A stretch of 64,000 bases of DNA. Source: an uncultured Paracoccaceae bacterium (lineage in GTDB: Bacteria > Pseudomonadota > Alphaproteobacteria > Rhodobacterales > Rhodobacteraceae). Of the stretch, positions 1-64,000 are shown one piece after another (the first letter of the stretch is position 1; each line of letters begins with the position of its first letter). The stretch covers positions 1 to 64,000 of the forward strand of contig CANMIX010000016.1 in assembly GCA_947497985.1 (NCBI GenBank), read 5' to 3'. A program made the position numbers and the translations under genes. The notes below the pieces were generated by a model that was not told the DNA's origin, searched no databases, and saw nothing but the letters and a program-made list of their open reading frames with translations.

Positions 1-149
1 ACCGCTGAGAATGCAGTTCCAGGATCACAGAGAGATACAACCTACCTTCACGGGGCCAAACATAGCTGATGTCAACGCCTCCTAGAGTAGCCCCCTGAAA
101 GTGGTCCACCAACTGGGATAGTTTTGTCCCGCAAATTGGAGGATCAGTG

Positions 150-428
150 ATGGCTGGAAAACGAGAAAAGCCTGAAGAGATTGTATCGAAGCTTCGGCAG
201 GTTGAAGTTCTACAGGGACAAGGGGCGACGATTGCCGAAGCTGTGCGCCAGATCGGTGTGACGCAACAGACGTTTTATCGATGGCGAAAGCTGTATGGCG
301 GGATGCAACGATCACAGTTGGCGCGTCTGAAGGAGTTTGAGAGGGAAAACCAACGGCTGCGGCGGGCTGTGTCTGATTTGACTTTGGACAAACTCATTTT
401 GACCGAGGCGGCAAAGGGAAACTTCTGA
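150..428 (+). CDS. IS3-family transposase OrfA
   Basis: This 92-residue protein is an IS3-family OrfA, the DNA-binding half of the transposase. It has a helix-turn-helix (residues ~10-50, with EEIVSKLRQVEVL and VTQQTFYRWRKLYGG) followed by a leucine-zipper-like helix ending LILTEAAKGNF. A GGAGG ribosome site precedes the ATG at 150; a GTG at 147 is also possible. Length and ends match intact family members. It is followed, shifted by one frame, by the orfB remnant, as usual for programmed frameshifting in this family. Confidence 0.8.
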   Translation: MAGKREKPEEIVSKLRQVEVLQGQGATIAEAVRQIGVTQQTFYRWRKLYGGMQRSQLARLKEFERENQRLRRAVSDLTLDKLILTEAAKGNF

Positions 429-631
429 GCCCTTCACGTCGCCGCAAATGCGTCGACCAGGTGCGGCAGGAGCTTGGTGTACCCGAGCGCCGCGCCTGCC
501 GCGCTTTGGGTCAGCACCGATCCACGCAGTGCAAGGTGCCACGGGGCCGTGCTGACGAGCAGCGTCTTGGCTATCGGCCACCTGCGCCAGAAACAATCGG
601 CGCGATGGACCAGAGGCCCACGATGCTCTAA
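428..631 (+). pseudogene. IS3-family OrfB with internal deletion
   Basis: Reading from 428 gives the OrfB N-terminus (SPSRRRKCVDQVRQELGV, then a stretch of the HRSTQ type and RADEQRL). It joins directly to a typical OrfB C-terminal tail (GYRPPAPETI..MDQRPTM) before the stop at 629-631. About 200 residues including the integrase core are missing. The same N-terminal block (RSTQ, GRADEQR) recurs in the IS relics at 2.8 kb and 52.0 kb, so all three come from related elements. Confidence 0.7.
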
Positions 632-657
632 CAATCAAACCGGACCACCCGATGGGG

Positions 658-1007
658 CACACCACGAACATGCGCAGCACACCCGGCATTTTAAAGCGGC
701 GTCCTGCGGCGAGAATGCGGGGCAGGGCCTCCGCCGGTGGGTGATGTGATAATTTAGCTTACTGCTCTTCAATGGCGCTAAATGAAGGCTATGCGTTGAA
801 TTTCAAACAGCCAGGGAAGAATTGAAGCCGCCTCAGGCAGATACGGCTCTTTCTTTGTCACTCTCAAACAACCCAGCAAATTCACATTACTGATTGTGTT
901 ATGAGAATTGGTTGGCCTTAAAAGTGACGTTGGCAGGATATGCCTAACGTATACACGTTTTGTCAGTAGGGGTCCATGTGGCGCAGTTCAAAGAGTTTGA
1001 CGATTGA
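658..1007. other. Intergenic stretch, nothing recognised
   Basis: About 350 bases between the mini-IS and a transposase fragment. No convincing reading frame, RNA gene or repeat was seen; it is probably non-functional sequence left by IS activity. Confidence 0.4.
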
Positions 1008-1116
1008 AAAGTGCATCATGCTCGCGCGCCGATTATTCGAGCGGAGAAGATGTGAACTCTCTTTCGAAGGCTTTCGGAGTGAGTGTTCGGCAAGTCTATC
1101 GTGTCTGCAAAGAATA
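1008..1116 (+). pseudogene. Possible transposase helix-turn-helix fragment (IS481-like)
   Basis: Two frames joined by a small shift read KVHHARAPIIRAEKM and then LSKAFGVSVRQVYRVCKE. This resembles the N-terminal DNA-binding region of IS481-type transposases. A stop follows at once and no catalytic domain is present. The match is short and made by eye, so the assignment is tentative. Confidence 0.3.
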
Positions 1117-1177
1117 GCGGGGAGACCAAGTGTCCGTCTTCAACAGATCAGCATGGCTCATAAAAAAGGAAGGCCTG

Positions 1178-1212
1178 CTATTGGACCAATCGACCCATTC
1201 GAGGGTGTTCTA
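1178..1212 (-). pseudogene. Short IS3-family OrfB fragment
   Basis: About 35 bases nearly identical to a block at 53.85-53.89 kb, which encodes the EWVDWFNNRR motif of an IS3 OrfB C-terminus. It abuts the truncated YHS gene, so it marks the scar of an insertion followed by deletion. Confidence 0.55.
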
Positions 1213-1410
1213 GACTTGTGGGTTCGTCACGAATGCCTTGGAATTGCAACTATTGGCAAAGTGCCACTCTGCACCACTCCAGTGCCTTGCATGTGCCGCT
1301 GCGTCCGAAACAGGCTTCTCCTGCTCGAAATAGGCGACGGGATCGATTGCATTCATCGCCACCGGGTTTTGGAACACCTTGGACTTGTGCCGGTTTGATG
1401 CCGCTGACAT
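1210..1410 (-). pseudogene. YHS-domain protein, C-terminally truncated by IS scar
   Basis: The 66-residue frame contains the core of a YHS domain: AIDPVAYFEQEKPV, then HARHWSGAEWHFANS and a SKAFVTNP segment. Complete YHS proteins of this type are usually ~130-160 residues, exported and thought to bind metal or haem. Here the frame ends right where the IS3 fragment at 1178-1212 begins, so the C-terminal half is lost. No clear signal peptide remains at the N-terminus. The gene is probably dead; the family call is moderately sure. Confidence 0.6.
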
Positions 1411-1596
1411 CGTATCGCCAAGCGATCTATAGGCTTCTACAATTTATCTAACGCAGGCCATGCAGATTTGGAGTTTTCGGGCTTAGGTCGCTGCATCTTG
1501 CGTGATTTCTCGGAAGGCTGTGAATGTCACTTTGCGGCGCGCAAAACGGTGAAGAAACAAGAACAGGTTGGCGGTTCAACATAACGGAGAAAACCG

Positions 1597-1830
1597 ATGC
1601 AAATTCTGAGATCAAATGCCTTGAATGATGTGCCTTGGAAAAACGGCGGCGGGATCACGCACAACATCGCGAAAGGTTTGCGTGAGGGCCAGATTGCTTA
1701 GACCATCAGCTGCGCTGATGTCGCAGAGACTGGCCCGATTTCTGATCTGAATCTTATGTTTGGTCCGAGCGTTTGTGACGGGGATGTCGTGGTCCAAAAA
1801 GGCCCGTGTGATCTCAACGCTCACCCCTGA
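1597..1830 (+). pseudogene. hutD: HutD/Ves-family protein, nonsense mutation plus internal deletion
   Basis: From the ATG at 1597 the translation begins MQILRSNALNDVPWKNGGG and continues ITHNIA, the characteristic start of HutD/Ves cupin proteins (PWKNGGGxTxxIA). These are associated with histidine utilisation. A TAG stop interrupts at 1699-1701, after which the same frame resumes with ISCADVAETGPISD and jumps to DLNLMFGPS. In family members that last motif lies more than 50 residues further on. The remnant is 77 codons versus ~190 in intact proteins. No other hut gene is visible nearby. Confidence 0.65.
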
Positions 1831-1925
1831 GCAAGTCGAGGCAATTATCGCCTTTGTATTCTTGGAGATACAAGAGGCAGGCTGTGTGTAATCCCGCCAT
1901 TTTTAGAGGGGCGCATCACTAGAAT

Positions 1926-2125
1926 CTAAGCTGCTTTCAGTTTCTGTATGGGGATCATCACGCCGATACCCATGTTTGGCCTTTCGTTGTTGTATGCCCA
2001 GAGCCAGCGTGTTGCGTGATTTTGCACCTCTTCGGTGCTGTTGAAGTGGTATCGTCCCAGCCATTCTATCCGGACAGTTCGTTTGTAGCGCTCGACATAG
2101 GCGTTCTGCTGCGGCTTGGCGCTGG
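1926..2125 (-). pseudogene. OrfB C-terminal fragment of a second IS3 element
   Basis: The frame reads KPQQNAYVERYKRTVR, then WLGRYHFNSTEEVQNHATRW and YNNERPNMGIG before the TAG stop. This is the C-terminal third of an IS3 OrfB with the catalytic-glutamate region (QNAYVERY). It differs in subgroup from the adjoining OrfB, whose own tail (HYNTKRPHSALG) overlaps at the junction. The fusion point near 2120-2130 indicates recombination between two elements. Confidence 0.65.
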
Positions 2126-2915
2126 AGGGCAGTGGCCCAATGCACTGTGTGGTCGTTTGGTATTGTAGTGGTTCCTCCATCTTTCGATTATGACCTGGGC
2201 CTCCCAGAGCGCGAATAAGATCTCACTGTTCCGCAATTCATCCCGCATTCTCCTGTTGAGGCTTTCGCAGTGTCTGTTCTCCCATGGAGATTCTGGCTCG
2301 ATGTATGCGGTCTTTGCTCCAACCGCCTTGATCCAATCTCTGACGGTCTCGGCGATGAACTCTGGGCCGCCGTCAGACCTGATGTAGGCACGCCGCGCAG
2401 AATGAATAGGTCTGTCAAAGCGTCGGTGATTTCAGTCGAGTTCAGCTTTCGTTTCACCCGGATCTCCAAGCATTCACGGCTGTGTTCGTCCAGAATGTTG
2501 AGTGTCCTGAACGCTTTCCCGTCATCGGTTCGATGATGCACTAAGGCGTTGAGCCAGACTTGATTGCGATACCCAGGACGCAACCGGATGCACGCCCTGT
2601 CATTCAGCCACAACCGGCCTCTCTTTAGTGGTTTCATGGGCACTTTAAGCCGCTCGCGCCGCCACAAACGTTCCACAAGCTTGTCATTCACTTGCCGGCC
2701 TGCATCTCGCAACAGGGCAGCAATGCGGCAATAACCATATCGGCCGTACTGGCGCGTCAGCTCGATCATATCCGCGATCAAGCGTTCTTCGTCAGCGCGT
2801 CCATGCGGTAATCAGCGTTGTGTGCATCGGTGCTGGTCCAAAACGTGACAGATCCGTCGTTCAGAAACCTTGAACTGACTACGAACAAGATCGATGCAGG
2901 CCCGCCTACGCGAGG
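2125..2915 (-). pseudogene. IS3-family OrfB, frameshifted
   Basis: The N-terminal part (SPSRRRACIDLVRSQFKVSE) has an in-frame TGA near 2808. The reading then continues RADEERLIADMIELTRQYGR and YGYCRIAALLRDAG. The integrase region is recognisable (NILDEHSRECLEIRVKRKLN, TDLFILRGVP), but a frameshift near 2370 breaks it just before the second catalytic Asp block. The last piece reads LRNSEILFALWEAQVIIERW. No active transposase can be made. Confidence 0.65.
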
Positions 2916-2918
2916 GGC

Positions 2919-3180
2919 TCAGAAGTTTCCCGATGCGGCTTCCTTCAGGATCGACTTATCCAATGTCAGGTCAAAAACCGCACGATGCAGGCGCTCGTTC
3001 TCTTTCTGCAGCCGTTTCAGTTCCTTGAGTTGTTCCGTACCCATTCCGCAATACTTCTTCTTCCAGCGATAACAGGTTTGTTCAGTTACACTGATCTGAC
3101 TGATCGCGTCAATCCGGGGCATACCTTTTCTCATCAGAGCTTCAACCTGCCGTAACTTCACGACAATTTCACCTGGCGGC
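2919..3180 (-). pseudogene. IS3-family OrfA, N-terminal edge lost
   Basis: The frame contains EIVVKLRQVEALMRKGMP, VTEQTCYRWKKKYCGMG and the C-terminal LDKSILKEAASGNF of an IS3 OrfA. Sequence beyond about 3180 no longer matches the family and instead belongs, on the other strand, to the nitronate monooxygenase remnant. The first ~8 codons and the IS end are therefore missing or were exchanged. Confidence 0.6.
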
Positions 3181-3407
3181 CGGCACGCGGGTTCGTCAAC
3201 AAATTGGTTCGCGATATGGGCTCCATAAACCACAATGTACCGGTATTTCCTTTCGCAATTTTCGCGCTCACGCTTCTAAAGTCAGCCACGGCAGGCACTG
3301 AAGATTCCGCGTCTATGTGGTCAGGAGAAAGCTGGCGGACAGGGGAAGTTAAACCCGTTGCTGCTATTGTCGAAGAATTGGTACAAGGGTTCGCACGCCT
3401 ATCATGA
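3180..3407 (+). pseudogene. Nitronate monooxygenase, C-terminal remnant
   Basis: In frame from ~3180 the sequence reads PARGFVNKLVRDMG, then segments resembling the C-terminal tail of FMN-dependent nitronate monooxygenases (2-nitropropane dioxygenase family): SMWSGESW and VAAIVEELVQ before the TGA. Only ~75 of ~320 residues remain. The upstream TIM-barrel body has been replaced by the IS3 copy. The assignment rests on these tail motifs and is moderately confident. Confidence 0.55.
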
Positions 3408-3440
3408 AAAAAGGCCCACCTTAATCGAATAAGGTGGGCC
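3407..3440 (-). terminator. Rho-independent terminator
   Basis: An 11-bp perfect stem (GGCCCACCTTA / TAAGGTGGGCC) with a 6-base loop is followed, on the minus strand, by six T residues. It lies 27 bases after the stop of the glyoxalase-fold gene and is well placed to end that transcript. Confidence 0.85.
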
Positions 3441-3466
3441 GATTTATGGGTTTGTGGCGACAGCAC

Positions 3467-3829
3467 CTATCCGAAAACGTAAAACGCCATTTTGTTGCCA
3501 TCAGGGTCACGGGCATACGCGCCGTAAAAGACGTCATCAATACGCTGGCCGGGCTCGCCTTCGGATGAAGCACCCAAGGACATCGCTTTGTTGTACAGAT
3601 CATTCACTTCTTCTTTGGAGGACGCTGCGAAAGCAACCATAGAGCCGTTGCCGCAGCTTGGCGCATTGCCATCGAAGGGTTCACAGACGGCGATCATCGG
3701 TGCCTCAATTGTTTTGCCAATCATCGCCAAGCGACCGATGTCAACTTGGATTTCGGCATCAAAGAGCTCTGTGTAGAACTTCTTTGCTTTTTCGATGTCT
3801 TTCACGCCAATTGTAGAATACCCAATCAT
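3467..3829 (-). CDS. VOC-family (glyoxalase/dioxygenase fold) protein
   Basis: A 120-residue single-domain vicinal-oxygen-chelate protein. It begins MIGYSTIGVKDIEKAKKFYT and ends with the family tail YARDPDGNKMAFYVFG. The GSMVAFAASSKEEVNDLY block is typical of glyoxalase-like VOC proteins whose substrate is unknown. The ATG at 3829 is chosen because AAGGAA lies six bases upstream; an in-frame start at 3865 has no such site and overlaps the palindrome. The gene is monocistronic, with operator A 30 bp upstream and a terminator downstream. A role in detoxification or resistance is inferred from its regulon partners. Confidence 0.85.
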   Translation of the reverse strand: MIGYSTIGVKDIEKAKKFYTELFDAEIQVDIGRLAMIGKTIEAPMIAVCEPFDGNAPSCGNGSMVAFAASSKEEVNDLYNKAMSLGASSEGEPGQRIDDVFYGAYARDPDGNKMAFYVFG

Positions 3830-3858
3830 GTCGTTTCCTTTTTTGCTAGATTGCGAGA

Positions 3859-3876
3859 CTACCAACTAGAAGGTAG
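3859..3876. promoter_or_regulatory. Operator A of the putative TetR regulon
   Basis: CTACCAACTAGAAGGTAG is an imperfect 18-bp palindrome, 30 bp upstream of the VOC start. It matches sites B (5319) and C (6331) in length, arms and position before a gene start. The TetR protein encoded at 8.8 kb is the likely ligand-responsive repressor; binding is inferred. Confidence 0.75.
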
Positions 3877-3945
3877 ACGTCAATTGTGCAACTAATAAAA
3901 TCCAGATCACTCAAATGTTATCTTTCCGGGACTAGTCCTGTTAGC

Positions 3946-4584
3946 TCAGTACATGTTTTTGTGAATGTCACGGTTGATTTTGCCTTCCATTTCATCCAGC
4001 TTTTTTTGGTCATAATTTTGGTGGGCGGACATCAGGTTGCCCAAGCTCGGGGCTTGTTTTCGATCAATTTGTGAGGATGGGTCCCATAGCGCTGACCTAC
4101 GGATCGCTTTGGAGCAATGTCCGTAGGCTTCTTCCACCTCAATCAACAGCCCCACGGGCGGAATGCGGTCTTTAATCGCGCAGCGTTTCAACAATTCTGG
4201 ATCACGCGTTGCGTAGCCCTTACCGTTCACCCGCAATGTGTCAAGAACGCCAGGTATCATGAACATCACAGACACTGACGGATTTGTCAGCACGTTCCGG
4301 AACGTATCATACCGCTGGTTGCCCGGCCGATCGGGTATCAGCAAATGTTTGGGTGAGACTATTTCCACAAAACCGGCCGGATCACCGCGGGGTGTTGTAT
4401 CGGCATTTCCGTCTACATCCTGGGATGAAACAACGCAGAAGGGTGACAGTCGCACAAAATCCTGCATTGGCTCACTCAGGAAAGGAGCAACCTTGTCGTA
4501 CACAAGTGGACCCGTGTCCCCGTATCGTTTACGGAATTCGGGGACGTCTTTGATCAAGTACTCTTCTCTGATTGGTGAGGTCAT
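3946..4584 (-). CDS. PPOX-class FMN-binding protein (MSMEG_1061-like)
   Basis: A 212-residue split-barrel flavin-binding protein of the pyridoxamine-phosphate-oxidase superfamily. Motifs include RLSPFCVVSSQDVDGNADTT, PRGDPAGFV and RYDTFRNVLTNPSVSVMFMI, characteristic of the 'probable FMN-dependent enzyme' subfamily (MSMEG_1061/DR_2398 type). The physiological substrate is unknown. The start at 4584 overlaps the GST stop by four bases (ATGA), so the two are translationally coupled. A longer frame to 4650 runs inside the GST gene and is rejected. It probably shares the GST promoter near operator B. Confidence 0.8.
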   Translation of the reverse strand: MTSPIREEYLIKDVPEFRKRYGDTGPLVYDKVAPFLSEPMQDFVRLSPFCVVSSQDVDGNADTTPRGDPAGFVEIVSPKHLLIPDRPGNQRYDTFRNVLTNPSVSVMFMIPGVLDTLRVNGKGYATRDPELLKRCAIKDRIPPVGLLIEVEEAYGHCSKAIRRSALWDPSSQIDRKQAPSLGNLMSAHQNYDQKKLDEMEGKINRDIHKNMY

Positions 4585-5231
4585 GGGCGCCCTTTCAGGG
4601 TGTCGGGCACAAACGCACAACTTGAGCGTGCTGCAATTCTGCTTCGCCACTCGGTAAGTGCAGTTAAATTGCTTGGGATCATAACCCGCGGATAGGTTTC
4701 AGAAAAATTCAAACCCGTGAAAACGGTGATATCCGCCATGGAAAAATTCTCGCCTGCAATAAATGGCGTTTCGCGTAGGACTGTGTCGAAATAGCCCATA
4801 CCATCCAAGGTTTTTTGATGATGTGTCTGCCCCCAGGCAGGGTTTTGATCCAATTCGATTTCCGGCCCGAATCCTAGTGTTGCATGGTGGAAATAAGTAC
4901 CGATGGCATCTACGATTTTCTGCTCACCACGACGCTGCATCATGTGCACGACAGCGCGCTCTTGTGGGCTTACGCCTGTCAAAGAAATCCCTTCAAAAGC
5001 GTGATCAATATATTCAGTAATCGCGGTAGTTTCCGAAATGGCTACGCCATTATCTAGTTCCAACAGGGGGACTGTAACGCTTGGGTTCTTGGCCTTGAAC
5101 GCAGCCGTTCTATGTTCGCCTTCCCACAGGTTTACCTGAACAATCTCCACCCGATCCAACACGCCCTTTTCTGCCAGTGCAATTCTAACGCGGTCAGGGT
5201 TTGGCAAACCGATGCTGTCGTAAAACTTCAT
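4581..5231 (-). CDS. Glutathione S-transferase family protein
   Basis: A 216-residue cytosolic GST. The N-terminal thioredoxin-like domain (MKFYDSIGLPNPDRVRIALA, then NPSVTVPLLELDNG with the cis-Pro, and ISETTAITEYID with the Glu-Ser glutathione-binding pair) is followed by an all-helical C-domain with FSMADITVFTGLNF. It would conjugate or reduce small electrophiles with glutathione. It is the first gene of a two-gene unit with the PPOX protein and is divergent from the 314-residue PPOX gene, with operator B between them. Confidence 0.87.
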   Translation of the reverse strand: MKFYDSIGLPNPDRVRIALAEKGVLDRVEIVQVNLWEGEHRTAAFKAKNPSVTVPLLELDNGVAISETTAITEYIDHAFEGISLTGVSPQERAVVHMMQRRGEQKIVDAIGTYFHHATLGFGPEIELDQNPAWGQTHHQKTLDGMGYFDTVLRETPFIAGENFSMADITVFTGLNFSETYPRVMIPSNLTALTEWRSRIAARSSCAFVPDTLKGRP

Positions 5232-5318
5232 AAGATAGTTTCTCCATTTTCAATCCCCACACCTATTTTCGCGATCTGGGGGTGGTTTCCGTGGTGATAT
5301 TGACAATAGATTAAATAG

Positions 5319-5336
5319 CTACCTATTAGAAGGTAG
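5319..5336. promoter_or_regulatory. Operator B of the putative TetR regulon
   Basis: CTACCTATTAGAAGGTAG lies in the divergent GST/PPOX intergenic region, 33 bp before the plus-strand start and 88 bp before the minus-strand start. It could therefore control both directions. It differs from site A at only two positions. Confidence 0.78.
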
Positions 5337-5368
5337 ATTTAGAGAGTATACCAAATGAGGGCATCCCC

Positions 5369-6313
5369 ATGTCAGATTCAACTAGCGTTTTTCACCAAGG
5401 TGAACGCAGCTTGCACGAAAAGCTGGATATCGCAGAGCGGCAACACCAACTTGGCCTGCGCATGATCCGCGATCATATGCCCGAACAACATCGCGATTTC
5501 TTTGCTTATTTGGAAAGCGTTCATATTGGCGCTGTTGATGCGGTGGGCCATCCTTGGGCGATTATGCGAACAGGCTCCAAGGGCTTCATGGCATCCCCGA
5601 ACGATAAAACTTTGGCAATCACATCTAAACCTTTGCCCGGGGAGCCTGCGGATCTAAACCTTGCTGTTGGCGCAAAGACGAGTGTTGTCGGGATCGAGTT
5701 CGAGACGCAGCGACGCAACCGCCTAAACGCAACCATTGACGGCGTTGATGAGAGCACGCTGTCTATGCATGTTGATCAAAGCTATGGAAATTGCCCAAAG
5801 TACATTCAGATTCGAAATAAGGTGGCTGCTGATCCCACTCAGCCGGAATCGCCGATCGTAACCGCCATGCTGAGCGATGCCGCCAAAGATCAAATTGCTC
5901 AGGCGGATACCTTATTGATAGCATCTCGTGCCGCACAATTGGGGGACGACCCGCGCGCTGGCGTAGACATCAATCACCGCGGTGGAAACCCGGGTTTCGT
6001 CAGTATTCTGGATGATAATACGGTTCAGTTCCCTGACTACAAAGGGAACAGTTTTTACAACACCTTTGGTAATATCCTAACAGACGGACGTGTTGGTCTA
6101 CAGTTTGTTGATTTTGAAACCGGAACATTATTGAATATCAAGGGAACCGCTGAGGTGGTTGAAGACCTCAACAATGGTGAATTGCCTCTGATGGGTCGTG
6201 GGCTACGCATTCGCATCGAAACAGTTGTGCGTGCGCCTGGTGCGCTGCCTTTTCGGTACACGTTCGGATCTTATTCAGACCGTAACCCATCGATCAGCGG
6301 TACCTCAACTTAG
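5369..6313 (+). CDS. Pyridoxamine 5'-phosphate oxidase-family flavoprotein (314 aa)
   Basis: A 314-residue member of the PPOX split-barrel superfamily, longer than stand-alone PPOX proteins, with two related halves. The first (residues ~45-130) includes HIGAVDAVGHPWAIMRTG and KTSVVGIEFETQRRNRLNA. The second (~180-290) includes DTLLIASRAAQ, HRGGNPGFVSILDDNTVQFP and NTFGNILTDGRVGLQFVDF. A central YGNCPKYIQ motif is typical of this group. It probably binds FMN and acts as a reductase or monooxygenase of unknown substrate. It is the first gene after operator B. Confidence 0.8.
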   Translation: MSDSTSVFHQGERSLHEKLDIAERQHQLGLRMIRDHMPEQHRDFFAYLESVHIGAVDAVGHPWAIMRTGSKGFMASPNDKTLAITSKPLPGEPADLNLAVGAKTSVVGIEFETQRRNRLNATIDGVDESTLSMHVDQSYGNCPKYIQIRNKVAADPTQPESPIVTAMLSDAAKDQIAQADTLLIASRAAQLGDDPRAGVDINHRGGNPGFVSILDDNTVQFPDYKGNSFYNTFGNILTDGRVGLQFVDFETGTLLNIKGTAEVVEDLNNGELPLMGRGLRIRIETVVRAPGALPFRYTFGSYSDRNPSISGTST

Positions 6314-6330
6314 GTACTTGACTCTACGAC

Positions 6331-6348
6331 CTACCTACTGATAGGTAG
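6331..6348. promoter_or_regulatory. Operator C of the putative TetR regulon
   Basis: CTACCTACTGATAGGTAG is the most symmetrical of the three sites. It sits 55 bp upstream of the cupin gene that starts the four-gene operon ending in tetR, which would make the repressor autoregulated. Confidence 0.78.
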
Positions 6349-6402
6349 GTTTAAGGATCGATACGTGGAATATGCCGCCTTGAACTAAAAGGATAAGAAA
6401 TA

Positions 6403-7071
6403 ATGGAATTGAATGCTGATTTCAAAGAACGCGTCGTTGTCCATTCTGACCAGTTGGATTGGCTCGCATCGCCCATGCCCGGCGTGGATCGCCGCATGCT
6501 CGACCGCATTGGCGGGGAGGTGGCGCGAGCCACCACAATCGTACGCTACGCACCCGATAGCAAATTTTCGGCGCATACACACACAGGCGGCGAAGAATTT
6601 ATCGTGTTGGATGGAGTGTTCCAAGATGAGCATGGCGATTTTCCCGAAGGCACTTATGTGCGCAACCCGCCAACAACCTCCCACACTCCGGGGTCCGATC
6701 TTGGATGTACGATTTTCGTTAAGTTGTGGCAATTTGATATGGATGATCGCACGCAATTTCGCAAAAATATGGCGGACGAGCTTGCAGCGTCCACGAATGG
6801 TGTGGCAACTGCTGAATTGCATCGCGATGACCGTGAGGTTGTAACATATCACCATTTAGATGTTGATGCTGTTCTGACCAAAGGCGAAGCAGGTGGAATC
6901 GAAATGCTGGTGATCAGCGGTTCTGTCACTGAAAGCGGTGATACGCTTAGCAAGGGCGCATGGTTGCGCCTACCAGAAGGTCAACAGTTGAAAGCAACAG
7001 CCGGCGAGGATGGCGCAAAGATCTGGATCAAGACCGGTCATCTGATCCATGCGCAACCACCAGCGGTGTAA
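6403..7071 (+). CDS. ChrR-like cupin-domain protein
   Basis: A 222-residue protein with a ChrR-type cupin domain. The motif [20 protein letters not shown] supplies the usual metal ligands (HxH...E), and NPPTTSHTP a later His. A second, weaker cupin-like repeat occupies the C-terminal half ([16 protein letters not shown]). ChrR cupins sense or act on reactive oxygen or electrophiles, either as anti-sigma factors or as stand-alone enzymes. No zinc-binding anti-sigma N-domain and no sigma factor gene is present, so this is likely an enzyme or sensor. It opens the cupin-SDR-amine oxidase-tetR operon. Confidence 0.8.
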
Positions 7072-7076
7072 TCGCT

Positions 7077-7754
7077 ATGCAAAAACCTTACGTAATCATC
7101 GCAGGTGCGGGGGCTGGCCTTGGCCAACCCCTCTGTGCGCGTTTTGAAAGAGGTGGGTTCGACGTCGTGGGGATTGGACGCACAAAGCCATCTCAACACG
7201 TTGGAGCATTCCACAAGCTTGACCTCGCTAACGCAGAGGCCGTGTCCACTACATTGTCTGACATCATCAACACCCATGGTGCCCCGAAAACCGTGGTGCA
7301 CAATACGGCAGAACTGGTTATCGCGCCTTTCGGCGACACCAGCCTGGCTGAGTTCACACGAACATGGACATCAATGGTGCAATCTGCGTTTTTGCTCGGG
7401 CAATCAACATTAGCACCGATGGCAAATGCTGGCGGCGGTGCGTTCATTGTTTCAGGCGCAACGGCATCCTTGCGCGGCGGCGCTAAATTCGCGGCTTTCG
7501 CCAGTGCGAAATTTGCTCTTCGCGGTTTAACCCAATCATTGGCGCGCGAATATCAGCCTCAAGGCGTTCATGTTTGCCATGCCATTTTGGATGGCATCAT
7601 TGACACAGATCGCTCACGAGAACTGCATAGCATCGATCCTGTTAAGATGATGAAACCCGATCACATTGCCGAAGTATATTGGCAGTTGGCTCATCAGCCA
7701 CAATCCACATGGACGCACGAATTAGACCTTCGACCTATGTCCGAAGGATTTTGA
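7077..7754 (+). CDS. SDR-family protein with Phe in place of catalytic Tyr
   Basis: A 225-residue short-chain dehydrogenase-like protein. It has a Rossmann N-terminus (YVIIAGAGAGLGQPL), NTAELV in place of the usual NNAG, and a catalytic-loop Ser (SGATASLRGG). The usual YxxxK is FASAK, so the general-base Tyr is Phe while Lys is kept. This may alter or abolish redox chemistry. The ATG at 7077 follows the cupin stop by five bases; the longer frame back to 6960 lies inside the cupin gene. It belongs to the operon behind operator C. Confidence 0.82.
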   Translation: MQKPYVIIAGAGAGLGQPLCARFERGGFDVVGIGRTKPSQHVGAFHKLDLANAEAVSTTLSDIINTHGAPKTVVHNTAELVIAPFGDTSLAEFTRTWTSMVQSAFLLGQSTLAPMANAGGGAFIVSGATASLRGGAKFAAFASAKFALRGLTQSLAREYQPQGVHVCHAILDGIIDTDRSRELHSIDPVKMMKPDHIAEVYWQLAHQPQSTWTHELDLRPMSEGF

Positions 7755-7757
7755 ACC

Positions 7758-8804
7758 ATGACGACGCTGATTATCGGTGGTGGTTTGTCAGGTCTCGCAG
7801 TTGCACATGCATTGCAAGTAAGGGGGCAAGATTACTTTTTGGTCGAAGCCCGCACGCGCTTAGGGGGCAGGATCAAGACAGAACACCATGATGGTGGCGC
7901 GTTTGATATGGGCCCGACTTGGTTTTGGCCGGGGCAGCCGCGTATCGCTGATTTGATTGAGCGTTTGAATTTGTCAAAATTAGATCAATTTTCCGTTGGC
8001 GACCTTGTTTATGAAAATGAACAGGGGCAGGTGCGACGCGGGCGCGGACTTTCGTCGGTGCAAGGATCTTGGCGCCTTGTCGGCGGGCTGGGCGTATTGA
8101 TTGATGCACTAGCTAGTTTATTGCCCGTAGATAGGGTGCGTTTGGACGCAGAGGTCACCGCGTTGATAAAGACACGCAATGGCATCGACGTGACATTAAA
8201 AAACCGCGAAAGGTTACGGGTTGATCGCGTAATCTTCTGCATGCCACCTCGCGTGGCCGCAAACCTCAGCTTCACGCCTGCATTGCCGGAAAATGCCACG
8301 ATGGTGTTGCAAAACATTCCTACGTGGATGGCTGGCCAGGCTAAGGCGATTGCAACTTACGACACCCCATTTTGGCGCGAAGTTGGACTATCTGGCGACG
8401 CGCAAAGCCGTTTTGGGCCTATGGTTGAAATTCACGACGCCTCACCTGAACAGGGGGGGGCTTATGCCTTGTTCGGGTTTATTGGCGTCCCGCCGCAAGG
8501 CCGTGCAGATAAAGATACACTGCGTCAGCATCTTATCGCACAATTGACGCGACTATTTGGCCCAAAAGCAGCGCAGCCGACGCGCTTGTTAATCAAGGAT
8601 TGGGCTTTTGATCCATTCACAGCGACCAAAGCGGATATGGCTCCGCTTCATGCCCACCCAACTTATGGCCTTCCTGAAGCGCTAACGGGACTATGGGGGA
8701 AAAAATTGCTTTTTTCTGGCAGTGAATTGGCCCCGCAGTTCGGGGGATATCTCGAAGGGGCTTTGGAAGCTGCGGAAAACGTACTAAGTACCTTGCAAAA
8801 GTAG
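7758..8804 (+). CDS. FAD-dependent amine oxidase-like oxidoreductase
   Basis: A 348-residue flavoprotein with the dinucleotide-binding motif TTLIIGGGLSGLAVAHAL and the FAD-contacting ARTRLGGRI that define the monoamine oxidase/phytoene desaturase superfamily. The C-terminal FAD motif is present as GSELAPQFGGYLEGALEAA. There is no signal peptide, so it is cytoplasmic. Substrate is unknown; the family oxidises amines or desaturates carbon skeletons. It starts four bases after the SDR stop and sits four to thirteen bases before tetR, in the same operon. Confidence 0.82.
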   Translation: MTTLIIGGGLSGLAVAHALQVRGQDYFLVEARTRLGGRIKTEHHDGGAFDMGPTWFWPGQPRIADLIERLNLSKLDQFSVGDLVYENEQGQVRRGRGLSSVQGSWRLVGGLGVLIDALASLLPVDRVRLDAEVTALIKTRNGIDVTLKNRERLRVDRVIFCMPPRVAANLSFTPALPENATMVLQNIPTWMAGQAKAIATYDTPFWREVGLSGDAQSRFGPMVEIHDASPEQGGAYALFGFIGVPPQGRADKDTLRQHLIAQLTRLFGPKAAQPTRLLIKDWAFDPFTATKADMAPLHAHPTYGLPEALTGLWGKKLLFSGSELAPQFGGYLEGALEAAENVLSTLQK

Positions 8805-8817
8805 ATAGGTGATGACA

Positions 8818-9390
8818 ATGCCAACGATGGATACGAAAACAGCTTTGCTAAATTCCGCAGAGCATGCAGCGCGCACTTTAGGATTTGATGGGTTCAGCTA
8901 TGCTGACCTTGCCGAAGATGTTGGCATACGCAAAGCGAGCATTCATCACCATTTTCCATCTAAGGCGAAATTGTCAGTCGCCTTGATGCAGCGATATCAC
9001 CAAAATTTCGAAGCGAATTGTGCGGCGATTAGCGGCAACCATGGCACTGGCGGAACACAATTGTCACAATTGATTAAGCTATATCGTGCTGCCAGCGGTA
9101 ACGGCAAACAACTATGCCTCTGTGTCTCTTTTTCTGCCAGTCGCGATAGTCTCCCACCGGGCGTAATTGAACAAATCAGCATGTTTCGGGAAATGGTTAT
9201 CGCTTGGCTAACAGATTTTTTTGAAAAAGGCAGTATGGATGGGTCGATCTCGAATGTTGCCGACCCTGCGCTAGAGGCAGTCGCGACGCTATCTTTGTTA
9301 GAAGGCGCACAGCTAGCGGCCCGTTCCGAAGAAAACCCTCGTTTTTTCGACGAAGCCGTCAAGCTCTTAGGCATGCGCATCACCGCGTAA
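8818..9390 (+). CDS. TetR-family transcriptional regulator
   Basis: A ~190-residue regulator with an N-terminal helix-turn-helix: GFDGFSYADLAEDVGIRKA then SIHHHFPSKAKL, the TetR signature ending in the HHHFPSK recognition-helix motif. The C-terminal ligand-binding domain is divergent and includes CVSFSASRDSLPPGV. The start at 8818 is chosen for its spacing from AGGTG; ATG 8812 and GTG 8809 are alternatives. As last gene of the operon behind operator C, it probably represses this operon and the GST and VOC units through the 18-bp palindromes. Confidence 0.88.
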   Translation: MPTMDTKTALLNSAEHAARTLGFDGFSYADLAEDVGIRKASIHHHFPSKAKLSVALMQRYHQNFEANCAAISGNHGTGGTQLSQLIKLYRAASGNGKQLCLCVSFSASRDSLPPGVIEQISMFREMVIAWLTDFFEKGSMDGSISNVADPALEAVATLSLLEGAQLAARSEENPRFFDEAVKLLGMRITA

Positions 9391-9440
9391 GTGGAAACAC
9401 CAGTGCATTGAAGTGAGGCACCCTTCTAAATATCAGGCCT

Positions 9441-10172
9441 TCAAATGGATTGAACCGCCGTCAAAGTGCATGCTGCGACTATAAGCGTGACACCTACCTC
9501 TCGACGCCGCGGGGGCAAACCAAACATCCCGCGGTCGAGAATTATCAAGACTGTAATGGTTGCCATCCAAAACAAGTTTCCTGGGAAAAACACAAACATT
9601 AGGCACATCAACAAACCGCAACACCGAGCACAGTCGACACCATAGCGCAGCCCCAAGGTGAATTGGCTTTGAGACACTCCTAAACTGCAAAGTGAGCAGA
9701 TTGATGTTGGCGCAGATTTGAGCTGTGAAAACTGGAAAAAACCGATGATCAATAGCGTGCTAGCGCCAATAGACCAGCCGTTAAAATACAACCAATCGCT
9801 ATTCTTAGCTACCAACGGCAACACATAACCAAAACCGTGTAATGCAATTCCGACAACACTCCAGGTGGTCGCGTATCCAAGCACAGCCATATAAGAAATT
9901 CTTTGATTGTGTTTAAGGCTAGAGAAAGCCACTGGTCCCATCATAGCAGCAAGCATCACCAACCAGCTTGTAAGTAAAGCTAGGGCTCCAATGATGCCCT
10001 CTTCAGCTAGGTTAACGCCACAAATATTTGCGAGCACACCGGCCAAGGTCCAATCACCATGGTTCAGATATGGCGCATATCCCGAAAAGGTTATGGCCAC
10101 GAGCATCAGCCAAGCACCTGCTGTTATGCGCCAGCTGACATCTAACTTATGATCTAAAATAGCTGAAATCAT
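9441..10172 (-). CDS. DUF2182-family integral membrane protein
   Basis: A ~243-residue hydrophobic protein with about six to seven membrane helices. It shows the DUF2182 hallmarks: a Cys-containing segment SAPTSICSLCSLGVSQSQF, then GLRYGVDCARCCGLLM and the FFPGNLFWM stretch. The family is annotated as putative metal-binding membrane proteins of unknown function and is often paired with DUF1326, which is absent here. The start at 10172 has GGAACA upstream; the 10214 start would sit inside a stem-loop. It is co-oriented with the TPR gene. Confidence 0.75.
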   Translation of the reverse strand: MISAILDHKLDVSWRITAGAWLMLVAITFSGYAPYLNHGDWTLAGVLANICGVNLAEEGIIGALALLTSWLVMLAAMMGPVAFSSLKHNQRISYMAVLGYATTWSVVGIALHGFGYVLPLVAKNSDWLYFNGWSIGASTLLIIGFFQFSQLKSAPTSICSLCSLGVSQSQFTLGLRYGVDCARCCGLLMCLMFVFFPGNLFWMATITVLIILDRGMFGLPPRRREVGVTLIVAACTLTAVQSI

Positions 10173-10187
10173 GAACTGTTCCATCTT

Positions 10188-10214
10188 GTGGGCGGCGTTT
10201 GAAACGCCGACCAC
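10188..10214 (-). terminator. Stem-loop between TPR and DUF2182 genes
   Basis: A strong inverted repeat (CGGCGTTT / AAACGCCG flanked by GTGG / CCAC) follows the TPR stop by 16 bases. On the minus strand a T-run precedes rather than follows the stem, so it may be an inefficient terminator or an mRNA-stabilising hairpin. Confidence 0.5.
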
Positions 10215-10229
10215 AAAAAAGGCGCAAGT

Positions 10230-11894
10230 TTAAGCAGCGCTTTTCGTGCTGCAGAAGCACGAAGAGTAAACTTCCCGATCTGCCCGACTTAGGGCGAAGT
10301 CGAGCTGAGGTTTAATCATCGCCGCGCTCTTTGAATTGCCCATCGCGACATAACAATCGTAAAGGCCCTTTAGTGCCCAGACATTGTTCGGGTGGCGATT
10401 GGATCGGATGCATGTTTCGTCCATACCGAGATCGGCCTCATAAGCGGCAGCAGCTTCTTCGAAGTGCCCTTGTTCTAACAGCAGCGCACCAAGCGGATGC
10501 CGACTTGGCATCATCCAGGGCCACGGTTCATCATAGGGCAGGGCGTCTTCCAGTGCGACGGCTTTGCGCAGGTGATTAAAGGCGACATCGTAATTGCCAC
10601 GGTGGTACTCGACTTCCCCGTTTAACATTTCGCGCGCAACTTCGAGAATTTGAATGCAGGCAACAACATGAATGTGCCGTGTTTCTGGAACCTTTGCGGC
10701 TGCGGTCTCAAAGTTCTGGCGCGCTTGGTCGGCCTTATCGTGCTGTTTTAGCGCGGCATGTGCAATACCTTTGCCGTACCAGTTGAGCGCGGTTGTCATG
10801 GAATAGTCATCGGCATGTTCTGGCAGAGGATCATCAATCAAATCCTGCCAGCGACCAAAGCGGATCAACGCATGGGTTTTGATTGACATGTACCCTTCTA
10901 ACCAATCGGCCATGGGAGGATCTTCACAACGGATCAGCTCATCAGGGATTGTTTTCATCATACCTTCAGCGGCTTCCATCGCTGGACGGAATTGACCAAG
11001 GAACATCGCACCGTAGAGTTTGAAGTGATAGTTGTGTACGCGGTACATAGAATAGAAATTCATCGCACCGGATTTTTCCCAATAGATCTCGTCGGCAATG
11101 ATCCCTTTTTGGTTCCACGTAACGACGTCTTGATAATTGCCGCAAAGCACGTCGATATGGGTTGCCATATGGGCCAGGTGGCCAGCAGAAGGTACCATCT
11201 CACGCAGCTCATCGGCATAACGCAAAGCAACTTCGGGGACTGCAGACATCTCCATAAGGTGGATGTAGAGGTGCAAAAGTCCGGGGTGACGAGCAGGGCC
11301 AGCAGCCTCAACTTTGGCGATACCCTCTTCCAAAACACGACGACATTCTAAGGTGTCGCCTGCTGGGTTTGGTTCACCCGTACGTGGGTCCCACATTTGC
11401 CACGGTGTTCTGTTCATCATCGCTTCGGCGAATAATGTCGCTACATCAGAATCGTCAGGAAATGTAGTGTAAACGTTCCGCATTTCATTCGCATATGCGG
11501 CGGACCAAGTGTAAAGATCGGGAACCGGCTCATTCGACTGGTAGCGACTTTCCAATGCTACGATCAACGCTTTCTCAATATCTGTCGCGCCATCCATTGC
11601 CACCTTGGCCTTTTCGATAGCCGCTCGAGATTTTACAAGCGTCTCTTGCACTTGTTCGGGCGTGAATAGCTCCCATGGTTTGTTGTAGTTCGGTCCAATG
11701 ATATAGGCCAATCCCCAATGGGCCATCGCACAGTTCGGATCAGCCTTCAGTGCGTGTTCAAAGCAAACGGATGCCTCTTCATGATGATATCCAAAAATCC
11801 AATTCAAACCACGGTCAAACCATTTTTGTGCCTCGGCTGAAGATGTTGTGATTGGGCGGCTATAGGCCCCTAGGTCGTAAGGATAATCCAGCAT
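10230..11894 (-). CDS. Large tetratricopeptide-repeat protein
   Basis: A 554-residue soluble protein without a signal peptide. It begins with TPR-type sequence (AEAQKWFDRGLNWIFGYHHE then EASVCFEHALKADPNCAMAH) and has further repeat units at ~380-410 (YGKGIAHAALKQHDKADQAR), ~430-460 (GNYDVAFNHLRKAVAL), ~480-500 (GHFEEAAAAYEADLGM) and ~515-535. The middle section carries an MATHIDVLCGNYQDV motif. Its role is unknown; it may be a scaffold or an assembly factor. Its promoter carries operator S1, shared with the nitrile hydratase, TRAP and aldoxime dehydratase 2 units. Confidence 0.75.
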   Translation of the reverse strand: MLDYPYDLGAYSRPITTSSAEAQKWFDRGLNWIFGYHHEEASVCFEHALKADPNCAMAHWGLAYIIGPNYNKPWELFTPEQVQETLVKSRAAIEKAKVAMDGATDIEKALIVALESRYQSNEPVPDLYTWSAAYANEMRNVYTTFPDDSDVATLFAEAMMNRTPWQMWDPRTGEPNPAGDTLECRRVLEEGIAKVEAAGPARHPGLLHLYIHLMEMSAVPEVALRYADELREMVPSAGHLAHMATHIDVLCGNYQDVVTWNQKGIIADEIYWEKSGAMNFYSMYRVHNYHFKLYGAMFLGQFRPAMEAAEGMMKTIPDELIRCEDPPMADWLEGYMSIKTHALIRFGRWQDLIDDPLPEHADDYSMTTALNWYGKGIAHAALKQHDKADQARQNFETAAAKVPETRHIHVVACIQILEVAREMLNGEVEYHRGNYDVAFNHLRKAVALEDALPYDEPWPWMMPSRHPLGALLLEQGHFEEAAAAYEADLGMDETCIRSNRHPNNVWALKGLYDCYVAMGNSKSAAMIKPQLDFALSRADREVYSSCFCSTKSAA

Positions 11895-11914
11895 AAAAAG
11901 CTCTTCCTTTTTTG

Positions 11915-11929
11915 TTCTGTATTGTGGAA
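11915..11929 (-). promoter_or_regulatory. Operator S1, putative IclR-type palindrome
   Basis: On the minus strand the site reads TTCCACAATACAGAA, 20 bp upstream of the TPR start. It matches the perfect palindrome S2 (TTCCGTAATACGGAA) in 12 of 15 positions. Confidence 0.65.
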
Positions 11930-12032
11930 TTATTTTCCATTTTTTTTGATATCGGTGCGCAAAGCAAGAACTTTCTTGATGGATTGCAAAAAAATGAAAT
12001 CACTTTCCACATTGCGGAACGCAAAGGTCAAG

Positions 12033-13478
12033 TTATGCTTTGGCTGTGTCCGGTGCACTAAATTTGGGCAGCGTTCGCCCCAACCCATCTTGGACCAAAG
12101 CTGACTCTAAACTACGCGAGAATCTCAAAAGCTTGGCGTCTGAATGGCGTGGGCCAACGATTTGGATGCCGAACGGCATAGCTTGATTGTCCAAACCGCA
12201 GGGAAGTGTCACAACCGGGCTTCCGGTCAAAGACAAGGCCCAGGTAATCGCATACCAAGCGTAATATTCTTTCAATGGCTTATCATTGATCGCCTTGGGA
12301 TGATTGTCCCCCAATGGAAAAGGTGAAACCGAAGTGGCAGGGCAAATGAGGTAATCCACTTGATCGAAAATCGCCTGAAAACGGCGATAGATCTGCGTAT
12401 GCGCCGCGTCAGCACGCGCTGTATCCGCTAGGCTCAGCGATTTGGCCTCTAGGATATTGTTTCGCACATTTTGCCCAATCATATCGGGTTGGCTTTCCGC
12501 CAGCTCCCCGTAAGCAGCATAAAGGCTTTCCGCCCTTAGCACGCGAAAGACCTCGGCTGCGTCTGATAAATCAACATCCAGAGCAACCGCTGTTTTGAAA
12601 TGTTTATTGATGATCGGTTGGCGGGCCTTAAAAAGCGCGGCGATCTCACTATCGACTTCCGCGACACCCAAACCAGTTGAAAACCCGATACGTGAATGTG
12701 CCAAATCTTCAATTGCATGGAAGTCCGCATACTCAATATCCAAATTGGGAGAGCAAAGTGGGTCGCGGGCATCAAAGCCGGAAATCGCGGACAACATAAG
12801 CGTGAGATCTTCTACACTGCGTGCCATCGGCCCATCCGTCCAAAGGTGCGAAAACCCCGAGACATGGCTGCGCGATGGAACGATACCCGGTGACGGGCGC
12901 ATGCCTACAATTCCACAAAAGGAGGCCGGAATTCGCAAGCTTCCACCAAGATCGGATCCTGATGCAAGCGGGGCCATATTACTGGCCAAGCCCGCCGCTG
13001 AGCCCCCAGAGGAGCCGCCGGAAGTGAGGGTTGATTTGTACGGATTACCCGTTGCACCGAACACGAGATTGGAGGTGTTGGCGCCTGCGCCAAACTCTGG
13101 TGTGTTAGTTTTACCCAAAACAATTGCACCAGCGGCGCGTAAGCGTTCGACGATAATGTCGTCATGATCCGGCACATGGGTCTCAAAGCATCGACTGCCA
13201 AAGGTTGTACGCAATCCTTTGGTCCGGCTTAGATCTTTGACCAGAACTGGCAACCCGTGCAACGGTGGTAAGGCATTGCCCGCCTGCACCATGTGATCCG
13301 CTATTTTCGCTTCGCTGCGGGCATCCTCAAAGTTGGTGGTAATCACCGCATTTACGAGCGGGTTCCGCTCTTCAATGCGAGCGATACAGGCTTCGAGCAA
13401 TGCGCTTGGCGTCAAATCACGAGCCCCAATTTGACGGCGTGCTTCGGCAGCACTCAATTCTGCAGGTGTATTTATCAA
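12033..13478 (-). CDS. Amidase (amidase-signature family), copy 1
   Basis: A 481-residue amidase-signature hydrolase converting amides to carboxylate and ammonia. The Ser-cisSer-Lys triad is visible: K81 in LPVLVKDLS, cis-Ser S156 in the glycine-serine loop GGSSGGSAAG, and nucleophile S180 in GSDLGGSLRIPAS. It begins with a TTG codon overlapping the stop of the nitrile hydratase alpha gene, so it is translated from the same operon. It is the expected second enzyme after nitrile hydratase. No signal peptide, hence cytoplasmic. Confidence 0.92.
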   Translation of the reverse strand: MINTPAELSAAEARRQIGARDLTPSALLEACIARIEERNPLVNAVITTNFEDARSEAKIADHMVQAGNALPPLHGLPVLVKDLSRTKGLRTTFGSRCFETHVPDHDDIIVERLRAAGAIVLGKTNTPEFGAGANTSNLVFGATGNPYKSTLTSGGSSGGSAAGLASNMAPLASGSDLGGSLRIPASFCGIVGMRPSPGIVPSRSHVSGFSHLWTDGPMARSVEDLTLMLSAISGFDARDPLCSPNLDIEYADFHAIEDLAHSRIGFSTGLGVAEVDSEIAALFKARQPIINKHFKTAVALDVDLSDAAEVFRVLRAESLYAAYGELAESQPDMIGQNVRNNILEAKSLSLADTARADAAHTQIYRRFQAIFDQVDYLICPATSVSPFPLGDNHPKAINDKPLKEYYAWYAITWALSLTGSPVVTLPCGLDNQAMPFGIQIVGPRHSDAKLLRFSRSLESALVQDGLGRTLPKFSAPDTAKA

Positions 13479-14098
13479 AGGCCTTCTTTGGTCAAAGCAG
13501 GGACCACTCCAATCATACTGTCACGAGTCACAAGTTCTGCAAGTTGCTCCTCGCACCAGCCTTCTGTTCCCTCTGGGCGTTTAGGCACAACAAGATAGCG
13601 CATATCGGCGCTACTGTCATGCACGCGCACTTCGACTGTTTCGGGCAGGGTGGTGCCAAATTCAGCAAGAACTTTTCGCGGGTTTTGAACTACATCTGAT
13701 CTGTAGGCGCGGCTTTTGTACCAATCGGGGGGCAACCCAAGAAGGGGCCACGGATAGCACGAGCATAAGGTGCAAACGACAACATTATGCACTGCGTCAG
13801 TGTTTTCCAAGGCGATCAAATTCAGCCAAGTAGGCTCTAACCCGATGGATTTCGCCGCAGCCGTTGCATCGCGCCGCATGAGGTCTAGATAGGCCGGATC
13901 GGACCAGGCTTTTGCCACCATGCGTGCGCCATTATGTGGTCCGCGATCATCCATCATTTGATAGGTTTTATGCAATTCTGCATGCATGATTACGCCCTTC
14001 TCGATCAGAAGCTCACGCAAGGCCACCTCTAATAATCGGTATTCGGTAAAGGGGCCGTCTTCTTCATCTGGCTGATTGGGATGGGGGTGATCATGCAT
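13475..14098 (-). CDS. Nitrile hydratase alpha subunit, cobalt type
   Basis: A 207-residue catalytic subunit. The metal-binding motif VCTLCSCYPWPLLGLPP is complete. The CTLCSC form with Thr is the one associated with Co(III) enzymes, whereas Fe enzymes have Ser. Two of its cysteines are normally oxidised post-translationally. The C-terminal RYLVVPKRPEGTEGW block is typical. It hydrates nitriles to amides with the beta-type subunits encoded just upstream. The ATG at 14098 overlaps the preceding stop by one base (TGATG). The thiocyanate hydrolase gamma subunit is homologous, so the true substrate could differ. Confidence 0.9.
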   Translation of the reverse strand: MHDHPHPNQPDEEDGPFTEYRLLEVALRELLIEKGVIMHAELHKTYQMMDDRGPHNGARMVAKAWSDPAYLDLMRRDATAAAKSIGLEPTWLNLIALENTDAVHNVVVCTLCSCYPWPLLGLPPDWYKSRAYRSDVVQNPRKVLAEFGTTLPETVEVRVHDSSADMRYLVVPKRPEGTEGWCEEQLAELVTRDSMIGVVPALTKEGL

Positions 14099-14388
14099 CA
14101 GTTGTCGTGCTCCAGCCAATGTTCGAAAATCTCAACCTCGAGCGTATCGAGAAGGGCTCCGGTATAATCGGGCCAAATCTTTTGCATGGGCAGCCGTACC
14201 CGATAAAGCGGCACGGCCGGTTGGCCATCTCGGCGGTATGCCAGCTCTTCAGGGTTCGCAAAACTGCCGCAATAGCGTTCAATTTCCCCCGTGAGGCCAC
14301 GGGTATAAAAAGGCGTGCGGCAATGCCCAATTGGGTAGGCGTCGCGAATGCGCACCTTATCGCCGGCTTTGAACAAAGGATCAGCCAT
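14098..14388 (-). CDS. Nitrile hydratase beta subunit, C-terminal half as separate gene
   Basis: A 96-residue protein equal to the C-terminal SH3-like half of nitrile hydratase beta. It has FKAGDKVRIRDAYPIGHCRT, PFYTRGLTGEIERYCG and YRVRLPMQKIWPDYTGA. In classical two-subunit enzymes this is fused to the N-half; here it is a separate gene overlapping betaN by eight bases and touching alpha. The layout equals that of thiocyanate hydrolase (scnB-scnA-scnC) and of the split toyocamycin nitrile hydratase. The start at 14388 is taken because MADPLFKAGD aligns with the domain start. Confidence 0.85.
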   Translation of the reverse strand: MADPLFKAGDKVRIRDAYPIGHCRTPFYTRGLTGEIERYCGSFANPEELAYRRDGQPAVPLYRVRLPMQKIWPDYTGALLDTLEVEIFEHWLEHDN

Positions 14389-14713
14389 CAGAAGCGAGCC
14401 GCGCACGCACGGCTTCGACACGTGCACCGATTTCGGCGTCTGTCACGATACCGCGCTCCAGCATGATCTGAGTCATGGCCCAGATCCATTGTTCATAATA
14501 GGATAGGCGCCGGTATTTCTCTTCGCCCAGCCCTTCGACCGCGCGGCGTAGCTCATCTACCCGCAGCAGCCCCTTGGTGGCCAACAATTCACGCACCGCA
14601 TGCACCCGTTTTTCCCAAGGTGCATAGTCATGTTCATCAGGGGCGAAGGGTTCGCACAACACTCCGCCCAAGTCATGAACGCCGCGGTAATCGGTAAGCG
14701 ATTTGTGGGCCAC
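14381..14713 (-). CDS. Nitrile hydratase beta subunit, N-terminal half as separate gene
   Basis: A 110-residue protein matching the helical N-half of nitrile hydratase beta: YRGVHDLGGVLCEPFAP, then WEKRVHAVRELLATKG, and RRLSYYEQWIWAMTQIMLE with GIVTDAEI. It starts at a GTG that overlaps the enoyl-CoA hydratase stop by one base. Small activator proteins of cobalt nitrile hydratases are homologous to this domain, so an additional chaperone role cannot be excluded. Its position at the head of betaN-betaC-alpha argues for a structural subunit. Confidence 0.82.
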   Translation of the reverse strand: MAHKSLTDYRGVHDLGGVLCEPFAPDEHDYAPWEKRVHAVRELLATKGLLRVDELRRAVEGLGEEKYRRLSYYEQWIWAMTQIMLERGIVTDAEIGARVEAVRARLASDG

Positions 14714-15462
14714 TAAGATTGCCTCCGTTTTTCGCGTGCGTCTTTGACAGCGCGTTGATAGTCTAAAATTCGACCCCTAAGGCCCGGGCGTCCTGCCGTT
14801 GCCACCACAGAGGCGATGTCTTGGGCACGCGTGTCAACCACAGTTATGCTGCGCATGTGCTGTGTGCTGAACGTTGACATTTGGGTCGTGCGCGCAGCCA
14901 GCCTTTCAATGCTTTTGGGCCACTCCGCTTGATCCGCGATTTGCGTCGCCAAGCCTATTGCCTTAGCCTCCTGGGCGGGTACGGTACGCCCATCTAACAG
15001 AATATCTAATGCGGCATCTTTACCAATCAGACGTTCAAGGCGGCGTGTTCCCAAAGCGAGCTCAAAATTCCACCCTGGAAACCGCAGCTTGGCCTCAGGC
15101 GCAGCAAGGCGGTAGGTGCAGGCCACAAATAAATCAGCACCTGCGCCGATGATATGCCCCTGTGCCAAAGCGATTGTAGGGAAGGGCGCGTGATAAACAG
15201 CCTGCAACATGGTCTCAATACGTAAGAACCGCCAAAGGAGGTCTGCATCCGACAGCTCGCCCACATCCGACAGGTCAAAACCCGCGCAAAAGTTTTTACC
15301 CTCTCCTTTGATCACAGCCAAACGCACGGAACTCGCGGAGGTAATCGCCGAATAGATTGCCTCGGCTATGCCCAAGGACAAAGCGTTTGAGGCCTTCGGG
15401 CGGTTAAGCGTTAGGGTTAGAACACCGTCATCAAGCGTAGTGGTGACAACGGGCGCAGTCAT
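14713..15462 (-). CDS. Enoyl-CoA hydratase/isomerase family protein
   Basis: A 249-residue crotonase-fold protein. The N-terminal DGVLTLTLNRPKASNAL and the oxyanion-hole segments (VIKGEGKNFCAGFDLSD; LAQGHIIGAGADLFVACTYR) are present. Of the two usual catalytic acidic residues, the position after the second oxyanion loop is not clearly conserved, so the exact reaction is open. It overlaps the CaiB stop by four bases and precedes nitrile hydratase. Acids released by amidase may be processed as CoA esters here; that is inference. Confidence 0.82.
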   Translation of the reverse strand: MTAPVVTTTLDDGVLTLTLNRPKASNALSLGIAEAIYSAITSASSVRLAVIKGEGKNFCAGFDLSDVGELSDADLLWRFLRIETMLQAVYHAPFPTIALAQGHIIGAGADLFVACTYRLAAPEAKLRFPGWNFELALGTRRLERLIGKDAALDILLDGRTVPAQEAKAIGLATQIADQAEWPKSIERLAARTTQMSTFSTQHMRSITVVDTRAQDIASVVATAGRPGLRGRILDYQRAVKDAREKRRQS

Positions 15463-16619
15463 ACGGCGGCTTTCGCTGTCGGTGCGGTGTTCAGTGCACC
15501 CAAGACCGCTTCAGTGTCGCCCCCCAAGATCGGCGAGGTCTTGCCAATTGGATTGGGTTTCCCGTCAAAGATGAGCGCTGATCCGAAGGTTTTGGTTTCC
15601 ACGCCGTTGGGCAAAGTCAGATCTTGAACATAGCCCATATGTGCCACTTGAGGATCTGCCAATGCTTGGGAATATGTATTGATGGGGCTTGATGGAACGC
15701 CGGTTGCCGCAAAAGCATCCAGCCAATATTGGGCGGGCTGGGTTGCAAAAATCTTCTCTAGGATGACCAATAGTTCCTGTTGGTTGGCGGCTCTTTGGGT
15801 CGGGTTTGCAAAGCGGTCTTCGTTTACAAGATCTTGCCGCCCAACAACCTCACAGACCGAAGCCCATAGTTTATTATTACCCGCTGCCATCCCAAAATAT
15901 CCATCCTGCGCCTTGAAGGCCTGATAGGGGGCGTTGCGTGGATGGGCGGATCCCAATTTTCGCGGATCTTTTTCGGTGCCAAAATATTCGCTGGTTTGTA
16001 GCGCGCCAATCGCAAGGGTTGCACCTAGCATTGCGACATCAATATGCGTTCCCTGACCTGTTTCCTTTGCGCTGTGAAGTGCGGACACAAGGCCATATGC
16101 GCCGTATAATCCGGATACGAAATCACACAAGGGAACGCCGCATTTTACAGGTGCTCCACCTGGTTCGCCTGTAACGCTCATGACGCCAGCCATTGCCTGC
16201 ATCGTTAAGTCAAATCCTCCTTCACGCGAACGTGGACCGGATTGGCCGAATGCTGAGATAGAGCAGTATATAAGCTGTGGTTTCAATTTGGACATCTCTT
16301 TGTATCCGATCCCGTTGCGATCCATCACGCCAGGGCGGAAGTTCTCGATCACGGCATCCGCAGATAGGATCAGATCACGCGCGGCCTGCACGCCTTCATC
16401 TGACTTCAGATCAAGCACGATAGATTTTTTCCCACGGTTGATTGAAGCAAAGTTTTGCGAATATCCATCTGAAATGGGTGGCCAAGACCGCATTGCATCA
16501 CCCTGAGCTCGCTCGACTTTGATCAGATCGGCCCCCATGTCTGCCAGCAGCATCCCACAAAACGGCCCAGCGGCCACCTCACAAAATTCAATGATTTTAA
16601 TATCTTGAAGAGGTCGCAT
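15459..16619 (-). CDS. CaiB/BaiF-family CoA-transferase
   Basis: A 386-residue family III CoA-transferase. Diagnostic motifs are IIEFCEVAAGPFCGMLLADM then GADLIKVER near the N-terminus, INRGKKSIVLDLKSDEG, and AVIENFRPGVMDRNGIGY. The Asp that forms the CoA-acyl anhydride lies near GFDLTMQAMAG. It moves CoA between carboxylic acids. The start at 16619 has AGGACA upstream; a frame to 16637 lacks one. It is the first large gene of the operon CaiB-ECH-betaN-betaC-alpha-amidase, all with overlapping ends. Confidence 0.87.
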   Translation of the reverse strand: MRPLQDIKIIEFCEVAAGPFCGMLLADMGADLIKVERAQGDAMRSWPPISDGYSQNFASINRGKKSIVLDLKSDEGVQAARDLILSADAVIENFRPGVMDRNGIGYKEMSKLKPQLIYCSISAFGQSGPRSREGGFDLTMQAMAGVMSVTGEPGGAPVKCGVPLCDFVSGLYGAYGLVSALHSAKETGQGTHIDVAMLGATLAIGALQTSEYFGTEKDPRKLGSAHPRNAPYQAFKAQDGYFGMAAGNNKLWASVCEVVGRQDLVNEDRFANPTQRAANQQELLVILEKIFATQPAQYWLDAFAATGVPSSPINTYSQALADPQVAHMGYVQDLTLPNGVETKTFGSALIFDGKPNPIGKTSPILGGDTEAVLGALNTAPTAKAAV

Positions 16620-16770
16620 ATTTTGTCCTTTTGACACTACATCGCTAGACGCTGGTCAAGACTGACCAGCATAAAAACGGTTGGGATTCACTTTTCAGGC
16701 GGCGAAATGGCCCGTGTGGGATTTTGAACAGGGGCACGGCGAAGTCGGCCCGAATTTTGCTTATGACTAT

Positions 16771-16884
16771 TCAGCCGAATCCACGGAGGGCATAAATGGC
16801 CTTTCCCGCGGCCGCGTTGCGCGCAGGCGGGCAGCTGCCCAGTTTAACAAATGCCCTGAGCGCTTTGATAGCAGGCTTATCCAA
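16771..16884 (-). CDS. Possible 37-residue leader peptide
   Basis: A small frame starts at TTG with an AGGAG ribosome site seven bases upstream. It reads DKPAIKALRAFVKLGSC, then a short Ala/Arg/Gly-rich tail. It lies between the putative promoter at 16919-16946 and the CaiB gene, so it would be at the front of the operon transcript. I recognise no family; it could equally be chance coding in a 5' leader. Confidence 0.28.
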   Translation of the reverse strand: MDKPAIKALRAFVKLGSCPPARNAAAGKAIYALRGFG

Positions 16885-16918
16885 AATTGACTCCTATAAT
16901 GCTGAGGGCCATGTTTTG

Positions 16919-16946
16919 ATAATATAGGCGCAGAAGGCTATGTCAA
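16919..16946 (-). promoter_or_regulatory. Candidate sigma70-type promoter of the nitrile hydratase operon
   Basis: Minus-strand TTGACA (16941-16946) and TATTAT (16919-16924) are separated by 16 bases, 26 bp downstream of palindrome S2. Good consensus match and position; no transcript data. Confidence 0.55.
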
Positions 16947-16971
16947 TTTTTTTCTGTATTATGATTTTCGT

Positions 16972-16986
16972 TTCCGTAATACGGAA
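16972..16986. promoter_or_regulatory. Operator S2, perfect 15-bp palindrome
   Basis: TTCCGTAATACGGAA is an exact inverted repeat around a central A. A degenerate second copy (AATCATAATACAGAA on the minus strand) lies at 16952-16966, directly before the -35 box. IclR proteins often bind such palindromes, and an iclR gene begins about 200 bp away at 17181. Confidence 0.72.
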
Positions 16987-17180
16987 AGATGGCGCTTTGA
17001 GGCAGGTATGACGTGACAGATATTTCCGACCGCACGGTCGCCATATGGGGCGTGCCCATGGTTTGCTTTCGCTCTGCCGACCGCCACCGCATGGTCAGGT
17101 TTGCATTTATCAAAGAGTGGCAGCGCCTTTTCACCTAGAGGCTGTCGCCAGCTTTTCTTCGCTTCAAAGCTATGGGGTTT

Positions 17181-18005
17181 TTACATCTCGGGTTGATCTA
17201 ATGCGTCCCAGACCGAGCCCGTGCAACCCATGCTAGCAGAAATATTCTCAGCGTATTCGATCAACTGTGGTGCGACAGCTTTGAGCTGTTTTTCAGAAAC
17301 ACGGCTTGCAGGGGCTGACAGGCCTATGGCACTGACGACGCGCCCTAACGCACAGGATATTGGTGCACTTACCCCTATCACATCCTTACGCCATTCGCCT
17401 TGGTTCACGGCATATTTTTGCGCGCGGATTATGCTGGCATGAGTCGAGAACGCTTCTGGCTGCACAATTGTCTTTTCCGTGTGGGCGGTCGCTCCAGCCA
17501 TGACATTGTGGATGACATCATCAGTTTGATAGGCCAGCATCGCCTTTCCTGTTGCGGTGCAATAGGCTGGCGCGCGTCCGCCTAGGTGCGTGTAGGCACG
17601 GACCGGTTCACGGCTTTCAATCTTGTCAATGTAGAGCACTTGGTTCTCGAACAGCTCTGACAAATGAACCGTTTCGCCGGTCGCTTCAGCAAGCATCTGC
17701 ATATATGGCCTCGCAACGTCACGCACGCTAACGCGAGAGATGACCTGACTTCCCAGCTCCCACACCTTCAGGGACGCGGTGTAAAGAGTGTCATTGGGTT
17801 TACGGACATAGCCCAACGTCATGAGCGTTTGCAGTAGGCGATGGACATTGCTTTTACCGAGGTCAGCCTCATTGGCCAACTCTGTGATCCCCATCGGCGA
17901 GTTGTTTTTCGAAAGAATTTCTAGAAGGCTGAACGCTTTTACAACTGCTTTATCCACGGGTTCTTTCCACAATTTAAAAGTCCCTAAGTAGGGTTGAATT
18001 CGCAT
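17181..18005 (-). CDS. IclR-family transcriptional regulator
   Basis: A 274-residue regulator with an N-terminal winged helix (KAFSLLEILSKNNSPMGITE, then LANEADLGKSNVHRLLQTLM) and a C-terminal IclR effector domain (VHLSELFENQVLYIDKIESR; GRAPAYCTATGKAMLAYQ; VSAPISCALGRVVSAIGLS). ATG 18005 is preferred to TTG 18014 for its ribosome site. It sits between the nitrile hydratase operon and the amidase 2/TRAP operon and is the best candidate to bind the S1-S4 palindromes. The effector may be an acid or amide of the pathway. Confidence 0.9.
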   Translation of the reverse strand: MRIQPYLGTFKLWKEPVDKAVVKAFSLLEILSKNNSPMGITELANEADLGKSNVHRLLQTLMTLGYVRKPNDTLYTASLKVWELGSQVISRVSVRDVARPYMQMLAEATGETVHLSELFENQVLYIDKIESREPVRAYTHLGGRAPAYCTATGKAMLAYQTDDVIHNVMAGATAHTEKTIVQPEAFSTHASIIRAQKYAVNQGEWRKDVIGVSAPISCALGRVVSAIGLSAPASRVSEKQLKAVAPQLIEYAENISASMGCTGSVWDALDQPEM

Positions 18006-18145
18006 TTTTGTCAATCTTCTAGATCGTGGTCAACGGTGCGGTTGGCGCTGATGGCTTGCGGCTCTCCCAAAGGAATTTGAGATATATCAAAGCGTATCCT
18101 GTGAACATGGCCACCCCGGAAGTGTCCTTTGCGGCAGAGGCGGCC

Positions 18146-19537
18146 CTAGGAAGATTCCAATTGAGCCAGCGCCGCTTCGACGGCCGCAGCTGCGCGGAAG
18201 GCTAGTGCATCCTGATGCTTGGGCGCGATGATCTGAATGCCAAATGGCATGCCTTTGTGATCCAGCCCCGAGGGAACCGAAACGATCGGGCAGCCCATCA
18301 AGGACAGAGCCCAAGTCACGGCGTACCAGCCCACATAATCGACCACTGGCTCACCGTTTATTTCAGTCGGAAAGGGTACCCCAACAGGAAAAGGGGAAAC
18401 TGCGGTCGACGGGCAAATGAGGATATCATAGGTGTCAAAAAGTTTTTGAAATTCTTTAAAAACAACTGTGTGGGCCACTTTGGCTTTGGCGGCCTGAGTA
18501 AAGGTTAGGTTCTCAGCCAAGACCAGATTGTTACGGACATTCTCGCCGAGCTTTTCGCAATCAGCCTCGCCCAGTTTGTAAGCGCGTGCATAAACATCCA
18601 TGACTCGGATGGATTCGAAGATATCTGGGGCTGCCGATAAATCAACGCCCAAAGGGCCCACTTTCTCGAAGCAGGGAGACAGAGCTGAAACTACATTTTC
18701 AAAAGTTTGCTGAATGCCATGTTCCAAGGTAGCCAATCCAAGATCTGCTGATATGCCAACTTTGAGCGCCCCCAAATCAATCAGAGTCAGCACCGTCCTG
18801 TTTGACAAAGGGGCGGCGCGTGGATCGTCTAATGCGTCACCTTCAATGGCGGTCATACACAGGGCCGCATCTGCGACGGAACGTGCCATTGGACCTTCGG
18901 TCCAAAGAGGCGAATGGCCAACAGCCAATGTGCTGCAGGGCACACGTCCTGGTGTTGGGCGCATCCCAACGACGCCACAAAAAGACGCTGGAATGCGCAG
19001 GCTGCCACCAAAATCCGAACCAATGGCCAGCGGTGCCATGCCACAGGCGACGGCCACTGCGGATCCACCCGATGATCCTCCGCTAGTAAGGTCTGTATTG
19101 TGGGGATTGCGCGTGGCGCCGAACACTTTGTTAAAGGTGTTTGCCCCAGCACCGAATTCAGGGGTGTTGGTTTTTCCCAGAATGATCGCCCCAGCATCGC
19201 GCAGCCGTTGGATGACCGCAGCATCGAATTCGGGGATATAATCTTTGTAGTGGAGCGATCCGTAAGTGGTGGCGAGCCCCTTTGTTTCGATCAAATCCTT
19301 GATCAAAACCGGCAAGCCAAAAAGTGGGGGAAGCTCAGGCAAAGTAGGGCGCGCCTGGTCCATTTCAGCGGCCTGTTGTCGCGCATCCTCATAGCAGGTT
19401 GCAACGACCGCGTTCACCTCTGGGTTACGAGATTCGATCCGCGTGATGCAGCTTTCTAACAATGCGGAAACGCTCAAAGAGCCTTCTTCGATCTGACGAC
19501 GTGCATCGACAGCAGATAGATCGCATGGGTGTGTCAT
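18146..19537 (-). CDS. Amidase (amidase-signature family), copy 2
   Basis: A 463-residue amidase close in sequence to copy 1. Triad residues are K80 (PVLIKDLIETKG), S155 (GGSSGGSAVA) and S179 (GSDFGGSLRIPAS). The start at 19537 has GAGG seven bases upstream; the frame extension to 19561 lacks a site. It follows dctM by 140 bp on the same strand and is probably the last gene of the dctPQM transcript under S3. Coupling an amidase to a TRAP importer suggests hydrolysis of an imported amide or of the pathway amide. Confidence 0.9.
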   Translation of the reverse strand: MTHPCDLSAVDARRQIEEGSLSVSALLESCITRIESRNPEVNAVVATCYEDARQQAAEMDQARPTLPELPPLFGLPVLIKDLIETKGLATTYGSLHYKDYIPEFDAAVIQRLRDAGAIILGKTNTPEFGAGANTFNKVFGATRNPHNTDLTSGGSSGGSAVAVACGMAPLAIGSDFGGSLRIPASFCGVVGMRPTPGRVPCSTLAVGHSPLWTEGPMARSVADAALCMTAIEGDALDDPRAAPLSNRTVLTLIDLGALKVGISADLGLATLEHGIQQTFENVVSALSPCFEKVGPLGVDLSAAPDIFESIRVMDVYARAYKLGEADCEKLGENVRNNLVLAENLTFTQAAKAKVAHTVVFKEFQKLFDTYDILICPSTAVSPFPVGVPFPTEINGEPVVDYVGWYAVTWALSLMGCPIVSVPSGLDHKGMPFGIQIIAPKHQDALAFRAAAAVEAALAQLESS

Positions 19538-19676
19538 TGATTTCCTCACGCCACGGGACAAGCCGCAGTTGTCATTTGGTGTATGTTTAGAGAAAGGTGT
19601 TTGAAAGAGGTCGGCGGTCCGAACTAACTGCCCAAGTATCCTAAAGGCAAACTGTGTTCGGGCCGCCGGACTGTGG

Positions 19677-20960
19677 TCACCTAAACCACAAGATTGTTGA
19701 CGGCATGAAGGCGATCGTAAAGCAAATCAAGATCAATGCAACGAAGGCAGGTATGGCGCGCACGGCAATCCGCATGAAGGGCTCCCCACTCACCGCCGAA
19801 GCGGCAAATAGGTTAATCCCCACGGGCGGCGTAATGAAACCGACTGACAGCGTAGACACAATAAAAACGCCAAAGTGCACCGGATCAAATCCAAGCTGCT
19901 GACCAATCGGGTAGAGGATTGGCATGATCACCAGAATAGCCGCGATTGGTTCCAACAAGCAGCCGATGACCAACAGCATGAGGACAATCAATCCAACTGA
20001 CACCACAAAGCTCACTTCGAAAGAGGTGAAGACTTCAACGATCGTGCTGGGCACGCGCAAGATCGCAAGAACTTCGGCGAAAAGGATCGAAAAGGCGATG
20101 ATCGGGGCCAAGATCCCCGTCGTGCGTGATGCGGCCGTGAAGATATCGCCAATCTCGCTGAACTTGATTTCCCGCGCCAAGAAAAGCTCCACCAAGAAAA
20201 CATACCCGACAGCAACTGCCGCTGCTTCTGTCGGTGTGAAGAACCCACCGTAGATGCCGCCCAAAATGACCACAGGCGCGCCAAAGCCGTAGCGGGCTTG
20301 CCAGAGTGCCTTAAGTGCCGTTTCACCTGAAAAAGCGGTGCGTTCGCTCGCGCCCCAAACGCCAAATCTGCACACGAGATAGTTCGCGACGCATAGGCCA
20401 AAGGCAATCATAAATCCGGGTAGAATGCCTGCGACAAACAGATCACCAACAGATGTAGCCGTTGCGATACCGTAAATGATGAAGATCAGGCTGGGCGGCA
20501 CAATAACGCCTAGAATCCCACCCGAAGCCGCAAGAGAGGCTGCATAGCTTGGATCGTATCCTTTGCGTTTCAACGCTGGCACCATGATCTTGCCGATGGT
20601 GGCCGTGTCGGCCGAGCTGGAGCCGCTGGTTCCGGCAAAAAAGAAACAGCCGAAAATGGTAGCCATGCCCAATCCGCCACGCAACCACCCCACAAGTGCT
20701 TCGCCCAAGTTGATCAAATCCCGTGCGATACGTCCGCGCGAAATCACTTCGCCGGCCAGAATAAACAACGGCATCGCAAGCAACGCCCAGCTGTCGAGGC
20801 TGGCAAAAAGGGTCGTGCTTAGGCTGCTAAGGGAATAGGCGCCTGTCAACCCTATCAAGGACAAAGAGCCAACGGCAAGCACTACAAAAAGAGGCAATCC
20901 TATGACCAGATGAATGACCATGAGCGAGATAACAATCCCAGCGATTTGTGAATCATCCAT
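19677..20960 (-). CDS. dctM: TRAP transporter large permease (DctM)
   Basis: A 427-residue protein with about twelve membrane helices and DctM signatures: GLPLFVVLAVGSL, LAMPLFILAGEVISRG, FAGTSGSSSADTATIGKIMV, GGIYGGFFTPTEAAAVAVGY and GFITPPVGINLFAASAVSG. It forms the sodium-coupled channel of a TRAP importer with the adjacent small permease and binding protein. It starts two bases after dctQ stops. The substrate is unknown but is likely pathway-related from its regulon partners. Confidence 0.93.
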   Translation of the reverse strand: MDDSQIAGIVISLMVIHLVIGLPLFVVLAVGSLSLIGLTGAYSLSSLSTTLFASLDSWALLAMPLFILAGEVISRGRIARDLINLGEALVGWLRGGLGMATIFGCFFFAGTSGSSSADTATIGKIMVPALKRKGYDPSYAASLAASGGILGVIVPPSLIFIIYGIATATSVGDLFVAGILPGFMIAFGLCVANYLVCRFGVWGASERTAFSGETALKALWQARYGFGAPVVILGGIYGGFFTPTEAAAVAVGYVFLVELFLAREIKFSEIGDIFTAASRTTGILAPIIAFSILFAEVLAILRVPSTIVEVFTSFEVSFVVSVGLIVLMLLVIGCLLEPIAAILVIMPILYPIGQQLGFDPVHFGVFIVSTLSVGFITPPVGINLFAASAVSGEPFMRIAVRAIPAFVALILICFTIAFMPSTILWFR

Positions 20961-20962
20961 GG

Positions 20963-21493
20963 TTATATTCCTCCGTGACTAGCGGCTTGTGGGGCCAACG
21001 GGCTAAATTGATCTGGTGCAAATCTGCGGCCTAAGCGTTGGAATATGCGGATGATCATAAGGCCCCATCCGAGCGGCAGGGCCAATTGAGCCCAAGACAG
21101 GTTCACCGGCAGGGCATGCATGCGGATATTTGCCATCTGTTGAATTTGCATAAGCTGGATAGAATAGAAAATGACGGCGATAGACACCGCAACACAGAGC
21201 AAGTCGATGTAGGTTTCGAGAATCTTTCGCACCTTCGTTCCTAGCCGGTCGGGGATCAGATCAATGCGGATATGTTCATCATGACGAAAGGCTTCGGCAG
21301 CTGCGAAATAGGCAAAATAGACAAATGCATAGCGCGCCGTCATCTCGCCCCACGTTGTCGAATGCGCAAAAAAGTAACGCATTGCCACTTCGCTGATAAT
21401 GATCAAAAAGAAATACGCGTAGGCAAGAACTATGAACCATCTAATGAAAGGTCCATCAAAAAATCGGAGTACGCTCCATAACTTGGAATTCAT
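20963..21493 (-). CDS. dctQ: TRAP transporter small permease (DctQ)
   Basis: A 176-residue protein with four predicted membrane helices and the DctQ motif around EVAMRYFFAHSTTWGEMTARY (residues ~36-56), followed by EAFRHDEHIRIDLI. It is the small membrane subunit partnering the DctM encoded next. A stem-loop separates it from dctP upstream. Confidence 0.9.
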   Translation of the reverse strand: MNSKLWSVLRFFDGPFIRWFIVLAYAYFFLIIISEVAMRYFFAHSTTWGEMTARYAFVYFAYFAAAEAFRHDEHIRIDLIPDRLGTKVRKILETYIDLLCVAVSIAVIFYSIQLMQIQQMANIRMHALPVNLSWAQLALPLGWGLMIIRIFQRLGRRFAPDQFSPLAPQAASHGGI

Positions 21494-21518
21494 GTTGTCA
21501 TCTTCTTTTCTGGATGAA

Positions 21519-21539
21519 GCACCCGGAAAAACCGGGTGC
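21519..21539 (-). terminator. Intercistronic hairpin between dctP and dctQ
   Basis: GCACCCGG and CCGGGTGC form an 8-bp stem around a five-base A-rich (minus: T-rich) loop, 14 bases after the dctP stop. Such hairpins commonly protect the abundant binding-protein mRNA from decay or reduce permease transcription. Confidence 0.6.
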
Positions 21540-21552
21540 CTGCTGTATTTGG

Positions 21553-22611
21553 TTAAGCTTGCAGCTCAAGGATTTCATCAAAGGATTCACGGCCGAAGGC
21601 ATCTTTTAGACCATCATATTCGCTGCGTTGGTGGCCCATCGCTTCGATCCAGACTTCTTTTTCGCTTTTCTGAAGTTGGGTAACTTCGATGCCGGAATCC
21701 TGCCACAGCTTAACCATCGCACCATTGGCTTTCAGCTGCTCTGCGCGCTGGAAGGCATAGCTTTCAAGGCCCGCGCGCATGATGGCTTCCTGAATGTTGG
21801 CTGGTAAACCGTCAAACCAGCGCTTGCTCAGCGTGGTGATGTGGCAGTTGAAGTTCAGCTCATACAGTGTGGCACTGGCAAGCGTTTCGTGGATCTTCGT
21901 CGCTGTGAGCGGGCCAAGTCCCACGCTCAATGCGTCAGCTGCACCTTGTTGCATGGCTTGGTAGGCTTCGCCCCAAGCGATGGAAACTGGGCTGGCCGAG
22001 GTCAGCTTAAACATCACATCTTCCACGCGCGTCCCGTTGGTCCGCACTTTCAAGCCTGCCAGATCTTCGGGTGTTTTGACGACACGGTTTACCTTTTTGC
22101 TGACGCCAAGCACGCGGAAACCTGCATTGGCCCACATGCCAGGCACAACTTGGAAGCCGTTGGACGCGGGCAGGGACAGGAACGCGGAATCGCGGAACCC
22201 GTCTTTTTGAATGGTGTCTTCAAATTGTTCGTTTGAGGCAAAGAGATATGGGAAATCCAAAATGTTATATACTTCGGAATAATTCACAAAGTTCCCGGTG
22301 GAGAGTTGGCAGCCCTGAATGGCGCCCGTCAGCACCTTTTGAGGCAGTACGTTTTGGCCGCCCAAGCTGCCTGCCTCGTGAATATCAACGAATAATTCCC
22401 CCTCAGAGTATTCTTCTGCGGCAGCCTTAAACTGAGCCAAGCCGGTGATCATGTATTCTTCGGTGGCGGCACCAAATGTATGCCCGAACGTCAATGTGTG
22501 CTTTGCTGCGGCTGATGCCCGTGTGATCAGTGCAGGTGACGCAACCACAAGCGTTCCAGCAGCTGTTGTGTGTTTTAGAAACTTTCTTCTTGTGAGGTTA
22601 GTAGCGGTCAT
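21553..22611 (-). CDS. dctP: TRAP transporter solute-binding protein (DctP)
   Basis: A 352-residue periplasmic receptor. The N-terminus MTATNLTRRKFLKHTTAAGT carries a twin-arginine signal (RRKFLK) rather than the common Sec signal. The mature protein shows the DctP fold with GGQNVLPQKVLTGAIQG, DLAGLKVRTNGT (ligand-carboxylate Arg) and ASPVSIAWGEAYQAMQQGA. The Tat signal suggests export in a folded or cofactor-bound state. S3 lies 111 bp upstream. Confidence 0.92.
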   Translation of the reverse strand: MTATNLTRRKFLKHTTAAGTLVVASPALITRASAAAKHTLTFGHTFGAATEEYMITGLAQFKAAAEEYSEGELFVDIHEAGSLGGQNVLPQKVLTGAIQGCQLSTGNFVNYSEVYNILDFPYLFASNEQFEDTIQKDGFRDSAFLSLPASNGFQVVPGMWANAGFRVLGVSKKVNRVVKTPEDLAGLKVRTNGTRVEDVMFKLTSASPVSIAWGEAYQAMQQGAADALSVGLGPLTATKIHETLASATLYELNFNCHITTLSKRWFDGLPANIQEAIMRAGLESYAFQRAEQLKANGAMVKLWQDSGIEVTQLQKSEKEVWIEAMGHQRSEYDGLKDAFGRESFDEILELQA

Positions 22612-22721
22612 TACGAGACTCCCTGGTTTGTTTTATGTCGCGGTCGCATCAGCGAGAGCGGTGGTCTACGCTTCAATGCTATTATTAGGCTTGCCATGGT
22701 GTCAATTTTTTCAGAAGTGCG

Positions 22722-22736
22722 TTCTGCATTGTGGAA
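22722..22736 (-). promoter_or_regulatory. Operator S3, putative IclR-type palindrome
   Basis: Minus strand TTCCACAATGCAGAA, upstream of the dctPQM-amidase 2 unit. A minus-strand TTGACA lies at 22700-22705, the same relation to the palindrome as at S2. Confidence 0.65.
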
Positions 22737-22895
22737 TAGATCACATCATCTCTCCAGCTTTTGTGAGAAATAGTGCAAATTTTTTGCACAACTGATCTAT
22801 GTTGCAGCGAGAATAAGCTGAGTTGATGCAAGGTGAATTGCTAAGATAGCAAATCCAGCTTGTTGATTGGATGTGCAGACCCTTTCCCATCACCA

Positions 22896-23642
22896 CTACA
22901 CGGCGCGCGCGATGCACAAGAGGCCAGCGAAAAACACCAGACCCAAGGCCAAACGCTCGACCAATTTTACATTCAATCGGTTGTGAAGCAGCTCTCCTAG
23001 ATATCCGCCAATCAGCGCAGGCCCCAAAAGGACGATTGCCATCCAAAATGCATCTGGCTGAACTTGCCCGCTCAGGAAAGCGGCGATGAGAGAGACGCAT
23101 GCAAGAAGAGAAAACGTCGAAATGAGCATCGCGCGGCGCTGTCTTTTCGGCATCCCCATCTGACCCATAAAATAGATCGTTATCGGCGGTCCGGGCATGC
23201 CAACGCTGCTGCTCATCACGCCAGCCAACATACCACAGGCAACGTTCGCCGGACGTGTCGCGCGAATTTTTATCACTCCTGGGAAAAACCCAAGAATACT
23301 GGCGGCGGCAACCACGCAAAAACCCATGATAAGCAAAACAATGTCCGGATCTGCATAGGTCAACACCACAACCCCAAGAGGCGTTGTCAGGATGCCGCCG
23401 AGTGCCAGTTGCCGCAAAAGGGACCAGTCCAATTCGGCCTTGAACTCAAAAGCGGTCGGCACCCCAAGGAAGACTTGCAGCCACAAAACGATAATCACCA
23501 GTTGCTGTGGCGGTAAAAGCAACGACAATAATGGGGCGCCGATCAGCGCAAAACCAAATCCGGTGAGCCGCCTTGCGGCAGAGGCAATCATAACCACAAG
23601 ACCTGCGGCCATGATCACACTTATAGGTTGGGACAACTGCAC
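22896..23642 (-). CDS. TauE/SafE-family membrane transporter
   Basis: A 248-residue protein with about eight membrane helices. The RRLTGFGFALIGAPLL segment and the repeated SSSVGMPGPPITIYFMGQ motif are those of the TauE/SafE (DUF81) family of putative anion exporters, some of which release sulfite or sulfoacetate. It starts six bases after the nitrilase stop, so it is in the nitrilase-TRAP operon. The exported species is unknown; a sulfur or organic anion by-product is possible. Confidence 0.82.
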   Translation of the reverse strand: MQLSQPISVIMAAGLVVMIASAARRLTGFGFALIGAPLLSLLLPPQQLVIIVLWLQVFLGVPTAFEFKAELDWSLLRQLALGGILTTPLGVVVLTYADPDIVLLIMGFCVVAAASILGFFPGVIKIRATRPANVACGMLAGVMSSSVGMPGPPITIYFMGQMGMPKRQRRAMLISTFSLLACVSLIAAFLSGQVQPDAFWMAIVLLGPALIGGYLGELLHNRLNVKLVERLALGLVFFAGLLCIARAV

Positions 23643-23648
23643 CCGCCT

Positions 23649-24677
23649 CTACCCTGCGACTTCTGTCTCGTGGGCAAAGGATGTCTCGTCCTCGTGCGAC
23701 GTCCGTTTGCTTCTACCGGAAAAGTGCAGCGGCGCTTGTCGTTCACGGTTTACCTCTACGCGGAAAACATCGTGGCGGTTGTAGTAGCCTGCCATGTCGT
23801 GGTGCTGCTTCAACTCAGTTAGCATTGGAATGTCCACATCCGCTACCACCAGCCCTTCGGTGCCGCACAATGTACCACCCAAGGCCGCACCATCGGGGGC
23901 CACAATCATCGACGCCGCGCCAACACATTGACGCAACATCGCCTCCGCTGCGGAATCGCCGTCGCAGATGGCTTGAATACCAGCATCATCAAGGGCAGCG
24001 GAGGATACTACAGTAAACGTCTTGGCCTCAAAGCTGTGGGCTGCCGCGCGCACGCGAATGGCTTCGGACAGATCGTAGGGTGCGCCGCCGGCGGGATCGC
24101 GGAAGGGCCAAATAGACGGGTAGGAGGCGCAGTGGATTTGTTCACCTTGGGCCATCAAAGCATAGCGCGCCAGCGGGTTGCCGTTCTCGCCGCAAATCAG
24201 GCCGCCAACACGGCCAAAGGGCAGCTCTTCGACGGTCAAACCATTGCCGTCACCGCGGCTCCAGACCAGCTTTTCATAGAAGGTCGGCACCAGCTTGCGG
24301 TGGTGAATGCGAATTTCGCCCTCTGCATCAATCAAGATTGCACTGTTCCAAAGACACCCTTCGGAATAGCTGGCCCGTTCTGAGAACCCTAGCCAAACAG
24401 CAATCCGCGCATTGCGCGCTGCATCGCGGATACGTGCAATTTCGGGACCATCAATGCGCAATGAAGCTGCGGCAAAACGCGCGAATTTTGCGTGGGCATC
24501 GATCGGGCGCAGATATGCATGCCAGATCGGAAAACCGGGTAGAAAGCTCTCTGGGAAGGCCACAAGATCAGCACCATCTTTGCTGGCAAGATCAATGTAA
24601 CGGAGTGTTTTTTGTACACCAGCTTCTACATCAAAGAAAGTTGATGCTAGGTGGGCAGCCGCAAGACGAGTGCTCAT
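23649..24677 (-). CDS. Nitrilase (carbon-nitrogen hydrolase)
   Basis: A 342-residue nitrilase hydrolysing nitriles directly to carboxylate and ammonia. The Glu-Lys-Cys triad is clear: E43 in VAFPESFLPGFP, K128 in HHRKLVPTFYEKLVW and C162 in GGLICGENGNPLARYAL. The HASYP-type motif after the Cys (IHCASYPSIWPF) fits the true nitrilase branch rather than amidases. Cyanide dihydratases share these motifs and remain an alternative. It follows the TRAP permease by 36 bases and precedes the TauE gene. Confidence 0.9.
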   Translation of the reverse strand: MSTRLAAAHLASTFFDVEAGVQKTLRYIDLASKDGADLVAFPESFLPGFPIWHAYLRPIDAHAKFARFAAASLRIDGPEIARIRDAARNARIAVWLGFSERASYSEGCLWNSAILIDAEGEIRIHHRKLVPTFYEKLVWSRGDGNGLTVEELPFGRVGGLICGENGNPLARYALMAQGEQIHCASYPSIWPFRDPAGGAPYDLSEAIRVRAAAHSFEAKTFTVVSSAALDDAGIQAICDGDSAAEAMLRQCVGAASMIVAPDGAALGGTLCGTEGLVVADVDIPMLTELKQHHDMAGYYNRHDVFRVEVNRERQAPLHFSGRSKRTSHEDETSFAHETEVAG

Positions 24678-24713
24678 GAAGAGTATTCCTATAGTTCAGT
24701 CAAAATAAAAAGG

Positions 24714-26609
24714 TTAGGTGGTCGCTAGAGCTCTGCGACGTCGACTAAAGATCAGCCAGCCTGTCAAAGCCACAGGGGGTATCAACCCGATCACAAGCCA
24801 GTCGGTCGCCGCAAAACTCAACAGCATCATAGGCCCCGCGGTGAAGAACAGGCCGCGCGTATTCGGAGTTAACACCTGTGCCAATGCGCCATAGAGCGCA
24901 CCTGCGCCAAGAATGCTGGCGGCGAGGAAGGCTAGAATGGCAACCCAACCGTTCAACGTCAGCGACGTGGGGTCAAGCAAGCTGGGAAAGGAGACGAAAA
25001 CGAAAGGCAGCAGCAGGGCCATTGCGCCAAGTCGGCCTGCCTCAAAAGCCGTTGCCAAAAACCCGGCGCCAGCAATGCGTGCCCCCACCAAAACGCCCAC
25101 CGCCACAGGGGGCGTGAGGGCTGAAAAGATTGCAAAGTAGAAACCAAACATATTGGCGGCCATTGGTGTGAGCCCTGCGTCAATCAGGCTGGGCACAACG
25201 ATGATCGCAATAAGCGCGTATGCAGCAGGGGTTGGCAGGCCCATGCCGACGATCATGCTGACAGCCATGCCGATCAATAGCGTCACCAAAAGGTTCCCAG
25301 CGCCTAGATCCGCGATCAATGCACCTGCGCTCACCCCAAGGCCTGTACTGGTGAGCGTTTGCACAACCAATCCAATCGCGGCCAAGACGACCGCCAATTG
25401 CGATGCGGTATCTAGGCCAACGCGCAGGCCGTCACGGAAATTCATCCAAGTCGGGCGCAACGGTGCAGGCCGAAAAATGGATAGGCCAACAGCCGTGGCA
25501 GAGCCCCAAAACCCAGCCATTGAAGGAGAAAACCGAAGCATCAGCAAGACAATAAGAACTGCAAAGGACGCGATGAAGGCAGGGGCAATCCACAAAATCC
25601 GCGAAACATCGACCTCTTGTCTGCGGTCAGACAGGCCTTTGTGGCCACCGATCATCGCGTAAAGACTGGCTAGAATGGCAAACATATAAAGAAGACCTGG
25701 GATCAACCCTGCAAGCACCACATCGAAATAGGACACCCCAAGGATAACGGCCATCATAAAGGCCCCCAGCCCCATAATAGGCGGCAATAGCTGACTGCCC
25801 GTGGAGGCCATAATTTCAATCGCGGCGGCTTGTTCGCTGGAGAATTTACTCTTTTTCATCGCGGGGATCGTCATCACGCCAGACAAGGCAATGTTGCTGA
25901 CGGCTTGACCTGTGACCATGCCGATAAAGGTGCTGGCCAACACCGCACTGTAGGCCAGCCCGCCGCGCAAGCGGTTACCGATCAAGGCGCCGATCTCGCC
26001 AAATACTTCGATCACACCAACGGCGTGCAAAATGCCCCCGTAGATCAACAACATGAAAATCATATCAGCGGACAAGGGCGCGTACGACATAACGCCACGC
26101 GGCCCACCGATGCCGGCCAGAAAACTGACAGAAACGTTGAACGGCTGCATGCGGGCCTGCAGAGCATCCGGCAAAACGCCTCCCCACAGCATATAGGCGG
26201 TCATCGTCAGGCAAATGATGGCGATTGCACTACCCCATAGGCGCCAAACCGCCAACAGTACAGAGGCGATCATCACCAACCCCATGTTCAACGCAGTGGC
26301 GGAAACAAATGGCTGCGTGATCTCAAGGGTTTCCGCATTAAAAAACAGATAGGCTCCCGCACTGCTCGCGCCGAAAAAGGTGAGAGCCCCTGAGATTTGA
26401 TCAATCAAACAGGCCAAACGCGTTTCACGCTCAGGCGCGCGTGAGATCAATCTGATCGCAGCATAGATCAAGACAACTGTCGTAAAGACGCTGTAGTGCT
26501 GCATCGCGCCAAAGGTGTTAGTCCAGACCGACACCGAGATGTAGGCCAGTAGACCCAGCCCAACTAAAAGCGACAAACGTTGTAATATCGTATTTTCAGG
26601 CACAGGCAT
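24714..26609 (-). CDS. TRAP transporter fused 4TM/12TM permease
   Basis: A 631-residue membrane protein joining small (DctQ-like) and large (DctM-like) TRAP subunits, the form used with TAXI receptors. Motifs include VTGQAVSNIALSGVMTIPAM, ASTGSQLLPPIMGLGAFMMA and GMGLPTPAAYALIAIIVVPS. GGAGG lies nine bases upstream of ATG 26609, so the longer frame to 26681 is rejected. It works with the TAXI protein encoded upstream and is in line with nitrilase and TauE. Confidence 0.9.
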   Translation of the reverse strand: MPVPENTILQRLSLLVGLGLLAYISVSVWTNTFGAMQHYSVFTTVVLIYAAIRLISRAPERETRLACLIDQISGALTFFGASSAGAYLFFNAETLEITQPFVSATALNMGLVMIASVLLAVWRLWGSAIAIICLTMTAYMLWGGVLPDALQARMQPFNVSVSFLAGIGGPRGVMSYAPLSADMIFMLLIYGGILHAVGVIEVFGEIGALIGNRLRGGLAYSAVLASTFIGMVTGQAVSNIALSGVMTIPAMKKSKFSSEQAAAIEIMASTGSQLLPPIMGLGAFMMAVILGVSYFDVVLAGLIPGLLYMFAILASLYAMIGGHKGLSDRRQEVDVSRILWIAPAFIASFAVLIVLLMLRFSPSMAGFWGSATAVGLSIFRPAPLRPTWMNFRDGLRVGLDTASQLAVVLAAIGLVVQTLTSTGLGVSAGALIADLGAGNLLVTLLIGMAVSMIVGMGLPTPAAYALIAIIVVPSLIDAGLTPMAANMFGFYFAIFSALTPPVAVGVLVGARIAGAGFLATAFEAGRLGAMALLLPFVFVSFPSLLDPTSLTLNGWVAILAFLAASILGAGALYGALAQVLTPNTRGLFFTAGPMMLLSFAATDWLVIGLIPPVALTGWLIFSRRRRALATT

Positions 26610-26637
26610 TTGCCGCTCCTCCGTTTTTGACGCGCCG

Positions 26638-27660
26638 TTATTCCGCCACGAGGCCGAATTCACGGTAGGCGCGCATCGCACCTGGGTGGATCAGGTCAGG
26701 ATTGGTGCGTGCGATTTCGGAAATTGTTTCTGGCTCCCAGATCTTCGCGATCGCGCTGTATTCGCCAATCACGGGGCCCGATTGCAGCCAAAGCTTTGTG
26801 AACTCATAAGCGGTCTCTTCGGGAAAGGTTGCGTGCGCAGAAATCAACGCGACATTCCCAAAGCTAGTGACCTCTTCAGTTTGGCCTGTGAAAGTTCCAG
26901 CCTCTACGGTCTGTACCTTAAACGGTGCGCCGGTCGCATCGATGTATTCTTGGATCTTCGCCGGATCTACATCCACATAGTGAAAGGGGCGGCCAGAGCT
27001 TTCCAGCGTCTTGAACGGACCCGCCTCAAGCGTGTAACTGAAATCGAAATTGGAATGCGCGGCCAAGGTCCCGATATCTGAACGGCCATCGATCATCGCG
27101 TCAATATTCTGGCTTGGCCCAAGCGCGTCAAAGGATGCCAAGCCGGATGAAATGCCCCAAGCGTCAAGCATCATCTTTTGATGCATGCCCCATTCATTCT
27201 GGGTTAACAAGCCAACGCCGACACGCTTGTCTTCAAAATCCTCGACGCTTTTGATCTCATCGTCGAAAGTCACAAATAGGTTGGTTGTGTTGCTCAGTGC
27301 TCCGATGATTTTGAAGTCGCTCGCGGCCTCCATCGGTTGCGGAAAGAACGGTGCAACGCCATTCACGGCGGCCCATTCGACCACCATTCCGGAGCCAATC
27401 AAAGTATTCTCCCAAAGGTCAGGTTGCGACGCAAGATAGCGGACGTTGTAAGTGAACCCAGGAGTTTCGACAGCCTTGGGCGCGACCTTGTCCGTGAAAT
27501 CACTTGCGTAGTTTTGCATCGTGGCAATCGCCAAATAAGGGCCGGATCCTGAAGGCGACATGAGCAAATCAATCTCGACGGGATCCGCAGAGGCCGATGT
27601 CGCAAAACCGAGAGTGAGCGCTACGGCAGAGGCTGCGAACTTATACGTGGGCTGGAGCAT
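26638..27660 (-). CDS. TAXI-family TRAP solute receptor
   Basis: A 340-residue periplasmic receptor. The signal peptide is MLQPTYKFAASAVALTLGFA with a likely cleavage after ASA. Mature motifs DKVAPKAVETPGFTYNVRYL and VGVGLLTQNEWGMHQKMMLD fit TAXI-like receptors, though it is divergent from canonical TAXI sequences. It heads the TAXI-TRAP-nitrilase-TauE operon and is divergent from the lysR gene at 27759; the shared box lies between them. Confidence 0.78.
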   Translation of the reverse strand: MLQPTYKFAASAVALTLGFATSASADPVEIDLLMSPSGSGPYLAIATMQNYASDFTDKVAPKAVETPGFTYNVRYLASQPDLWENTLIGSGMVVEWAAVNGVAPFFPQPMEAASDFKIIGALSNTTNLFVTFDDEIKSVEDFEDKRVGVGLLTQNEWGMHQKMMLDAWGISSGLASFDALGPSQNIDAMIDGRSDIGTLAAHSNFDFSYTLEAGPFKTLESSGRPFHYVDVDPAKIQEYIDATGAPFKVQTVEAGTFTGQTEEVTSFGNVALISAHATFPEETAYEFTKLWLQSGPVIGEYSAIAKIWEPETISEIARTNPDLIHPGAMRAYREFGLVAE

Positions 27661-27717
27661 GGGAGGTCGTCCTTTGGCTGTCTACGTTTTGAGAAACATA
27701 TGACTGGCATATAAACA

Positions 27718-27752
27718 GGAAAAGCATATACTTTCTGTTTAACGTATAGGAG
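27718..27752. promoter_or_regulatory. 35-bp box L1 in the TAXI/lysR divergent promoter
   Basis: The segment beginning GGAAAAGCATATA and ending TAGGAG aligns without gaps to a second 35-bp segment at 30624-30658, with 27 identical positions by eye. Both lie just right of a minus-strand gene start. The inverted ATA...TAT elements suit a LysR site. Probable autoregulation plus control of both the nitrilase operon and aldoxime dehydratase 1. Confidence 0.6.
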
Positions 27753-27758
27753 TAAACT

Positions 27759-28670
27759 ATGGATGTGAATCTGCGCGCCCTTCGCTACTTTGTCATGACT
27801 GCAGAAACAGGCACGATTTCCGAAGCTGCGCTGAAGTTGAATATTTCCCAACCCAGCGTTTCTGCCGCGATTCAAAAGCTTGAGGAAATACACGGTGTGC
27901 AGTTGTTTATTCGCGTGCCCACAAAGGGCATTCGTCTAACTCCAGACGGAATGCGTTTTCTGGAGCGGGCGCGGTTGTTGCTCGCGCAATCAGATGAATT
28001 CCAGCACGATGTAAGTGCGATTTCGCAATCTCTGTCAGGTGAGATAACAATAGGGTCCTTCGTGAATCTCACCCCAGCTATTACCGCCGAACTCGTTGGC
28101 GCGTTTCACGCTAAGTATCCGGCAATAAATGTGAATATTAAGGATTTGGATCAATCCGATATTTTGCGTGAACTCGACACGGGGCAAATCGAACTTGCGA
28201 TCACATTTGATCTTGCTCTGCAAACCGGATTTAACTCTTCTGTCGTGGCGACCTTGCAACCGCGCGCGGTTCTTCCGTCAGAGGACCCGCTGGCCAATGA
28301 CGCCCGCGTATCCATTCATGACGTGGCACAGCGCCCCTTTATTTTGATGGATCTGCCGCACACGCGTGACTATTTCTTTGGGCTTTTGGCAGATCAAAAA
28401 ATCGTGCCAAGCGTGGCATTCCGCTGCAAATCTTTTGAAGCTGTGCGCGCGTTTGTTGCGAGCGGCCTTGGCGTCTCGCTTTTGAACATCCAACCCAGGA
28501 CGGATCAAACATATATTGGGCGCCGCGTTGTTATGCGGCCGATCATTGAACCGTTGCGCCCGCTCAAAGTTACGATACTGAGAAACAATCGGCTGCGAAT
28601 GCGGCCGGCTTTGAATCTATTTGTAGACTTCGCAACCTCTCTCATTCCGGCACTGGCTGACCCGCTATAA
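27759..28670 (+). CDS. LysR-family transcriptional regulator
   Basis: A 303-residue LysR protein. The N-terminal winged helix reads LRALRYFVMTAETGTISEAA and LNISQPSVSAAIQKLEE; the effector domain follows from residue ~90 (GEITIGSFVNLTPAITAELV). It is divergent from the TAXI-nitrilase operon, the usual position for a LysR activator of its neighbour. The start follows TAGGAG by six bases. It likely responds to an aldoxime, nitrile or acid from this branch. Confidence 0.92.
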   Translation: MDVNLRALRYFVMTAETGTISEAALKLNISQPSVSAAIQKLEEIHGVQLFIRVPTKGIRLTPDGMRFLERARLLLAQSDEFQHDVSAISQSLSGEITIGSFVNLTPAITAELVGAFHAKYPAINVNIKDLDQSDILRELDTGQIELAITFDLALQTGFNSSVVATLQPRAVLPSEDPLANDARVSIHDVAQRPFILMDLPHTRDYFFGLLADQKIVPSVAFRCKSFEAVRAFVASGLGVSLLNIQPRTDQTYIGRRVVMRPIIEPLRPLKVTILRNNRLRMRPALNLFVDFATSLIPALADPL

Positions 28671-28682
28671 ATAGCGATTAGA

Positions 28683-28709
28683 GGCGGGCCTACAAAGTGC
28701 AGGCCCACC
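28683..28709 (+). terminator. Hairpin after lysR
   Basis: GGCGGGCCT and AGGCCCACC form a nine-bp stem with one mismatch and a nine-base loop, 13 bases after the lysR stop. No strong T-run follows, so termination could be bidirectional and modest. Confidence 0.55.
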
Positions 28710-28743
28710 TTAGGGGTCTCAAGTTACAAATGCGCCCTCCGCC

Positions 28744-29346
28744 TTAAGAGCGGGGAATATCCGCAAAACTATCCAATGCTTGGACCGCGCTCAGCCACGC
28801 ATTGATGTTGGGGAAGGGGCCGAGATCCAATTCGCCTTCATTGGCAACGGCGATGTAAGAGTAACAGGCAACATCTGCCAACGTTGCACGCTCACCCACC
28901 AACCATGTGCGGTTGTCCAAATGGTCCTCAATTAGCCTGAAGAGCTTCGCACTCCTGACCTCGGCCGCTTCGTAGTCTCCGGCCATTTTAAACAACTTGA
29001 TAAGCCGGGCCATGTTGGGGCCACGAAACATTTCACCCGCTGCAATCGCGAACCATTCGTGAACTTGCGCCTTCAAAACCGGATCACTGGGCATCCAGCC
29101 TTGCTCGGGAGCATACGTCTGCTCCAGATACTGAATGATTGCGATTGAATCGCGCACCGTTACATCACCGTCGACCAACGTAGGCACTTGACCCAAGGGA
29201 TTGATAGCCAAATATTCATCCCCCTGACGCTGCCCTTCCATTTCCATGACAGCAATAGTGTCAATCTCAATCCCCATCAATGACGCGGCAAGACGCACAC
29301 GATGACAGTGACCGGATTTTGGGACATCATAAAGTTGGATTGGCAT
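28744..29346 (-). CDS. Glutathione S-transferase family protein, second copy
   Basis: A 200-residue GST. The thioredoxin-like domain starts MPIQLYDVPKSGHCHRVRLA and contains NPLGQVPTLVDGDVTVRDSI with the cis-Pro and glutathione-binding residues. The helical domain ends with LVGERATLADVACYSYIAV. ATG 29346 has AAGGA upstream; the extension to 29382 has none. It follows aldoxime dehydratase 1 by ~170 bases on the same strand and may be co-transcribed, consistent with electrophile handling in this pathway. Confidence 0.87.
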   Translation of the reverse strand: MPIQLYDVPKSGHCHRVRLAASLMGIEIDTIAVMEMEGQRQGDEYLAINPLGQVPTLVDGDVTVRDSIAIIQYLEQTYAPEQGWMPSDPVLKAQVHEWFAIAAGEMFRGPNMARLIKLFKMAGDYEAAEVRSAKLFRLIEDHLDNRTWLVGERATLADVACYSYIAVANEGELDLGPFPNINAWLSAVQALDSFADIPRS

Positions 29347-29516
29347 CTTTTTGTTCCTTTTGATTGGTGTCATGAGGCCCAAAGGCAGGGCTTGAAACCC
29401 GAGCGAGGAATACCCCAGTCAATTGGCCATGCCTTTCTATATGTGTCCCACTTGGACTACCGGCCCGCATATATGCTGTGCGCTAAAGCGTGGAAGACAG
29501 GAGAAAACTCAGTTCC

Positions 29517-30569
29517 CTACTGATCGCCAGCATTGTTGGTGAAGTAAGGCAGCAAACCCGTATCAGGGTGGCAATTTATGTATTCGAACCTCACGTTCTC
29601 GTTCAAAACATAAATCTCGTGGTATGTGAGAAGCTGCAAATTTTCCTGATATTTCTTGCGCTCCGCAAGGGCACGGGTGTAAATCGCCAAATGCGTAGGG
29701 TGGTCATGTGCCCATCGCTCCAAATGCCCGTAGGTCAGGAAGATTCCCAAAGAATAAGCTTCTTTTAGAGCACTCCCATCGGCCTCGAGGCAAGTCACTT
29801 GGCGCAGGCTGCAACACCCTGTGGCCACGGGGTTTTCGCGCAAATACGCCATGCCCTTGTCCAGCTTGGGTTTTAGATTGGTCTCATAGCTTTTCAGTTG
29901 TTCTTCACCGCAATTGGCCCACGTCACACCGGAGCGAATAACGCAAAGTTGGCTTGGAATATCTGAGACTTTGATGTGCTTTCCTAGCGTGTTTCTCTTC
30001 GGGTCATATTGAAGCTCAACATTTTGCTCTGGGCCAAAATCATCATGGGCCGATGCGGAAAAACGATCCCGAGCCGCACCCCAATACCCACTCTCGGACA
30101 TCGGTTCAATTTTGGTCATCGGACAGGCAGAGACGCCGCGCAGGTATTCTTGAAACAGGTTCGTTTCCCGATAGGGTGGGGGTACTGAAAAGCTTTCGAA
30201 CCACAACCCGTGGCCGAGGGCCTCAGGATCATGAGCGGCCCACCACAGGTCGAATTTTTTCGACCAAGCCGTGTATCCATCCTCGCCTAACCAATAGCAA
30301 ACCGCCATTGCTGTGCTGTAACCCTGATCGTCCACAAAATCAGCGATGTCGTGGTGCTGAGGCAAGCCCACGCTCGAGAATACATCCTGTAGATAAATGA
30401 GAAAAGCCTCGAGGTTTTCTTTGCTGCTCTTTTTGCTCTGAAACCCCAACGTCGCAACGCGGATTGTCGAAACACCCTCTGGAACGCGGGAAGAATAACG
30501 CTGAATCACGGGCGTATGGTTAGCTGGCTTTTTCATGGGGAAAGTGCGGGGCATGTCGAACTGTGTCAT
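29517..30569 (-). CDS. Aldoxime dehydratase 1 (haem-dependent)
   Basis: A ~350-residue member of the phenylacetaldoxime dehydratase family, which removes water from aldoximes to give nitriles using haem b. Conserved pieces are SGYWGAARDRFSASAHD, LCVIRSGVTWANCG (Ser equivalent to the catalytic one), HPTHLAIYTRALAERKKYQE with the proximal-His motif, and TYHEIYVL with the distal His. The start is set at ATG 30569 (AGAGG upstream); ATG 30581 is an alternative. Box L2 lies 55 bp upstream. It is paralogous to the gene at 31378. Confidence 0.88.
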   Translation of the reverse strand: MTQFDMPRTFPMKKPANHTPVIQRYSSRVPEGVSTIRVATLGFQSKKSSKENLEAFLIYLQDVFSSVGLPQHHDIADFVDDQGYSTAMAVCYWLGEDGYTAWSKKFDLWWAAHDPEALGHGLWFESFSVPPPYRETNLFQEYLRGVSACPMTKIEPMSESGYWGAARDRFSASAHDDFGPEQNVELQYDPKRNTLGKHIKVSDIPSQLCVIRSGVTWANCGEEQLKSYETNLKPKLDKGMAYLRENPVATGCCSLRQVTCLEADGSALKEAYSLGIFLTYGHLERWAHDHPTHLAIYTRALAERKKYQENLQLLTYHEIYVLNENVRFEYINCHPDTGLLPYFTNNAGDQ

Positions 30570-30623
30570 TGGGCCTCTCATGGTAACTGCTTCCCACCTC
30601 CCATTAACCCGCTTCAACTATAG

Positions 30624-30658
30624 GGAAAAGCATATAAATACTGTATATAAAATAGGAG
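30624..30658. promoter_or_regulatory. 35-bp box L2 upstream of aldoxime dehydratase 1
   Basis: Second copy of the L1 box in the same orientation. Both begin GGAAAAGCATATA and share CTGT and ATAGGAG at matching positions. This ties aldoxime dehydratase 1 to the LysR that sits beside the nitrilase operon, 3 kb away. Confidence 0.6.
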
Positions 30659-31173
30659 GAACCTATATTTACTTATGACGGGGCGCATAAAGCGCAGGTT
30701 GGAAAAAATGTAACGACAGGGGCTACTGAAGTCCCTCAGCTGGTCACCGTAGGCTTCCGTAACTAGGCATTCTTGCGCCGTGGAATGACCGCATAGGCAT
30801 TGCGTGCGTCTTTGGCATTTGCAGGTGTCGCAGGTCCCATCCCCGGTGGCACTGCCAAGCTTGTATCGCCACATCACTGTAAGCCTATTGGCATTCCTCC
30901 TTGCCACAAGTTTGCGCCTCCCACACCATCAAATCATCAAATCATCAAACCAAATCGATATTGAACCGCGCTATTTTAGGGCTTGGTTGCAGTCAGGCCA
31001 GTTCTTGGCCTTGTAAGTCGTAGCTACCAAACTGCTCATGGATGTCAGTTATATCGCTGATTTAAATAAAAAAAGTCCTCATGGTCGATTTATGAAACAA
31101 AGCCGTAGACTAATTTAGACATTTAAAAACTGTCAGAAGGTCGAAGGGCGATGTTGACATTTTTGGAATGCTA
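30659..31173. other. Non-coding spacer between the two aldoxime dehydratase genes
   Basis: About 510 bases without a convincing gene. Frames on both strands are Cys- and Ser-rich and match no family I know. It contains a short tandem repeat at 30927-30950 and, at its right end, the TTGACA of the S4 promoter (31154-31159). Confidence 0.5.
30927..30950. repeat. Three-copy 8-bp tandem repeat
   Basis: CATCAAAT, CATCAAAT, CATCAAAC follow each other directly. It is short and of no obvious function; a length-variable spacer is possible. Confidence 0.6.
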
Positions 31174-31188
31174 TTCCACAATATAGAA
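31174..31188. promoter_or_regulatory. Operator S4, putative IclR-type palindrome
   Basis: TTCCACAATATAGAA overlaps the expected -10 of a promoter whose -35 TTGACA lies at 31154-31159. It is 13 kb from the iclR gene but matches S1 in 14 of 15 positions, linking aldoxime dehydratase 2 to the nitrile hydratase regulon. Confidence 0.65.
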
Positions 31189-31220
31189 AATGATAAACGC
31201 GCTCACGTAGAGGAATTAAA

Positions 31221-31310
31221 GTGACACTGTTAGGATGCTTATCAGCCTTCGCAATCATATTGGTTGTGGCGTTTTCTGTCGTTTCCGTCGGCATCTTGGT
31301 ATTGCTGTGA
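31221..31310 (+). CDS. Possible 29-residue single-helix membrane peptide
   Basis: A GTG start with AGGAA five bases upstream opens a frame TLLGCLSAFAIILVVAFSV followed by a few more hydrophobic residues and a stop. Almost the entire peptide is one hydrophobic helix. It lies 33 bp after S4 and 67 bp before aldoxime dehydratase 2, so it would be the first product of that transcript. It is unrecognised; the ribosome site and the strongly non-random composition support it. Confidence 0.4.
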   Translation: MTLLGCLSAFAIILVVAFSVVSVGILVLL

Positions 31311-31377
31311 GAGAACAGCCCCTCTTCTCTGCTGACGCAGTCGCACAGACCGCCTTTATCACCATTGGGGGTCGTAG

Positions 31378-32406
31378 ATGAATGGTGCCAAACCCACGCG
31401 CATTTACCCGACACGCAAGCCTGAAGGGCATTGTCCGGTCGTGCAAAGGTATTCCTCTTCGCTGGATCCTTCGGTGACTAAGGTGCGAGTCGTTTTATTT
31501 GGCCAGCAGGGCCAAGTAGGGGGCTTTCAAAGCCTTGCTCACCACCTCTTTGCGAGCCAAAACGCCCCGGATCATCGCGATGATGCACAGTATACTGATC
31601 CTCAAGGAATAGAGAATATACTCACTGTCGCGTATTGGCTTGATGCGACCAGCTACAACGCATGGCGCGACAGTTTTGATGCGTGGCTTGCAGAGCAAGA
31701 CCCGAAAGAACCAGATAAAGGTTATTGGCTTGAAACCTTCTCGGTGCCCACGCCTTACCGCGAAACTATCGCATTCAAAGAGTACCTTCGCGGTCTTTCG
31801 GCCTGCCCCTATTCCACAATCGAGCCGATTGAAGAAAGCGCCTATTGGGGTGCAGCCAGAGACCGCTTTGCTGCATCGGCCTATGATACCCTTGGGCCTA
31901 CCGATGATCGATGCCTCACCGCAGATACGGGTCGCGACACACGTGGGAAGCTCTTGCGCGTCACAGGTTTTCCAAAAAGCCTGTGCGTTATTCGATCTGG
32001 TGTCTCATGGGCGTCATGCGGCGCAGAGCAACTGGACAGTTATCAAAGAAACTTAGCCCCTAAACTCGACGCTGGTATGCAGTATTTGCGTGATAATCCC
32101 GCGGAAACTGGTTGTGCATCGCTTCGACAGGTCACCTATTTGAATGCCGACGGGAGCCGAGCACCGGAAGCGTTCTCTTTAGGGTTTTTCCTGAGCTTCA
32201 GCCACCTTGAGCAATGGGCTGAACACCATCCGTCTCACTTGGCTATCTATACAAGAGCGCTCGCCGAACGGAAAAAATATCAGGAAAATCTGGAGCTCAA
32301 AACTTACCACGAAATTTATGTTCTGAGTGACGATGCTGAGTTTTTATATTTAAACTGCCAACCCAGTACCGGGCTGCTCCCTTACTTTGAAAATAGTCAG
32401 GTCTAA
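31378..32406 (+). CDS. Aldoxime dehydratase 2 (haem-dependent)
   Basis: A 342-residue paralogue of the gene at 29517. Residues equivalent to those known in OxdRE are visible: S207 in CVIRSGVSW, H287 (proximal haem ligand) in HPSHLAIYTRAL, H311 (distal) in TYHEIYVL, and the Arg cluster in YWGAARDRFAAS at 161-163. It dehydrates aldoximes to nitriles in the cytoplasm. It is followed after two bases by the YeiH-type transporter and preceded by S4, so it belongs to the presumed IclR branch. Confidence 0.88.
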   Translation: MNGAKPTRIYPTRKPEGHCPVVQRYSSSLDPSVTKVRVVLFGQQGQVGGFQSLAHHLFASQNAPDHRDDAQYTDPQGIENILTVAYWLDATSYNAWRDSFDAWLAEQDPKEPDKGYWLETFSVPTPYRETIAFKEYLRGLSACPYSTIEPIEESAYWGAARDRFAASAYDTLGPTDDRCLTADTGRDTRGKLLRVTGFPKSLCVIRSGVSWASCGAEQLDSYQRNLAPKLDAGMQYLRDNPAETGCASLRQVTYLNADGSRAPEAFSLGFFLSFSHLEQWAEHHPSHLAIYTRALAERKKYQENLELKTYHEIYVLSDDAEFLYLNCQPSTGLLPYFENSQV

Positions 32407-32408
32407 TC

Positions 32409-33497
32409 ATGACAAAATACCGGCAAGCTGCGCACCTCATGCCGGGGGTGTTGATTTGTTTAATCGTTGCAACAGCAGCACGGTTTCTTTCAGATCACTA
32501 CGCCGCACCAACTATGCTATTTGCTCTTCTTCTGGGGGTCAGTCTGCACTTCCTGGTGGACGATGAAAAAGCTGCATCGGGAATAAGGTTCGCCGCCGCG
32601 GATCTGTTGAAAATGGGCGTTGCGCTGCTGGGCCTCAGAATTACGTTGGCTGACATCGGCGATTTGGGAGTTCAAACCATTGGTCTCGTTATTGGCGGCG
32701 TCGTCTTTACCATATCGATAGGGATCGCTATCTCGTTTTTGTTCGGAAAGAACATCAAGTTTGGCGTTTTGTCCGGCGGCGCGGTTGGCATCTGCGGGGC
32801 TTCGGCGGCTTTGGCCATTTCAGCTGTGTTGCCCGCATCTGAGACGAGAGAACGCGATACGGCTTTTATCGTGGTCGCCGTCACCACGCTATCCACAATT
32901 GCAATGATTGTTTATCCGATTTTGGGGCAAGCTTTGGGATTGGATGATCAGTACATCGGCGTGCTTTTAGGGTTAACAATTCACGATGTTGCGCAGGTTG
33001 TCGGAGCAGGTTTTTCCGTTTCAGAAGAGGCGGGCAACACCGCAACCCTCATAAAATTATTTCGCGTATCACTTCTTGTTCCGGTAATTATTATGATCTC
33101 ATTCGCGTTCCGTCGCCAAGCGGAGCAAGGCAACCGTAGTGGTGTCCCTTGGTTTGTCTGTGGGTTCGCAATCGCGATTATTATAAACAGTCTGGGCGTT
33201 CTGCCTGGACCTATCAGGGCGTTGTTCGCGGCAATATCAACATGGCTGTTGGTGATCGGCATTGTCGGGATTGGCATGAAAACTTCATTGAAAAACTTAG
33301 GCAAAGTCGGAGGTGCAGCGCTCGTCATTGTGTGTCTCGAAACGGTCCTGCTTTTTGCAGTAGCGGCATCCATCCTTGTGCTGTCACAACCAAATACGCC
33401 TGACATCATATCGCTAGGAAATATGCATTCCGAAATTGGGGCCTGCGGAATGGCGATCAGTGACGTGGTTCATGCAAGCCTCGGACCGAGTGACTGA
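32409..33497 (+). CDS. YeiH-family putative anion exporter
   Basis: A 362-residue membrane protein of the YeiH/UPF0324 family with about ten helices. Diagnostic stretches are LKMGVALLGLRITLADIGDL, GGAVGICGASAALAISAVLP and LTIHDVAQVVGAGFSVSEEA. Members are annotated as putative sulfate exporters, with little experimental proof. It is coupled to aldoxime dehydratase 2 by a two-base gap and is the second sulfur-anion-type exporter in the island. Confidence 0.83.
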   Translation: MTKYRQAAHLMPGVLICLIVATAARFLSDHYAAPTMLFALLLGVSLHFLVDDEKAASGIRFAAADLLKMGVALLGLRITLADIGDLGVQTIGLVIGGVVFTISIGIAISFLFGKNIKFGVLSGGAVGICGASAALAISAVLPASETRERDTAFIVVAVTTLSTIAMIVYPILGQALGLDDQYIGVLLGLTIHDVAQVVGAGFSVSEEAGNTATLIKLFRVSLLVPVIIMISFAFRRQAEQGNRSGVPWFVCGFAIAIIINSLGVLPGPIRALFAAISTWLLVIGIVGIGMKTSLKNLGKVGGAALVIVCLETVLLFAVAASILVLSQPNTPDIISLGNMHSEIGACGMAISDVVHASLGPSD

Positions 33498-33578
33498 AAT
33501 GTTCAAGAAAATTCCGCCCGTAAACTCAGAAAACCATCTGGGCGCGAATTGCGACCCACAAAATACTAGGAAAGAAAC

Positions 33579-35039
33579 GTGACTAAACAACCAAAACTAA
33601 CAACCTCTTTCGGGGCACCTGTGCCAGACAACCAAAACATTTTGACGGCAGGACCACGTGGCCCGGCACTGCTTCAAGATGTTTGGTTTCTTGAAAAAAT
33701 GGCCCATTTCGACCGCGAAGTGATCCCTGAACGCCGCATGCATGCTAAAGGCTCGGCGGCCTATGGGACCTTTACGGTGACCCATGATATTACAAAATAC
33801 ACCCGTGCCAAGATTTTCTCAGAAGTCGGTAAGAAGACCGAAATGTTCTTGCGGTTTTCAACTGTGGCCGGTGAACGCGGCGCAGCTGACGCTGAGCGCG
33901 ATATTCGCGGGTTTGCGATGAAATTCTACACCGAAGAAGGCAATTGGGATCTGGTTGGCAATAACACACCGGTGTTCTTCTTACGGGACCCCATGAAATT
34001 CCCCGACCTGAACCACGCGGTAAAACGCGATCCACGCACGAACATGCGCAGTGCCGATAACAATTGGGATTTCTGGACTAACCTGCCCGAAGCTTTGCAC
34101 CAAGTCACGATCGTGATGTCAGATCGCGGGCTGCCTGCAACCTACCGCCACATGGACGGTTTCGGTAGCCATACCTTTAGCTTCATCAATGCCGACAATG
34201 AACGGTATTGGGTCAAGTTCCACTTTAAAACGCAGCAAGGCATCAAAAACCTTACTGATGCAGAAGCGGCGCAAGTGGTTGCACAGGATCGTGAAAGCCA
34301 TCAGCGCGATCTGTACGAAAGCATCGAGAACAAGGATTTCCCAAAGTGGACACTCTATGTTCAAATCATGCCAGAGAAGGACGCGGGCAGCTATCACGTT
34401 AACCCGTTTGATCTGACCAAAGTCTGGCCCCATGCAGATTATCCGCTGATTGAAGTGGGCGAGATGGAATTGAACTGTAACCCTGAAAACTACCATGCTG
34501 AGGTCGAGCAATCCGCATTCGCACCGTCCAACGTGGTGCCAGGAATCAGCTTCTCACCGGACAAAATGCTTCAAGGGCGTCTCTTTTCGTATGGCGACAC
34601 GCAACGTCACCGTTTGGGCGTCAACCATGCCCAAATCCCCGTTAACGCCCCGCGTTGTCCGGTCCATTCGTACCACCGTGATGGCGGCATGCGTATTGAC
34701 GGCAATGCTGGATCCCGTATTGGGTACGAGCCAAACATGCACGGCGAATGGCAGGAGCAGCCAGATTTCTCCGAACCACCTATGACGATTGAGGGCACAG
34801 CAGATCATTGGAACCATCGTGAAGATGATGATTATTACTCACAGCCGGGCAACCTGTTCCGTTTGATGTCTCCAGAGCAGCAGCAGGCTCTGTTCGAAAA
34901 CACGGGCCGCAGCCTTGGCGGAGCACGGATTGAAATCCAAAACCGTCACCTCCGCAATTGCCACCGAGCAGATCCCGCCTACGCTCTCGGCGTTGCAAAA
35001 GCACTCGGCGTTGACATCGCGAATGTTGGCGACCTCTAA
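33579..35039 (+). CDS. katA: Small-subunit haem catalase
   Basis: A 486-residue clade 3 catalase converting hydrogen peroxide to water and oxygen. The catalytic His (H55 in [14 protein letters not shown]), Asn (N128 in [13 protein letters not shown]) and the haem-ligand Tyr motif [14 protein letters not shown] are present. The length fits the small-subunit type without the flavodoxin-like C-terminal domain. GAAAG precedes the start. It lies 80 bases after yeiH on the same strand and could serve peroxide from haem enzymes in the island; that link is inference. Confidence 0.95.
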
Positions 35040-35240
35040 GGTAAGCTTTCTAAAACAATTCGCCTGCGTTGACATCTGTTGGCGTGGGCGGAACCTGATT
35101 TTGGAAAAGAACTTATTTCTAGATACGTTCTACTTTGCAGCGCATGTCTGCAATTCTGCATTATTCGCTATTAGGGAAAACACCGACGCAATACTGTCGC
35201 TCCCCCAACCAGACTAAAGGATGCCCGACGCGCCAAGGGA

Positions 35241-35750
35241 GTGTCTATTGACGCTGTGGCTAAGCTGTCTGGCGTATCACGAAGAATGGTCAGCCAAATT
35301 GAACGCGGTGAATCTTCGCCAACAATTTCAACATTGTGGAATTTAACGAAGGCACTTCAAGTGGAATTCGCAGGGCTTCTTGAAGACGATCATAACAGCC
35401 GTGTCGAAGTCCTTCGTAGCGTGGATGTCCCTACAATCGAAAACCATGGGACTGGTTGGTCGATCCGTATCCTTTCGCCGCCAGAGGAAGCGAGGCGGCA
35501 CGAGGTTCACGATCTGCAATTTGGCAAAGACAGTGTCGTTGCTAGTCTGCCCCATGCGCAAGGTGCGCGTGAGCATCTGACAGTCATTGAGGGGCAACTC
35601 ACCGTTTCTAGCGGTGATGCGGTTGAGCAATTATCCACGGGCGATGCAGCGCGTTACGCAGCTGATGTTCCCCAAAAAATAGCGCTGATAGACCCGCGCA
35701 TGCGATTTTGTTGGTGCATGGGGCGTAAAATATCCGCCATTACGGATTAA
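35241..35750 (+). CDS. XRE-cupin regulator, N-terminus possibly frameshifted
   Basis: A regulator with an XRE helix-turn-helix ([35 protein letters not shown]) and a C-terminal cupin sensor ([20 protein letters not shown]). GTG 35241 is the first usable start. However, the in-frame codons before it (35211-35240, RLKDARRAKG) are the usual first helix, and no start codon serves them before a stop at 35172. A frameshift near the run of Cs at 35202-35206 is likely. Related genes precede kbl-tdh in roseobacters, and the next two genes here are kbl and tdh relics. Confidence 0.7.
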
Positions 35751-35823
35751 CGTACACTTTAACGTAATTCCAATATTACAGGCTCATTTCAAATGTAACA
35801 CTCTCTCGGAAACGGAGGGTGTC

Positions 35824-36821
35824 ATGATGACCGTATTTTTAGATCACATCACAAATACGCTTACCCAGATTGACGCAGAGGGAATGACCAAGCGCGAACG
35901 GCTCATTATGTCACCGCAGTCGGGAAAAATCACAGCTAACGGCAAGCCCATCATCAACCTATGCGCCAATAACTACGTTGGACTGGCGGATCATCCCAAT
36001 CTGATAAGCGCGGCAACTGATGTAACGGGCACCAAAGGTTTCGGCATGGCGTCGGTCCATTTCATTTGTGGCACGCATGACCTGGACCACGAGCTGGAGC
36101 AGAGTTTGGCGCGCTTCTTAGGCAAGGACGACGCGATCCTGTTTGCCGCGTGTTTTGATGCAAACGGAGGTCTGTTCGAACCGCTTTTGGGGTCTGAAGG
36201 CGCGATCATTTCGGACGCGTTAAACCACGCCTCGATCATTGATAGTATTCGGTTGTGCAAAGCGAAACGATACCGTTATGCGAACTCTGACATGGCCGAT
36301 CTTGAGGCGCAACTGAAGGCGGCAAAGGTTGCCGGTGCGCGGTTCATCATGATCGCGACGGACGGCGTGTTCAGCATGGATGGCTATCTGGCCAACCTTC
36401 CAGAGATCACAAAACCGGCCGGAAAATACGACTCACTTGTTATGGTCGCTGATTGCCATTTCACGGGCTTTATGGGTCCGAAGGGCAAGGGCGCGCTAGC
36501 GCATTTCGATGTGGATGTCGATATCCTGACAGGAACGCTTGGTAAGGCGCTGGGGCGCGCAATCGGCGGCTGCATCGCTGGACCTCAGCCCGTGATTGAC
36601 CTTTTGCGACAACGGGCACGGCCTTGCCTTTCCCCGAATTCCTTGCCACCCGCCATTGTGGCCGCTGGGATTGAGGTCATTCGGTTGGTTGAATAAGGTG
36701 ATACCCTGCGTGCACAATTGTTTGAAAACGCCGCCTATTGGCATGCGGGACTGACCTGACTGGGGTTCGATTTGTTGCCGCGTTCGAGACCGCAGGTAAA
36801 GCTGTTGGAGTGATCAAATGA
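35824..36821 (+). pseudogene. kbl: 2-amino-3-ketobutyrate CoA ligase (glycine C-acetyltransferase), broken
   Basis: The first 290 codons are a good [23 protein letters not shown] near the start, [19 protein letters not shown], the PLP Lys in [12 protein letters not shown], and [23 protein letters not shown] stop at 36694 interrupts. The frame resumes with GDTLRAQLFENAAYWHAGL and jumps, with a frame change, to the extreme C-terminus AAFETAGKAVGVIK before TGA 36819. About 80 residues are deleted. Intact KBL (~395 aa) makes glycine and acetyl-CoA in threonine breakdown. A GGAGG site and the ATGA overlap with tdh are still in place. Confidence 0.85.
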
Positions 36822-37770
36822 GCAATGAAATGAAAGCCCTGGTCAAAGCACATGCACGCCAAGGGCTTTGTCTACAAACTGCGCCCGTGGCAGAGATCGG
36901 GCCAAACGACGTGCTGTTCCGTATCAATAAAACAGGCATTAGCGAAACCTATATCCACATCTGGAATTGGGATGAATGGGCCGTAAAAACAGTTCCTGCG
37001 CCCCTGATCACGGGGCACGAATTTGCCGGTGAAATCGTCGAACTGTGCCATAACCTCGAGGGCCTCGTGTTGGGCAACGGTGTAGCGGCGAAGGGCATCT
37101 AATCGGCAAACAATCCCGCCAAAGCCGTGCGGGGAAATTCCACCTCGACCTGGAAACACGCGGTATCGGCGTGATCCTTGCCCCCCTTGGGAGTGCTGTT
37201 CATACGGCGTTGTCGTTTTATCTGGTGGACGAAGATGTGTTGACTACCGGCGCTGGCCTTATTGGGATCATGGCGGCGGCCGTTGCTTGCCACGCAGGTG
37301 CGCGCAATGTGGCGATCACCGACATCAACCAAGATCAGCTTGATCTAGCGGCAAAGGTCGCTGATGTTGTTCCGTTAAACGTGACCAAAGACGATCTGGC
37401 TGACATTCAGGCGCAGCTGCAAATTACGCAGAGCTTTGATGTTGGATTAGAAATGTCCGGCAACCAGATCGCGCTGGATCAGATGGTCGCGGCCATGGTT
37501 TTGGGCGGGCGCATTGCGCTGTTGGGGATTCCGCCGGGCAAAAGCCCCGTCGATTTGAGCCGGATTGTCTTTAAAGCGATCACCTTGAATGGCATCTACG
37601 GACGTGAAATCTTTGAAACCTGGTACAAGATGATCGCCATGCTGCAAAACGGGTTGGATGTATCAGGCGATATCACCCACCGCTTTGGAGTTCAGGATTA
37701 CGCCGAAGGGTTCGCAACCATGAGGTCAAGGCAATCAGGGAAGGTCGTGCTGGATTGGGCTGCCCTCTAA
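36818..37770 (+). pseudogene. tdh: Threonine 3-dehydrogenase, broken
   Basis: The N-part reads MKALVKAHARQGLCLQ and HIWNWDEWAVKT with GHEFAGEIVE. The catalytic-zinc Cys motif normally GICGTD is GISETY, and a frameshift near 37085 precedes GEGHLIGKQSRQSRAGKFHL. A deletion then joins TRGIGV to ILAPLGSAVHTALSF, removing about 28 residues. The NAD-binding and C-terminal parts (TGAGLIGIMAAAV; GIYGREIFETWYKM) remain in a second frame to 37770. Loss of zinc ligand, frame and segment means no activity. Confidence 0.87.
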
Positions 37771-37845
37771 ATTTGAATAGGTTCAGGGGGGCGCTAAAAA
37801 CGACGCATCTCCCCAATTTTGCACGGGTCAAGCCCCAAAATAGAT

Positions 37846-38277
37846 CTAGCGAACGACATAGACCGAACAATTGGAATACCTCACAACGCGCGCAGCGTTA
37901 GGCCCCAAGAGGTAGTCTTTGAATTCGGGTTTATGCGCGCCAATAACAATGAGGCTGGACTTGGCGGTCTCAGCCAGCTTGAGAACCTCTTCGTAGGCTG
38001 TGCCGGTTGCCACAATATGCCGAACCTTCTTGTTGGCCGCCGCCCCGATCGCTTCAACGACCGCGGCTTCAAGCGCGATTTTGGCTGACTCTACCAGTTT
38101 TGAGTGGTGATCGCTTTTGAAAAAACTGCCAACCATACTCTTGCCATAGTCAGGCAGGACCGTAATAACATCAAGGGAAACACCGACCACATCTGCCAGC
38201 TTTTGGGCTTCGATAAGAACAGCGCCATCACCATTGGTATCCGAGATATCAATGGCGCACAGGACAGGACCGGTCAT
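37846..38277 (-). CDS. Universal stress protein, UspA family
   Basis: A 143-residue single-domain Usp. It begins TGPVLCAIDISDTNGDGAV. The nucleotide-binding loop is represented by SLIVIGAHKPEFKDYLLGPN with AARVVRYSNCSVYVVR, the ATP-type G-2x-G-9x-G(S/T) region being only partly conserved. Usp genes often follow TAXI-TRAP permeases, and in TeaD-type systems they bind and modulate the transporter. It overlaps the permease stop by four bases (ATGA). Confidence 0.88.
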   Translation of the reverse strand: MTGPVLCAIDISDTNGDGAVLIEAQKLADVVGVSLDVITVLPDYGKSMVGSFFKSDHHSKLVESAKIALEAAVVEAIGAAANKKVRHIVATGTAYEEVLKLAETAKSSLIVIGAHKPEFKDYLLGPNAARVVRYSNCSVYVVR

Positions 38278-40886
38278 GCAATTTCTCCTGTTAGTATTTC
38301 GCGCCGGACGCGGCCGCGTTGCAGCATGAAAATGAAAGCCAAGAAAATAAGAGCCGGAATAAATACCAGCTCTTTTGGTGACTGGGGTTGCGGCGCCAGA
38401 ACTTCTTTGACGGTCACAAATGCATCACCGTAGAAATCATAATCCGCTAACGCGCTGGAGTGTGGCGAACCGAACATAGGTTCTTCCACGGTCAAAGCAC
38501 CGTCGTTGCTCTGCAGGGAAAGGCCCATAGCCAACAAACGATCTGCGGGCGCTTCGTCGCCAATCGCAAGCAGAATCGTAGTGTCACGCAATTCGCGTGT
38601 GTCAAAGTCGGGGCCATTGACAACTACCCGGATTTCGCTGTCCGGTTCTGCCGCTGCAATCGCCTGGACAAGCGCTGATGGTTCGACATCCGTGAACGGC
38701 GGCTGGAAGCGATCCATGAAGAAGTCAGGCCGGAACAGCAAGAAGGCGATCAAGATCAGTGCGACACTTTCATAGATCCGGCTTTTGGTAACAAACCACC
38801 CCATCGTGCCCGCGGTAAACACAAGGATCGCGATACTGGCAGATATAAAGACCAATATACCTTGCGCCCACCCGACATCGATCAACAATAAATCAGTGTT
38901 GAAGATGAATACGAAGGGTAGGGCGACCGTGCGCAAGCTGTAGAAGAACGCCACAAAGCCCGTTTTGATCGCATCGCCCCCCGAAACAGCGGCAGCGGCG
39001 AAACTTGCCAAACCAACCGGTGGCGTCACATCCGCCATAATACCGAAATAAAACACGAACAGATGCACTGCGATCAGCGGCACGATCAAGCCCGATTGGG
39101 CGCCAAGCTCGACAACCACGCCTGCCATCAAAGACGACACAACAATATAGTTCGCCGTGGTGGGCAGCCCCATCCCGAGGATCAGCGACAGCAGGCCAAC
39201 CATAATCAACATCAAGATCAGGTTTCCACCGGACAAGAATTCGACCAGATCAGCCATGACTTGGCCAACACCCGTTAGTGTAACGGTGCCGACGATCACA
39301 CCAGCCGTTGCAGTCGCAAGACCGATACCAATCATGTTGCGTGCGCCGTCGATCAGACCTTGCAGTAAGTCCGCAACACTGTCTTTGAACCGCGCGACCA
39401 CGGCGCTTTCGCCGCGGAAAATGGCCTTCATGGGTTTTTGTGTTAGTAGGATAACGAACAATAACATCGTAGCCCAGAAAGCAGACAGGCCCGGTGATTT
39501 CTGTTCGATCATCAAGAAGTAAACCAATACGATAATCGGCAGCAAGAAGTACAGACCGGCCTTGTAGATTTCACCAACCACCGGCAGTTCAACGTCTTTG
39601 GCGTTGGGATCATCTGCTTCAAGATCGGGCACACTGGATGCGACAAACAACAATCCAGCGTAAGCCAAAAACACGAGTGCGGATAAGATCAATCCTGAGT
39701 TTGGAAGAATGCTTGTGATCGCCTTAACAGGGTATTGCATTCCGTAACAAAGGGCTGCGAACCCGATGAAAAATCCCGCCATTCCCCCGACGGTACGCCC
39801 AATGGACACAACACGGTTGCCCAGCGTTGGCATGTTGTTTTTCACAGCTTCAAGGTGAACGATATAGACCAGCGCGATGTAAGAAATCGTTGCAGGCAGG
39901 AAAGCGGTCTTGATCACATCGACATACGAAATTCCGACGTATTCAACCATCAAGAAGGCCGCGGCACCCATAACAGGGGGCATGATTTGCCCGTTTACAG
40001 ATGACGCTACTTCGACAGCGCCGGCTTTTTCGGATGAAAAACCAACACGTTTCATAAGGGGAATAGTGAATGTACCCGTAGTCACAACATTGGCGATAGA
40101 AGATCCAGAGATCAAACCTGTCGCCGCCGATCCTACAACAGCGGCCTTGGCGGGGCCGCCCTTAAGATGGCCAAGCGCGCCAAACGCCATTTTGATGAAA
40201 TAATTGCCCGCGCCTGCCTTATCCAGCAAGGCCCCGAACAACACGAATAGAAATACGAATTTCGTCGAAACCCCCAACGCGATGCCGAACACCCCCTCAG
40301 AGGTGATCCACATATGGCTCATGGCTTTCTTCAGGGACGCACCGCTCCAGCGGATGACATCGGGGAAAATAGTAGAGGAACCAAAAAACACATAGAGCAG
40401 AAATACAACGGCAATGATGGCCATTGCGGGGCCAAGGGCGCGCCGCGCGCCTTCGAACAACAAGATCAAGCCCGCAAGCGCGAACCATTTGTCTACATCA
40501 TCGGCAAGGCCGCCGGACTGGACGATCTTTTCGTAATAAAAATAGCCGTAAAGCGCGATGAACACGCCAGAAAACCCCATAATCCAATCATTGATCGGGA
40601 TGTAATGACGGGGGCTGGATTTCAGGGCTGGGTAGGCCATGAAAGCAAGGAATATGGCAAAAGCGAGGTGTATTTGTCGTGAATTGTTTACGACCGACCC
40701 GGGGAGTAATTGGTTCGAAAGAGGCGATGCGAGGATGACTTGAAACACGGACCAAGTAATCGCGATGATGGACAGGAACAGCCCGACGGTGCCGATGGGT
40801 TTACGGGCACCGGAGTCAGAAGACGAGACGAGATCCTGAAGCTCTGCTTCGCTAAGACCTGTGCTTTGATCTTGTTTAGTCGCCAT
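38274..40886 (-). CDS. TRAP fused permease with C-terminal DUF3394
   Basis: An 870-residue 4TM/12TM TRAP permease. The N-terminal quarter carries small-subunit helices, the centre DctM motifs (GSAATGLISGSSIANVVTTG, ASSVNGQIMPPVMGAAAFLM, GMGLPTTANYIVVSSLMAGV). The last ~180 residues form the DUF3394 extension with a periplasmic segment containing VVVNGPDFDTRELRDTTILL. It works with the TAXI receptor upstream; the ligand is unknown. The operon is TAXI-permease-Usp. Confidence 0.92.
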   Translation of the reverse strand: MATKQDQSTGLSEAELQDLVSSSDSGARKPIGTVGLFLSIIAITWSVFQVILASPLSNQLLPGSVVNNSRQIHLAFAIFLAFMAYPALKSSPRHYIPINDWIMGFSGVFIALYGYFYYEKIVQSGGLADDVDKWFALAGLILLFEGARRALGPAMAIIAVVFLLYVFFGSSTIFPDVIRWSGASLKKAMSHMWITSEGVFGIALGVSTKFVFLFVLFGALLDKAGAGNYFIKMAFGALGHLKGGPAKAAVVGSAATGLISGSSIANVVTTGTFTIPLMKRVGFSSEKAGAVEVASSVNGQIMPPVMGAAAFLMVEYVGISYVDVIKTAFLPATISYIALVYIVHLEAVKNNMPTLGNRVVSIGRTVGGMAGFFIGFAALCYGMQYPVKAITSILPNSGLILSALVFLAYAGLLFVASSVPDLEADDPNAKDVELPVVGEIYKAGLYFLLPIIVLVYFLMIEQKSPGLSAFWATMLLFVILLTQKPMKAIFRGESAVVARFKDSVADLLQGLIDGARNMIGIGLATATAGVIVGTVTLTGVGQVMADLVEFLSGGNLILMLIMVGLLSLILGMGLPTTANYIVVSSLMAGVVVELGAQSGLIVPLIAVHLFVFYFGIMADVTPPVGLASFAAAAVSGGDAIKTGFVAFFYSLRTVALPFVFIFNTDLLLIDVGWAQGILVFISASIAILVFTAGTMGWFVTKSRIYESVALILIAFLLFRPDFFMDRFQPPFTDVEPSALVQAIAAAEPDSEIRVVVNGPDFDTRELRDTTILLAIGDEAPADRLLAMGLSLQSNDGALTVEEPMFGSPHSSALADYDFYGDAFVTVKEVLAPQPQSPKELVFIPALIFLAFIFMLQRGRVRREILTGEIA

Positions 40887-40939
40887 GAAATTCTACTCCT
40901 CACAAGTATTTTCGTTCGCCATTGGCGAGCATCATCGCA

Positions 40940-40973
40940 AAAGCGAGGGGGTAAACGCCGACCCCCTCGCTTT
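40940..40973 (-). terminator. Intercistronic hairpin after the TAXI receptor gene
   Basis: AAAGCGAGGGGGT and ACCCCCTCGCTTT pair perfectly over 13 bp with an eight-base loop, 22 bases after the receptor stop and 54 before the permease start. It would favour receptor over permease expression. Confidence 0.75.
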
Positions 40974-40995
40974 CTTCAGTGCGAGATCGGTTGGA

Positions 40996-41964
40996 TTACT
41001 CGATCAAGCCGGCTTCGCGGTAATATTTTTCAGCACCCGCGTGCAGAGGGGCCGACAAGCCGGCTGACGCCATTTCCGCTGGATCAAGGTTGGCGAAGGC
41101 GGGATGCAAACCACGGAATGCATCGATGTTTTCAAACACACCTGAAACGACAGCATACACCGCGTCCGCAGACACGTCAGTCGAGCTTACGAACGTTGCG
41201 CCAACACCGAATGTTGTCACATCTTCGTCCGTGCCACGGTACATGCCGCCCGGAATGGTTGCAGTCCGATAAAAGCTATTGTCGGCAATCAAGGCATCAA
41301 TTTCTGCGCCGGTCACGCTGACGATGACTGAGTCACAGGCCGTTGTTGCTTCTTGAATGGTGCCTGACGGGTGGCCCACAGTTACAACCATCGCATCGAT
41401 CTGGTTGTCACAAAGAGCTGATGACTGCTCAGCGACTTTCATTTCTGAGGCCAAAGCAAAGTCGTCAGTTGTCCAACCTTTTGCTTCCATCAAGGCTTCC
41501 ATTGTTCCGCGCTGGCCAGAACCAGGGTTGCCGATGTTGACCCGCTTGCCGATCAGATCATCAAATGTTGTGATGCCTGAATCTGCACGTGCCACAACCG
41601 TGAAAGGTTCGGCATGAACGGAGAATACAGCGCGCAGGCCTTCAAATGCACCGGCCTCTTCGAAACGGGAGGTGCCGTTAAACGCATGGTATTGCCAATC
41701 GGACTGAGCGACACCAAACTGAAGCTCACCTTCGCGGATTGTGTTGATGTTGTACACGGAACCGCCCGTGGATTCGACCGAACACCGAATGCCGTGTTCG
41801 CTGCGTCCTTGATTAACGAGGCGACAAATCGCGCCACCAGTCGGATAATAAACACCCGTAACGCCGCCTGTGCCAATTGTGATGAATTCTTCTGCAAACG
41901 CAGCAGGCGCTAGCAGTGTCGCAAGCGCAGTCGCCGCCAAAGAACTTTTGAATTTCGAATACAT
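40996..41964 (-). CDS. TAXI-family TRAP solute receptor
   Basis: A 322-residue periplasmic receptor. The signal peptide MYSKFKSSLAATALATLLAP is cleaved probably after AFA. The defining TAXI start EFITIGTGGVTGVYYPTGGA follows, then KRVNIGNPGSGQRGTMEALM. ATG 41964 is preceded by GGGAG; the longer frame to 41997 is not. Ligands of characterised TAXI proteins are mostly organic acids. First gene of the TAXI-permease-Usp operon. Confidence 0.92.
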   Translation of the reverse strand: MYSKFKSSLAATALATLLAPAAFAEEFITIGTGGVTGVYYPTGGAICRLVNQGRSEHGIRCSVESTGGSVYNINTIREGELQFGVAQSDWQYHAFNGTSRFEEAGAFEGLRAVFSVHAEPFTVVARADSGITTFDDLIGKRVNIGNPGSGQRGTMEALMEAKGWTTDDFALASEMKVAEQSSALCDNQIDAMVVTVGHPSGTIQEATTACDSVIVSVTGAEIDALIADNSFYRTATIPGGMYRGTDEDVTTFGVGATFVSSTDVSADAVYAVVSGVFENIDAFRGLHPAFANLDPAEMASAGLSAPLHAGAEKYYREAGLIE

Positions 41965-42271
41965 TTCATAACTCCCAGTTTTGATATCGCACGGCATTTT
42001 GTGTAGGCTTCGTTGCCAGAGCCGCCTTTATGTCTCCTGCTGCTTAGTTAAACGCAGGGGCTAACGCCTTGGAGTTAATCGTATCTTTATGGACCTTATT
42101 AGCGAGTTTTTAGACTTTCGTTTCATTCCGTTTCAGACTAATTGAGGGCAAAAATTTATGCATTGTGGTTCAGCACGGGTTAACGGCCAAGATTTAGAGA
42201 ACATACATCTATTGCCGGACAGAGTTCACACAGCTCTGCATCGACCGCACAATTTCTATTTTGAAATTCGT
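41965..42271. other. Intergenic region upstream of the TAXI operon
   Basis: About 300 AT-rich bases between the TAXI start and the end of the aminotransferase gene. It must hold the TAXI operon promoter. I see no strong palindrome or RNA structure. Confidence 0.4.
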
Positions 42272-43525
42272 CTACAGACCGATATCACGCATAACTGCAA
42301 GAGCCTGAGACACTTCCTGTATGGTGTTGTAATGGCACATGGAAATACGAACACAGTCTGGCAATTCTAACGGCTGAAGAATGTTACCGCTGTAATGATC
42401 TGCTTTGCGCACGTGGGTGCGAATGCCCTCTTTGTTGAGCTGACCAACAACATCAGACGACGCGACGCCTTGAACTACAAATGACACCGTGCCTTCTCGT
42501 TTCTGATTGTCTGGACCTGCCAAAATTGTGACCTTCTTCATCTCATTGAGACCAGGAAGATTTCCAGTTCCGTTGATCAAAGCATCGGTTAAGACCGTTT
42601 CGTAACGGTTGATTGCCTTTCCTGCGGCCTCGATCCGTTTGCGCGGATCTGTTTCCTCTGAGACCTCACCGCCAAGCCAATCAAAGTAGGCAACAACATC
42701 CGAAATCGCGGCATATGCGCCTGCATCGCGCGTCCCCAATTCCCAGTTATCTGTAGGTCCACCAACAAGAGCTTCATGCGGTAACGCAGTCAACTTGTCC
42801 GAAATCCATGCAATACCGTATCCGTGGCGCGAAAAAACCTTATAAGGTGAAATCGCATAGCCATCGATGTCATAAGCGGCTAGATTCATCTGCCCGTGCG
42901 CCGCATGTTGAATTCCATCGACTATGATCAAGCAATCTGGGGCCACAGCACGGATTGACTTGGAAATCGAGGCTACATCGATTCCAATCCCCGTCACAGG
43001 CGAAGCATGCAAGATGGTCGCGACTGCCACATCAGGTGTCATGATTGCGGCATAATCGTCTGCAGTGACCGTTCCGTCAGCATCGTTATGTGGCACGTTC
43101 AGATACTCCATCCCAACGATATCGGCCCAATGGTGAGCGGCACTTCTACTGGAGGGGTGTTCAATCGAACTGCCGATGATTTTTGAACCTTTCGGCGCAT
43201 TGAGGCAAGCCGTACGGATCATACGGAACAAGAGCTCGGTCCCGGTTTCGCCAACAACGAACTGACCTGATATCGCGTTCATGAACACGGTCAAGTCAGA
43301 CTTGGCCTTTTGAATTGTATCAACCAATGCTGTGGCTGTAGGATTATCCCGTCCTTGATTGTCTGGAATGCCAGCATATTTCGCTGATGTCTCAATCACT
43401 GATTTCAAAGTAAGGGCACCACCCCCATTCTCAAAATAGACGCGCGGCCCGCCGATAGGGCAACTATCGACATTGGAAAACTGGTCGCGAATGGCGTTGA
43501 TAAGCAGTGCGTTGTCTTGGATCAT
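42272..43525 (-). CDS. Class V aminotransferase-fold PLP enzyme, copy 1
   Basis: A 417-residue PLP enzyme of the cysteine desulfurase/isopenicillin-N-epimerase-like branch. Landmarks are YFENGGGALTLKSVIETSA, SSIEHPSSRSAA (phosphate loop and substrate side), VDGIQHAAHG with D203 for the pyridine N, and the PLP Lys K229 in ISPYKVFSRHGYG. The usual NifS active-site Cys loop is not evident, so lyase, epimerase or transaminase chemistry is more likely. A paralogue of identical length lies at 61482. Its lysR gene precedes it on the same strand. Confidence 0.85.
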   Translation of the reverse strand: MIQDNALLINAIRDQFSNVDSCPIGGPRVYFENGGGALTLKSVIETSAKYAGIPDNQGRDNPTATALVDTIQKAKSDLTVFMNAISGQFVVGETGTELLFRMIRTACLNAPKGSKIIGSSIEHPSSRSAAHHWADIVGMEYLNVPHNDADGTVTADDYAAIMTPDVAVATILHASPVTGIGIDVASISKSIRAVAPDCLIIVDGIQHAAHGQMNLAAYDIDGYAISPYKVFSRHGYGIAWISDKLTALPHEALVGGPTDNWELGTRDAGAYAAISDVVAYFDWLGGEVSEETDPRKRIEAAGKAINRYETVLTDALINGTGNLPGLNEMKKVTILAGPDNQKREGTVSFVVQGVASSDVVGQLNKEGIRTHVRKADHYSGNILQPLELPDCVRISMCHYNTIQEVSQALAVMRDIGL

Positions 43526-43741
43526 AGGACTATTCCGTTTGATTGATACGTCGCTGAGGATAAGGTAACCGCGATCAACGCAACGCGTTGGCCGCGCTAT
43601 AAATGGCGCGCATACCTGTCATTGTTTGGAGGAAGACTGTCCTATTTTGGCGGACGCATAAAACGACTAATTGTCATCAGGACATATCGAAAATGCGCAT
43701 GAATGGAGACAAAGGCACCGGTGCTCCGCTCTGTATACTAA

Positions 43742-44650
43742 CTAGTATTGGTAACTACTTGCGAAATCACAGTGTAGTTGCGCCAGCTTTATAATCTGCT
43801 GAATGAACGCATTTGGCCTGTCGTCTCGATACATTGCGACATACGGAATCGGTGGCAAGGGCGTCTCAGTTTCGATGACTTCAAGCTTTCCAGATTCTTC
43901 AAATTGCTTACAAAACTCATACGGGAGATATGCAACTCCAAGGCCAGCAACTGCCAAACCAAGCAGGGCTGTCATGGAATCGCAGACCAAGCTTTCTTGA
44001 AAGACGACTCCACGATCCTTTAGCCATTTATTAAGATACAATCCGGAACCGGATATGTGGCCTTGCGCCAAGACTGGAAACTCTACCAAGTCCCTGTGCT
44101 TGATTGGTTTTGCCAAATCCACAAGACCTTTTTTTGCCATCCAACAATTTCTCACTGTTGCCAATGGGACGGACGAGAATTCGGGTAATGTAAACGTCTC
44201 GGGAATGATGATTAGGTCCAGTTGGCTTTGCTCCAGATCAGTAAAGAGCGCGCGCGCCATATCGACTTTTGGCATTATTTGAACATTCTTAAACTTGCAT
44301 TTTATTGCTGATATCAGTTGTGGCAACCACGTAATGGTCGTCAGTTCCGTTACCCCAATTCGCAGAGATTTTGGTTGGTTTGCTACACCCCGTTGGATCT
44401 CGTTGATCTGATCGTGAAGGAGAAGAATTTGTTTAGCCACTTCGAAAAGTTCTTCACCATGGGTCGTCAACTTGGCCCCACGCATGCTGCGATCAAAAAC
44501 CTCAATTCTGGACCCGCGCTCGAGTTCTTGCACACGTTTCGAGATTGCCGACTGGGTCGTGTAGAGCCGCGCTGCCGCACGCTCAAACGTTCCCAGCTCA
44601 GCTATCCAATACAAGGCCTCAAGCTGCTTGAGAGTGATGTTTGCGTTCAT
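43742..44650 (-). CDS. LysR-family regulator of the copy 1 module
   Basis: A 302-residue LysR protein. Winged helix: LKQLEALYWIAELGTFERAA with TTQSAISKRVQELER. Effector domain: LRIGVTELTTITWLPQLISA, a block nearly repeated in the LysR at 60473 (RLGVTELSSLTWLPKFLENS). AAGGA five bases upstream supports ATG 44650. The two LysR proteins and their aminotransferases form paralogous pairs, so similar effectors are likely. Confidence 0.9.
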   Translation of the reverse strand: MNANITLKQLEALYWIAELGTFERAAARLYTTQSAISKRVQELERGSRIEVFDRSMRGAKLTTHGEELFEVAKQILLLHDQINEIQRGVANQPKSLRIGVTELTTITWLPQLISAIKCKFKNVQIMPKVDMARALFTDLEQSQLDLIIIPETFTLPEFSSVPLATVRNCWMAKKGLVDLAKPIKHRDLVEFPVLAQGHISGSGLYLNKWLKDRGVVFQESLVCDSMTALLGLAVAGLGVAYLPYEFCKQFEESGKLEVIETETPLPPIPYVAMYRDDRPNAFIQQIIKLAQLHCDFASSYQY

Positions 44651-45838
44651 GTCTTCCTTGAGAGTTTTGGGCTTTAACTCATTCCAAATTATCATATTTT
44701 GGAGCACATGATACTCCTAGTTGGAATATAACAGTTTCTGTTTGGCTGCGAAACATGAGATCAAAATTTCTCATTCGGAATACTGCCGATCTGCTGCCCT
44801 TAGAGTCAGGACCCATTGATCTCCACCTGGCGGGGGGGGTTCACGGTTCGAAAACGGAGCGGTGAACAAGCCTGTTTTTATCTAACTGTCAGCTGGGTAG
44901 ATGGCGCGTCTGGTCACTTTCTTCCCCAAGTCACACGGCAAGCCGCGTGTCGATGACCGTTTCCTCAGATCTTCCTCTCCACCATCAGCATTGCAGCTCC
45001 CGACATCTATTGTTTATGAAACCTGGCCCAAGAACTGCGACGGCTAATATATAACATAATATTGATTACACTTCATAAATGCTGACTTAGGCGCGCTACC
45101 CTCAACTGAAACTCTTATTAAAAAACAGCAGTTTATGTAACGCGAGAAACCGGCATAGGAGCTGTCTACAAGCAATTGAGCATCACGGAACGACACAGAA
45201 TAGAGCGTTGGGGAAATACAGCGCACCGCTTTTGAGAAAGGCTCTATTGAAGATTCACCTAAAAAGTGCGTGCAATGATTGCTCTGAAGCCGCGTGCCAC
45301 AACACAGAGTATTTTGTCAAACGCCCGCAAGCTCAATTTGCTGAAGCATAGTCGGAAAATTGTACGACCGCTTCGGTGACATTCGCCATGACGCAACAAC
45401 ATACACGCTGTCCCTACCAACGAGTGCGGCGTCAGCAATCGCCGTAAGAGCAAAAGTCAGGTTTGTCCTGCCAAGCGGTTTTCGATCGACCAAGCTCACA
45501 ACGTCTCCTTAGAGTAGGGTGTCCATAATGGGGACCTTCGTCAGCCTCGCGGCAAATGCCGGGCTTAGGCGCAAAATCACCGATGCTGTGACGCTCACCA
45601 ATGTTCGGTCTAGAGAGAGCTGCAAGTTTAGTCTCGAAAATTTGCCCTAAAGTCACGATGCCGGAAGGCTGGTTTGCCTGACTAGTTCGAATTTTGGTAG
45701 CCACCTCTCATTCCCAAAAGTGATGAGGTTTCCACCAACTAAATTCTCTTTTTATTTGCATCGAGTTCATCAACGATACTCGCAACGTTCTCGACCGAAA
45801 ACTAAAATACGTTAGACACTCAACAGGAGGAAATACCT
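44651..45838. other. Long gene-poor region with a dispersed repeat
   Basis: Nearly 1.2 kb without a gene I can defend. Small frames on the minus strand (45.0-45.7 kb) match no family. It contains the dispersed repeat copy at 45452-45555. The right end carries the promoter and an AGGAGG ribosome site of dctP2. Confidence 0.5.
45452..45555 (+). repeat. Dispersed imperfect repeat, copy 1
   Basis: About 100 bases alignable with 54292-54394 in inverted orientation. The shared core includes TCGACCAAGCTCACAA, then TTAGAGTAG and ACCTTCGTCAGCC, broken by scattered substitutions and small indels. It looks like a decayed mobile-element or intergenic repeat. Confidence 0.65.
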
Positions 45839-46804
45839 ATGTTTAACCGCAGCATCGCAATCGCGGTTTTGGCCGCAAGCCCCACATTTGCTGAAAATTG
45901 GGATCTGCCGCTGGCTTGGCCTGCGGACAACTTCATTAGCGTAAGTGCAAGTACATTTGCTCAAGAAGTCGCAGACGTAACCGAAGGGCGTGTAAGCATC
46001 ACGACACATCCAGGTGGTTCTCTCGGGTTCAAAGGTCCTGAAATGCTCGGCACGGTTCGCGATGGAATTGTGCCAATCGGCGACCTACTGTTGCCGCAGC
46101 AAGTCGGTGATGAACCACTTCTCGGCTTGCCAGGTCTGCCATTCCTGTTTGGCTCTTACGATGAGCTGGAGGCTTTTGACGCTTACTTCCGCGAGGACTT
46201 AGAAAGCATCATGGCAGCACACAATCAAAAGGTGCTATATACAGTTCCCTGGCCCGCGCCACAAGCTTGGGTTAAAACCGAGCTCGCAGACATTGCGTCA
46301 CTAGATGGGATCAAGATCAGAACATACGATCGGACCTCTACAGAGGTGTATGAAGCAGCAGGCATGACGGCCGTTCAACTGCCTTGGGGTGATGTCATCC
46401 CATCCTTAGCAGCAGGTACGATTGAAGGGGTTGTGACGTCTTCCTCCTCTGCGATTGACGGTTCCTTCTGGGAATTCTTGGATGCAGGCTATCCGCTGGC
46501 CCACTCATGGAACATTAATGCGACAACCGTAAACCTTGACGTATGGAATGCTCTTAGCTCCGAAGATCAAGCCGCGATTGAAGAAATCGCCGCGCGTCTA
46601 CAACCAGAATTCTGGCAAGCGTCCCGTGCGGAAGATGCCAAGAACATGGAAGTTCTGGTGGAAAACGGCATTGCAGCTGGGACGGTTTCAGAAGAGCTGC
46701 GTGCTGAAATCATTACTCGTTCAGGCTCAGTTCGTGATGGGCTTCTTGAGGGAATGGGTGACGAAGCGGCTGCGATTATTGACGGGTTCCTCAATCTGAA
46801 CTGA
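45839..46804 (+). CDS. dctP: TRAP solute-binding protein (DctP), second system
   Basis: A 321-residue periplasmic receptor with a short Sec signal (MFNRSIAIAVLAASPTFA). Motifs include GRVSITTHPGGSLGFKGPEM, DGIKIRTYDRTSTEVYEAAG (carboxylate-binding Arg) and VQLPWGDVIPSLAAGTIEGV. AGGAGG sits eight bases upstream. First gene of dctPQM-pxpABC. Ligand unknown; an N-acyl or cyclic amino acid is suggested by pxpABC. Confidence 0.93.
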   Translation: MFNRSIAIAVLAASPTFAENWDLPLAWPADNFISVSASTFAQEVADVTEGRVSITTHPGGSLGFKGPEMLGTVRDGIVPIGDLLLPQQVGDEPLLGLPGLPFLFGSYDELEAFDAYFREDLESIMAAHNQKVLYTVPWPAPQAWVKTELADIASLDGIKIRTYDRTSTEVYEAAGMTAVQLPWGDVIPSLAAGTIEGVVTSSSSAIDGSFWEFLDAGYPLAHSWNINATTVNLDVWNALSSEDQAAIEEIAARLQPEFWQASRAEDAKNMEVLVENGIAAGTVSEELRAEIITRSGSVRDGLLEGMGDEAAAIIDGFLNLN

Positions 46805-46876
46805 TCGGTACCACACCAAGAAAACAGGTGGTTTTTGACGTCTCCTGTTTTTCAACGACTCGCAAGGACTGAATGA

Positions 46877-47389
46877 ATGTTAAATGCCATTGATCGTTTA
46901 TCATTTGTCATGGCGCTGGCTTCAGGCTTGGCCCTGCTTATCATCGCGGTCTTGATCGCAGCAGAGATTATTTTGCGGAAATCCTTTGGCATCAGCATGC
47001 ATTTTCTTTGGGAGATTGCATCCTTCATACAGTTAACTGCGGTCTTCTTAGGCGCCGGCTGGACGCTCAGGACAGGTGGCCATATTCGTGTCACCATCAT
47101 TAGCTCAAAGGCACCGCGCCTGTTTGAATGGCTCGCAACGCTGTTTGGCTTGGCGATCTCTGCCTATTTGACACGAGCCCTAATTCTAATGGCCTGGGGC
47201 TATTTCAAAACTGACCGCACAACTGGCTCCATCACAGATACACCGCTGGTTTACCCCGCAGCTCTCGTGGCACTTGGCGCGGCGATGCTTACGCTTCAAT
47301 TGGTCCTTCGGGTGCTGAGATTAGCGACGGGAGAAGTAACTGAAACCGATCAAACCGGCGCAAGCAATGACGCGCTAGCTTTGGAGTAG
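46877..47389 (+). CDS. dctQ: TRAP small permease (DctQ), second system
   Basis: A 170-residue four-helix membrane protein with DctQ features LIAAEIILRKSFGISMHFLW and TLRTGGHIRVTII. It lies 72 bases after dctP and four before dctM. An ATG at 46873 in another frame is ignored. Confidence 0.9.
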   Translation: MLNAIDRLSFVMALASGLALLIIAVLIAAEIILRKSFGISMHFLWEIASFIQLTAVFLGAGWTLRTGGHIRVTIISSKAPRLFEWLATLFGLAISAYLTRALILMAWGYFKTDRTTGSITDTPLVYPAALVALGAAMLTLQLVLRVLRLATGEVTETDQTGASNDALALE

Positions 47390-47393
47390 CATC

Positions 47394-48695
47394 ATGGGAA
47401 GTACGGTCGTTGTCCCGCTGATCCTTTTAATTGTTGTTCTTGGTTCCAGTGTTTGGGTTGGCCTTAGCCTGCTTGGCGTGGGTGTCATCAGCCTTGAACT
47501 GTTCCGCTCCATGCCGGTCGACAAGTTGTTAGCGCAGGCCGTTTGGAATGGATTGTCATCCCCAGAATTATTGGCGTTACCATTGTTTATCCTGATGGCC
47601 GAATTGCTGATGCGATCGAAGTTTATCGATGGAGTGTTCGGTTCGCTCGAGCCGTGGTTGCGAAATACGCCCGGGGGGCTTCTGCATACAAACATCGTTG
47701 GGTGTGCGTTATTTGCGCTTGTTTCCGGATCATCAGCAGCCACCACTAGCTCTATTGGCCGGATCACTATCGGCGAGTTGAAAGAGCGAGGCTATGATGA
47801 GAACCTTACGATCGGAACCTTAGCAGGTGCCGGAACATTAGGCTTCCTGATCCCACCATCGATTGTGATGATCATCTATGGTGTCTTATCTCAGACCTCA
47901 GTTTTGAAACTGTTTGCTGCAGGTCTTTTGCCCGGTCTACTCCTGACACTTTGTTTTTCCGGTTACGTTGGCATCTTATCCTTTTTTCGCCCCGATATCG
48001 TAGGGGCCCGTGAGGAAATGTCTAAAACGGATCTTTGGCGAGCGCGCAGAGAACATCTCCCTCAGCTTTTGCCCTTTCTAATTCTGATCCTAGCAATCCT
48101 CGGTTCGATTTACGGCGGATTGGCCAGCCCCACAGAAGCAGCAGCCTTTGCAGTAATAATGACCGGCATCATCATGGTGTTCGAAGGCACAATGTCCGTT
48201 CAGATGCTACGTGACGCATGCATCGGGACTTCGCGCATTGTATCGATGCTCGGTCTGATTATTGCTGCGGCTTCCTTCCTGTCGGTCACCATGGGTTTCC
48301 TCGGAATGCCGCAAGCGATTCTGACGTTTATCAATGGGTTGGAATTGGCACCACTCGCGCTCATCGTATTGCTCGTTGTAATCTACATTGTACTTGGAAG
48401 TTTTCTGGAAGGTATGTCTATCATCGTGATGACAATCCCGATTGTGTTGCCGCTTGTTGTTGCCGCTGGCTATGACAGTCTTTGGTTTGGCGTCTTTCTG
48501 ATCCTAATGGTCGAACTTGCGCAGATATCCCCACCTGTCGGCATGAACCTCTTCGTTCTACAGGGTCTAACCCAAAAACCTCTTTCCGAGATCACCCGTG
48601 CTGCATTCCCGTTCTTCCTTATCATGTTAGCATTTGTCCTATTGCTGGCCATATTCCCAGGAATTGTGACGCTTATTCCGAACCTTATCTCGTAA
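47394..48695 (+). CDS. dctM: TRAP large permease (DctM), second system
   Basis: A 433-residue permease with about twelve helices. Motifs are LALPLFILMAELLMRSKF, SGSSAATTSSIGRITIGELK, GTLGFLIPPSIVMIIYGV, SIYGGLASPTEAAAFAVIMT and ELAQISPPVGMNLFVLQGLT. It completes the DctPQM system feeding the pxpABC hydrolase. Confidence 0.93.
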   Translation: MGSTVVVPLILLIVVLGSSVWVGLSLLGVGVISLELFRSMPVDKLLAQAVWNGLSSPELLALPLFILMAELLMRSKFIDGVFGSLEPWLRNTPGGLLHTNIVGCALFALVSGSSAATTSSIGRITIGELKERGYDENLTIGTLAGAGTLGFLIPPSIVMIIYGVLSQTSVLKLFAAGLLPGLLLTLCFSGYVGILSFFRPDIVGAREEMSKTDLWRARREHLPQLLPFLILILAILGSIYGGLASPTEAAAFAVIMTGIIMVFEGTMSVQMLRDACIGTSRIVSMLGLIIAAASFLSVTMGFLGMPQAILTFINGLELAPLALIVLLVVIYIVLGSFLEGMSIIVMTIPIVLPLVVAAGYDSLWFGVFLILMVELAQISPPVGMNLFVLQGLTQKPLSEITRAAFPFFLIMLAFVLLLAIFPGIVTLIPNLIS

Positions 48696-48716
48696 TAAGT
48701 AAACTTTGAGGGTAAA

Positions 48717-49478
48717 ATGAGAATTGATCTGAATTCAGACCTCGGTGAAGGTTTTGGCCCGTGGCGTATGGGCGACGATGCAACCATGTTGACACTGGTC
48801 AACTCTGCAAACATCGCTTGTGGCGGACATGCCAGCGACCCAGAAACCATGTTTGAAACACTTATGCTGGCTTCGGAACACGGCGTAACAGTTGGCGCAC
48901 ATCCAGGCTTCAATGACCGCGAAGGGTTTGGCCGTCGCCTAATCCCAATGTCGCCTGACGAAATCACACGAATGATCGCTGCACAGGTCGGGGCATTGAT
49001 GGCCGTTGCAAAACTGATCCCTAGCAAGGTGTGCTATTTCAAAGCACATGGCGCTCTGGGAAACCTCGCGGCACGGGATATGAATGTGGCGCAGGCCGTC
49101 GCCACCGCGGTTCGCCTGATTGACGCGGAGCTACCAATTCTTGCGATCTCCGGAACCTGTCTTGAACACGCCGCACGTTCGGCCGGAGTCACCGTTTACT
49201 CAGAAATCTTTGCCGATCGGGGCTACCTGAATACTGGTCAACTTGTTCCTCGCGGCTCAGCCGGAGCGATGATCCATGACGCGAAAGAAGCGGCAGAGCG
49301 TTTGATTGGCTTCCTGAAAACCGGCAAAATGCCGGTGATTGATGGTGAGCCAATTGAGCTTCTGGCACATTCGATTTGTGTACATGGCGATAGCCCGACC
49401 GCTGTGGCCATGACCCGAGAGATCCGGCAACGCCTCATGGCGGAAGGCGTCGAATTCCACCCCTTTCTGGTTCCCTAG
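48717..49478 (+). CDS. pxpA: 5-oxoprolinase subunit A (LamB/YcsF family)
   Basis: A 253-residue protein with the LamB/YcsF signature from its first residues: IDLNSDLGEGFGPWRMGDD, NIACGGHASDP and GAHPGFNDREGFGRR, then a VCYFKAHGALGN motif. With PxpB and PxpC it forms the ATP-dependent prokaryotic 5-oxoprolinase that opens pyroglutamate to glutamate. The three genes are consecutive, with gaps of 3 and -4 bases. Relatives may act on other cyclic amides. Confidence 0.93.
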   Translation: MRIDLNSDLGEGFGPWRMGDDATMLTLVNSANIACGGHASDPETMFETLMLASEHGVTVGAHPGFNDREGFGRRLIPMSPDEITRMIAAQVGALMAVAKLIPSKVCYFKAHGALGNLAARDMNVAQAVATAVRLIDAELPILAISGTCLEHAARSAGVTVYSEIFADRGYLNTGQLVPRGSAGAMIHDAKEAAERLIGFLKTGKMPVIDGEPIELLAHSICVHGDSPTAVAMTREIRQRLMAEGVEFHPFLVP

Positions 49479-49481
49479 GCA

Positions 49482-50171
49482 ATGCAAAACGTTTCCTTTC
49501 ATCCTGTTGCTGACCATGCACTTCTGGTGCAGCTCGGGTCCGAAATCAGCGAGGCCCTGACGACGCAGGTTCTACAGCTCGATCGCGCCATTGCCGCCAC
49601 CCCCCCTTTGGGTTTACGCGAAACCGTACCTGCGTTCGTCAATCTACTTGCCGAATTTGACCCATTGGTCACCGACCATCAGGAAATGGAAGCCGCAATT
49701 CGAAGCTTGTTCGATGCCGAGGTTGGTCTCACCCCAAAGGGAACCGAACGAGAAGTGCTCGTATGTTACGAGGACGATTTAGCCCCTGATCTAGATGCCG
49801 TGTGCAAAGCCACGGATATGAGTAGGGAAGCGGTAATCAACATGCATCTCTCAGGCCGCTATTTGGTCGGCATGTATGGATTTGCACCCGGGTACGCCTA
49901 TCTGTCCGGCGTGCCAACAGCTTTGCAAGTTCCGCGAAAGCCCACAGCAATTCGCAATATTCCAGCAGGAAGTGTGGTGATTGCTGGGCCGCAATGCCTT
50001 GTGATGACACTGACTATGCCAACAGGTTGGTGCATCATTGGCAGATCACCAACCGAAATTTTGAGAGCCGATCCCGACAAACCATTCCTTTTTGATGTTG
50101 GCGACAGTGTGAAATTTCGCCGCATAAGCCGATCTGCATATGACGATTTAGCAAAGGGACGCGAAACATGA
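49482..50171 (+). CDS. pxpB: 5-oxoprolinase subunit B (KipI family)
   Basis: A 229-residue KipI/AHS1-type protein. The C-terminal cyclophilin-like domain carries YLVGMYGFAPGYAYLSGVP, QVPRKPTAIRNIPAGSVVIA and TGWCIIGRSPTEIL, diagnostic for the family. It pairs with PxpC. Its stop overlaps the pxpC start by four bases. Confidence 0.92.
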   Translation: MQNVSFHPVADHALLVQLGSEISEALTTQVLQLDRAIAATPPLGLRETVPAFVNLLAEFDPLVTDHQEMEAAIRSLFDAEVGLTPKGTEREVLVCYEDDLAPDLDAVCKATDMSREAVINMHLSGRYLVGMYGFAPGYAYLSGVPTALQVPRKPTAIRNIPAGSVVIAGPQCLVMTLTMPTGWCIIGRSPTEILRADPDKPFLFDVGDSVKFRRISRSAYDDLAKGRET

Positions 50172-51181
50172 CCGACGCAGTTTTACGCGTTTCTTTCGCG
50201 GGGCCGCTGGTCACGTATCAAGACGCTGGCCGAGAGGGGCAAATGCGATTTGGTGTGCCAGCCTCTGGCCCTATGGATCGTCTTTCTCACGCCGCCGCCA
50301 ACGTCGCTTTGGGAAATGCGCCAGACTGCACAGCAGTAGAAATATCTGTCGGCGGGCTGTCGTTGGAATGTACCTCCGGTGCCTTATCTCTTGGCGTTGC
50401 AGGCGGCCATTTTATGGTGAACCGAGCTGAGGAAAGCATCGGTGCCTGGAGCGTTTTCGCTCTTCAAAAAGGTGAGAGACTTACCATTCGCGCCAGTTCT
50501 GAAGGCAGCTGGGCCTATTTGACCTTTGCCGGAACGGTACACGCACCAAAATGGTTGGATCACACTGCAACCCATTCGGCTTCAGGCTTTGGGGGAGGCG
50601 CGTTATTGGCGGGCTCTACAATCCGCGTCTCGGACACCAAAATTCGTGAAGAACGACATGGCGATATCGCGAGACCTACATTTCTGCCCACTAAAGACAG
50701 CGTTCGGGTGGTACGGGGCCCGCAAGACAGGTTCTTTTCCGATGCGCACATCGAAACGTTCTTTTCCGCCCAATATACATTGACGGACTCATTTGATCGT
50801 ATGGGGGTTCGGCTGTCCGGGCCAAAATTAGAAGTAGACGGTGCGCTTTCTATTCCTTCAGAGCCCATCACGCGCGGATCTGTTCAGGTTGCCGGTGACG
50901 GTATTCCTACTGTTCTCCTTGCTGACCATCAGACAACCGGCGGCTATCCGAAAATCGCGACCGTTATTTCTGACGACTTGGATAAGGTAAGTCAGATGCG
51001 TGCCAATGACCGTATGAGTTTCGTTGAGATATCACCACAAGACGCAGTACAAGTTATCCGTAAATCAGCAACAGACCGTACCTTGTATCTTGCAGAAATT
51101 GCGGAGCCTAAAGGAACTTTGGACCAGCGCCTGATGCGAGAAAACCTAATCAGTGGTGCAATCGCCGCCGTCGACGCGTGA
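50168..51181 (+). CDS. pxpC: 5-oxoprolinase subunit C (KipA family)
   Basis: A 337-residue biotin-dependent-carboxylase-like AHS2 domain protein. Motifs QDAGREGQMRFGVPASGPMD, VRVVRGPQDRFFS and TDSFDRMGVRLSGPK are typical, with EPITRGSVQVAGDGIPTVLL near the end. Last gene of the dctPQM-pxpABC unit; IS6 debris begins ~140 bases downstream, so the operon's right edge borders the decayed region. Confidence 0.92.
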   Translation: MTDAVLRVSFAGPLVTYQDAGREGQMRFGVPASGPMDRLSHAAANVALGNAPDCTAVEISVGGLSLECTSGALSLGVAGGHFMVNRAEESIGAWSVFALQKGERLTIRASSEGSWAYLTFAGTVHAPKWLDHTATHSASGFGGGALLAGSTIRVSDTKIREERHGDIARPTFLPTKDSVRVVRGPQDRFFSDAHIETFFSAQYTLTDSFDRMGVRLSGPKLEVDGALSIPSEPITRGSVQVAGDGIPTVLLADHQTTGGYPKIATVISDDLDKVSQMRANDRMSFVEISPQDAVQVIRKSATDRTLYLAEIAEPKGTLDQRLMRENLISGAIAAVDA

Positions 51182-51324
51182 ATGCCGCCTGAATTAATTA
51201 CATCAGTGCGGCAACTGGGGCTGTCGCATTAATCAGCAGGTATGGAAAATTTTCTCCTTTTGACGTGAAGCATGCCACACTGGTCCCCATTTAAGCACCA
51301 TCGCTTTCTAGAGGAGATTATTTT

Positions 51325-51655
51325 CGCGCGGTGCGGTGGTATTTGCGCTTCCCGCTATCCTATCAAGACGTAGTCGATCTGCGCGCCGAGCGTAGGATAA
51401 TGTTGATCGATCAACCGTGTATCACTGGGTGATCAAGCTTGGGCCCGAACTCACCAAACGCACTGAGAAACATCTGCACCGCTCCAGCCTCGATTGGCAC
51501 GTGGACGAAACCTACATTCGCGTTAGTGGCAAACCGCGCTTCTTGTGGCGCGCAGTTGATGCAAATGCCATGTGATCCACTTTCACCTCACCACTCGGCG
51601 GGACGTAAAGGCAGCGAAGTCCTTTCTGAACAAGGCGATCGAACGAGTTCGCCGT
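51325..51655 (+). pseudogene. IS6-family transposase fragment
   Basis: In shifting frames the region reads WYLRFPLSYQDVVDLRAER, then HRSSLDWHVDETYIRVSG with WRAVDANA, and finally RDVKAAKSFLNKAIERVR. These are successive blocks of an IS6 (IS26-like) transposase including the first catalytic Asp region. Frameshifts and a deletion break it. It ends at the junction with an IS3 fragment. Confidence 0.7.
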
Positions 51656-51659
51656 TTAA

Positions 51660-52003
51660 CAACTCATCACGGAACCTCGCGTTGGAGTTTTTCGCAGTAT
51701 ACATTTTCCCAAGGCGATCCTGGTTCGATGTAAGCGATCTTGGCCTCAACGGTGACAATCCAGTCTCGCACTTTCTGCGCAATAAATTCCGGGCCATTGT
51801 CGGATCTTATGTATTCCGGCGGACCGCGCAGGATGAACAGATCGGTCAGTGTATCCAGTACGTCCGTGCAGTTGAGCTTGCGATCACCGCGGATCATGAG
51901 CGCCTCTCTGGTGTATTCGTCGATGATGTTATCGGTCAAACGCTGCTCGTCAGTACGGCCCTGTGGCACCTTTCACTGCGTGGATCGGTGCTGACCCGGT
52001 AAA
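51660..52003 (-). pseudogene. IS3-family OrfB fragment with internal deletion
   Basis: Minus strand: an N-terminal RSTQ..VPQGRTDEQRLTDNII block joins directly to DEYTREALMIRGDRKLN, TDLFILRGPPEYIRSDNGPE and IAYIEPGSPWENVYCE. The catalytic DNGPEF region survives but the segment between the two blocks and the C-terminus are lost. It cuts the CoiA-like gene at about 52003. Confidence 0.7.
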
Positions 52004-52309
52004 ACCCGGGGGGATTACCAGCTGCATTTCGAATGCGTTTTTTTCGCCATCACTTTTTGTGACCAACACATCTGTAATCCATTCGGCACCATCGGGAGAC
52101 CAACCTGCCACCTCTAGCTCGGCATGATAATCTAAAGCACGGGCAGCTTTAACGACGTCGATCTTTAAGCGAGTGTGTGCATAGCTTTCTGCCTTCGGAA
52201 GCGCGCCGGTGTAGCTAGGGTGGTGTGCAAAGAAACGGAAATCACGGACGGACGTTTTAGGGATAGCCAACCATCCTGAGAGTGGCATTAGCAATGTATA
52301 TTTAGGCAC
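52004..52309 (-). pseudogene. CoiA-like protein, cut by IS3 relic
   Basis: A ~100-residue frame with FRFFAHHPSYTG, ARALDYHAELEVAGWSPDG and WITDVLVTKSDGEKNAFEMQ. This resembles the zinc-finger tail and PD-(D/E)XK nuclease-like core (ADVL...AFEVQ) of competence protein CoiA-family proteins. The C-terminal part is replaced by IS3 sequence from ~52003, and the start at 52309 may not be original. The family assignment is by motif only. Confidence 0.5.
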
Positions 52310-52473
52310 AGCACGTAGTTCGTCTCATGCCGTACCAGATACTGAAAAATCTTCTACTGTCTCTTTGGTTTCAATGCGATAGGCCACTTGTCCCATGCTC
52401 TGGCACTCCAGAATGCCGCGCTGAGCTAAACCGCTCTGTCTTTAGGAATTGAACAAATTCATGCTGACAGTTT

Positions 52474-52770
52474 TCAACCCGCAGGTTTAAAGCTCAGTTT
52501 CAGGTTAAGCGCCTTAGTGACTTTAAGGATTGTTGAAAGTGTAGGATTGCCACTGCCCGAAAGAGCTTTATTCAAGCCCTCGCGAGAAATACCAGTTTCT
52601 CGAGACAATTGGCTCATGTTGCGCGCGCGCGCAACATCGCCAAGCGCTCGGGCGACAAAAGCTGGATCGTCGCCGCCGTCTTCCATGATTGCGGTTAGGT
52701 AAGCTGCAACGTCGGCTTCAGATTGAAGATAGTCCGCCGCATCAAAACGACTAAAAGTATTGTCACTCAT
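52474..52770 (-). CDS. Addiction-module antitoxin, HigA/XRE type
   Basis: A 98-residue antidote with the DNA-binding domain at its C-half: DVARARNMSQLSRETGISRE then GLNKALSGSGNPTLSTILKV, and the N-terminal YLQSEADVAAYLTAIMEDGG that is usual in 'putative addiction module antidote' proteins. It begins four bases after the toxin stop, toxin-first order. It appears intact while its toxin is truncated. Confidence 0.85.
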   Translation of the reverse strand: MSDNTFSRFDAADYLQSEADVAAYLTAIMEDGGDDPAFVARALGDVARARNMSQLSRETGISREGLNKALSGSGNPTLSTILKVTKALNLKLSFKPAG

Positions 52771-52774
52771 GTGG

Positions 52775-53071
52775 TCAGTCCTTCCACTTTTGAGACAGTT
52801 TCTTCGCCTCTTTTATGCTTTTGGCCTGTGTGCTCTTGTCACCCCCGCAAAGTAATACAATAATAACGTTGCCTCGTTACAAAAAATACACCCGATATCC
52901 CGGACCGTAATTGACACGTAATTCCGAGATACGGGCTACAACAGGCTTTACATCTCCGCGGTGTCCGTCCGCGAGCCAGTTCAAGCGAGCCATGATCCTT
53001 GCCTTCGCATTGCGGTCTTTGAGGCCATGCAGCCATTTGTCGATAATCTCTGTTTTTATCAACTCTGCCAT
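52775..53071 (-). pseudogene. RelE/HigB-like toxin with nonsense mutation
   Basis: The frame starts MAELIKTEIIDKWLHGLKDR and continues NAKARIMARLNWLADGHRGD, VKPVVARISELRVNYGPGYR and VYFL, then a TAA. In-frame reading after the stop restores the expected tail RGNVIIVLLCGGDKSTQAK, then IKEAKKLSQKW and TGA. The stop sits where relatives have Gln (CAA to TAA). Only 65 of 98 residues are made, lacking the C-terminal strand and helix of the ribonuclease fold, so it is probably inactive. Confidence 0.8.
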
Positions 53072-53174
53072 TCGATACTTGGTTATCAGATACAAAGTTG
53101 TCAACTATAGTTACCAGAAAAGACGGTGACAGATTGACCTTATGGTAGTCGATCTGCCATTTCATAATGCCTAT

Positions 53175-53762
53175 CTTCAGAGCTGGCCCCTGAACGCTTT
53201 CAACGCCAGCCGCGCCGAATTGCGAGCATGCCGGTCAATTTTCGTTGCCATGTCTCTTGTGACGGTGCTCAGCGGAACCCGTGGTTTTTCATGAGCCTGC
53301 GAACCTGTGCGCTCAGTTTGCCGTCAAAGATGAAAGGGTCAAAGGGTCCCGGCTTTCATCGACGTTGTCTATTACCTTACGCACGCCTTCAAAACCGTTT
53401 TCTTTCGTCTCTGTTTCTCTGGCTTGTTCAAGCTGCACAATCCGTTTTTGCAGACGTTTTATTTCCGCGTTGTTGTTGGTCAGACGGTTGGACGGGAAAC
53501 CAATAGCGCCAGCGTTTCCTCATTGTGGCTTGCGCAATTCTCGCGCAACCGTAGGTGAAAAATGGTCAGCCACAGTCGTTCGTTCTAAGGTGTAGGGGGC
53601 GAAGTCCTGCCCCTCACTCTCTGGCGTTACGCCTTTTTGCTCCACTTCCGAACAACTTTATTTGCCGCCTTCATGTTGGTTTGCGCAAGCTCCAGTGTGC
53701 ACAGCTTTTCTTTCAACTTCTTGACGGAACCGCACTGGTTTTGCCGGAGGCTAATTTTTCCT
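53175..53762 (-). pseudogene. DUF3560-domain (plasmid-type) protein, frameshifted
   Basis: On the minus strand several frames give KLKEKLCTLELAQTNMKAAN, then LTNNNAEIKRLQKRIVQLEQ with FEGV..VIDNVDESR, PFIFDGKLSAQVRRLMKNHG and APSQETWQRKLTG. These match in order the C-terminal half of DUF3560 proteins, which are typical of plasmids and conjugative elements. At least two frameshifts and a stop (at the FR-W position) inactivate it. It is bordered by the toxin gene and an IS3 fragment. Confidence 0.6.
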
Positions 53763-53764
53763 AG

Positions 53765-54190
53765 TTACGCGGCCATATCTGATCGTTCCAGAGCTGCGTA
53801 GAAGTTTACTTCGGTTTCTGCTGGCGGAATGTTCCCGAAAGGTTCGAACAGGCGTCTGTTATTGAACCAATCGACCCATTCGAAGGTGTCGTATTCGACG
53901 GCATCCAAGCTGCGCCATCGGACGCATCGATGAATGACTTTAGCCTTGAACAGCCCATTGATCGTCTCGGCCACTGCCGAAAGACGGATCGATCCCAGCT
54001 TCCGCAAACCGTTCTGTGTAACGAATGGACAGGTATTGCAACCCGCGTCCGGAATGGCGTGTTAGGCCGGACCCAGGTTGGCGTTGATGTACCGCCTGTT
54101 CAAAAGCGTCCAGGACAAAATTGGCTATACCCGCTGATTGATGCAACAGACCCAGCTGAGCTGCGTTCGAGCTTGACAGAAACCCGCCGT
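53765..54190 (-). pseudogene. IS3-family OrfB C-terminal fragment, third subgroup
   Basis: Two frames give FVLDAFEQAVHQRQPGSGLT, RHSGRGLQYLSIRYTERFAE and then AETINGLFKAKVIHRCVRW with EWVDWFNNRRLFEPFGNIPP before the stop. This is the C-terminal half of the IS3 OrfB DDE domain. The SVGDSYDNA region between the two frames is lost. The scar at 1178-1212 comes from the same element type. Confidence 0.72.
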
Positions 54191-54291
54191 CACCCGTGCT
54201 GCGCTGACCGCATTTGGATGCCGAGCGGAACCAAGAGAAGACTTTCACTGCAATTCAGAAAGCGAGGAGATATGGGCTCCCAACTGATCTT

Positions 54292-54394
54292 CGCCGCAAG
54301 GCTGACGAAGGTCTCCTTTGGTGGACACTACTCTAAGAAGAGATTGTGAGCTTGGTCGACCGAAGACCGCAAAGCGGGACATTCCCGACCTTTG
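54292..54394 (-). repeat. Dispersed imperfect repeat, copy 2
   Basis: Inverted counterpart of 45452-45555. It borders the IS3 fragment on one side and the ABM gene region on the other. Homologous recombination between the copies would invert the 9 kb holding dctPQM-pxpABC. Confidence 0.65.
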
Positions 54395-54542
54395 CAGGGG
54401 CTTCGTGAAGGTCCGGTTCCCAGCTACTATAGAGGTAACCGGCGCACTGCTTTCGAGTAAATTCACGGTGTCGTAGCACTAAGCTAATCTTGAATTGGGT
54501 AGGCAAGATCTAGCGAACCTAAGCCTGCCTACATCTGATAGT

Positions 54543-55265
54543 TCAAGAGGCTTTCGGCGCTTTATATTTTTCAGGATCGTAATAAATCTGGAAAATTTCC
54601 ATAGCGGGCTCGGGAAGCTCATGATCTGCAAGTTCATCACAACGGCGGTCCAATTCGCAACGCCGATCACCTTTCATATCATCTTCCACGAGGTAACTCA
54701 GGTTCCTCCAGACCTCATAAATAATGAAATGCTGTGGATTGTTGAGAGATTGGTGGACATTGGCATGCAAATTATTTGAATCCTTCCCAACTTGATCAAT
54801 GTATTCGATAAATAACTTTCGAGCGTCATCTTCACGTCCAGAAGCGACGTGGGTGCTCTTCATCAAACTAAAGGCATTTTGCCTGACATTTTGAGGGTGT
54901 GTACCGGTGCTATGAAGTATTTCGGTAAATTCCGCACTTAAAGGTTTTGACATGATAGGTTGCAGCCATCTCATGAAGCCATTTCGGTATGCTCTCGCAA
55001 ACTGAACCTCAAAGAATTCCTCGTAATCCGTCCACTCTTCGTACAAAAGGTGATTTTGGGTATCCACGAGAGATGTGCAAGCCGACAATACGGTGCATGT
55101 TTTTTCTTCAATCGCGATGTCGACAATATTCGTATATATATCCTTAACTTTCTCTTGCGCGCCATCTTTTACGACAACATGAGCAAATACACCCATGTTC
55201 TTACCCTTCATCTCTGGAAGAGGTTTATACGAAACCCAATGATCTGGACGTGGGACTGCTTTCAT
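54543..55265 (-). CDS. Protein with two antibiotic-biosynthesis-monooxygenase (ABM) domains
   Basis: A 240-residue protein with two ferredoxin-like ABM halves. The first (~14-105) has GVFAHVVVKDGAQEKVKDIY and LLYEEWTDYEEFFEVQFARA. The second (~120-215) has NAFSLMKSTHVASGREDDAR, DSNNLHANVHQSLNNPQHFI and IYEVWRNLSYLVEDD. Such domains act in small-molecule oxidation without cofactors. Start 55265 has GGAG nine bases upstream; the ATG at 55280 does not. No enzyme partner is adjacent. Confidence 0.75.
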   Translation of the reverse strand: MKAVPRPDHWVSYKPLPEMKGKNMGVFAHVVVKDGAQEKVKDIYTNIVDIAIEEKTCTVLSACTSLVDTQNHLLYEEWTDYEEFFEVQFARAYRNGFMRWLQPIMSKPLSAEFTEILHSTGTHPQNVRQNAFSLMKSTHVASGREDDARKLFIEYIDQVGKDSNNLHANVHQSLNNPQHFIIYEVWRNLSYLVEDDMKGDRRCELDRRCDELADHELPEPAMEIFQIYYDPEKYKAPKAS

Positions 55266-55414
55266 GATCAATTTCTCCATTGATGTTCAGTTGGTAGGTG
55301 TTTTTCGGCAAACCTAGGGGCGCAACATCCTTCAAAATCGGCTCTCTGAGGATCTCAGCCGCAAGGGACATGGTCGGCAGCAAGGAGGAAAAGCGGATAG
55401 TACCGCTACGCAAC

Positions 55415-55783
55415 TCAATGGCTGCTTAGGGTTGCTAGCCCATTTTTCAGTGCTTCAAGCCTGTCGATGATTGCTCCGCGCTTTTCGTCAAGTTCCGCTC
55501 TGAGCCGGTCGATGTGTTCAAGCTTTTCGGTCAACTTCTCGATGCCGCCTTCGCAAGGACCAGCGCCGTCATCCGAAAGACATTCGCTCATGGCACGGAT
55601 CTCGCGGGTTGAGAATCCGGTTGCAATAAAATCACGGATGCGGCCAGCTCTTCGCAAATCGGCGTCGCTGTAGCTGCGATAGCCATTTAGCATGCGACTG
55701 ACTTCTAACAGACCTTCTTGCTCATAGTGGCGCAACATCCGCTGCGTTATCCCAAGCCGTCCTGCAGCTTCCTTTGCTTGCAT
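55415..55783 (-). CDS. MerR-family transcriptional regulator
   Basis: A 122-residue MerR protein. The N-terminal winged helix reads MQAKEAAGRLGITQRMLRHY with EQEGLLEVSRMLNGYRSYSD. A long dimerisation helix follows (EKLTEKLEHIDRLRAELDEK). Two Cys residues (SECLSDDGAGPCEGG) sit before that helix and could sense redox state or metal, as in SoxR/CueR relatives. It lies 94 bases after the SDR gene on the same strand. Confidence 0.87.
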   Translation of the reverse strand: MQAKEAAGRLGITQRMLRHYEQEGLLEVSRMLNGYRSYSDADLRRAGRIRDFIATGFSTREIRAMSECLSDDGAGPCEGGIEKLTEKLEHIDRLRAELDEKRGAIIDRLEALKNGLATLSSH

Positions 55784-55877
55784 ACCAAATTCCCCATCAA
55801 CATTGACATAAATGTAAAAGCCGTAAGTGCAAATCAAGTGTGGGCCGGGCGCAGCCGCCTGCAACCCAGCCTGTTGA

Positions 55878-56642
55878 TCAGGATCGCAAGGACCACCCCC
55901 CATCAACAGTCAGAACTTGACCCGTGAGCCATTCGTTTTCAGAGCTTCCAAGCCGCAAAATCCAGGGCACAATATCAGACGTTACTCCTCGGCGGCCCAA
56001 TGGCACCTGCGCCGCTTCCTGTGCTTCGACCTGTTGGGCCATTTCCTCAGGCAAACCCATGAAGCCGGTTAAAGCACCGGTCTTTACCGGGCCGGGTGCA
56101 ATGGCGTTCACGCGAATACCATCCTTTGCCAATTCTACGGCCCAAGATTTGGTCAAATGCTCTAGTGCGGCTTTGGTCGCCCCATAGTGTGCCAACATGG
56201 GCGCGGCATTGCGGGATAGGGCCGTGCCGATGTTTACAATTGCCCCCTTGCTCTCCTTCAACGCGGCGTGGGCCGCCTTCACAAGTTGCGATGGAGCAAG
56301 GATGTTGACCGCAGATATTTTTGCAATGACCTCTGCATCATAGTCTCCTACAGGCAATAGCTGGCCAGCGCCGGAATTGTTTACGATCAAATCAATACGC
56401 CCCCAGCGCGACAACGCAGCTTCAACGATTTGCTGCCCGCTGGTTACATCGGCGCTGTCGATCTGTAGTGCTTCAATTTTGTCGCTCGATGCTGCGACTT
56501 CGGCCAACTTATCTGCGTTACGCCCCGTAATAAGTACATTTGCACCGCTCGCGACAAGTTCGGTCATTGTGGCCAACCCGATTCCTGAGCTACCCCCGGT
56601 GACGATTGCAACCTTCCCTTGCCAAGTATCGTTTTTAGTCAT
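55878..56642 (-). CDS. Short-chain dehydrogenase/reductase
   Basis: A 254-residue classical SDR. All catalytic motifs are present: TGGSSGIGLATMTELVASG (cofactor), NNSGAG, Ser in NIGTALSRN and YGATKAALEHL (YxxxK), and the substrate loop APGPVKTGALTG. It reduces a ketone or oxidises an alcohol with NAD(P). ATG 56642 has GGAG upstream. It is followed by merR, and a MerR-type palindrome lies 50 bp upstream, so merR probably controls it. Confidence 0.9.
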   Translation of the reverse strand: MTKNDTWQGKVAIVTGGSSGIGLATMTELVASGANVLITGRNADKLAEVAASSDKIEALQIDSADVTSGQQIVEAALSRWGRIDLIVNNSGAGQLLPVGDYDAEVIAKISAVNILAPSQLVKAAHAALKESKGAIVNIGTALSRNAAPMLAHYGATKAALEHLTKSWAVELAKDGIRVNAIAPGPVKTGALTGFMGLPEEMAQQVEAQEAAQVPLGRRGVTSDIVPWILRLGSSENEWLTGQVLTVDGGWSLRS

Positions 56643-56692
56643 GATGATGTGTCTCCAAACTTCCATCGTTGATCGAAGTCGTGCCTAGAGCA

Positions 56693-56714
56693 TTGACACT
56701 AACGTCAGGGTCAA
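56693..56714. promoter_or_regulatory. Candidate MerR operator upstream of the SDR gene
   Basis: Two 11-base arms (TTGACACTAAC and GTCAGGGTCAA) are inverted repeats at nine of eleven positions, 50 bp before the SDR start. On the minus strand the palindrome contains TTGAC, and it could overlap the -35 to -10 spacer in the manner of MerR-family promoters. Confidence 0.5.
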
Positions 56715-56891
56715 GAGCTTATTTACCCTAGATCGAAGGTTTTGAATAAGCCAGCCATTGGTGCAAAGCGCAGCACCCGTCACTTTGGGCTGCTAGCGGA
56801 CCTCGAAGGCAGCGCAGAATCAGGTGATATGCTGGAACGGTCAACGTCGGGTTGTCGTTGTGGGAGGGCATGGCGGATCGGAGGATCAGTC

Positions 56892-57529
56892 ATGGAAACA
56901 CCAAACTTACCTGCCATTCGCGCGCTTCGGCCAGCTTGGAACAAGGGTCGCATCGTCGGTCAGAAGCGTCCGTTGAAACCTAAGCATGTCTGGGCAATCC
57001 GGGTTCGACTTGAATTGGCCGAGAACCACCGTGATTTAGCCCTTTTCAATATGGCAATCGACAGCAAGCTTCGAGGCTGCGACCTTGTGAAAATGAAAGT
57101 TGTGGATGTGATGGCGTCTGGCCGGATCAAGGAACGCGCCTCAGTTCTGCAGAGTAAGACACAGAAGCCCGTCCGATTTGAGATATCGGAAGACACCCGT
57201 GCTTCCGTCGAAAAATGGATGGAAGACGAATTGATGATCGGATCTGAGTATCTATGGCCTGGCCGATTTCATGAGCGTCTTCATATATCGACACGCCAGT
57301 ATGCGCGGATAGTTCGGGATTGGGTAACGTCGATCGGATCGGATTGGAAGGTAGTGCATATGGCACACATTCAATGCGACGCACGAAAGTCACTCAGATC
57401 TACAAAAAAACTGGCAACCTTCGCGCTGTCCAGCTTCTTTTGGGGCACACAAAGATGGACAGCACGGTCAGGTATCTAGGTGTTGAACTGGAGGATGCAT
57501 TGGCCATTGCTGAAGCAATTGAAATCTAA
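56892..57529 (+). pseudogene. Tyrosine recombinase/phage-type integrase, frameshifted
   Basis: From ATG 56892 the protein reads METPNLPAIRALRPAWNKGR and DSKLRGCDLVKMKVVDV (catalytic Arg I). A frameshift near 57345 then moves the frame to GSAYGTHSMRRTKVTQIYKK (His-Arg), AVQLLLGHTKMDSTVRYLG (His and nucleophile Tyr) and the TAA at 57527. Without the shift it would be a ~210-residue short integrase common in alphaproteobacteria. The frame after the shift keeps no start of its own. Confidence 0.8.
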
Positions 57530-57921
57530 CCCCAGTGGGCCGTTGACATCAGCGGCCCTAACCAGCCATTCACCTCACCGTTACAATGCTGCGGCCGCAG
57601 TCCATTAAGCGGACCTTCGGTCCTACAACACAATGAAGACTGTCGGAATTGGTCGTTGCGAGATAAAGCCGGTTTGTGAGAACAAGAAACGAATGACACG
57701 TTTCCCAAATATCGGGATCGCCTGCATCCTGAGTGACAAACCCTTTTCATGAGATGCAGGCGGTGGCATTCTTGTTTCAGCTCTCAGAACGCTACGATTT
57801 TGGAGTACTAGCGTTCATAAAATAGCGTCTCGACCTTGTTGTCTTCAAAGACCTCGACCCGCTGTGCAAGGCCCAATCCCGCCCCGGAGATCAAAATGTC
57901 TTCACCAAGATCGAATGGTCG
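57530..57921. other. Intergenic stretch, nothing firm recognised
   Basis: About 390 bases. A short minus-strand frame at 57.81-57.91 kb (DLGEDILISGAGLGLAQRVE then VFEDNKVETLFYER) looks like a C-terminal protein remnant, but I cannot name a family. No RNA or repeat was seen. Confidence 0.4.
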
Positions 57922-58989
57922 TTACTTGCTCAACGGGATGATTTTTCGAACCTGTAGATCTGTGAAAGCGTCCGTAAACATTTTTTCTGTGTCGATATGT
58001 TCGTGAAAACCAAATCTCCTTGCCTTCGACCCATCCGCGAAGAAATCGTAGTTCCAGCTGAAAACAGCATCCGCAAATTCCCAAGAGGACATGCTTTGAT
58101 ACGAATGCTCGCTTAGCGCGTGTGCGGTAATCATCTCCTTCCAAAGGGGTTCTTTGTCCGCCATGATTGTGGCGAGCGACATAGGTAATTCAGGGGCGAC
58201 TTGTAAATCGAAATGCGCGGCGATCTTTGGCCACATCTCGGACCATCGAAACAAATCTCCGTTGGTGATGTTAAATGCTTGATTTGCACAACGCGGCGTC
58301 GTGGCAGCCCACACTGTCGCACGGGCAAGCAATCCAGCATCCGTCATTTCGATTAAACTGTCATAGGCTCCGGGTTTCCCAGGGAAGCGCAGTGGCACAT
58401 CAAGAGCCTTGGATAGCGATGCATAGACCGCAATTGCATTCACGAGATTCATAGGATTTCCCAAGCCAAAGCCGATGACCACCGAAGGCCGCAATGCGGA
58501 CCAAGACCAGTTTTGGCCGACCTGACGACGCTCAAGAAAGTCTTGCTGATCGATGTTGAATTCAGGTGGCATGTGATTGGCGTCGCTTTCACGTGCGGGG
58601 GTCTTGAACGGGCCAAGATGTGCGCCATACACTTTGTAGCCTTGCATCAGACTGATGTGTTCCAACCTAGGCGCAATTGGTTCGACCGCTTCAACCACAT
58701 GCCTCAGCATCGCAACGTTAGGGGGTACCAATTCTGCCCAAGACGGCCGGTCTTGATATGCCGCGTAGAAAATATGTGTCACCTCCGTCAGGTCAGCAAG
58801 TTTTTGGCACGTGTCCTGAACGTCGAGAAGATCGACGGAAATATATGTGATGCGATCTGTAGACACGCCGCCGCGCCGCGACAGTCCGATGATGTGCCAG
58901 TCATCTAAGGTCAGCAGATGATTGATGAGATTTCCACCAATTACTCCGTTTGCACCGACCACTAGGGCTACTTTTTTTGATTGCGTCAT
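57922..58989 (-). CDS. PRISE-like SDR (progesterone 5-beta-reductase/iridoid synthase type)
   Basis: A 355-residue extended SDR. The N-terminal cofactor motif is ALVVGANGVIGGNLINHL. LMQGYKVYGAHLGPF carries the Lys motif and FNIDQQDFLERRQ stands where the family has FYYxxED. Later blocks WSALRPSVVIGFGLGNPMNL and FNITNGDLFRWSEMWPKIAA are typical. The usual catalytic Tyr appears to be replaced (Asn/Ile), so enone reduction may be altered. Start ATG 58989; the frame to 59007 is optional. Divergent from lysR at 59100. Confidence 0.78.
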   Translation of the reverse strand: MTQSKKVALVVGANGVIGGNLINHLLTLDDWHIIGLSRRGGVSTDRITYISVDLLDVQDTCQKLADLTEVTHIFYAAYQDRPSWAELVPPNVAMLRHVVEAVEPIAPRLEHISLMQGYKVYGAHLGPFKTPARESDANHMPPEFNIDQQDFLERRQVGQNWSWSALRPSVVIGFGLGNPMNLVNAIAVYASLSKALDVPLRFPGKPGAYDSLIEMTDAGLLARATVWAATTPRCANQAFNITNGDLFRWSEMWPKIAAHFDLQVAPELPMSLATIMADKEPLWKEMITAHALSEHSYQSMSSWEFADAVFSWNYDFFADGSKARRFGFHEHIDTEKMFTDAFTDLQVRKIIPLSK

Positions 58990-59099
58990 GAGCTTTCCCA
59001 ACAGCATTGAAATGATGTGAGAGACATTTAATTTAGGAGAAAACCTGACAGAAGACGCGACGTTCTTCTAATATTCATTCGAATGGCTTATGAATAACT

Positions 59100-59990
59100 A
59101 TGGATTTACTACGAGCGATGAGCACATTTATTCGCGTGGTCGACACCGGCAGCCTATCGGCCGCGGGGCGAGACATGGGGCTGTCGCAATCTGCTGTCAG
59201 CCAACAAATCGCCGCCTTAGAGCAACATTTGGCGGTGCGCCTGATCCGTCGAACAACGCGCCAGATGACCCTGACTGACGCAGGCGCCGACTATTACCAA
59301 AGAGCACAGGTGATTATCGATGCTGTTCAAGAAGCGACTGAGACGGCCGCGGGGCATGCAGCATCTCTTAGCGGTCCTCTTCGCATTCATGCCCCTGTTG
59401 GGTTCGGCCAAAGCCACATCGCAAATGTCGCAATCGCCTTTCAACGGCATCACCCAAGTGTCGCAATTGAACTCATTTTAGACGACAGAATTGTTGATCT
59501 GTCAGCGGAGGCCGTTGACGTTGCAGTTCGCTTCGGCACGCTCTCATCATCCTCGCTGGTGGTTCGACGTTTAGGGACATTACCTCGGGTTCTTGTCGCA
59601 TCTCCGGCATATCTTGCCGACCATGGAAACCCAGAAGATGTGGCCGCTTTGGCCGATCATGTGCAGGTGCGGTTCAATGGCGCAGCGACCGGCGACACCA
59701 TACCCTTAATTGGCCCCGACGGCCCGGTAGACGTTTCCGTTAAGACCGCTTTTATGACCAACAATCCAGTCACGTTGACCAAAGCTTTGGTCGCAGGCTT
59801 TGGGATTGGGGCAGCGCAACTTCCCCTTATTAGTGCTGAATTGCAGACAGGTCAGTTGGTTCGTCTGATGACGGAATTTGAGTATACCCCCCTAGACGTA
59901 CATGCCGTTTACCCATCAAGGCGCTTCATACCTGCCAAAGTACGCGCCTTCGTCGATTTCCTGCAAGTATCGACAAAGGATGCTTGGTGA
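59100..59990 (+). CDS. LysR-family regulator divergent from the PRISE-like gene
   Basis: A 296-residue LysR protein with winged helix LLRAMSTFIRVVDTGSLSAA and MGLSQSAVSQQIAALEQHL. Its effector domain (GPLRIHAPVGFGQSHIANVA; VDVAVRFGTLSSSSLVVRRL) belongs to the DsdC/GcvA-like group common in reductase regulators. Only 110 bases separate it from the divergent reductase gene, which is its likely target. Confidence 0.9.
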   Translation: MDLLRAMSTFIRVVDTGSLSAAGRDMGLSQSAVSQQIAALEQHLAVRLIRRTTRQMTLTDAGADYYQRAQVIIDAVQEATETAAGHAASLSGPLRIHAPVGFGQSHIANVAIAFQRHHPSVAIELILDDRIVDLSAEAVDVAVRFGTLSSSSLVVRRLGTLPRVLVASPAYLADHGNPEDVAALADHVQVRFNGAATGDTIPLIGPDGPVDVSVKTAFMTNNPVTLTKALVAGFGIGAAQLPLISAELQTGQLVRLMTEFEYTPLDVHAVYPSRRFIPAKVRAFVDFLQVSTKDAW

Positions 59991-60472
59991 ATGTGTTGTA
60001 TCTGGCTCTCCGAGCTAACTTTGGGAGCTGCCCAGCATTGAAAGTCAATGTACCGTTGAAGGTTATCGGCCCTTAGCTGCCGTTCAGTACGTCAATGCCA
60101 TTCTGCACTGGGCTCATCATTCCGGACATTCGCTGCAGGCACAGTCTCATAGCGGTCGCAAAGGTCAGCTGCGCGGACTAAGCGGACCCATGCAGTTGCA
60201 GCATTTTTTTGTGGTCGCGGCAACCTTGTCACTACATTGCCGCCTTTATCGTCAAAGCTGGGATTGAAAGCTACCTATTTTGGTAGATTCCAAACCGACC
60301 ATTCGCGACCGCCTGTTCCAACAATTGGGCTGAGGGACAATGGCGTTGTCGGCGGCCCTCTTGAAACTCGGCCTGAGCGGAAGGTGGAGCGAGCAGATGG
60401 GCAACGTGCCTTATTTCAATATACCCCGCAATAAGAACGGACACCTAGTTAGGTTTCTAGTGCAAAGTCGCT
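59991..60472. other. Gene-poor spacer
   Basis: About 480 bases without a supported gene. It contains CTACCTATTTTGGTAG at 60271-60286, which resembles the TetR operators but is two bases shorter and precedes no gene start. The rest resembles decayed intergenic sequence. Confidence 0.45.
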
Positions 60473-61375
60473 TTACCGGAAATAAGGTGTGCGGAAATCG
60501 ACGGCTTTGTGCAACTCGTTCTCGATGTGCGCAAACAAGGCCTCATGTGGTGTAGGATAATGAACCGCACAGTAGTTGATTGAGGGAAACTTCGGTTCAA
60601 ACTGGACCTCCGTCAATCTTTCACTATTGATCAGAGGCTCTAGGTACTCTCGTGGAGCAATGCAGAACCCACGGCCGGCGATGGCCAGTCCTACCATCGC
60701 GTGCAAACTGTCGATCTTAACGCTACTGCCTGAACTGATGCCAAGGTTTGAAAACCACTCCCGAATGCTCTTCGAAAAACCCGAGGACTTACCTTGTGTG
60801 ATAATATCGAGTCCTTGCAGCTCATGAACTGTCATTCGTTCTGATTTTGGCACAAGATCGGGCTTTGCGATCAAAGTAATCTCAACTCCAGCCAGGTGTT
60901 TTTTGTGTGCATTCGCCTGAAATGGCATCTCAGGCACCACGACTATGTCTAGGTCTCCGTCATCTAGGCTACTGACCAGGTTACGACTCATGTCGATCGT
61001 GAGGTCAAACTCGATATCTGGAATTGAAGTAAACGAGTTTTCAAGGAACTTTGGCAACCAAGTTAGACTTGAAAGCTCAGTAACGCCGAGGCGTACTCTG
61101 GTTTTTGTGACCACTCCAGCAGGAGTGAATGAAGTCAGATTCTCGAAATTCGCTACGGTTTCGCGCGCCAGGCTGACGAAATGTTCTCCTACCATTGTTA
61201 AGGCAGCCCGTTGCTTAGAGCGATCGAAAATCGGGAACCCCATCGAGGCTTCAAGCTCTTGAATTCGCTTGGTAACCGTCGATTGCGTCAGATTCAGTCG
61301 ACTTGCCGCTCGATTGAAGGTTCCACAGTCAACAACCGCCAGAAGCGCAACCAGCTGGTTATAGGTGACACTCAT
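60473..61375 (-). CDS. LysR-family regulator of the copy 2 module
   Basis: A 300-residue LysR protein. Winged helix: YNQLVALLAVVDCGTFNRAA and LNLTQSTVTKRIQELEASM; effector domain: RLGVTELSSLTWLPKFLENS, IDSLHAMVGLAIAGRGFCIA. It is the paralogue of the LysR at 43742. It is divergent from the aminotransferase at 61482, with a 106-bp shared promoter region. Confidence 0.9.
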   Translation of the reverse strand: MSVTYNQLVALLAVVDCGTFNRAASRLNLTQSTVTKRIQELEASMGFPIFDRSKQRAALTMVGEHFVSLARETVANFENLTSFTPAGVVTKTRVRLGVTELSSLTWLPKFLENSFTSIPDIEFDLTIDMSRNLVSSLDDGDLDIVVVPEMPFQANAHKKHLAGVEITLIAKPDLVPKSERMTVHELQGLDIITQGKSSGFSKSIREWFSNLGISSGSSVKIDSLHAMVGLAIAGRGFCIAPREYLEPLINSERLTEVQFEPKFPSINYCAVHYPTPHEALFAHIENELHKAVDFRTPYFR

Positions 61376-61397
61376 ATCATTCCTTTTCTTAATTAGT

Positions 61398-61417
61398 AAT
61401 GGTTATTTTTAATCATT
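61398..61417. promoter_or_regulatory. Candidate LysR site in divergent promoter
   Basis: AATGGTTA and TAATCATT form an inverted repeat (7 of 8) around TTTT, between lysR and the aminotransferase gene. The size and T-N11-A-like layout suit LysR binding. No similar sequence was seen in the copy 1 module. Confidence 0.4.
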
Positions 61418-61481
61418 ATACTTAACCAATGTGATCGCACAATCTGCCCTAAAGCTGAAAATAGCGGCCAAGGACACACTC

Positions 61482-62735
61482 ATGATTCAAGACAACCCTT
61501 CATTGATCGAAGCAATTCGAGGCCGTTTTGCCCATGTGGACAGTTGCCCATTTCAAGGTCCGCGCGTGTTTTTTGAGAATGCAGGCGGCGCGCTGACTTT
61601 GAAATCAGTGGTCGACACGTCCGCTAAATACGCCGCCATTCCCGACAATCAGGGTCGCGACAATCCGGCGGCCGAAGCGTTGAGCGCGGTAACCCAAAAA
61701 GCCAAGGACGATCTGGCCGTATTCGCAAATGCCAGTACGGGTCAGTTCTTTTTTGGCGAAACCGGAACCGAACTTTTGTTCCGAATGATCCGCAATGCTT
61801 GTTTGGAAGCGCCTAAAGGATCCAAGGTAATTGCCAGTTCAATTGAACATCCAGCGACTCGAAGCGCTGCCAGCCAATGGGCTGAAGCCACCGGGATGAA
61901 TTACGTTAATGTCCCTCATGATATCGTCAACGGTAAAGTGACCGCCGAAGATTACGCTGCCTTGATGACGCCAGATGTGGCGGTGGCAACAATCTTGCAC
62001 GCCTCTCCTGTCACAGGCATCGGCATGGATGTGGTCGCGATTTCTAAGGCAATCCGTTCTATTTCACCAGAATGTCTGATCATCGTAGACGGCATTCAAC
62101 ATGCCGCTCACGGCCAACTGGATCTGGACGCTTATGATGTCGATGGCTACGCAATTTCGCCGTACAAGACGTTCTCACGTCATGGATATGGCATTGCGTG
62201 GATTTCGGATCGATTGAGCGACAAGCGACACGAGTCATTAGACGGCGCGCCTGCGAAAGATTGGGAATTGGGGACCCGCGACCCTGGTGCATTTGCTGCG
62301 GTCTCGGATGTTATTGCATATTTCGAATGGCTCGGCGGCGAGGTTTCAAATGAAACGGATAGAGCTAAACGCATCGCAGCCGCAGGCAGGGCGATCCATG
62401 AATATGAATATGAGCTGACAAATGCTTTGATCAACGGCACGGGCAATCTTCCCGGTCTGCGGGATATGGACGGTGTTACTATCCTGTCGGGCCCTGATAA
62501 CCCCGCGCGCGAAGGTTTGGTGTCATTCGTCATCAACGGTGTGAGCTCGCCCAAGGTCGTCACGACATTGAAGAACCATGGAATTCGGACGCACAGCCGC
62601 AAGGCAGATCGCTACAGCGGCAACGTTCTTGCTCCACTTGATCTACCTGACTGCGTCCGCATCTCGATGTGCCACTACAATACCAAACAAGAGGTCGCTC
62701 AGGCCCTTGCCGTCCTAAAGGAGATCGTAAGTTGA
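61482..62735 (+). CDS. Class V aminotransferase-fold PLP enzyme, copy 2
   Basis: A 417-residue paralogue of the enzyme at 42272, the same length and with 46 of the first 60 residues identical by eye. Key blocks FFENAGGALTLKSVVDTSAK, SSIEHPATRSAA, VDGIQHAAHG and ISPYKTFSRHGYG (PLP Lys) are all kept. ATG 61482 has AAGGA nine bases upstream; the longer frame to 61431 overlaps promoter sequence. It is followed by a TTT-type transporter instead of TRAP. Confidence 0.86.
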   Translation: MIQDNPSLIEAIRGRFAHVDSCPFQGPRVFFENAGGALTLKSVVDTSAKYAAIPDNQGRDNPAAEALSAVTQKAKDDLAVFANASTGQFFFGETGTELLFRMIRNACLEAPKGSKVIASSIEHPATRSAASQWAEATGMNYVNVPHDIVNGKVTAEDYAALMTPDVAVATILHASPVTGIGMDVVAISKAIRSISPECLIIVDGIQHAAHGQLDLDAYDVDGYAISPYKTFSRHGYGIAWISDRLSDKRHESLDGAPAKDWELGTRDPGAFAAVSDVIAYFEWLGGEVSNETDRAKRIAAAGRAIHEYEYELTNALINGTGNLPGLRDMDGVTILSGPDNPAREGLVSFVINGVSSPKVVTTLKNHGIRTHSRKADRYSGNVLAPLDLPDCVRISMCHYNTKQEVAQALAVLKEIVS

Positions 62736-62826
62736 TTAATAATTTTCGATCATTCCAGACGGTCAACAACGCGTGTGGCTGACAGCCGAAACGCAAACTC
62801 GAACCCAAACCAACCAGGAGGAACTT

Positions 62827-63798
62827 ATGTTAAAATCAATGAAAAAAGTCGTAACTGCTGCAGCGCTTGGCGCACTTGTCGCCGCATCACCAGCATTGGC
62901 AGATTACCCGGAAAAGCCGGTCAAAATGATTGTCGCATTCGGTGCCGGCGGTAGTACGGACACTATGGCCCGTATCTTTGCGAACTACATGGCAGAAGAA
63001 CTTGGGCAGCGCTTTGTTGTTGAAAACCGTACCGGCGCTGGCGGCGAAATCGGCTGGGTCGCTTTGGCAGGATCACCAACAGATGGCTATTCTATCGGCT
63101 TGATCAACTCACCGGTTATTGAATCCTACCCAATCACACGTGCTGACACTATTGGGTACAGCATGGATCAGTTCCGGCCGCTGATTAACGTGGTCACTGA
63201 CCCTGGCGTCTTGGCGGTTGCAGCAGATAGCCCATATCAGACTCTGGCCGATTTCGTGGCTGCCGCGAAAGCAGACCCTAACAGCATCACTGTGTCCCAC
63301 GAAGGTGTTGGCGGTGACGACCACCTTGCAGCACTGACTTTGGCTAGCAAAGCGGGTATCGAAGTGAACTTTGTTTCTTTTGATGGCAACGCTGAAGCAA
63401 CTGCCGCCTTGTTGGGCGGACACATTGATGCGTTTGAAGGCAATATGTCAGAAGCTGCTGCGCAAATCAGCGAAGGCACTGTACGTGCGCTGGCTGTTTG
63501 GTCTAGCGAACGGATGACGCAAATCCCTGATGTCCCTACTGGTGCAGAGCAAGGCTATGATGTGATCAGTGCTGCGTCACGCGGTATCGCAGTTCCAGCG
63601 GGCATTCCTGAAGACGCCTATCAGACTTTGTTGGCAGCAGCGAACAATGTGGTTGCTGATGAAGCATTCCAAGCTGAGCTGGCCAATCTGAACATGCCTA
63701 TTGTTCCGATCGCTGGAGATGATTTTGTTTCCTACCTGAACAACAGTCATGAAACTCTCAAAGAGCTTTGGGCGGAAAACCCATGGTTGGAACAGTAA
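62827..63798 (+). CDS. Tripartite tricarboxylate transporter receptor (TctC/Bug family)
   Basis: A 323-residue periplasmic receptor. The Sec signal MLKSMKKVVTAAALGALVAA ends near ALA. The Bug signature YPEKPVKMIVAFGAGGSTDT follows, then NRTGAGGEIGWVALAGSPTD and GVGGDDHLAALTLASKAGIE. AGGAGG precedes ATG 62827. It supplies substrate to the TctAB permease whose first gene begins at 63834. The ligand is presumably the substrate of the adjacent PLP enzyme. Confidence 0.92.
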   Translation: MLKSMKKVVTAAALGALVAASPALADYPEKPVKMIVAFGAGGSTDTMARIFANYMAEELGQRFVVENRTGAGGEIGWVALAGSPTDGYSIGLINSPVIESYPITRADTIGYSMDQFRPLINVVTDPGVLAVAADSPYQTLADFVAAAKADPNSITVSHEGVGGDDHLAALTLASKAGIEVNFVSFDGNAEATAALLGGHIDAFEGNMSEAAAQISEGTVRALAVWSSERMTQIPDVPTGAEQGYDVISAASRGIAVPAGIPEDAYQTLLAAANNVVADEAFQAELANLNMPIVPIAGDDFVSYLNNSHETLKELWAENPWLEQ

Positions 63799-63833
63799 AA
63801 ATCTGACGAGATACCAAGAAAGCGAGGGCAACC

Positions 63834-64000
63834 ATGACACCGATATTGCGTGACCGACTAATAGCATCAACGTTAATTTTGTTCAGTTTGATAGCAATCT
63901 GGGTTGCCCTCGGGTTTAGGGGGGATGGCACTGTCTTCCCAGTAGTCATGGCGGCTTGCCTCACTGCCGCCTGCCTTTTCAAACTCGTCGCAGCTGGTAA
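63834..64000 (+). CDS. TctB-family small permease, 5' part only
   Basis: The first 55 codons of a membrane protein, MTPILRDRLIASTLILFSLI then AIWVALGFRGDG and FPVVMAACLTAACLFKLVAAG. This is the N-terminal two helices of a TctB-like subunit. The window ends inside the gene. AGCGAGG lies upstream. Order tctC-tctB(-tctA expected). Confidence 0.75.
   Translation, partial: MTPILRDRLIASTLILFSLIAIWVALGFRGDGTVFPVVMAACLTAACLFKLVAAG

Follow-up and report, generated by a model that had tools for sequence, protein, structure and literature searches.

The window, the whole stretch of 64,000 nucleotides that was analysed, carries an island that is likely a fusion of two aldoxime-catabolic modules also found separately in other genomes. 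Module A is composed of the genes for aldoxime dehydratase Oxd2, an IclR-family regulator, a TPR protein and a PpoB2-family protein, together with six overlapping genes coding a CoA-transferase, a crotonase-fold protein, the nitrile hydratase (NHase) components betaN, betaC and alpha, and an amidase. Module B codes Oxd1, a nitrilase, TauE, DctPQM and LysR. An Oxd is encoded with NHase and amidase or with a nitrilase, an association kept across genomes as in aldoxime-nitrile pathway clusters. Gene arrangements support that the amide route and the direct route, proposed as parallel in the first-pass annotation, are real and separable at the gene level: Oxd2 accompanies NHase and amidase where module B is missing, and Oxd1 accompanies the nitrilase in the sole module-B-only genome found. 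The reason for the duplication, earlier left open, is partly answered, the Oxds being sister paralogues and the island a probable two-module fusion. The named relatives, Pelagimonas and Citreicella, suggest a marine habitat.

Occurrence of the two modules

The two haem aldoxime dehydratase genes claimed earlier were both recovered with the Pfam Dehydratase_hem profile (PF13816, cut-off 25 bits): Oxd1 (29517..30617, minus strand) with 252 bits and Oxd2 (31378..32406, plus strand) with 241 bits. They are paralogues of 56% identity with retained catalytic residues. Oxd1 R183, S229 and H333 align to OxdRE R178, S219 and H320, which we take to be its catalytic Arg, Ser and His, and H309 to H299, presumably the haem-ligand His; all four are invariant in Oxd1, Oxd2 and 10 relatives. 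The aliphatic aldoxime dehydratase OxdA model (NF050090) gave 203.4 and 188.2 bits vs the required 600. The 4.19-Mb genome has just these two Oxds, located within 2.9 kb. Oxds above the Pfam cut-off occur in 2/345 genomes of a family sample and in two of 18 genomes of the genus (the window's genome counted in each), so that the pairing is no accident. Pfam also matched the two amidases, the nitrilase (CN_hydrolase) and the CaiB (class III) CoA-transferase that had been claimed, besides NHase alpha (265 bits) and a crotonase, and identified the two claimed importers as TRAP systems, DctPQM and another with an NMT1_3 binding protein.

Nine genomes including that of the window were compared. They are few and partly close kin, so that conservation is partly inheritance. 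The module-B cassette lies between CaiB and Oxd2 in the window (14.5 kb) and in two other genomes, and replaces ~1.06 kb of G358, a genome that has both modules on different contigs (L037 and L041). Module B is missing between IclR and Oxd2 in L037, L039, L040, L042 and, as far as its 5.4-kb contig extends, L038. The search for conserved synteny, suggested in the first-pass annotation, thereby found the module A order repeated, including in L042, a Gammaproteobacterial MAG (PpoB2-TPR-amidase-alpha-betaC-betaN-crotonase-CaiB-IclR plus a divergent Oxd), and module B alone, without module A, in Citreicella. The module-B nitrilase (over 80% identity) is present in three of six genomes searched, those with Oxd1, and was not found in the other three (best match E = 8.9e-4). 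The crotonase (48% identity or more) is present in 4/5 genomes; the Oxd1-only Citreicella has at best a 30% match. In the Oxd tree, Oxd1 and Oxd2 form sister clades (99/97); the L042 Oxd falls outside on a long branch and its placement is unsure.

G127 keeps the full island with Oxd2 reduced to a 55-aa remnant, implying an amide branch without its own Oxd. This persistence suggests that the NHase-amidase part is useful without its Oxd, as would be expected if the enzymes no longer served aldoximes and acted in general nitrile and amide nitrogen scavenging, the Oxds being haem proteins of other function. The modest similarity to solved Oxds (177 bits to the best, phenylacetaldoxime dehydratase) fits this reading. 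It is nonetheless improbable: none of the 10 aligned relatives has lost any of the four OxdRE catalytic positions, and even in a Gammaproteobacterium an Oxd retains its module-A partners.

As described in a review (PMC8955678), the aldoxime-nitrile clusters of Rhodococcus, Pseudomonas, Bacillus OxB-1 and Bradyrhizobium have one branch each, the NHases typed there in Oxd strains are Fe-type, and Oxds are viewed as enzymes for plant aldoximes, with uses of the enzymes in synthesis. The island resembles those clusters in that an Oxd adjoins NHase and amidase, or a nitrilase. Compared with these four examples as described there, it alone joins both branches, and it has a Co-type three-subunit NHase, CaiB-crotonase, TPR protein and TRAP importers. 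On a Bradyrhizobium barranii plasmid (L117) an Oxd also lies beside a nitrilase (48.6% identical, same CGENxNP motif) in one operon, but this Oxd belongs to a separate clade and ABC importer genes stand where the window has DctPQM. Rhizobium plasmid pMK-2 (L116) likewise has Oxd, NHase and amidase; it differs by genes for an NHase accessory protein, a cobalt transporter and a Phenol_MetA_deg protein, and has no annotated CoA-transferase or crotonase within the 15 kb covered.

Module A and its predicted CoA-linked end

The gene content of the island, first delimited as 10230..33497, stands, but its start does not. Module A extends to 9441 with a PpoB2/DUF2182-family membrane protein (9441..10214, minus strand; PF09948, 92 bits), whose gene has the same place in module-A loci, whose family is retained in the Gammaproteobacterial copy L042 too, and which possibly functions in metal delivery. 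Next to it are coded a 554-aa TPR protein (10230..11894, minus strand; Pfam TPRs), 95-98% identical in related Rhodobacteraceae islands and 69% in L042, and amidase 1 of the amidase-signature family (12033..13478, minus strand; PF01425, 334 bits; signature motifs present). In the proposed pathway Oxd2 would dehydrate the aldoxime to a nitrile, a three-subunit Co NHase would hydrate it to the amide, amidase 1 would release the acid, and the CoA-transferase would convert the acid to an acyl-CoA, to be handled by the crotonase-fold protein in a reaction other than ordinary hydration. The gene of a putative exporter of the YeiH family (32409..33497, plus strand; PF03601, 219 bits; TIGR00698 127.5, under its cut-off of 232.6) starts 2 bp past Oxd2.

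The plain label of a nitrile hydratase given earlier holds for the enzyme class and needs replacing by a split three-subunit Co-type enzyme. The alpha subunit (13475..14098, minus strand; PF02979) scores 252.4 with TIGR01323 (cut-off 249.85) and has the metal claw VVCTLCSC, CTLCSC being the Co type. The beta subunit is coded as free-standing C-terminal (betaC; 14098..14388, minus strand; PF02211) and N-terminal halves (betaN; 14381..14713, minus strand; PF21006), the betaC ATG overlapping the betaN stop within an 8-nt overlap. A full-length single beta subunit (TIGR03888, cut-off 152.2) was not found, the two ORFs each scoring ~62 bits; betaN has 61.6 bits with this model vs 20 bits with the accessory-protein model. 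Beta is split into N and C parts also in thiocyanate hydrolase and toyocamycin nitrile hydratase, where they stand beside an NHase-type alpha as in the window. The window alpha differs from thiocyanate hydrolase in passing the NHase cut-off and not that of the thiocyanate hydrolase gamma-subunit model (TIGR03887, 217.2, below 291.45). The split-beta layout occurs in 20/20 near relatives compared; judged from sequence, this three-subunit Co-type NHase is a widespread kind. The module-A gene set is absent from these 20 relatives (5-16.5 kb of each examined), among which only L113 has homologues of crotonase and CaiB, both distant (31 and 28%) and ~5 kb off.

The crotonase-fold protein (14713..15462, minus strand; PF00378) had been called an enoyl-CoA hydratase. 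The crotonase match is confirmed and the hydratase label is not: enoyl-CoA hydratases have two catalytic glutamates, and alignment with PDB 5zai shows E -> D and E -> G at these positions. All nine subfamily rows aligned have D and G, namely the window protein, PDB 3isa, two homologues from plasmids and five orthologues, one of them from L042. The class III (CaiB) CoA-transferase (15459..16637, minus strand; PF02515, 402 bits) has a candidate for the catalytic Asp of its class, Asp172, placed by the motif LCDF, which is present in the window, L026, L030, L039, L040 and L042; the Asp is also found in L043 and L044. The CaiB gene overlaps that of the crotonase and the two are conserved together, as could be expected if a true hydratase took part in degrading an alpha,beta-unsaturated nitrile by way of acryloyl-CoA-like intermediates, the route by which the AcuN/AcuK pair handles acrylate. 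Replacement of both canonical glutamates in the window protein, its orthologues, the plasmid homologues and PDB 3isa makes this unlikely.

Module B and the substrate of Oxd1

In module B, Oxd1 would convert the aldoxime to a nitrile that the nitrilase (23649..24677, minus strand; PF00795, 146 bits) would hydrolyse straight to the acid. Nitrilases have a Glu-Lys-Cys triad, here E43-K128-C162 with the active-site motif CGENGNP; the score for the Nit6803 family is below cut-off (TIGR04048, 209.7 vs 502.6). The adjoining TauE/SafE-family protein (22896..23642, minus strand; PF01925), whose gene also adjoins the nitrilase in G358 and Citreicella, is the likely exporter of the module product. The second importer consists of a fused TRAP permease (24714..26681, minus strand; TIGR02123 over cut-off) and a solute-binding protein of TAXI/NMT1 kind (26638..27660, minus strand; PF16868, 73 bits; TIGR02122 76.9 bits, beneath its cut-off of 84.35). 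The LysR-family regulator (27759..28670, plus strand; PF03466/PF00126) has its gene next to Oxd1, and divergent from it, in G358 and Citreicella; a glutathione S-transferase family protein (28744..29382, minus strand; GST_N/GST_C) lies between the two in the window. Amidase 2 (18146..19561, minus strand; PF01425, 357 bits), an amidase 1 paralogue with 51-52% identity to module-A amidases, and the IclR copy of fused islands (17181..18014, minus strand; PF01614/PF09339; 94% identical to those of G127 and L138, 55-59% to IclR of module-A loci without cassette) may be remains of a second module-A-like set and not module B parts, since both are met only in fused islands.

DctPQM is composed of the large permease DctM (19677..20960, minus strand; PF06808), the small permease DctQ (20963..21493, minus strand; PF04290) and the solute-binding protein DctP (21553..22611, minus strand; PF03480). 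Its genes immediately follow Oxd1 in both stand-alone module B loci, so that it would most likely import the Oxd1 substrate; in the fused island they are placed away from Oxd1, behind a putative IclR-type operator. The nearest solved relatives of DctP bind DHPS and isethionate (141.5 and 112.7 bits; next 75.5). Compared with the IseP pocket (Arg156, Arg177, Asn217, Ser95, Asn98, Tyr153; PMC11668362), DctP keeps both Arg, Ser95, Asn98, Trp200 and His244 and lacks Asn217, Tyr153 and Asp77, which the DHPS-binding protein likewise lacks. The position behind stand-alone Oxd1, the two anion-binding arginines and the kinship to sulfonate binders indicate that the natural Oxd1 substrate is probably anionic and possibly sulfonated.

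Promoter motifs and biological meaning

The presence of two conserved promoter motifs points to two regulons. Putative IclR-type operators are found 5' of the TPR gene (11915..11930, plus strand; TTCTGTATTGTGGAAT, no mismatch to the pattern), CaiB (16972..16986, minus strand; 2 mismatches, vs 0 and 1 in two other fused islands), DctP (22722..22737, plus strand; no mismatch; fused islands only) and Oxd2 (31173..31188, minus strand; no mismatch). Putative LysR boxes without mismatch to GGAAAARCATATAMWTWCT lie between LysR and TAXI (27718..27736, plus strand) and 5' of Oxd1 (30624..30642, plus strand). Note that both motifs were derived from the window sites, making window matches circular; orthologous and negative promoters are the tests. 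Four genomes conserve the LysR box, in six promoter regions altogether, the one 5' of Oxd1 included. The IclR-type motif 5' of TPR has 0-1 mismatch in 6/7 genomes and a weak match with 3 in L042 (11/200 shuffles as good). Oxd2 promoters of G358 and L042 have 3 mismatches (19 and 4 of 200), and the DctP promoters of the three fused islands 0, 2 and 3 (the last, G127, a weak match with 6/200) vs 6 and 6 in the two stand-alone module B loci. One promoter on the LysR side (G358) has 4 mismatches (15/200). The IclR-type operator would join the promoters of Oxd2-YeiH, CaiB-to-amidase 1 and TPR-PpoB2, and the LysR box would join Oxd1 with the TAXI-TRAP-nitrilase-TauE operon. The motifs are thus distinct for each branch, in line with two routes, with the exception of DctPQM, which has the module-A motif in fused islands.

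This difference, the separate occurrence of the modules and the anion-type TRAP binding protein adjoining Oxd1 in stand-alone module B speak against one pathway with redundant enzymes, in which both Oxds and nitrile systems would act on the same ordinary neutral aldoxime (e.g. indole- or phenylacetaldoxime) to raise flux or range. No phenylacetate/indoleacetate catabolic set was found by Pfam among 40 ORFs of the window, covering ~5.3-51.2 kb. Redundancy is therefore doubtful, even with identical catalytic residues in Oxd1 and Oxd2 and with known Oxds accepting aryl and indole aldoximes (PMC8955678).

The two-module reading, based on gene order, ties an Oxd to an importer of anion-binding type, which restricts the candidate aldoximes to those with a charge and opens the question to a binding assay. 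Stand-alone and fused versions form a natural series in which a second branch is added and a transporter comes under another promoter motif, and module A gives the pathway a conserved CoA-linked end and brings a three-subunit NHase into an aldoxime setting. A more speculative proposal, with a small chance of being right, is that bacteria of this marine-type lineage catabolise anionic, perhaps sulfonated, aldoximes and nitriles. DctPQM would import a small sulfonated or carboxylated aldoxime, e.g. sulfoacetaldoxime, Oxd1 would give the cyano-acid, the nitrilase would convert it to a di-acid, e.g. sulfoacetate, and acid or sulfite would leave through TauE/SafE and YeiH. If true, this would connect oxime/nitrile nitrogen with the marine pool of organosulfonates or dicarboxylates in a way not yet described.

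Island content and recurrence of its modules

The genes named by the first-pass annotation were all recovered by Pfam and NCBIfam profiles inside the interval it had delimited, and its reading of two routes, one through an amide and one direct, holds at gene level for an island that is conserved and modular. The enzymes are members of known families. Module A codes for Oxd2 (one of two haem aldoxime dehydratases), IclR, TPR, PpoB2, CaiB, a crotonase, a Co-type nitrile hydratase (NHase) and amidase 1. The window's module B codes for IclR, amidase 2, DctMQP, TauE, nitrilase, a fused TRAP permease with a TAXI-like protein, LysR, GST and Oxd1. Both Oxd genes of the genome lie inside the window, less than 2.9 kb apart; Oxds above cut-off occur in 2 of 345 genomes of a family sample and 2 of 18 of the genus, the window's genome being counted in both. 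No tRNA or Rfam family was detected in the window, and there is thus no sign of tRNA-site integration.

Conserved synteny, proposed earlier as a check, was found: an Oxd-alignment scan of the genome collection gave nine loci in eight genomes (nine genomes with the window's), in which the modules recur fused or apart. The fused island, with the module-B cassette between CaiB and Oxd2, is present in three genomes: the window's, isolate 4-2050-3Z (L034/L138) and uncultured Pelagimonas 4-2027-3Z (G127, locus L035). In G127 Oxd2 is cut down to a 55-residue remnant (L028:5854-6018) while the remaining fused island is intact; the amide branch there therefore persists without its own Oxd. Module B is absent between IclR and Oxd2 of module A in L037 (genome G358), L039, L040 and, for the part covered by its 5.4-kb contig, L038. 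Positions 16640 to ~31154 of the window replace ~1.06 kb of G358, which holds another IclR. The order PpoB2-TPR-amidase-alpha-betaC-betaN-crotonase-CaiB-IclR plus divergent Oxd is conserved in a Gammaproteobacterial MAG (L042), with 45-73% identity for nine genes and 28% for PpoB2; this locus has neither YeiH nor catalase. G358 carries modules A and B on different contigs, and Citreicella C3M06 has module B alone, spread over two contigs. There are two Oxd genes in the genome of L034 and one in each of five others.

Whole-genome searches, which left the genome of L038 aside, agree: the module-B nitrilase (>80%) was found in 3 of 6 genomes, exactly those with Oxd1, the best match in the other three having only E = 8.9e-4. 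The crotonase (48% or more) is present in 4 of 5, the best match in the Oxd1-only Citreicella being 30%. Oxd1, LysR, nitrilase, TauE and DctPQM are common to all five genomes with module B (window, L034, G127, G358, Citreicella). Neither GST nor the second TRAP system turned up in the stretches fetched from G358. Amidase 2 with its IclR is confined, among these five, to the three fused islands.

Oxd1 and Oxd2 are 56% identical and form supported sister clades (99/97), with the L042 Oxd outside on a long branch. Paralogue pairs within the fused island and module A share 55-59% (IclR) and 51-52% (amidase) identity, in trees whose root is not secure. On the simplest reading, a module-A-like ancestor would have been duplicated, one copy would have captured a nitrilase, and the two would later have fused in a single lineage. 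A second module-A-like set, since partly lost, would also account for amidase 2 with its IclR.

After YeiH comes a catalase gene (33579-35039, 646 bits), whose product has 96-97% identity in related Rhodobacteraceae islands and may have to do with haem or peroxide stress. A further TRAP system (38274-41997) pairs a DctM-DUF3394 permease of 870 aa with an NMT1_3 binding protein. This permease adjoins module A at 95-97% identity in L027, L034 (partial) and L040; its L039 counterpart is in two pieces. At 45839-51181, DctP and DctM TRAP genes are followed by LamB/YcsF and two carboxyltransferase-domain proteins, which we take to resemble a 5-oxoprolinase-type (PxpABC) set with importer.

Module A: split nitrile hydratase and crotonase

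Six genes of module A overlap on the minus strand. CaiB (15459-16637) overlaps the crotonase gene (14713-15462) by 4 nt, which overlaps NHase betaN (14381-14713) by 1 nt; betaN overlaps betaC (14098-14388) by 8 nt, betaC overlaps alpha (13475-14098) by 1 nt and alpha overlaps amidase 1 (12033-13478), the last of the run, by 4 nt. Because neighbours overlap, the run is probably a single translationally coupled unit. Next come the genes for TPR and for a membrane protein of the PpoB2 family. Of 398 genomes of the phylum, 42 have TPR homologues, counting the window's own, and on the two plasmids that were inspected these homologues have no annotated NHase gene nearby; TPR was thus dropped as a specific NHase partner.

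The nitrile hydratase of the first-pass annotation is present, but its beta subunit is encoded as two separate proteins. BetaN scores 61.6 bits to the NHase beta model versus 20 bits to the accessory-protein model, and betaC matches the remainder of the beta model. The alpha subunit carries VVCTLCSC and is above the NHase alpha cut-off and not above that of thiocyanate hydrolase, an identity that profile scores rule out. The split is not the novelty: every one of the 20 close alphaproteobacterial relatives retrieved from a class-wide search (L095-L114) has separate beta ORFs in the order betaN-betaC-alpha. These were taken from the best 29 loci besides the window's (142 genomes matched; L081-L083, L086, L088-L091 and L093 were left out of the wider fetch) and stand for close kin rather than a random set. 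The module-A gene set is absent from the 5-16.5 kb around NHase in all 20; L113 has distant homologues of crotonase (31%) and CaiB (28%) ~5 kb from NHase. The split NHase is therefore of a known kind, and its gene company is what is particular. Planktothrix and Streptomyces plasmids also have the order betaN-betaC-alpha, and Rhizobium and Polymorphobacter plasmids betaC-alpha-betaN; the small subunits on these plasmids (L045-L048) are mostly annotated 'SH3-like domain-containing protein'. The second NHase of the window's genome (contig 7) has one beta ORF. In the alpha tree (46 rows), one clade (100/98) unites the six module-A alphas, the Gammaproteobacterial one among them, and a separate clade (100/100) unites 14 rows of other NHases in the genus; of these 14, nine are shown to have one beta ORF (two being the same gene).

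The crotonase, earlier named an enoyl-CoA hydratase, has D and G at the positions of both hydratase glutamates (alignment to PDB 5zai). The same residues are found in four Rhodobacteraceae orthologues, the Gammaproteobacterial orthologue, two plasmid homologues and the nearest solved relative, PDB 3isa (putative enoyl-CoA hydratase/isomerase, 165 bits). An ordinary enoyl-CoA hydratase is thus unlikely, and an acrylate-type CaiB plus hydratase pair (AcuN/AcuK) is weakened by loss of both glutamates. In the three plasmid loci viewed, from 20 listed of 979 matching records, a CoA-transferase gene is adjacent to or one gene off the crotonase homologue, so CaiB and this crotonase may be a recurring unit serving other acids. 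A Rieske oxygenase (L043, L118) or cysteine dioxygenase (L044) is encoded nearby.

Promoter motifs

Copies of the near-palindrome TTCYRYATTGTGGAA lie upstream of TPR, where six of the seven genomes show 0-1 mismatch and L042 shows 3, and upstream of Oxd2, where seven intact loci show 0, 1, 2, 2, 2, 3 and 3 mismatches and the remnant in G127 is preceded by a copy with 1. Upstream of CaiB it occurs in fused islands only (2, 0, 1 mismatches), against 6 in three cassette-free module-A loci, where IclR is 113-120 bp from CaiB (the 15-bp L042 gap was left out of scoring). Likewise, upstream of DctP it is restricted to fused islands (0, 2, 3), the two stand-alone module-B loci having 6 each. Six LysR-side control stretches have 4-6 mismatches, the best being the G358 LysR-Oxd1 gap (4, equalled by 15 of 200 shuffles); 3-mismatch sites are equalled by 4 to 19 of 200. 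Note that TTCYRYATTGTGGAA was derived from the window's sites, the real test being orthologues, which are related to each other, and negative promoters. TGGAATGCTATTCCA was discarded as not clearly beyond chance (5 copies against 2.1 expected, a count reached by 7 of 100 shuffles), and TTCTRYATTGTGGAAT fared better (7 versus 1.8; 1 of 100). A different motif, GGAAAARCATATAMWTWCT, matches the window without mismatch at two places, one between LysR and TAXI and one upstream of Oxd1; allowing up to 3 mismatches, 0.10 copies would be expected, and 1 of 100 shuffles had two. G358 and Citreicella have a recognisable copy in the LysR-Oxd1 gap, and L034 has one at each of the two places. Gene order suggests that TTCYRYATTGTGGAA is a putative IclR site and GGAAAARCATATAMWTWCT a putative LysR site. 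A putative IclR-type motif with one mismatch also lies within an HTH-cupin gene (35327-35342); some related loci have weaker copies in comparable positions, which may simply reflect conservation of the gene.

Module B and a candidate anionic substrate

The nitrilase keeps E43, K128 and C162, with the motif CGENGNP. On a Bradyrhizobium barranii plasmid, an Oxd gene has as its neighbour a nitrilase gene whose product is 48.6% identical and differs by one change in this motif (CGENTNP). In both loci where module B stands alone, Oxd1 is followed on its own strand by DctP-Q-M, after gaps of 85 and 110 bp, and LysR is divergent. The best solved relatives of the window's DctP among 83 matched sequences are sulfonate-binding, the DHPS protein (141.5 bits, 30% identity) and isethionate-binding IseP (112.7 bits, 28%); the next scores 75.5 bits. 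Another DctP in the window gives 22 and 43 bits against these two.

According to PMC11668362, sulfonate is held in IseP by Arg156, Arg177, Ser95, Asn98, Asn217 and Tyr153, and the two arginines are what anchors a carboxylate or sulfonate group in the binding proteins of TRAP systems. Module-B DctP keeps Arg156, Arg177, Ser95 and Asn98 and not Asn217 and Tyr153, which are likewise missing from the DHPS protein; the five module-B DctPs are identical at all 13 compared positions. Since both anion-holding arginines are kept, DctP is unlikely to bind a neutral aldoxime. A charged (anionic) Oxd1 substrate entering via DctPQM is thus a lead, at an identity of 30% that does not fix specificity; the transporter could also have another cargo.

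A TauE/SafE gene adjoins the nitrilase and a YeiH-type gene starts 2 bp after Oxd2. Going by the roles of their families, the two proteins might serve to export sulfonated acids or sulfite. As general Oxd partners they are unsupported, neither being near Oxd in the four annotated plasmid Oxd loci viewed. Two of these (L115, L116) have a Phenol_MetA_deg protein and two (L052, L117) ABC importer genes; a fifth record (L051) is without annotation.

The Oxd clusters described in PMC8955678 are single-branch, and the strains it typed for NHase have the Fe-type. The arrangement of this island is undescribed in titles and abstract openings of related literature. No paper was found on Oxd in Rhodobacteraceae, Oxd with a TRAP transporter, an NHase/enoyl-CoA hydratase/CoA transferase/amidase operon or NHase with an SH3-like subunit, in a search that covers subscription journals thinly and does not prove absence. 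The reading of a charged aldoxime as substrate is the part of the finding most worth testing.
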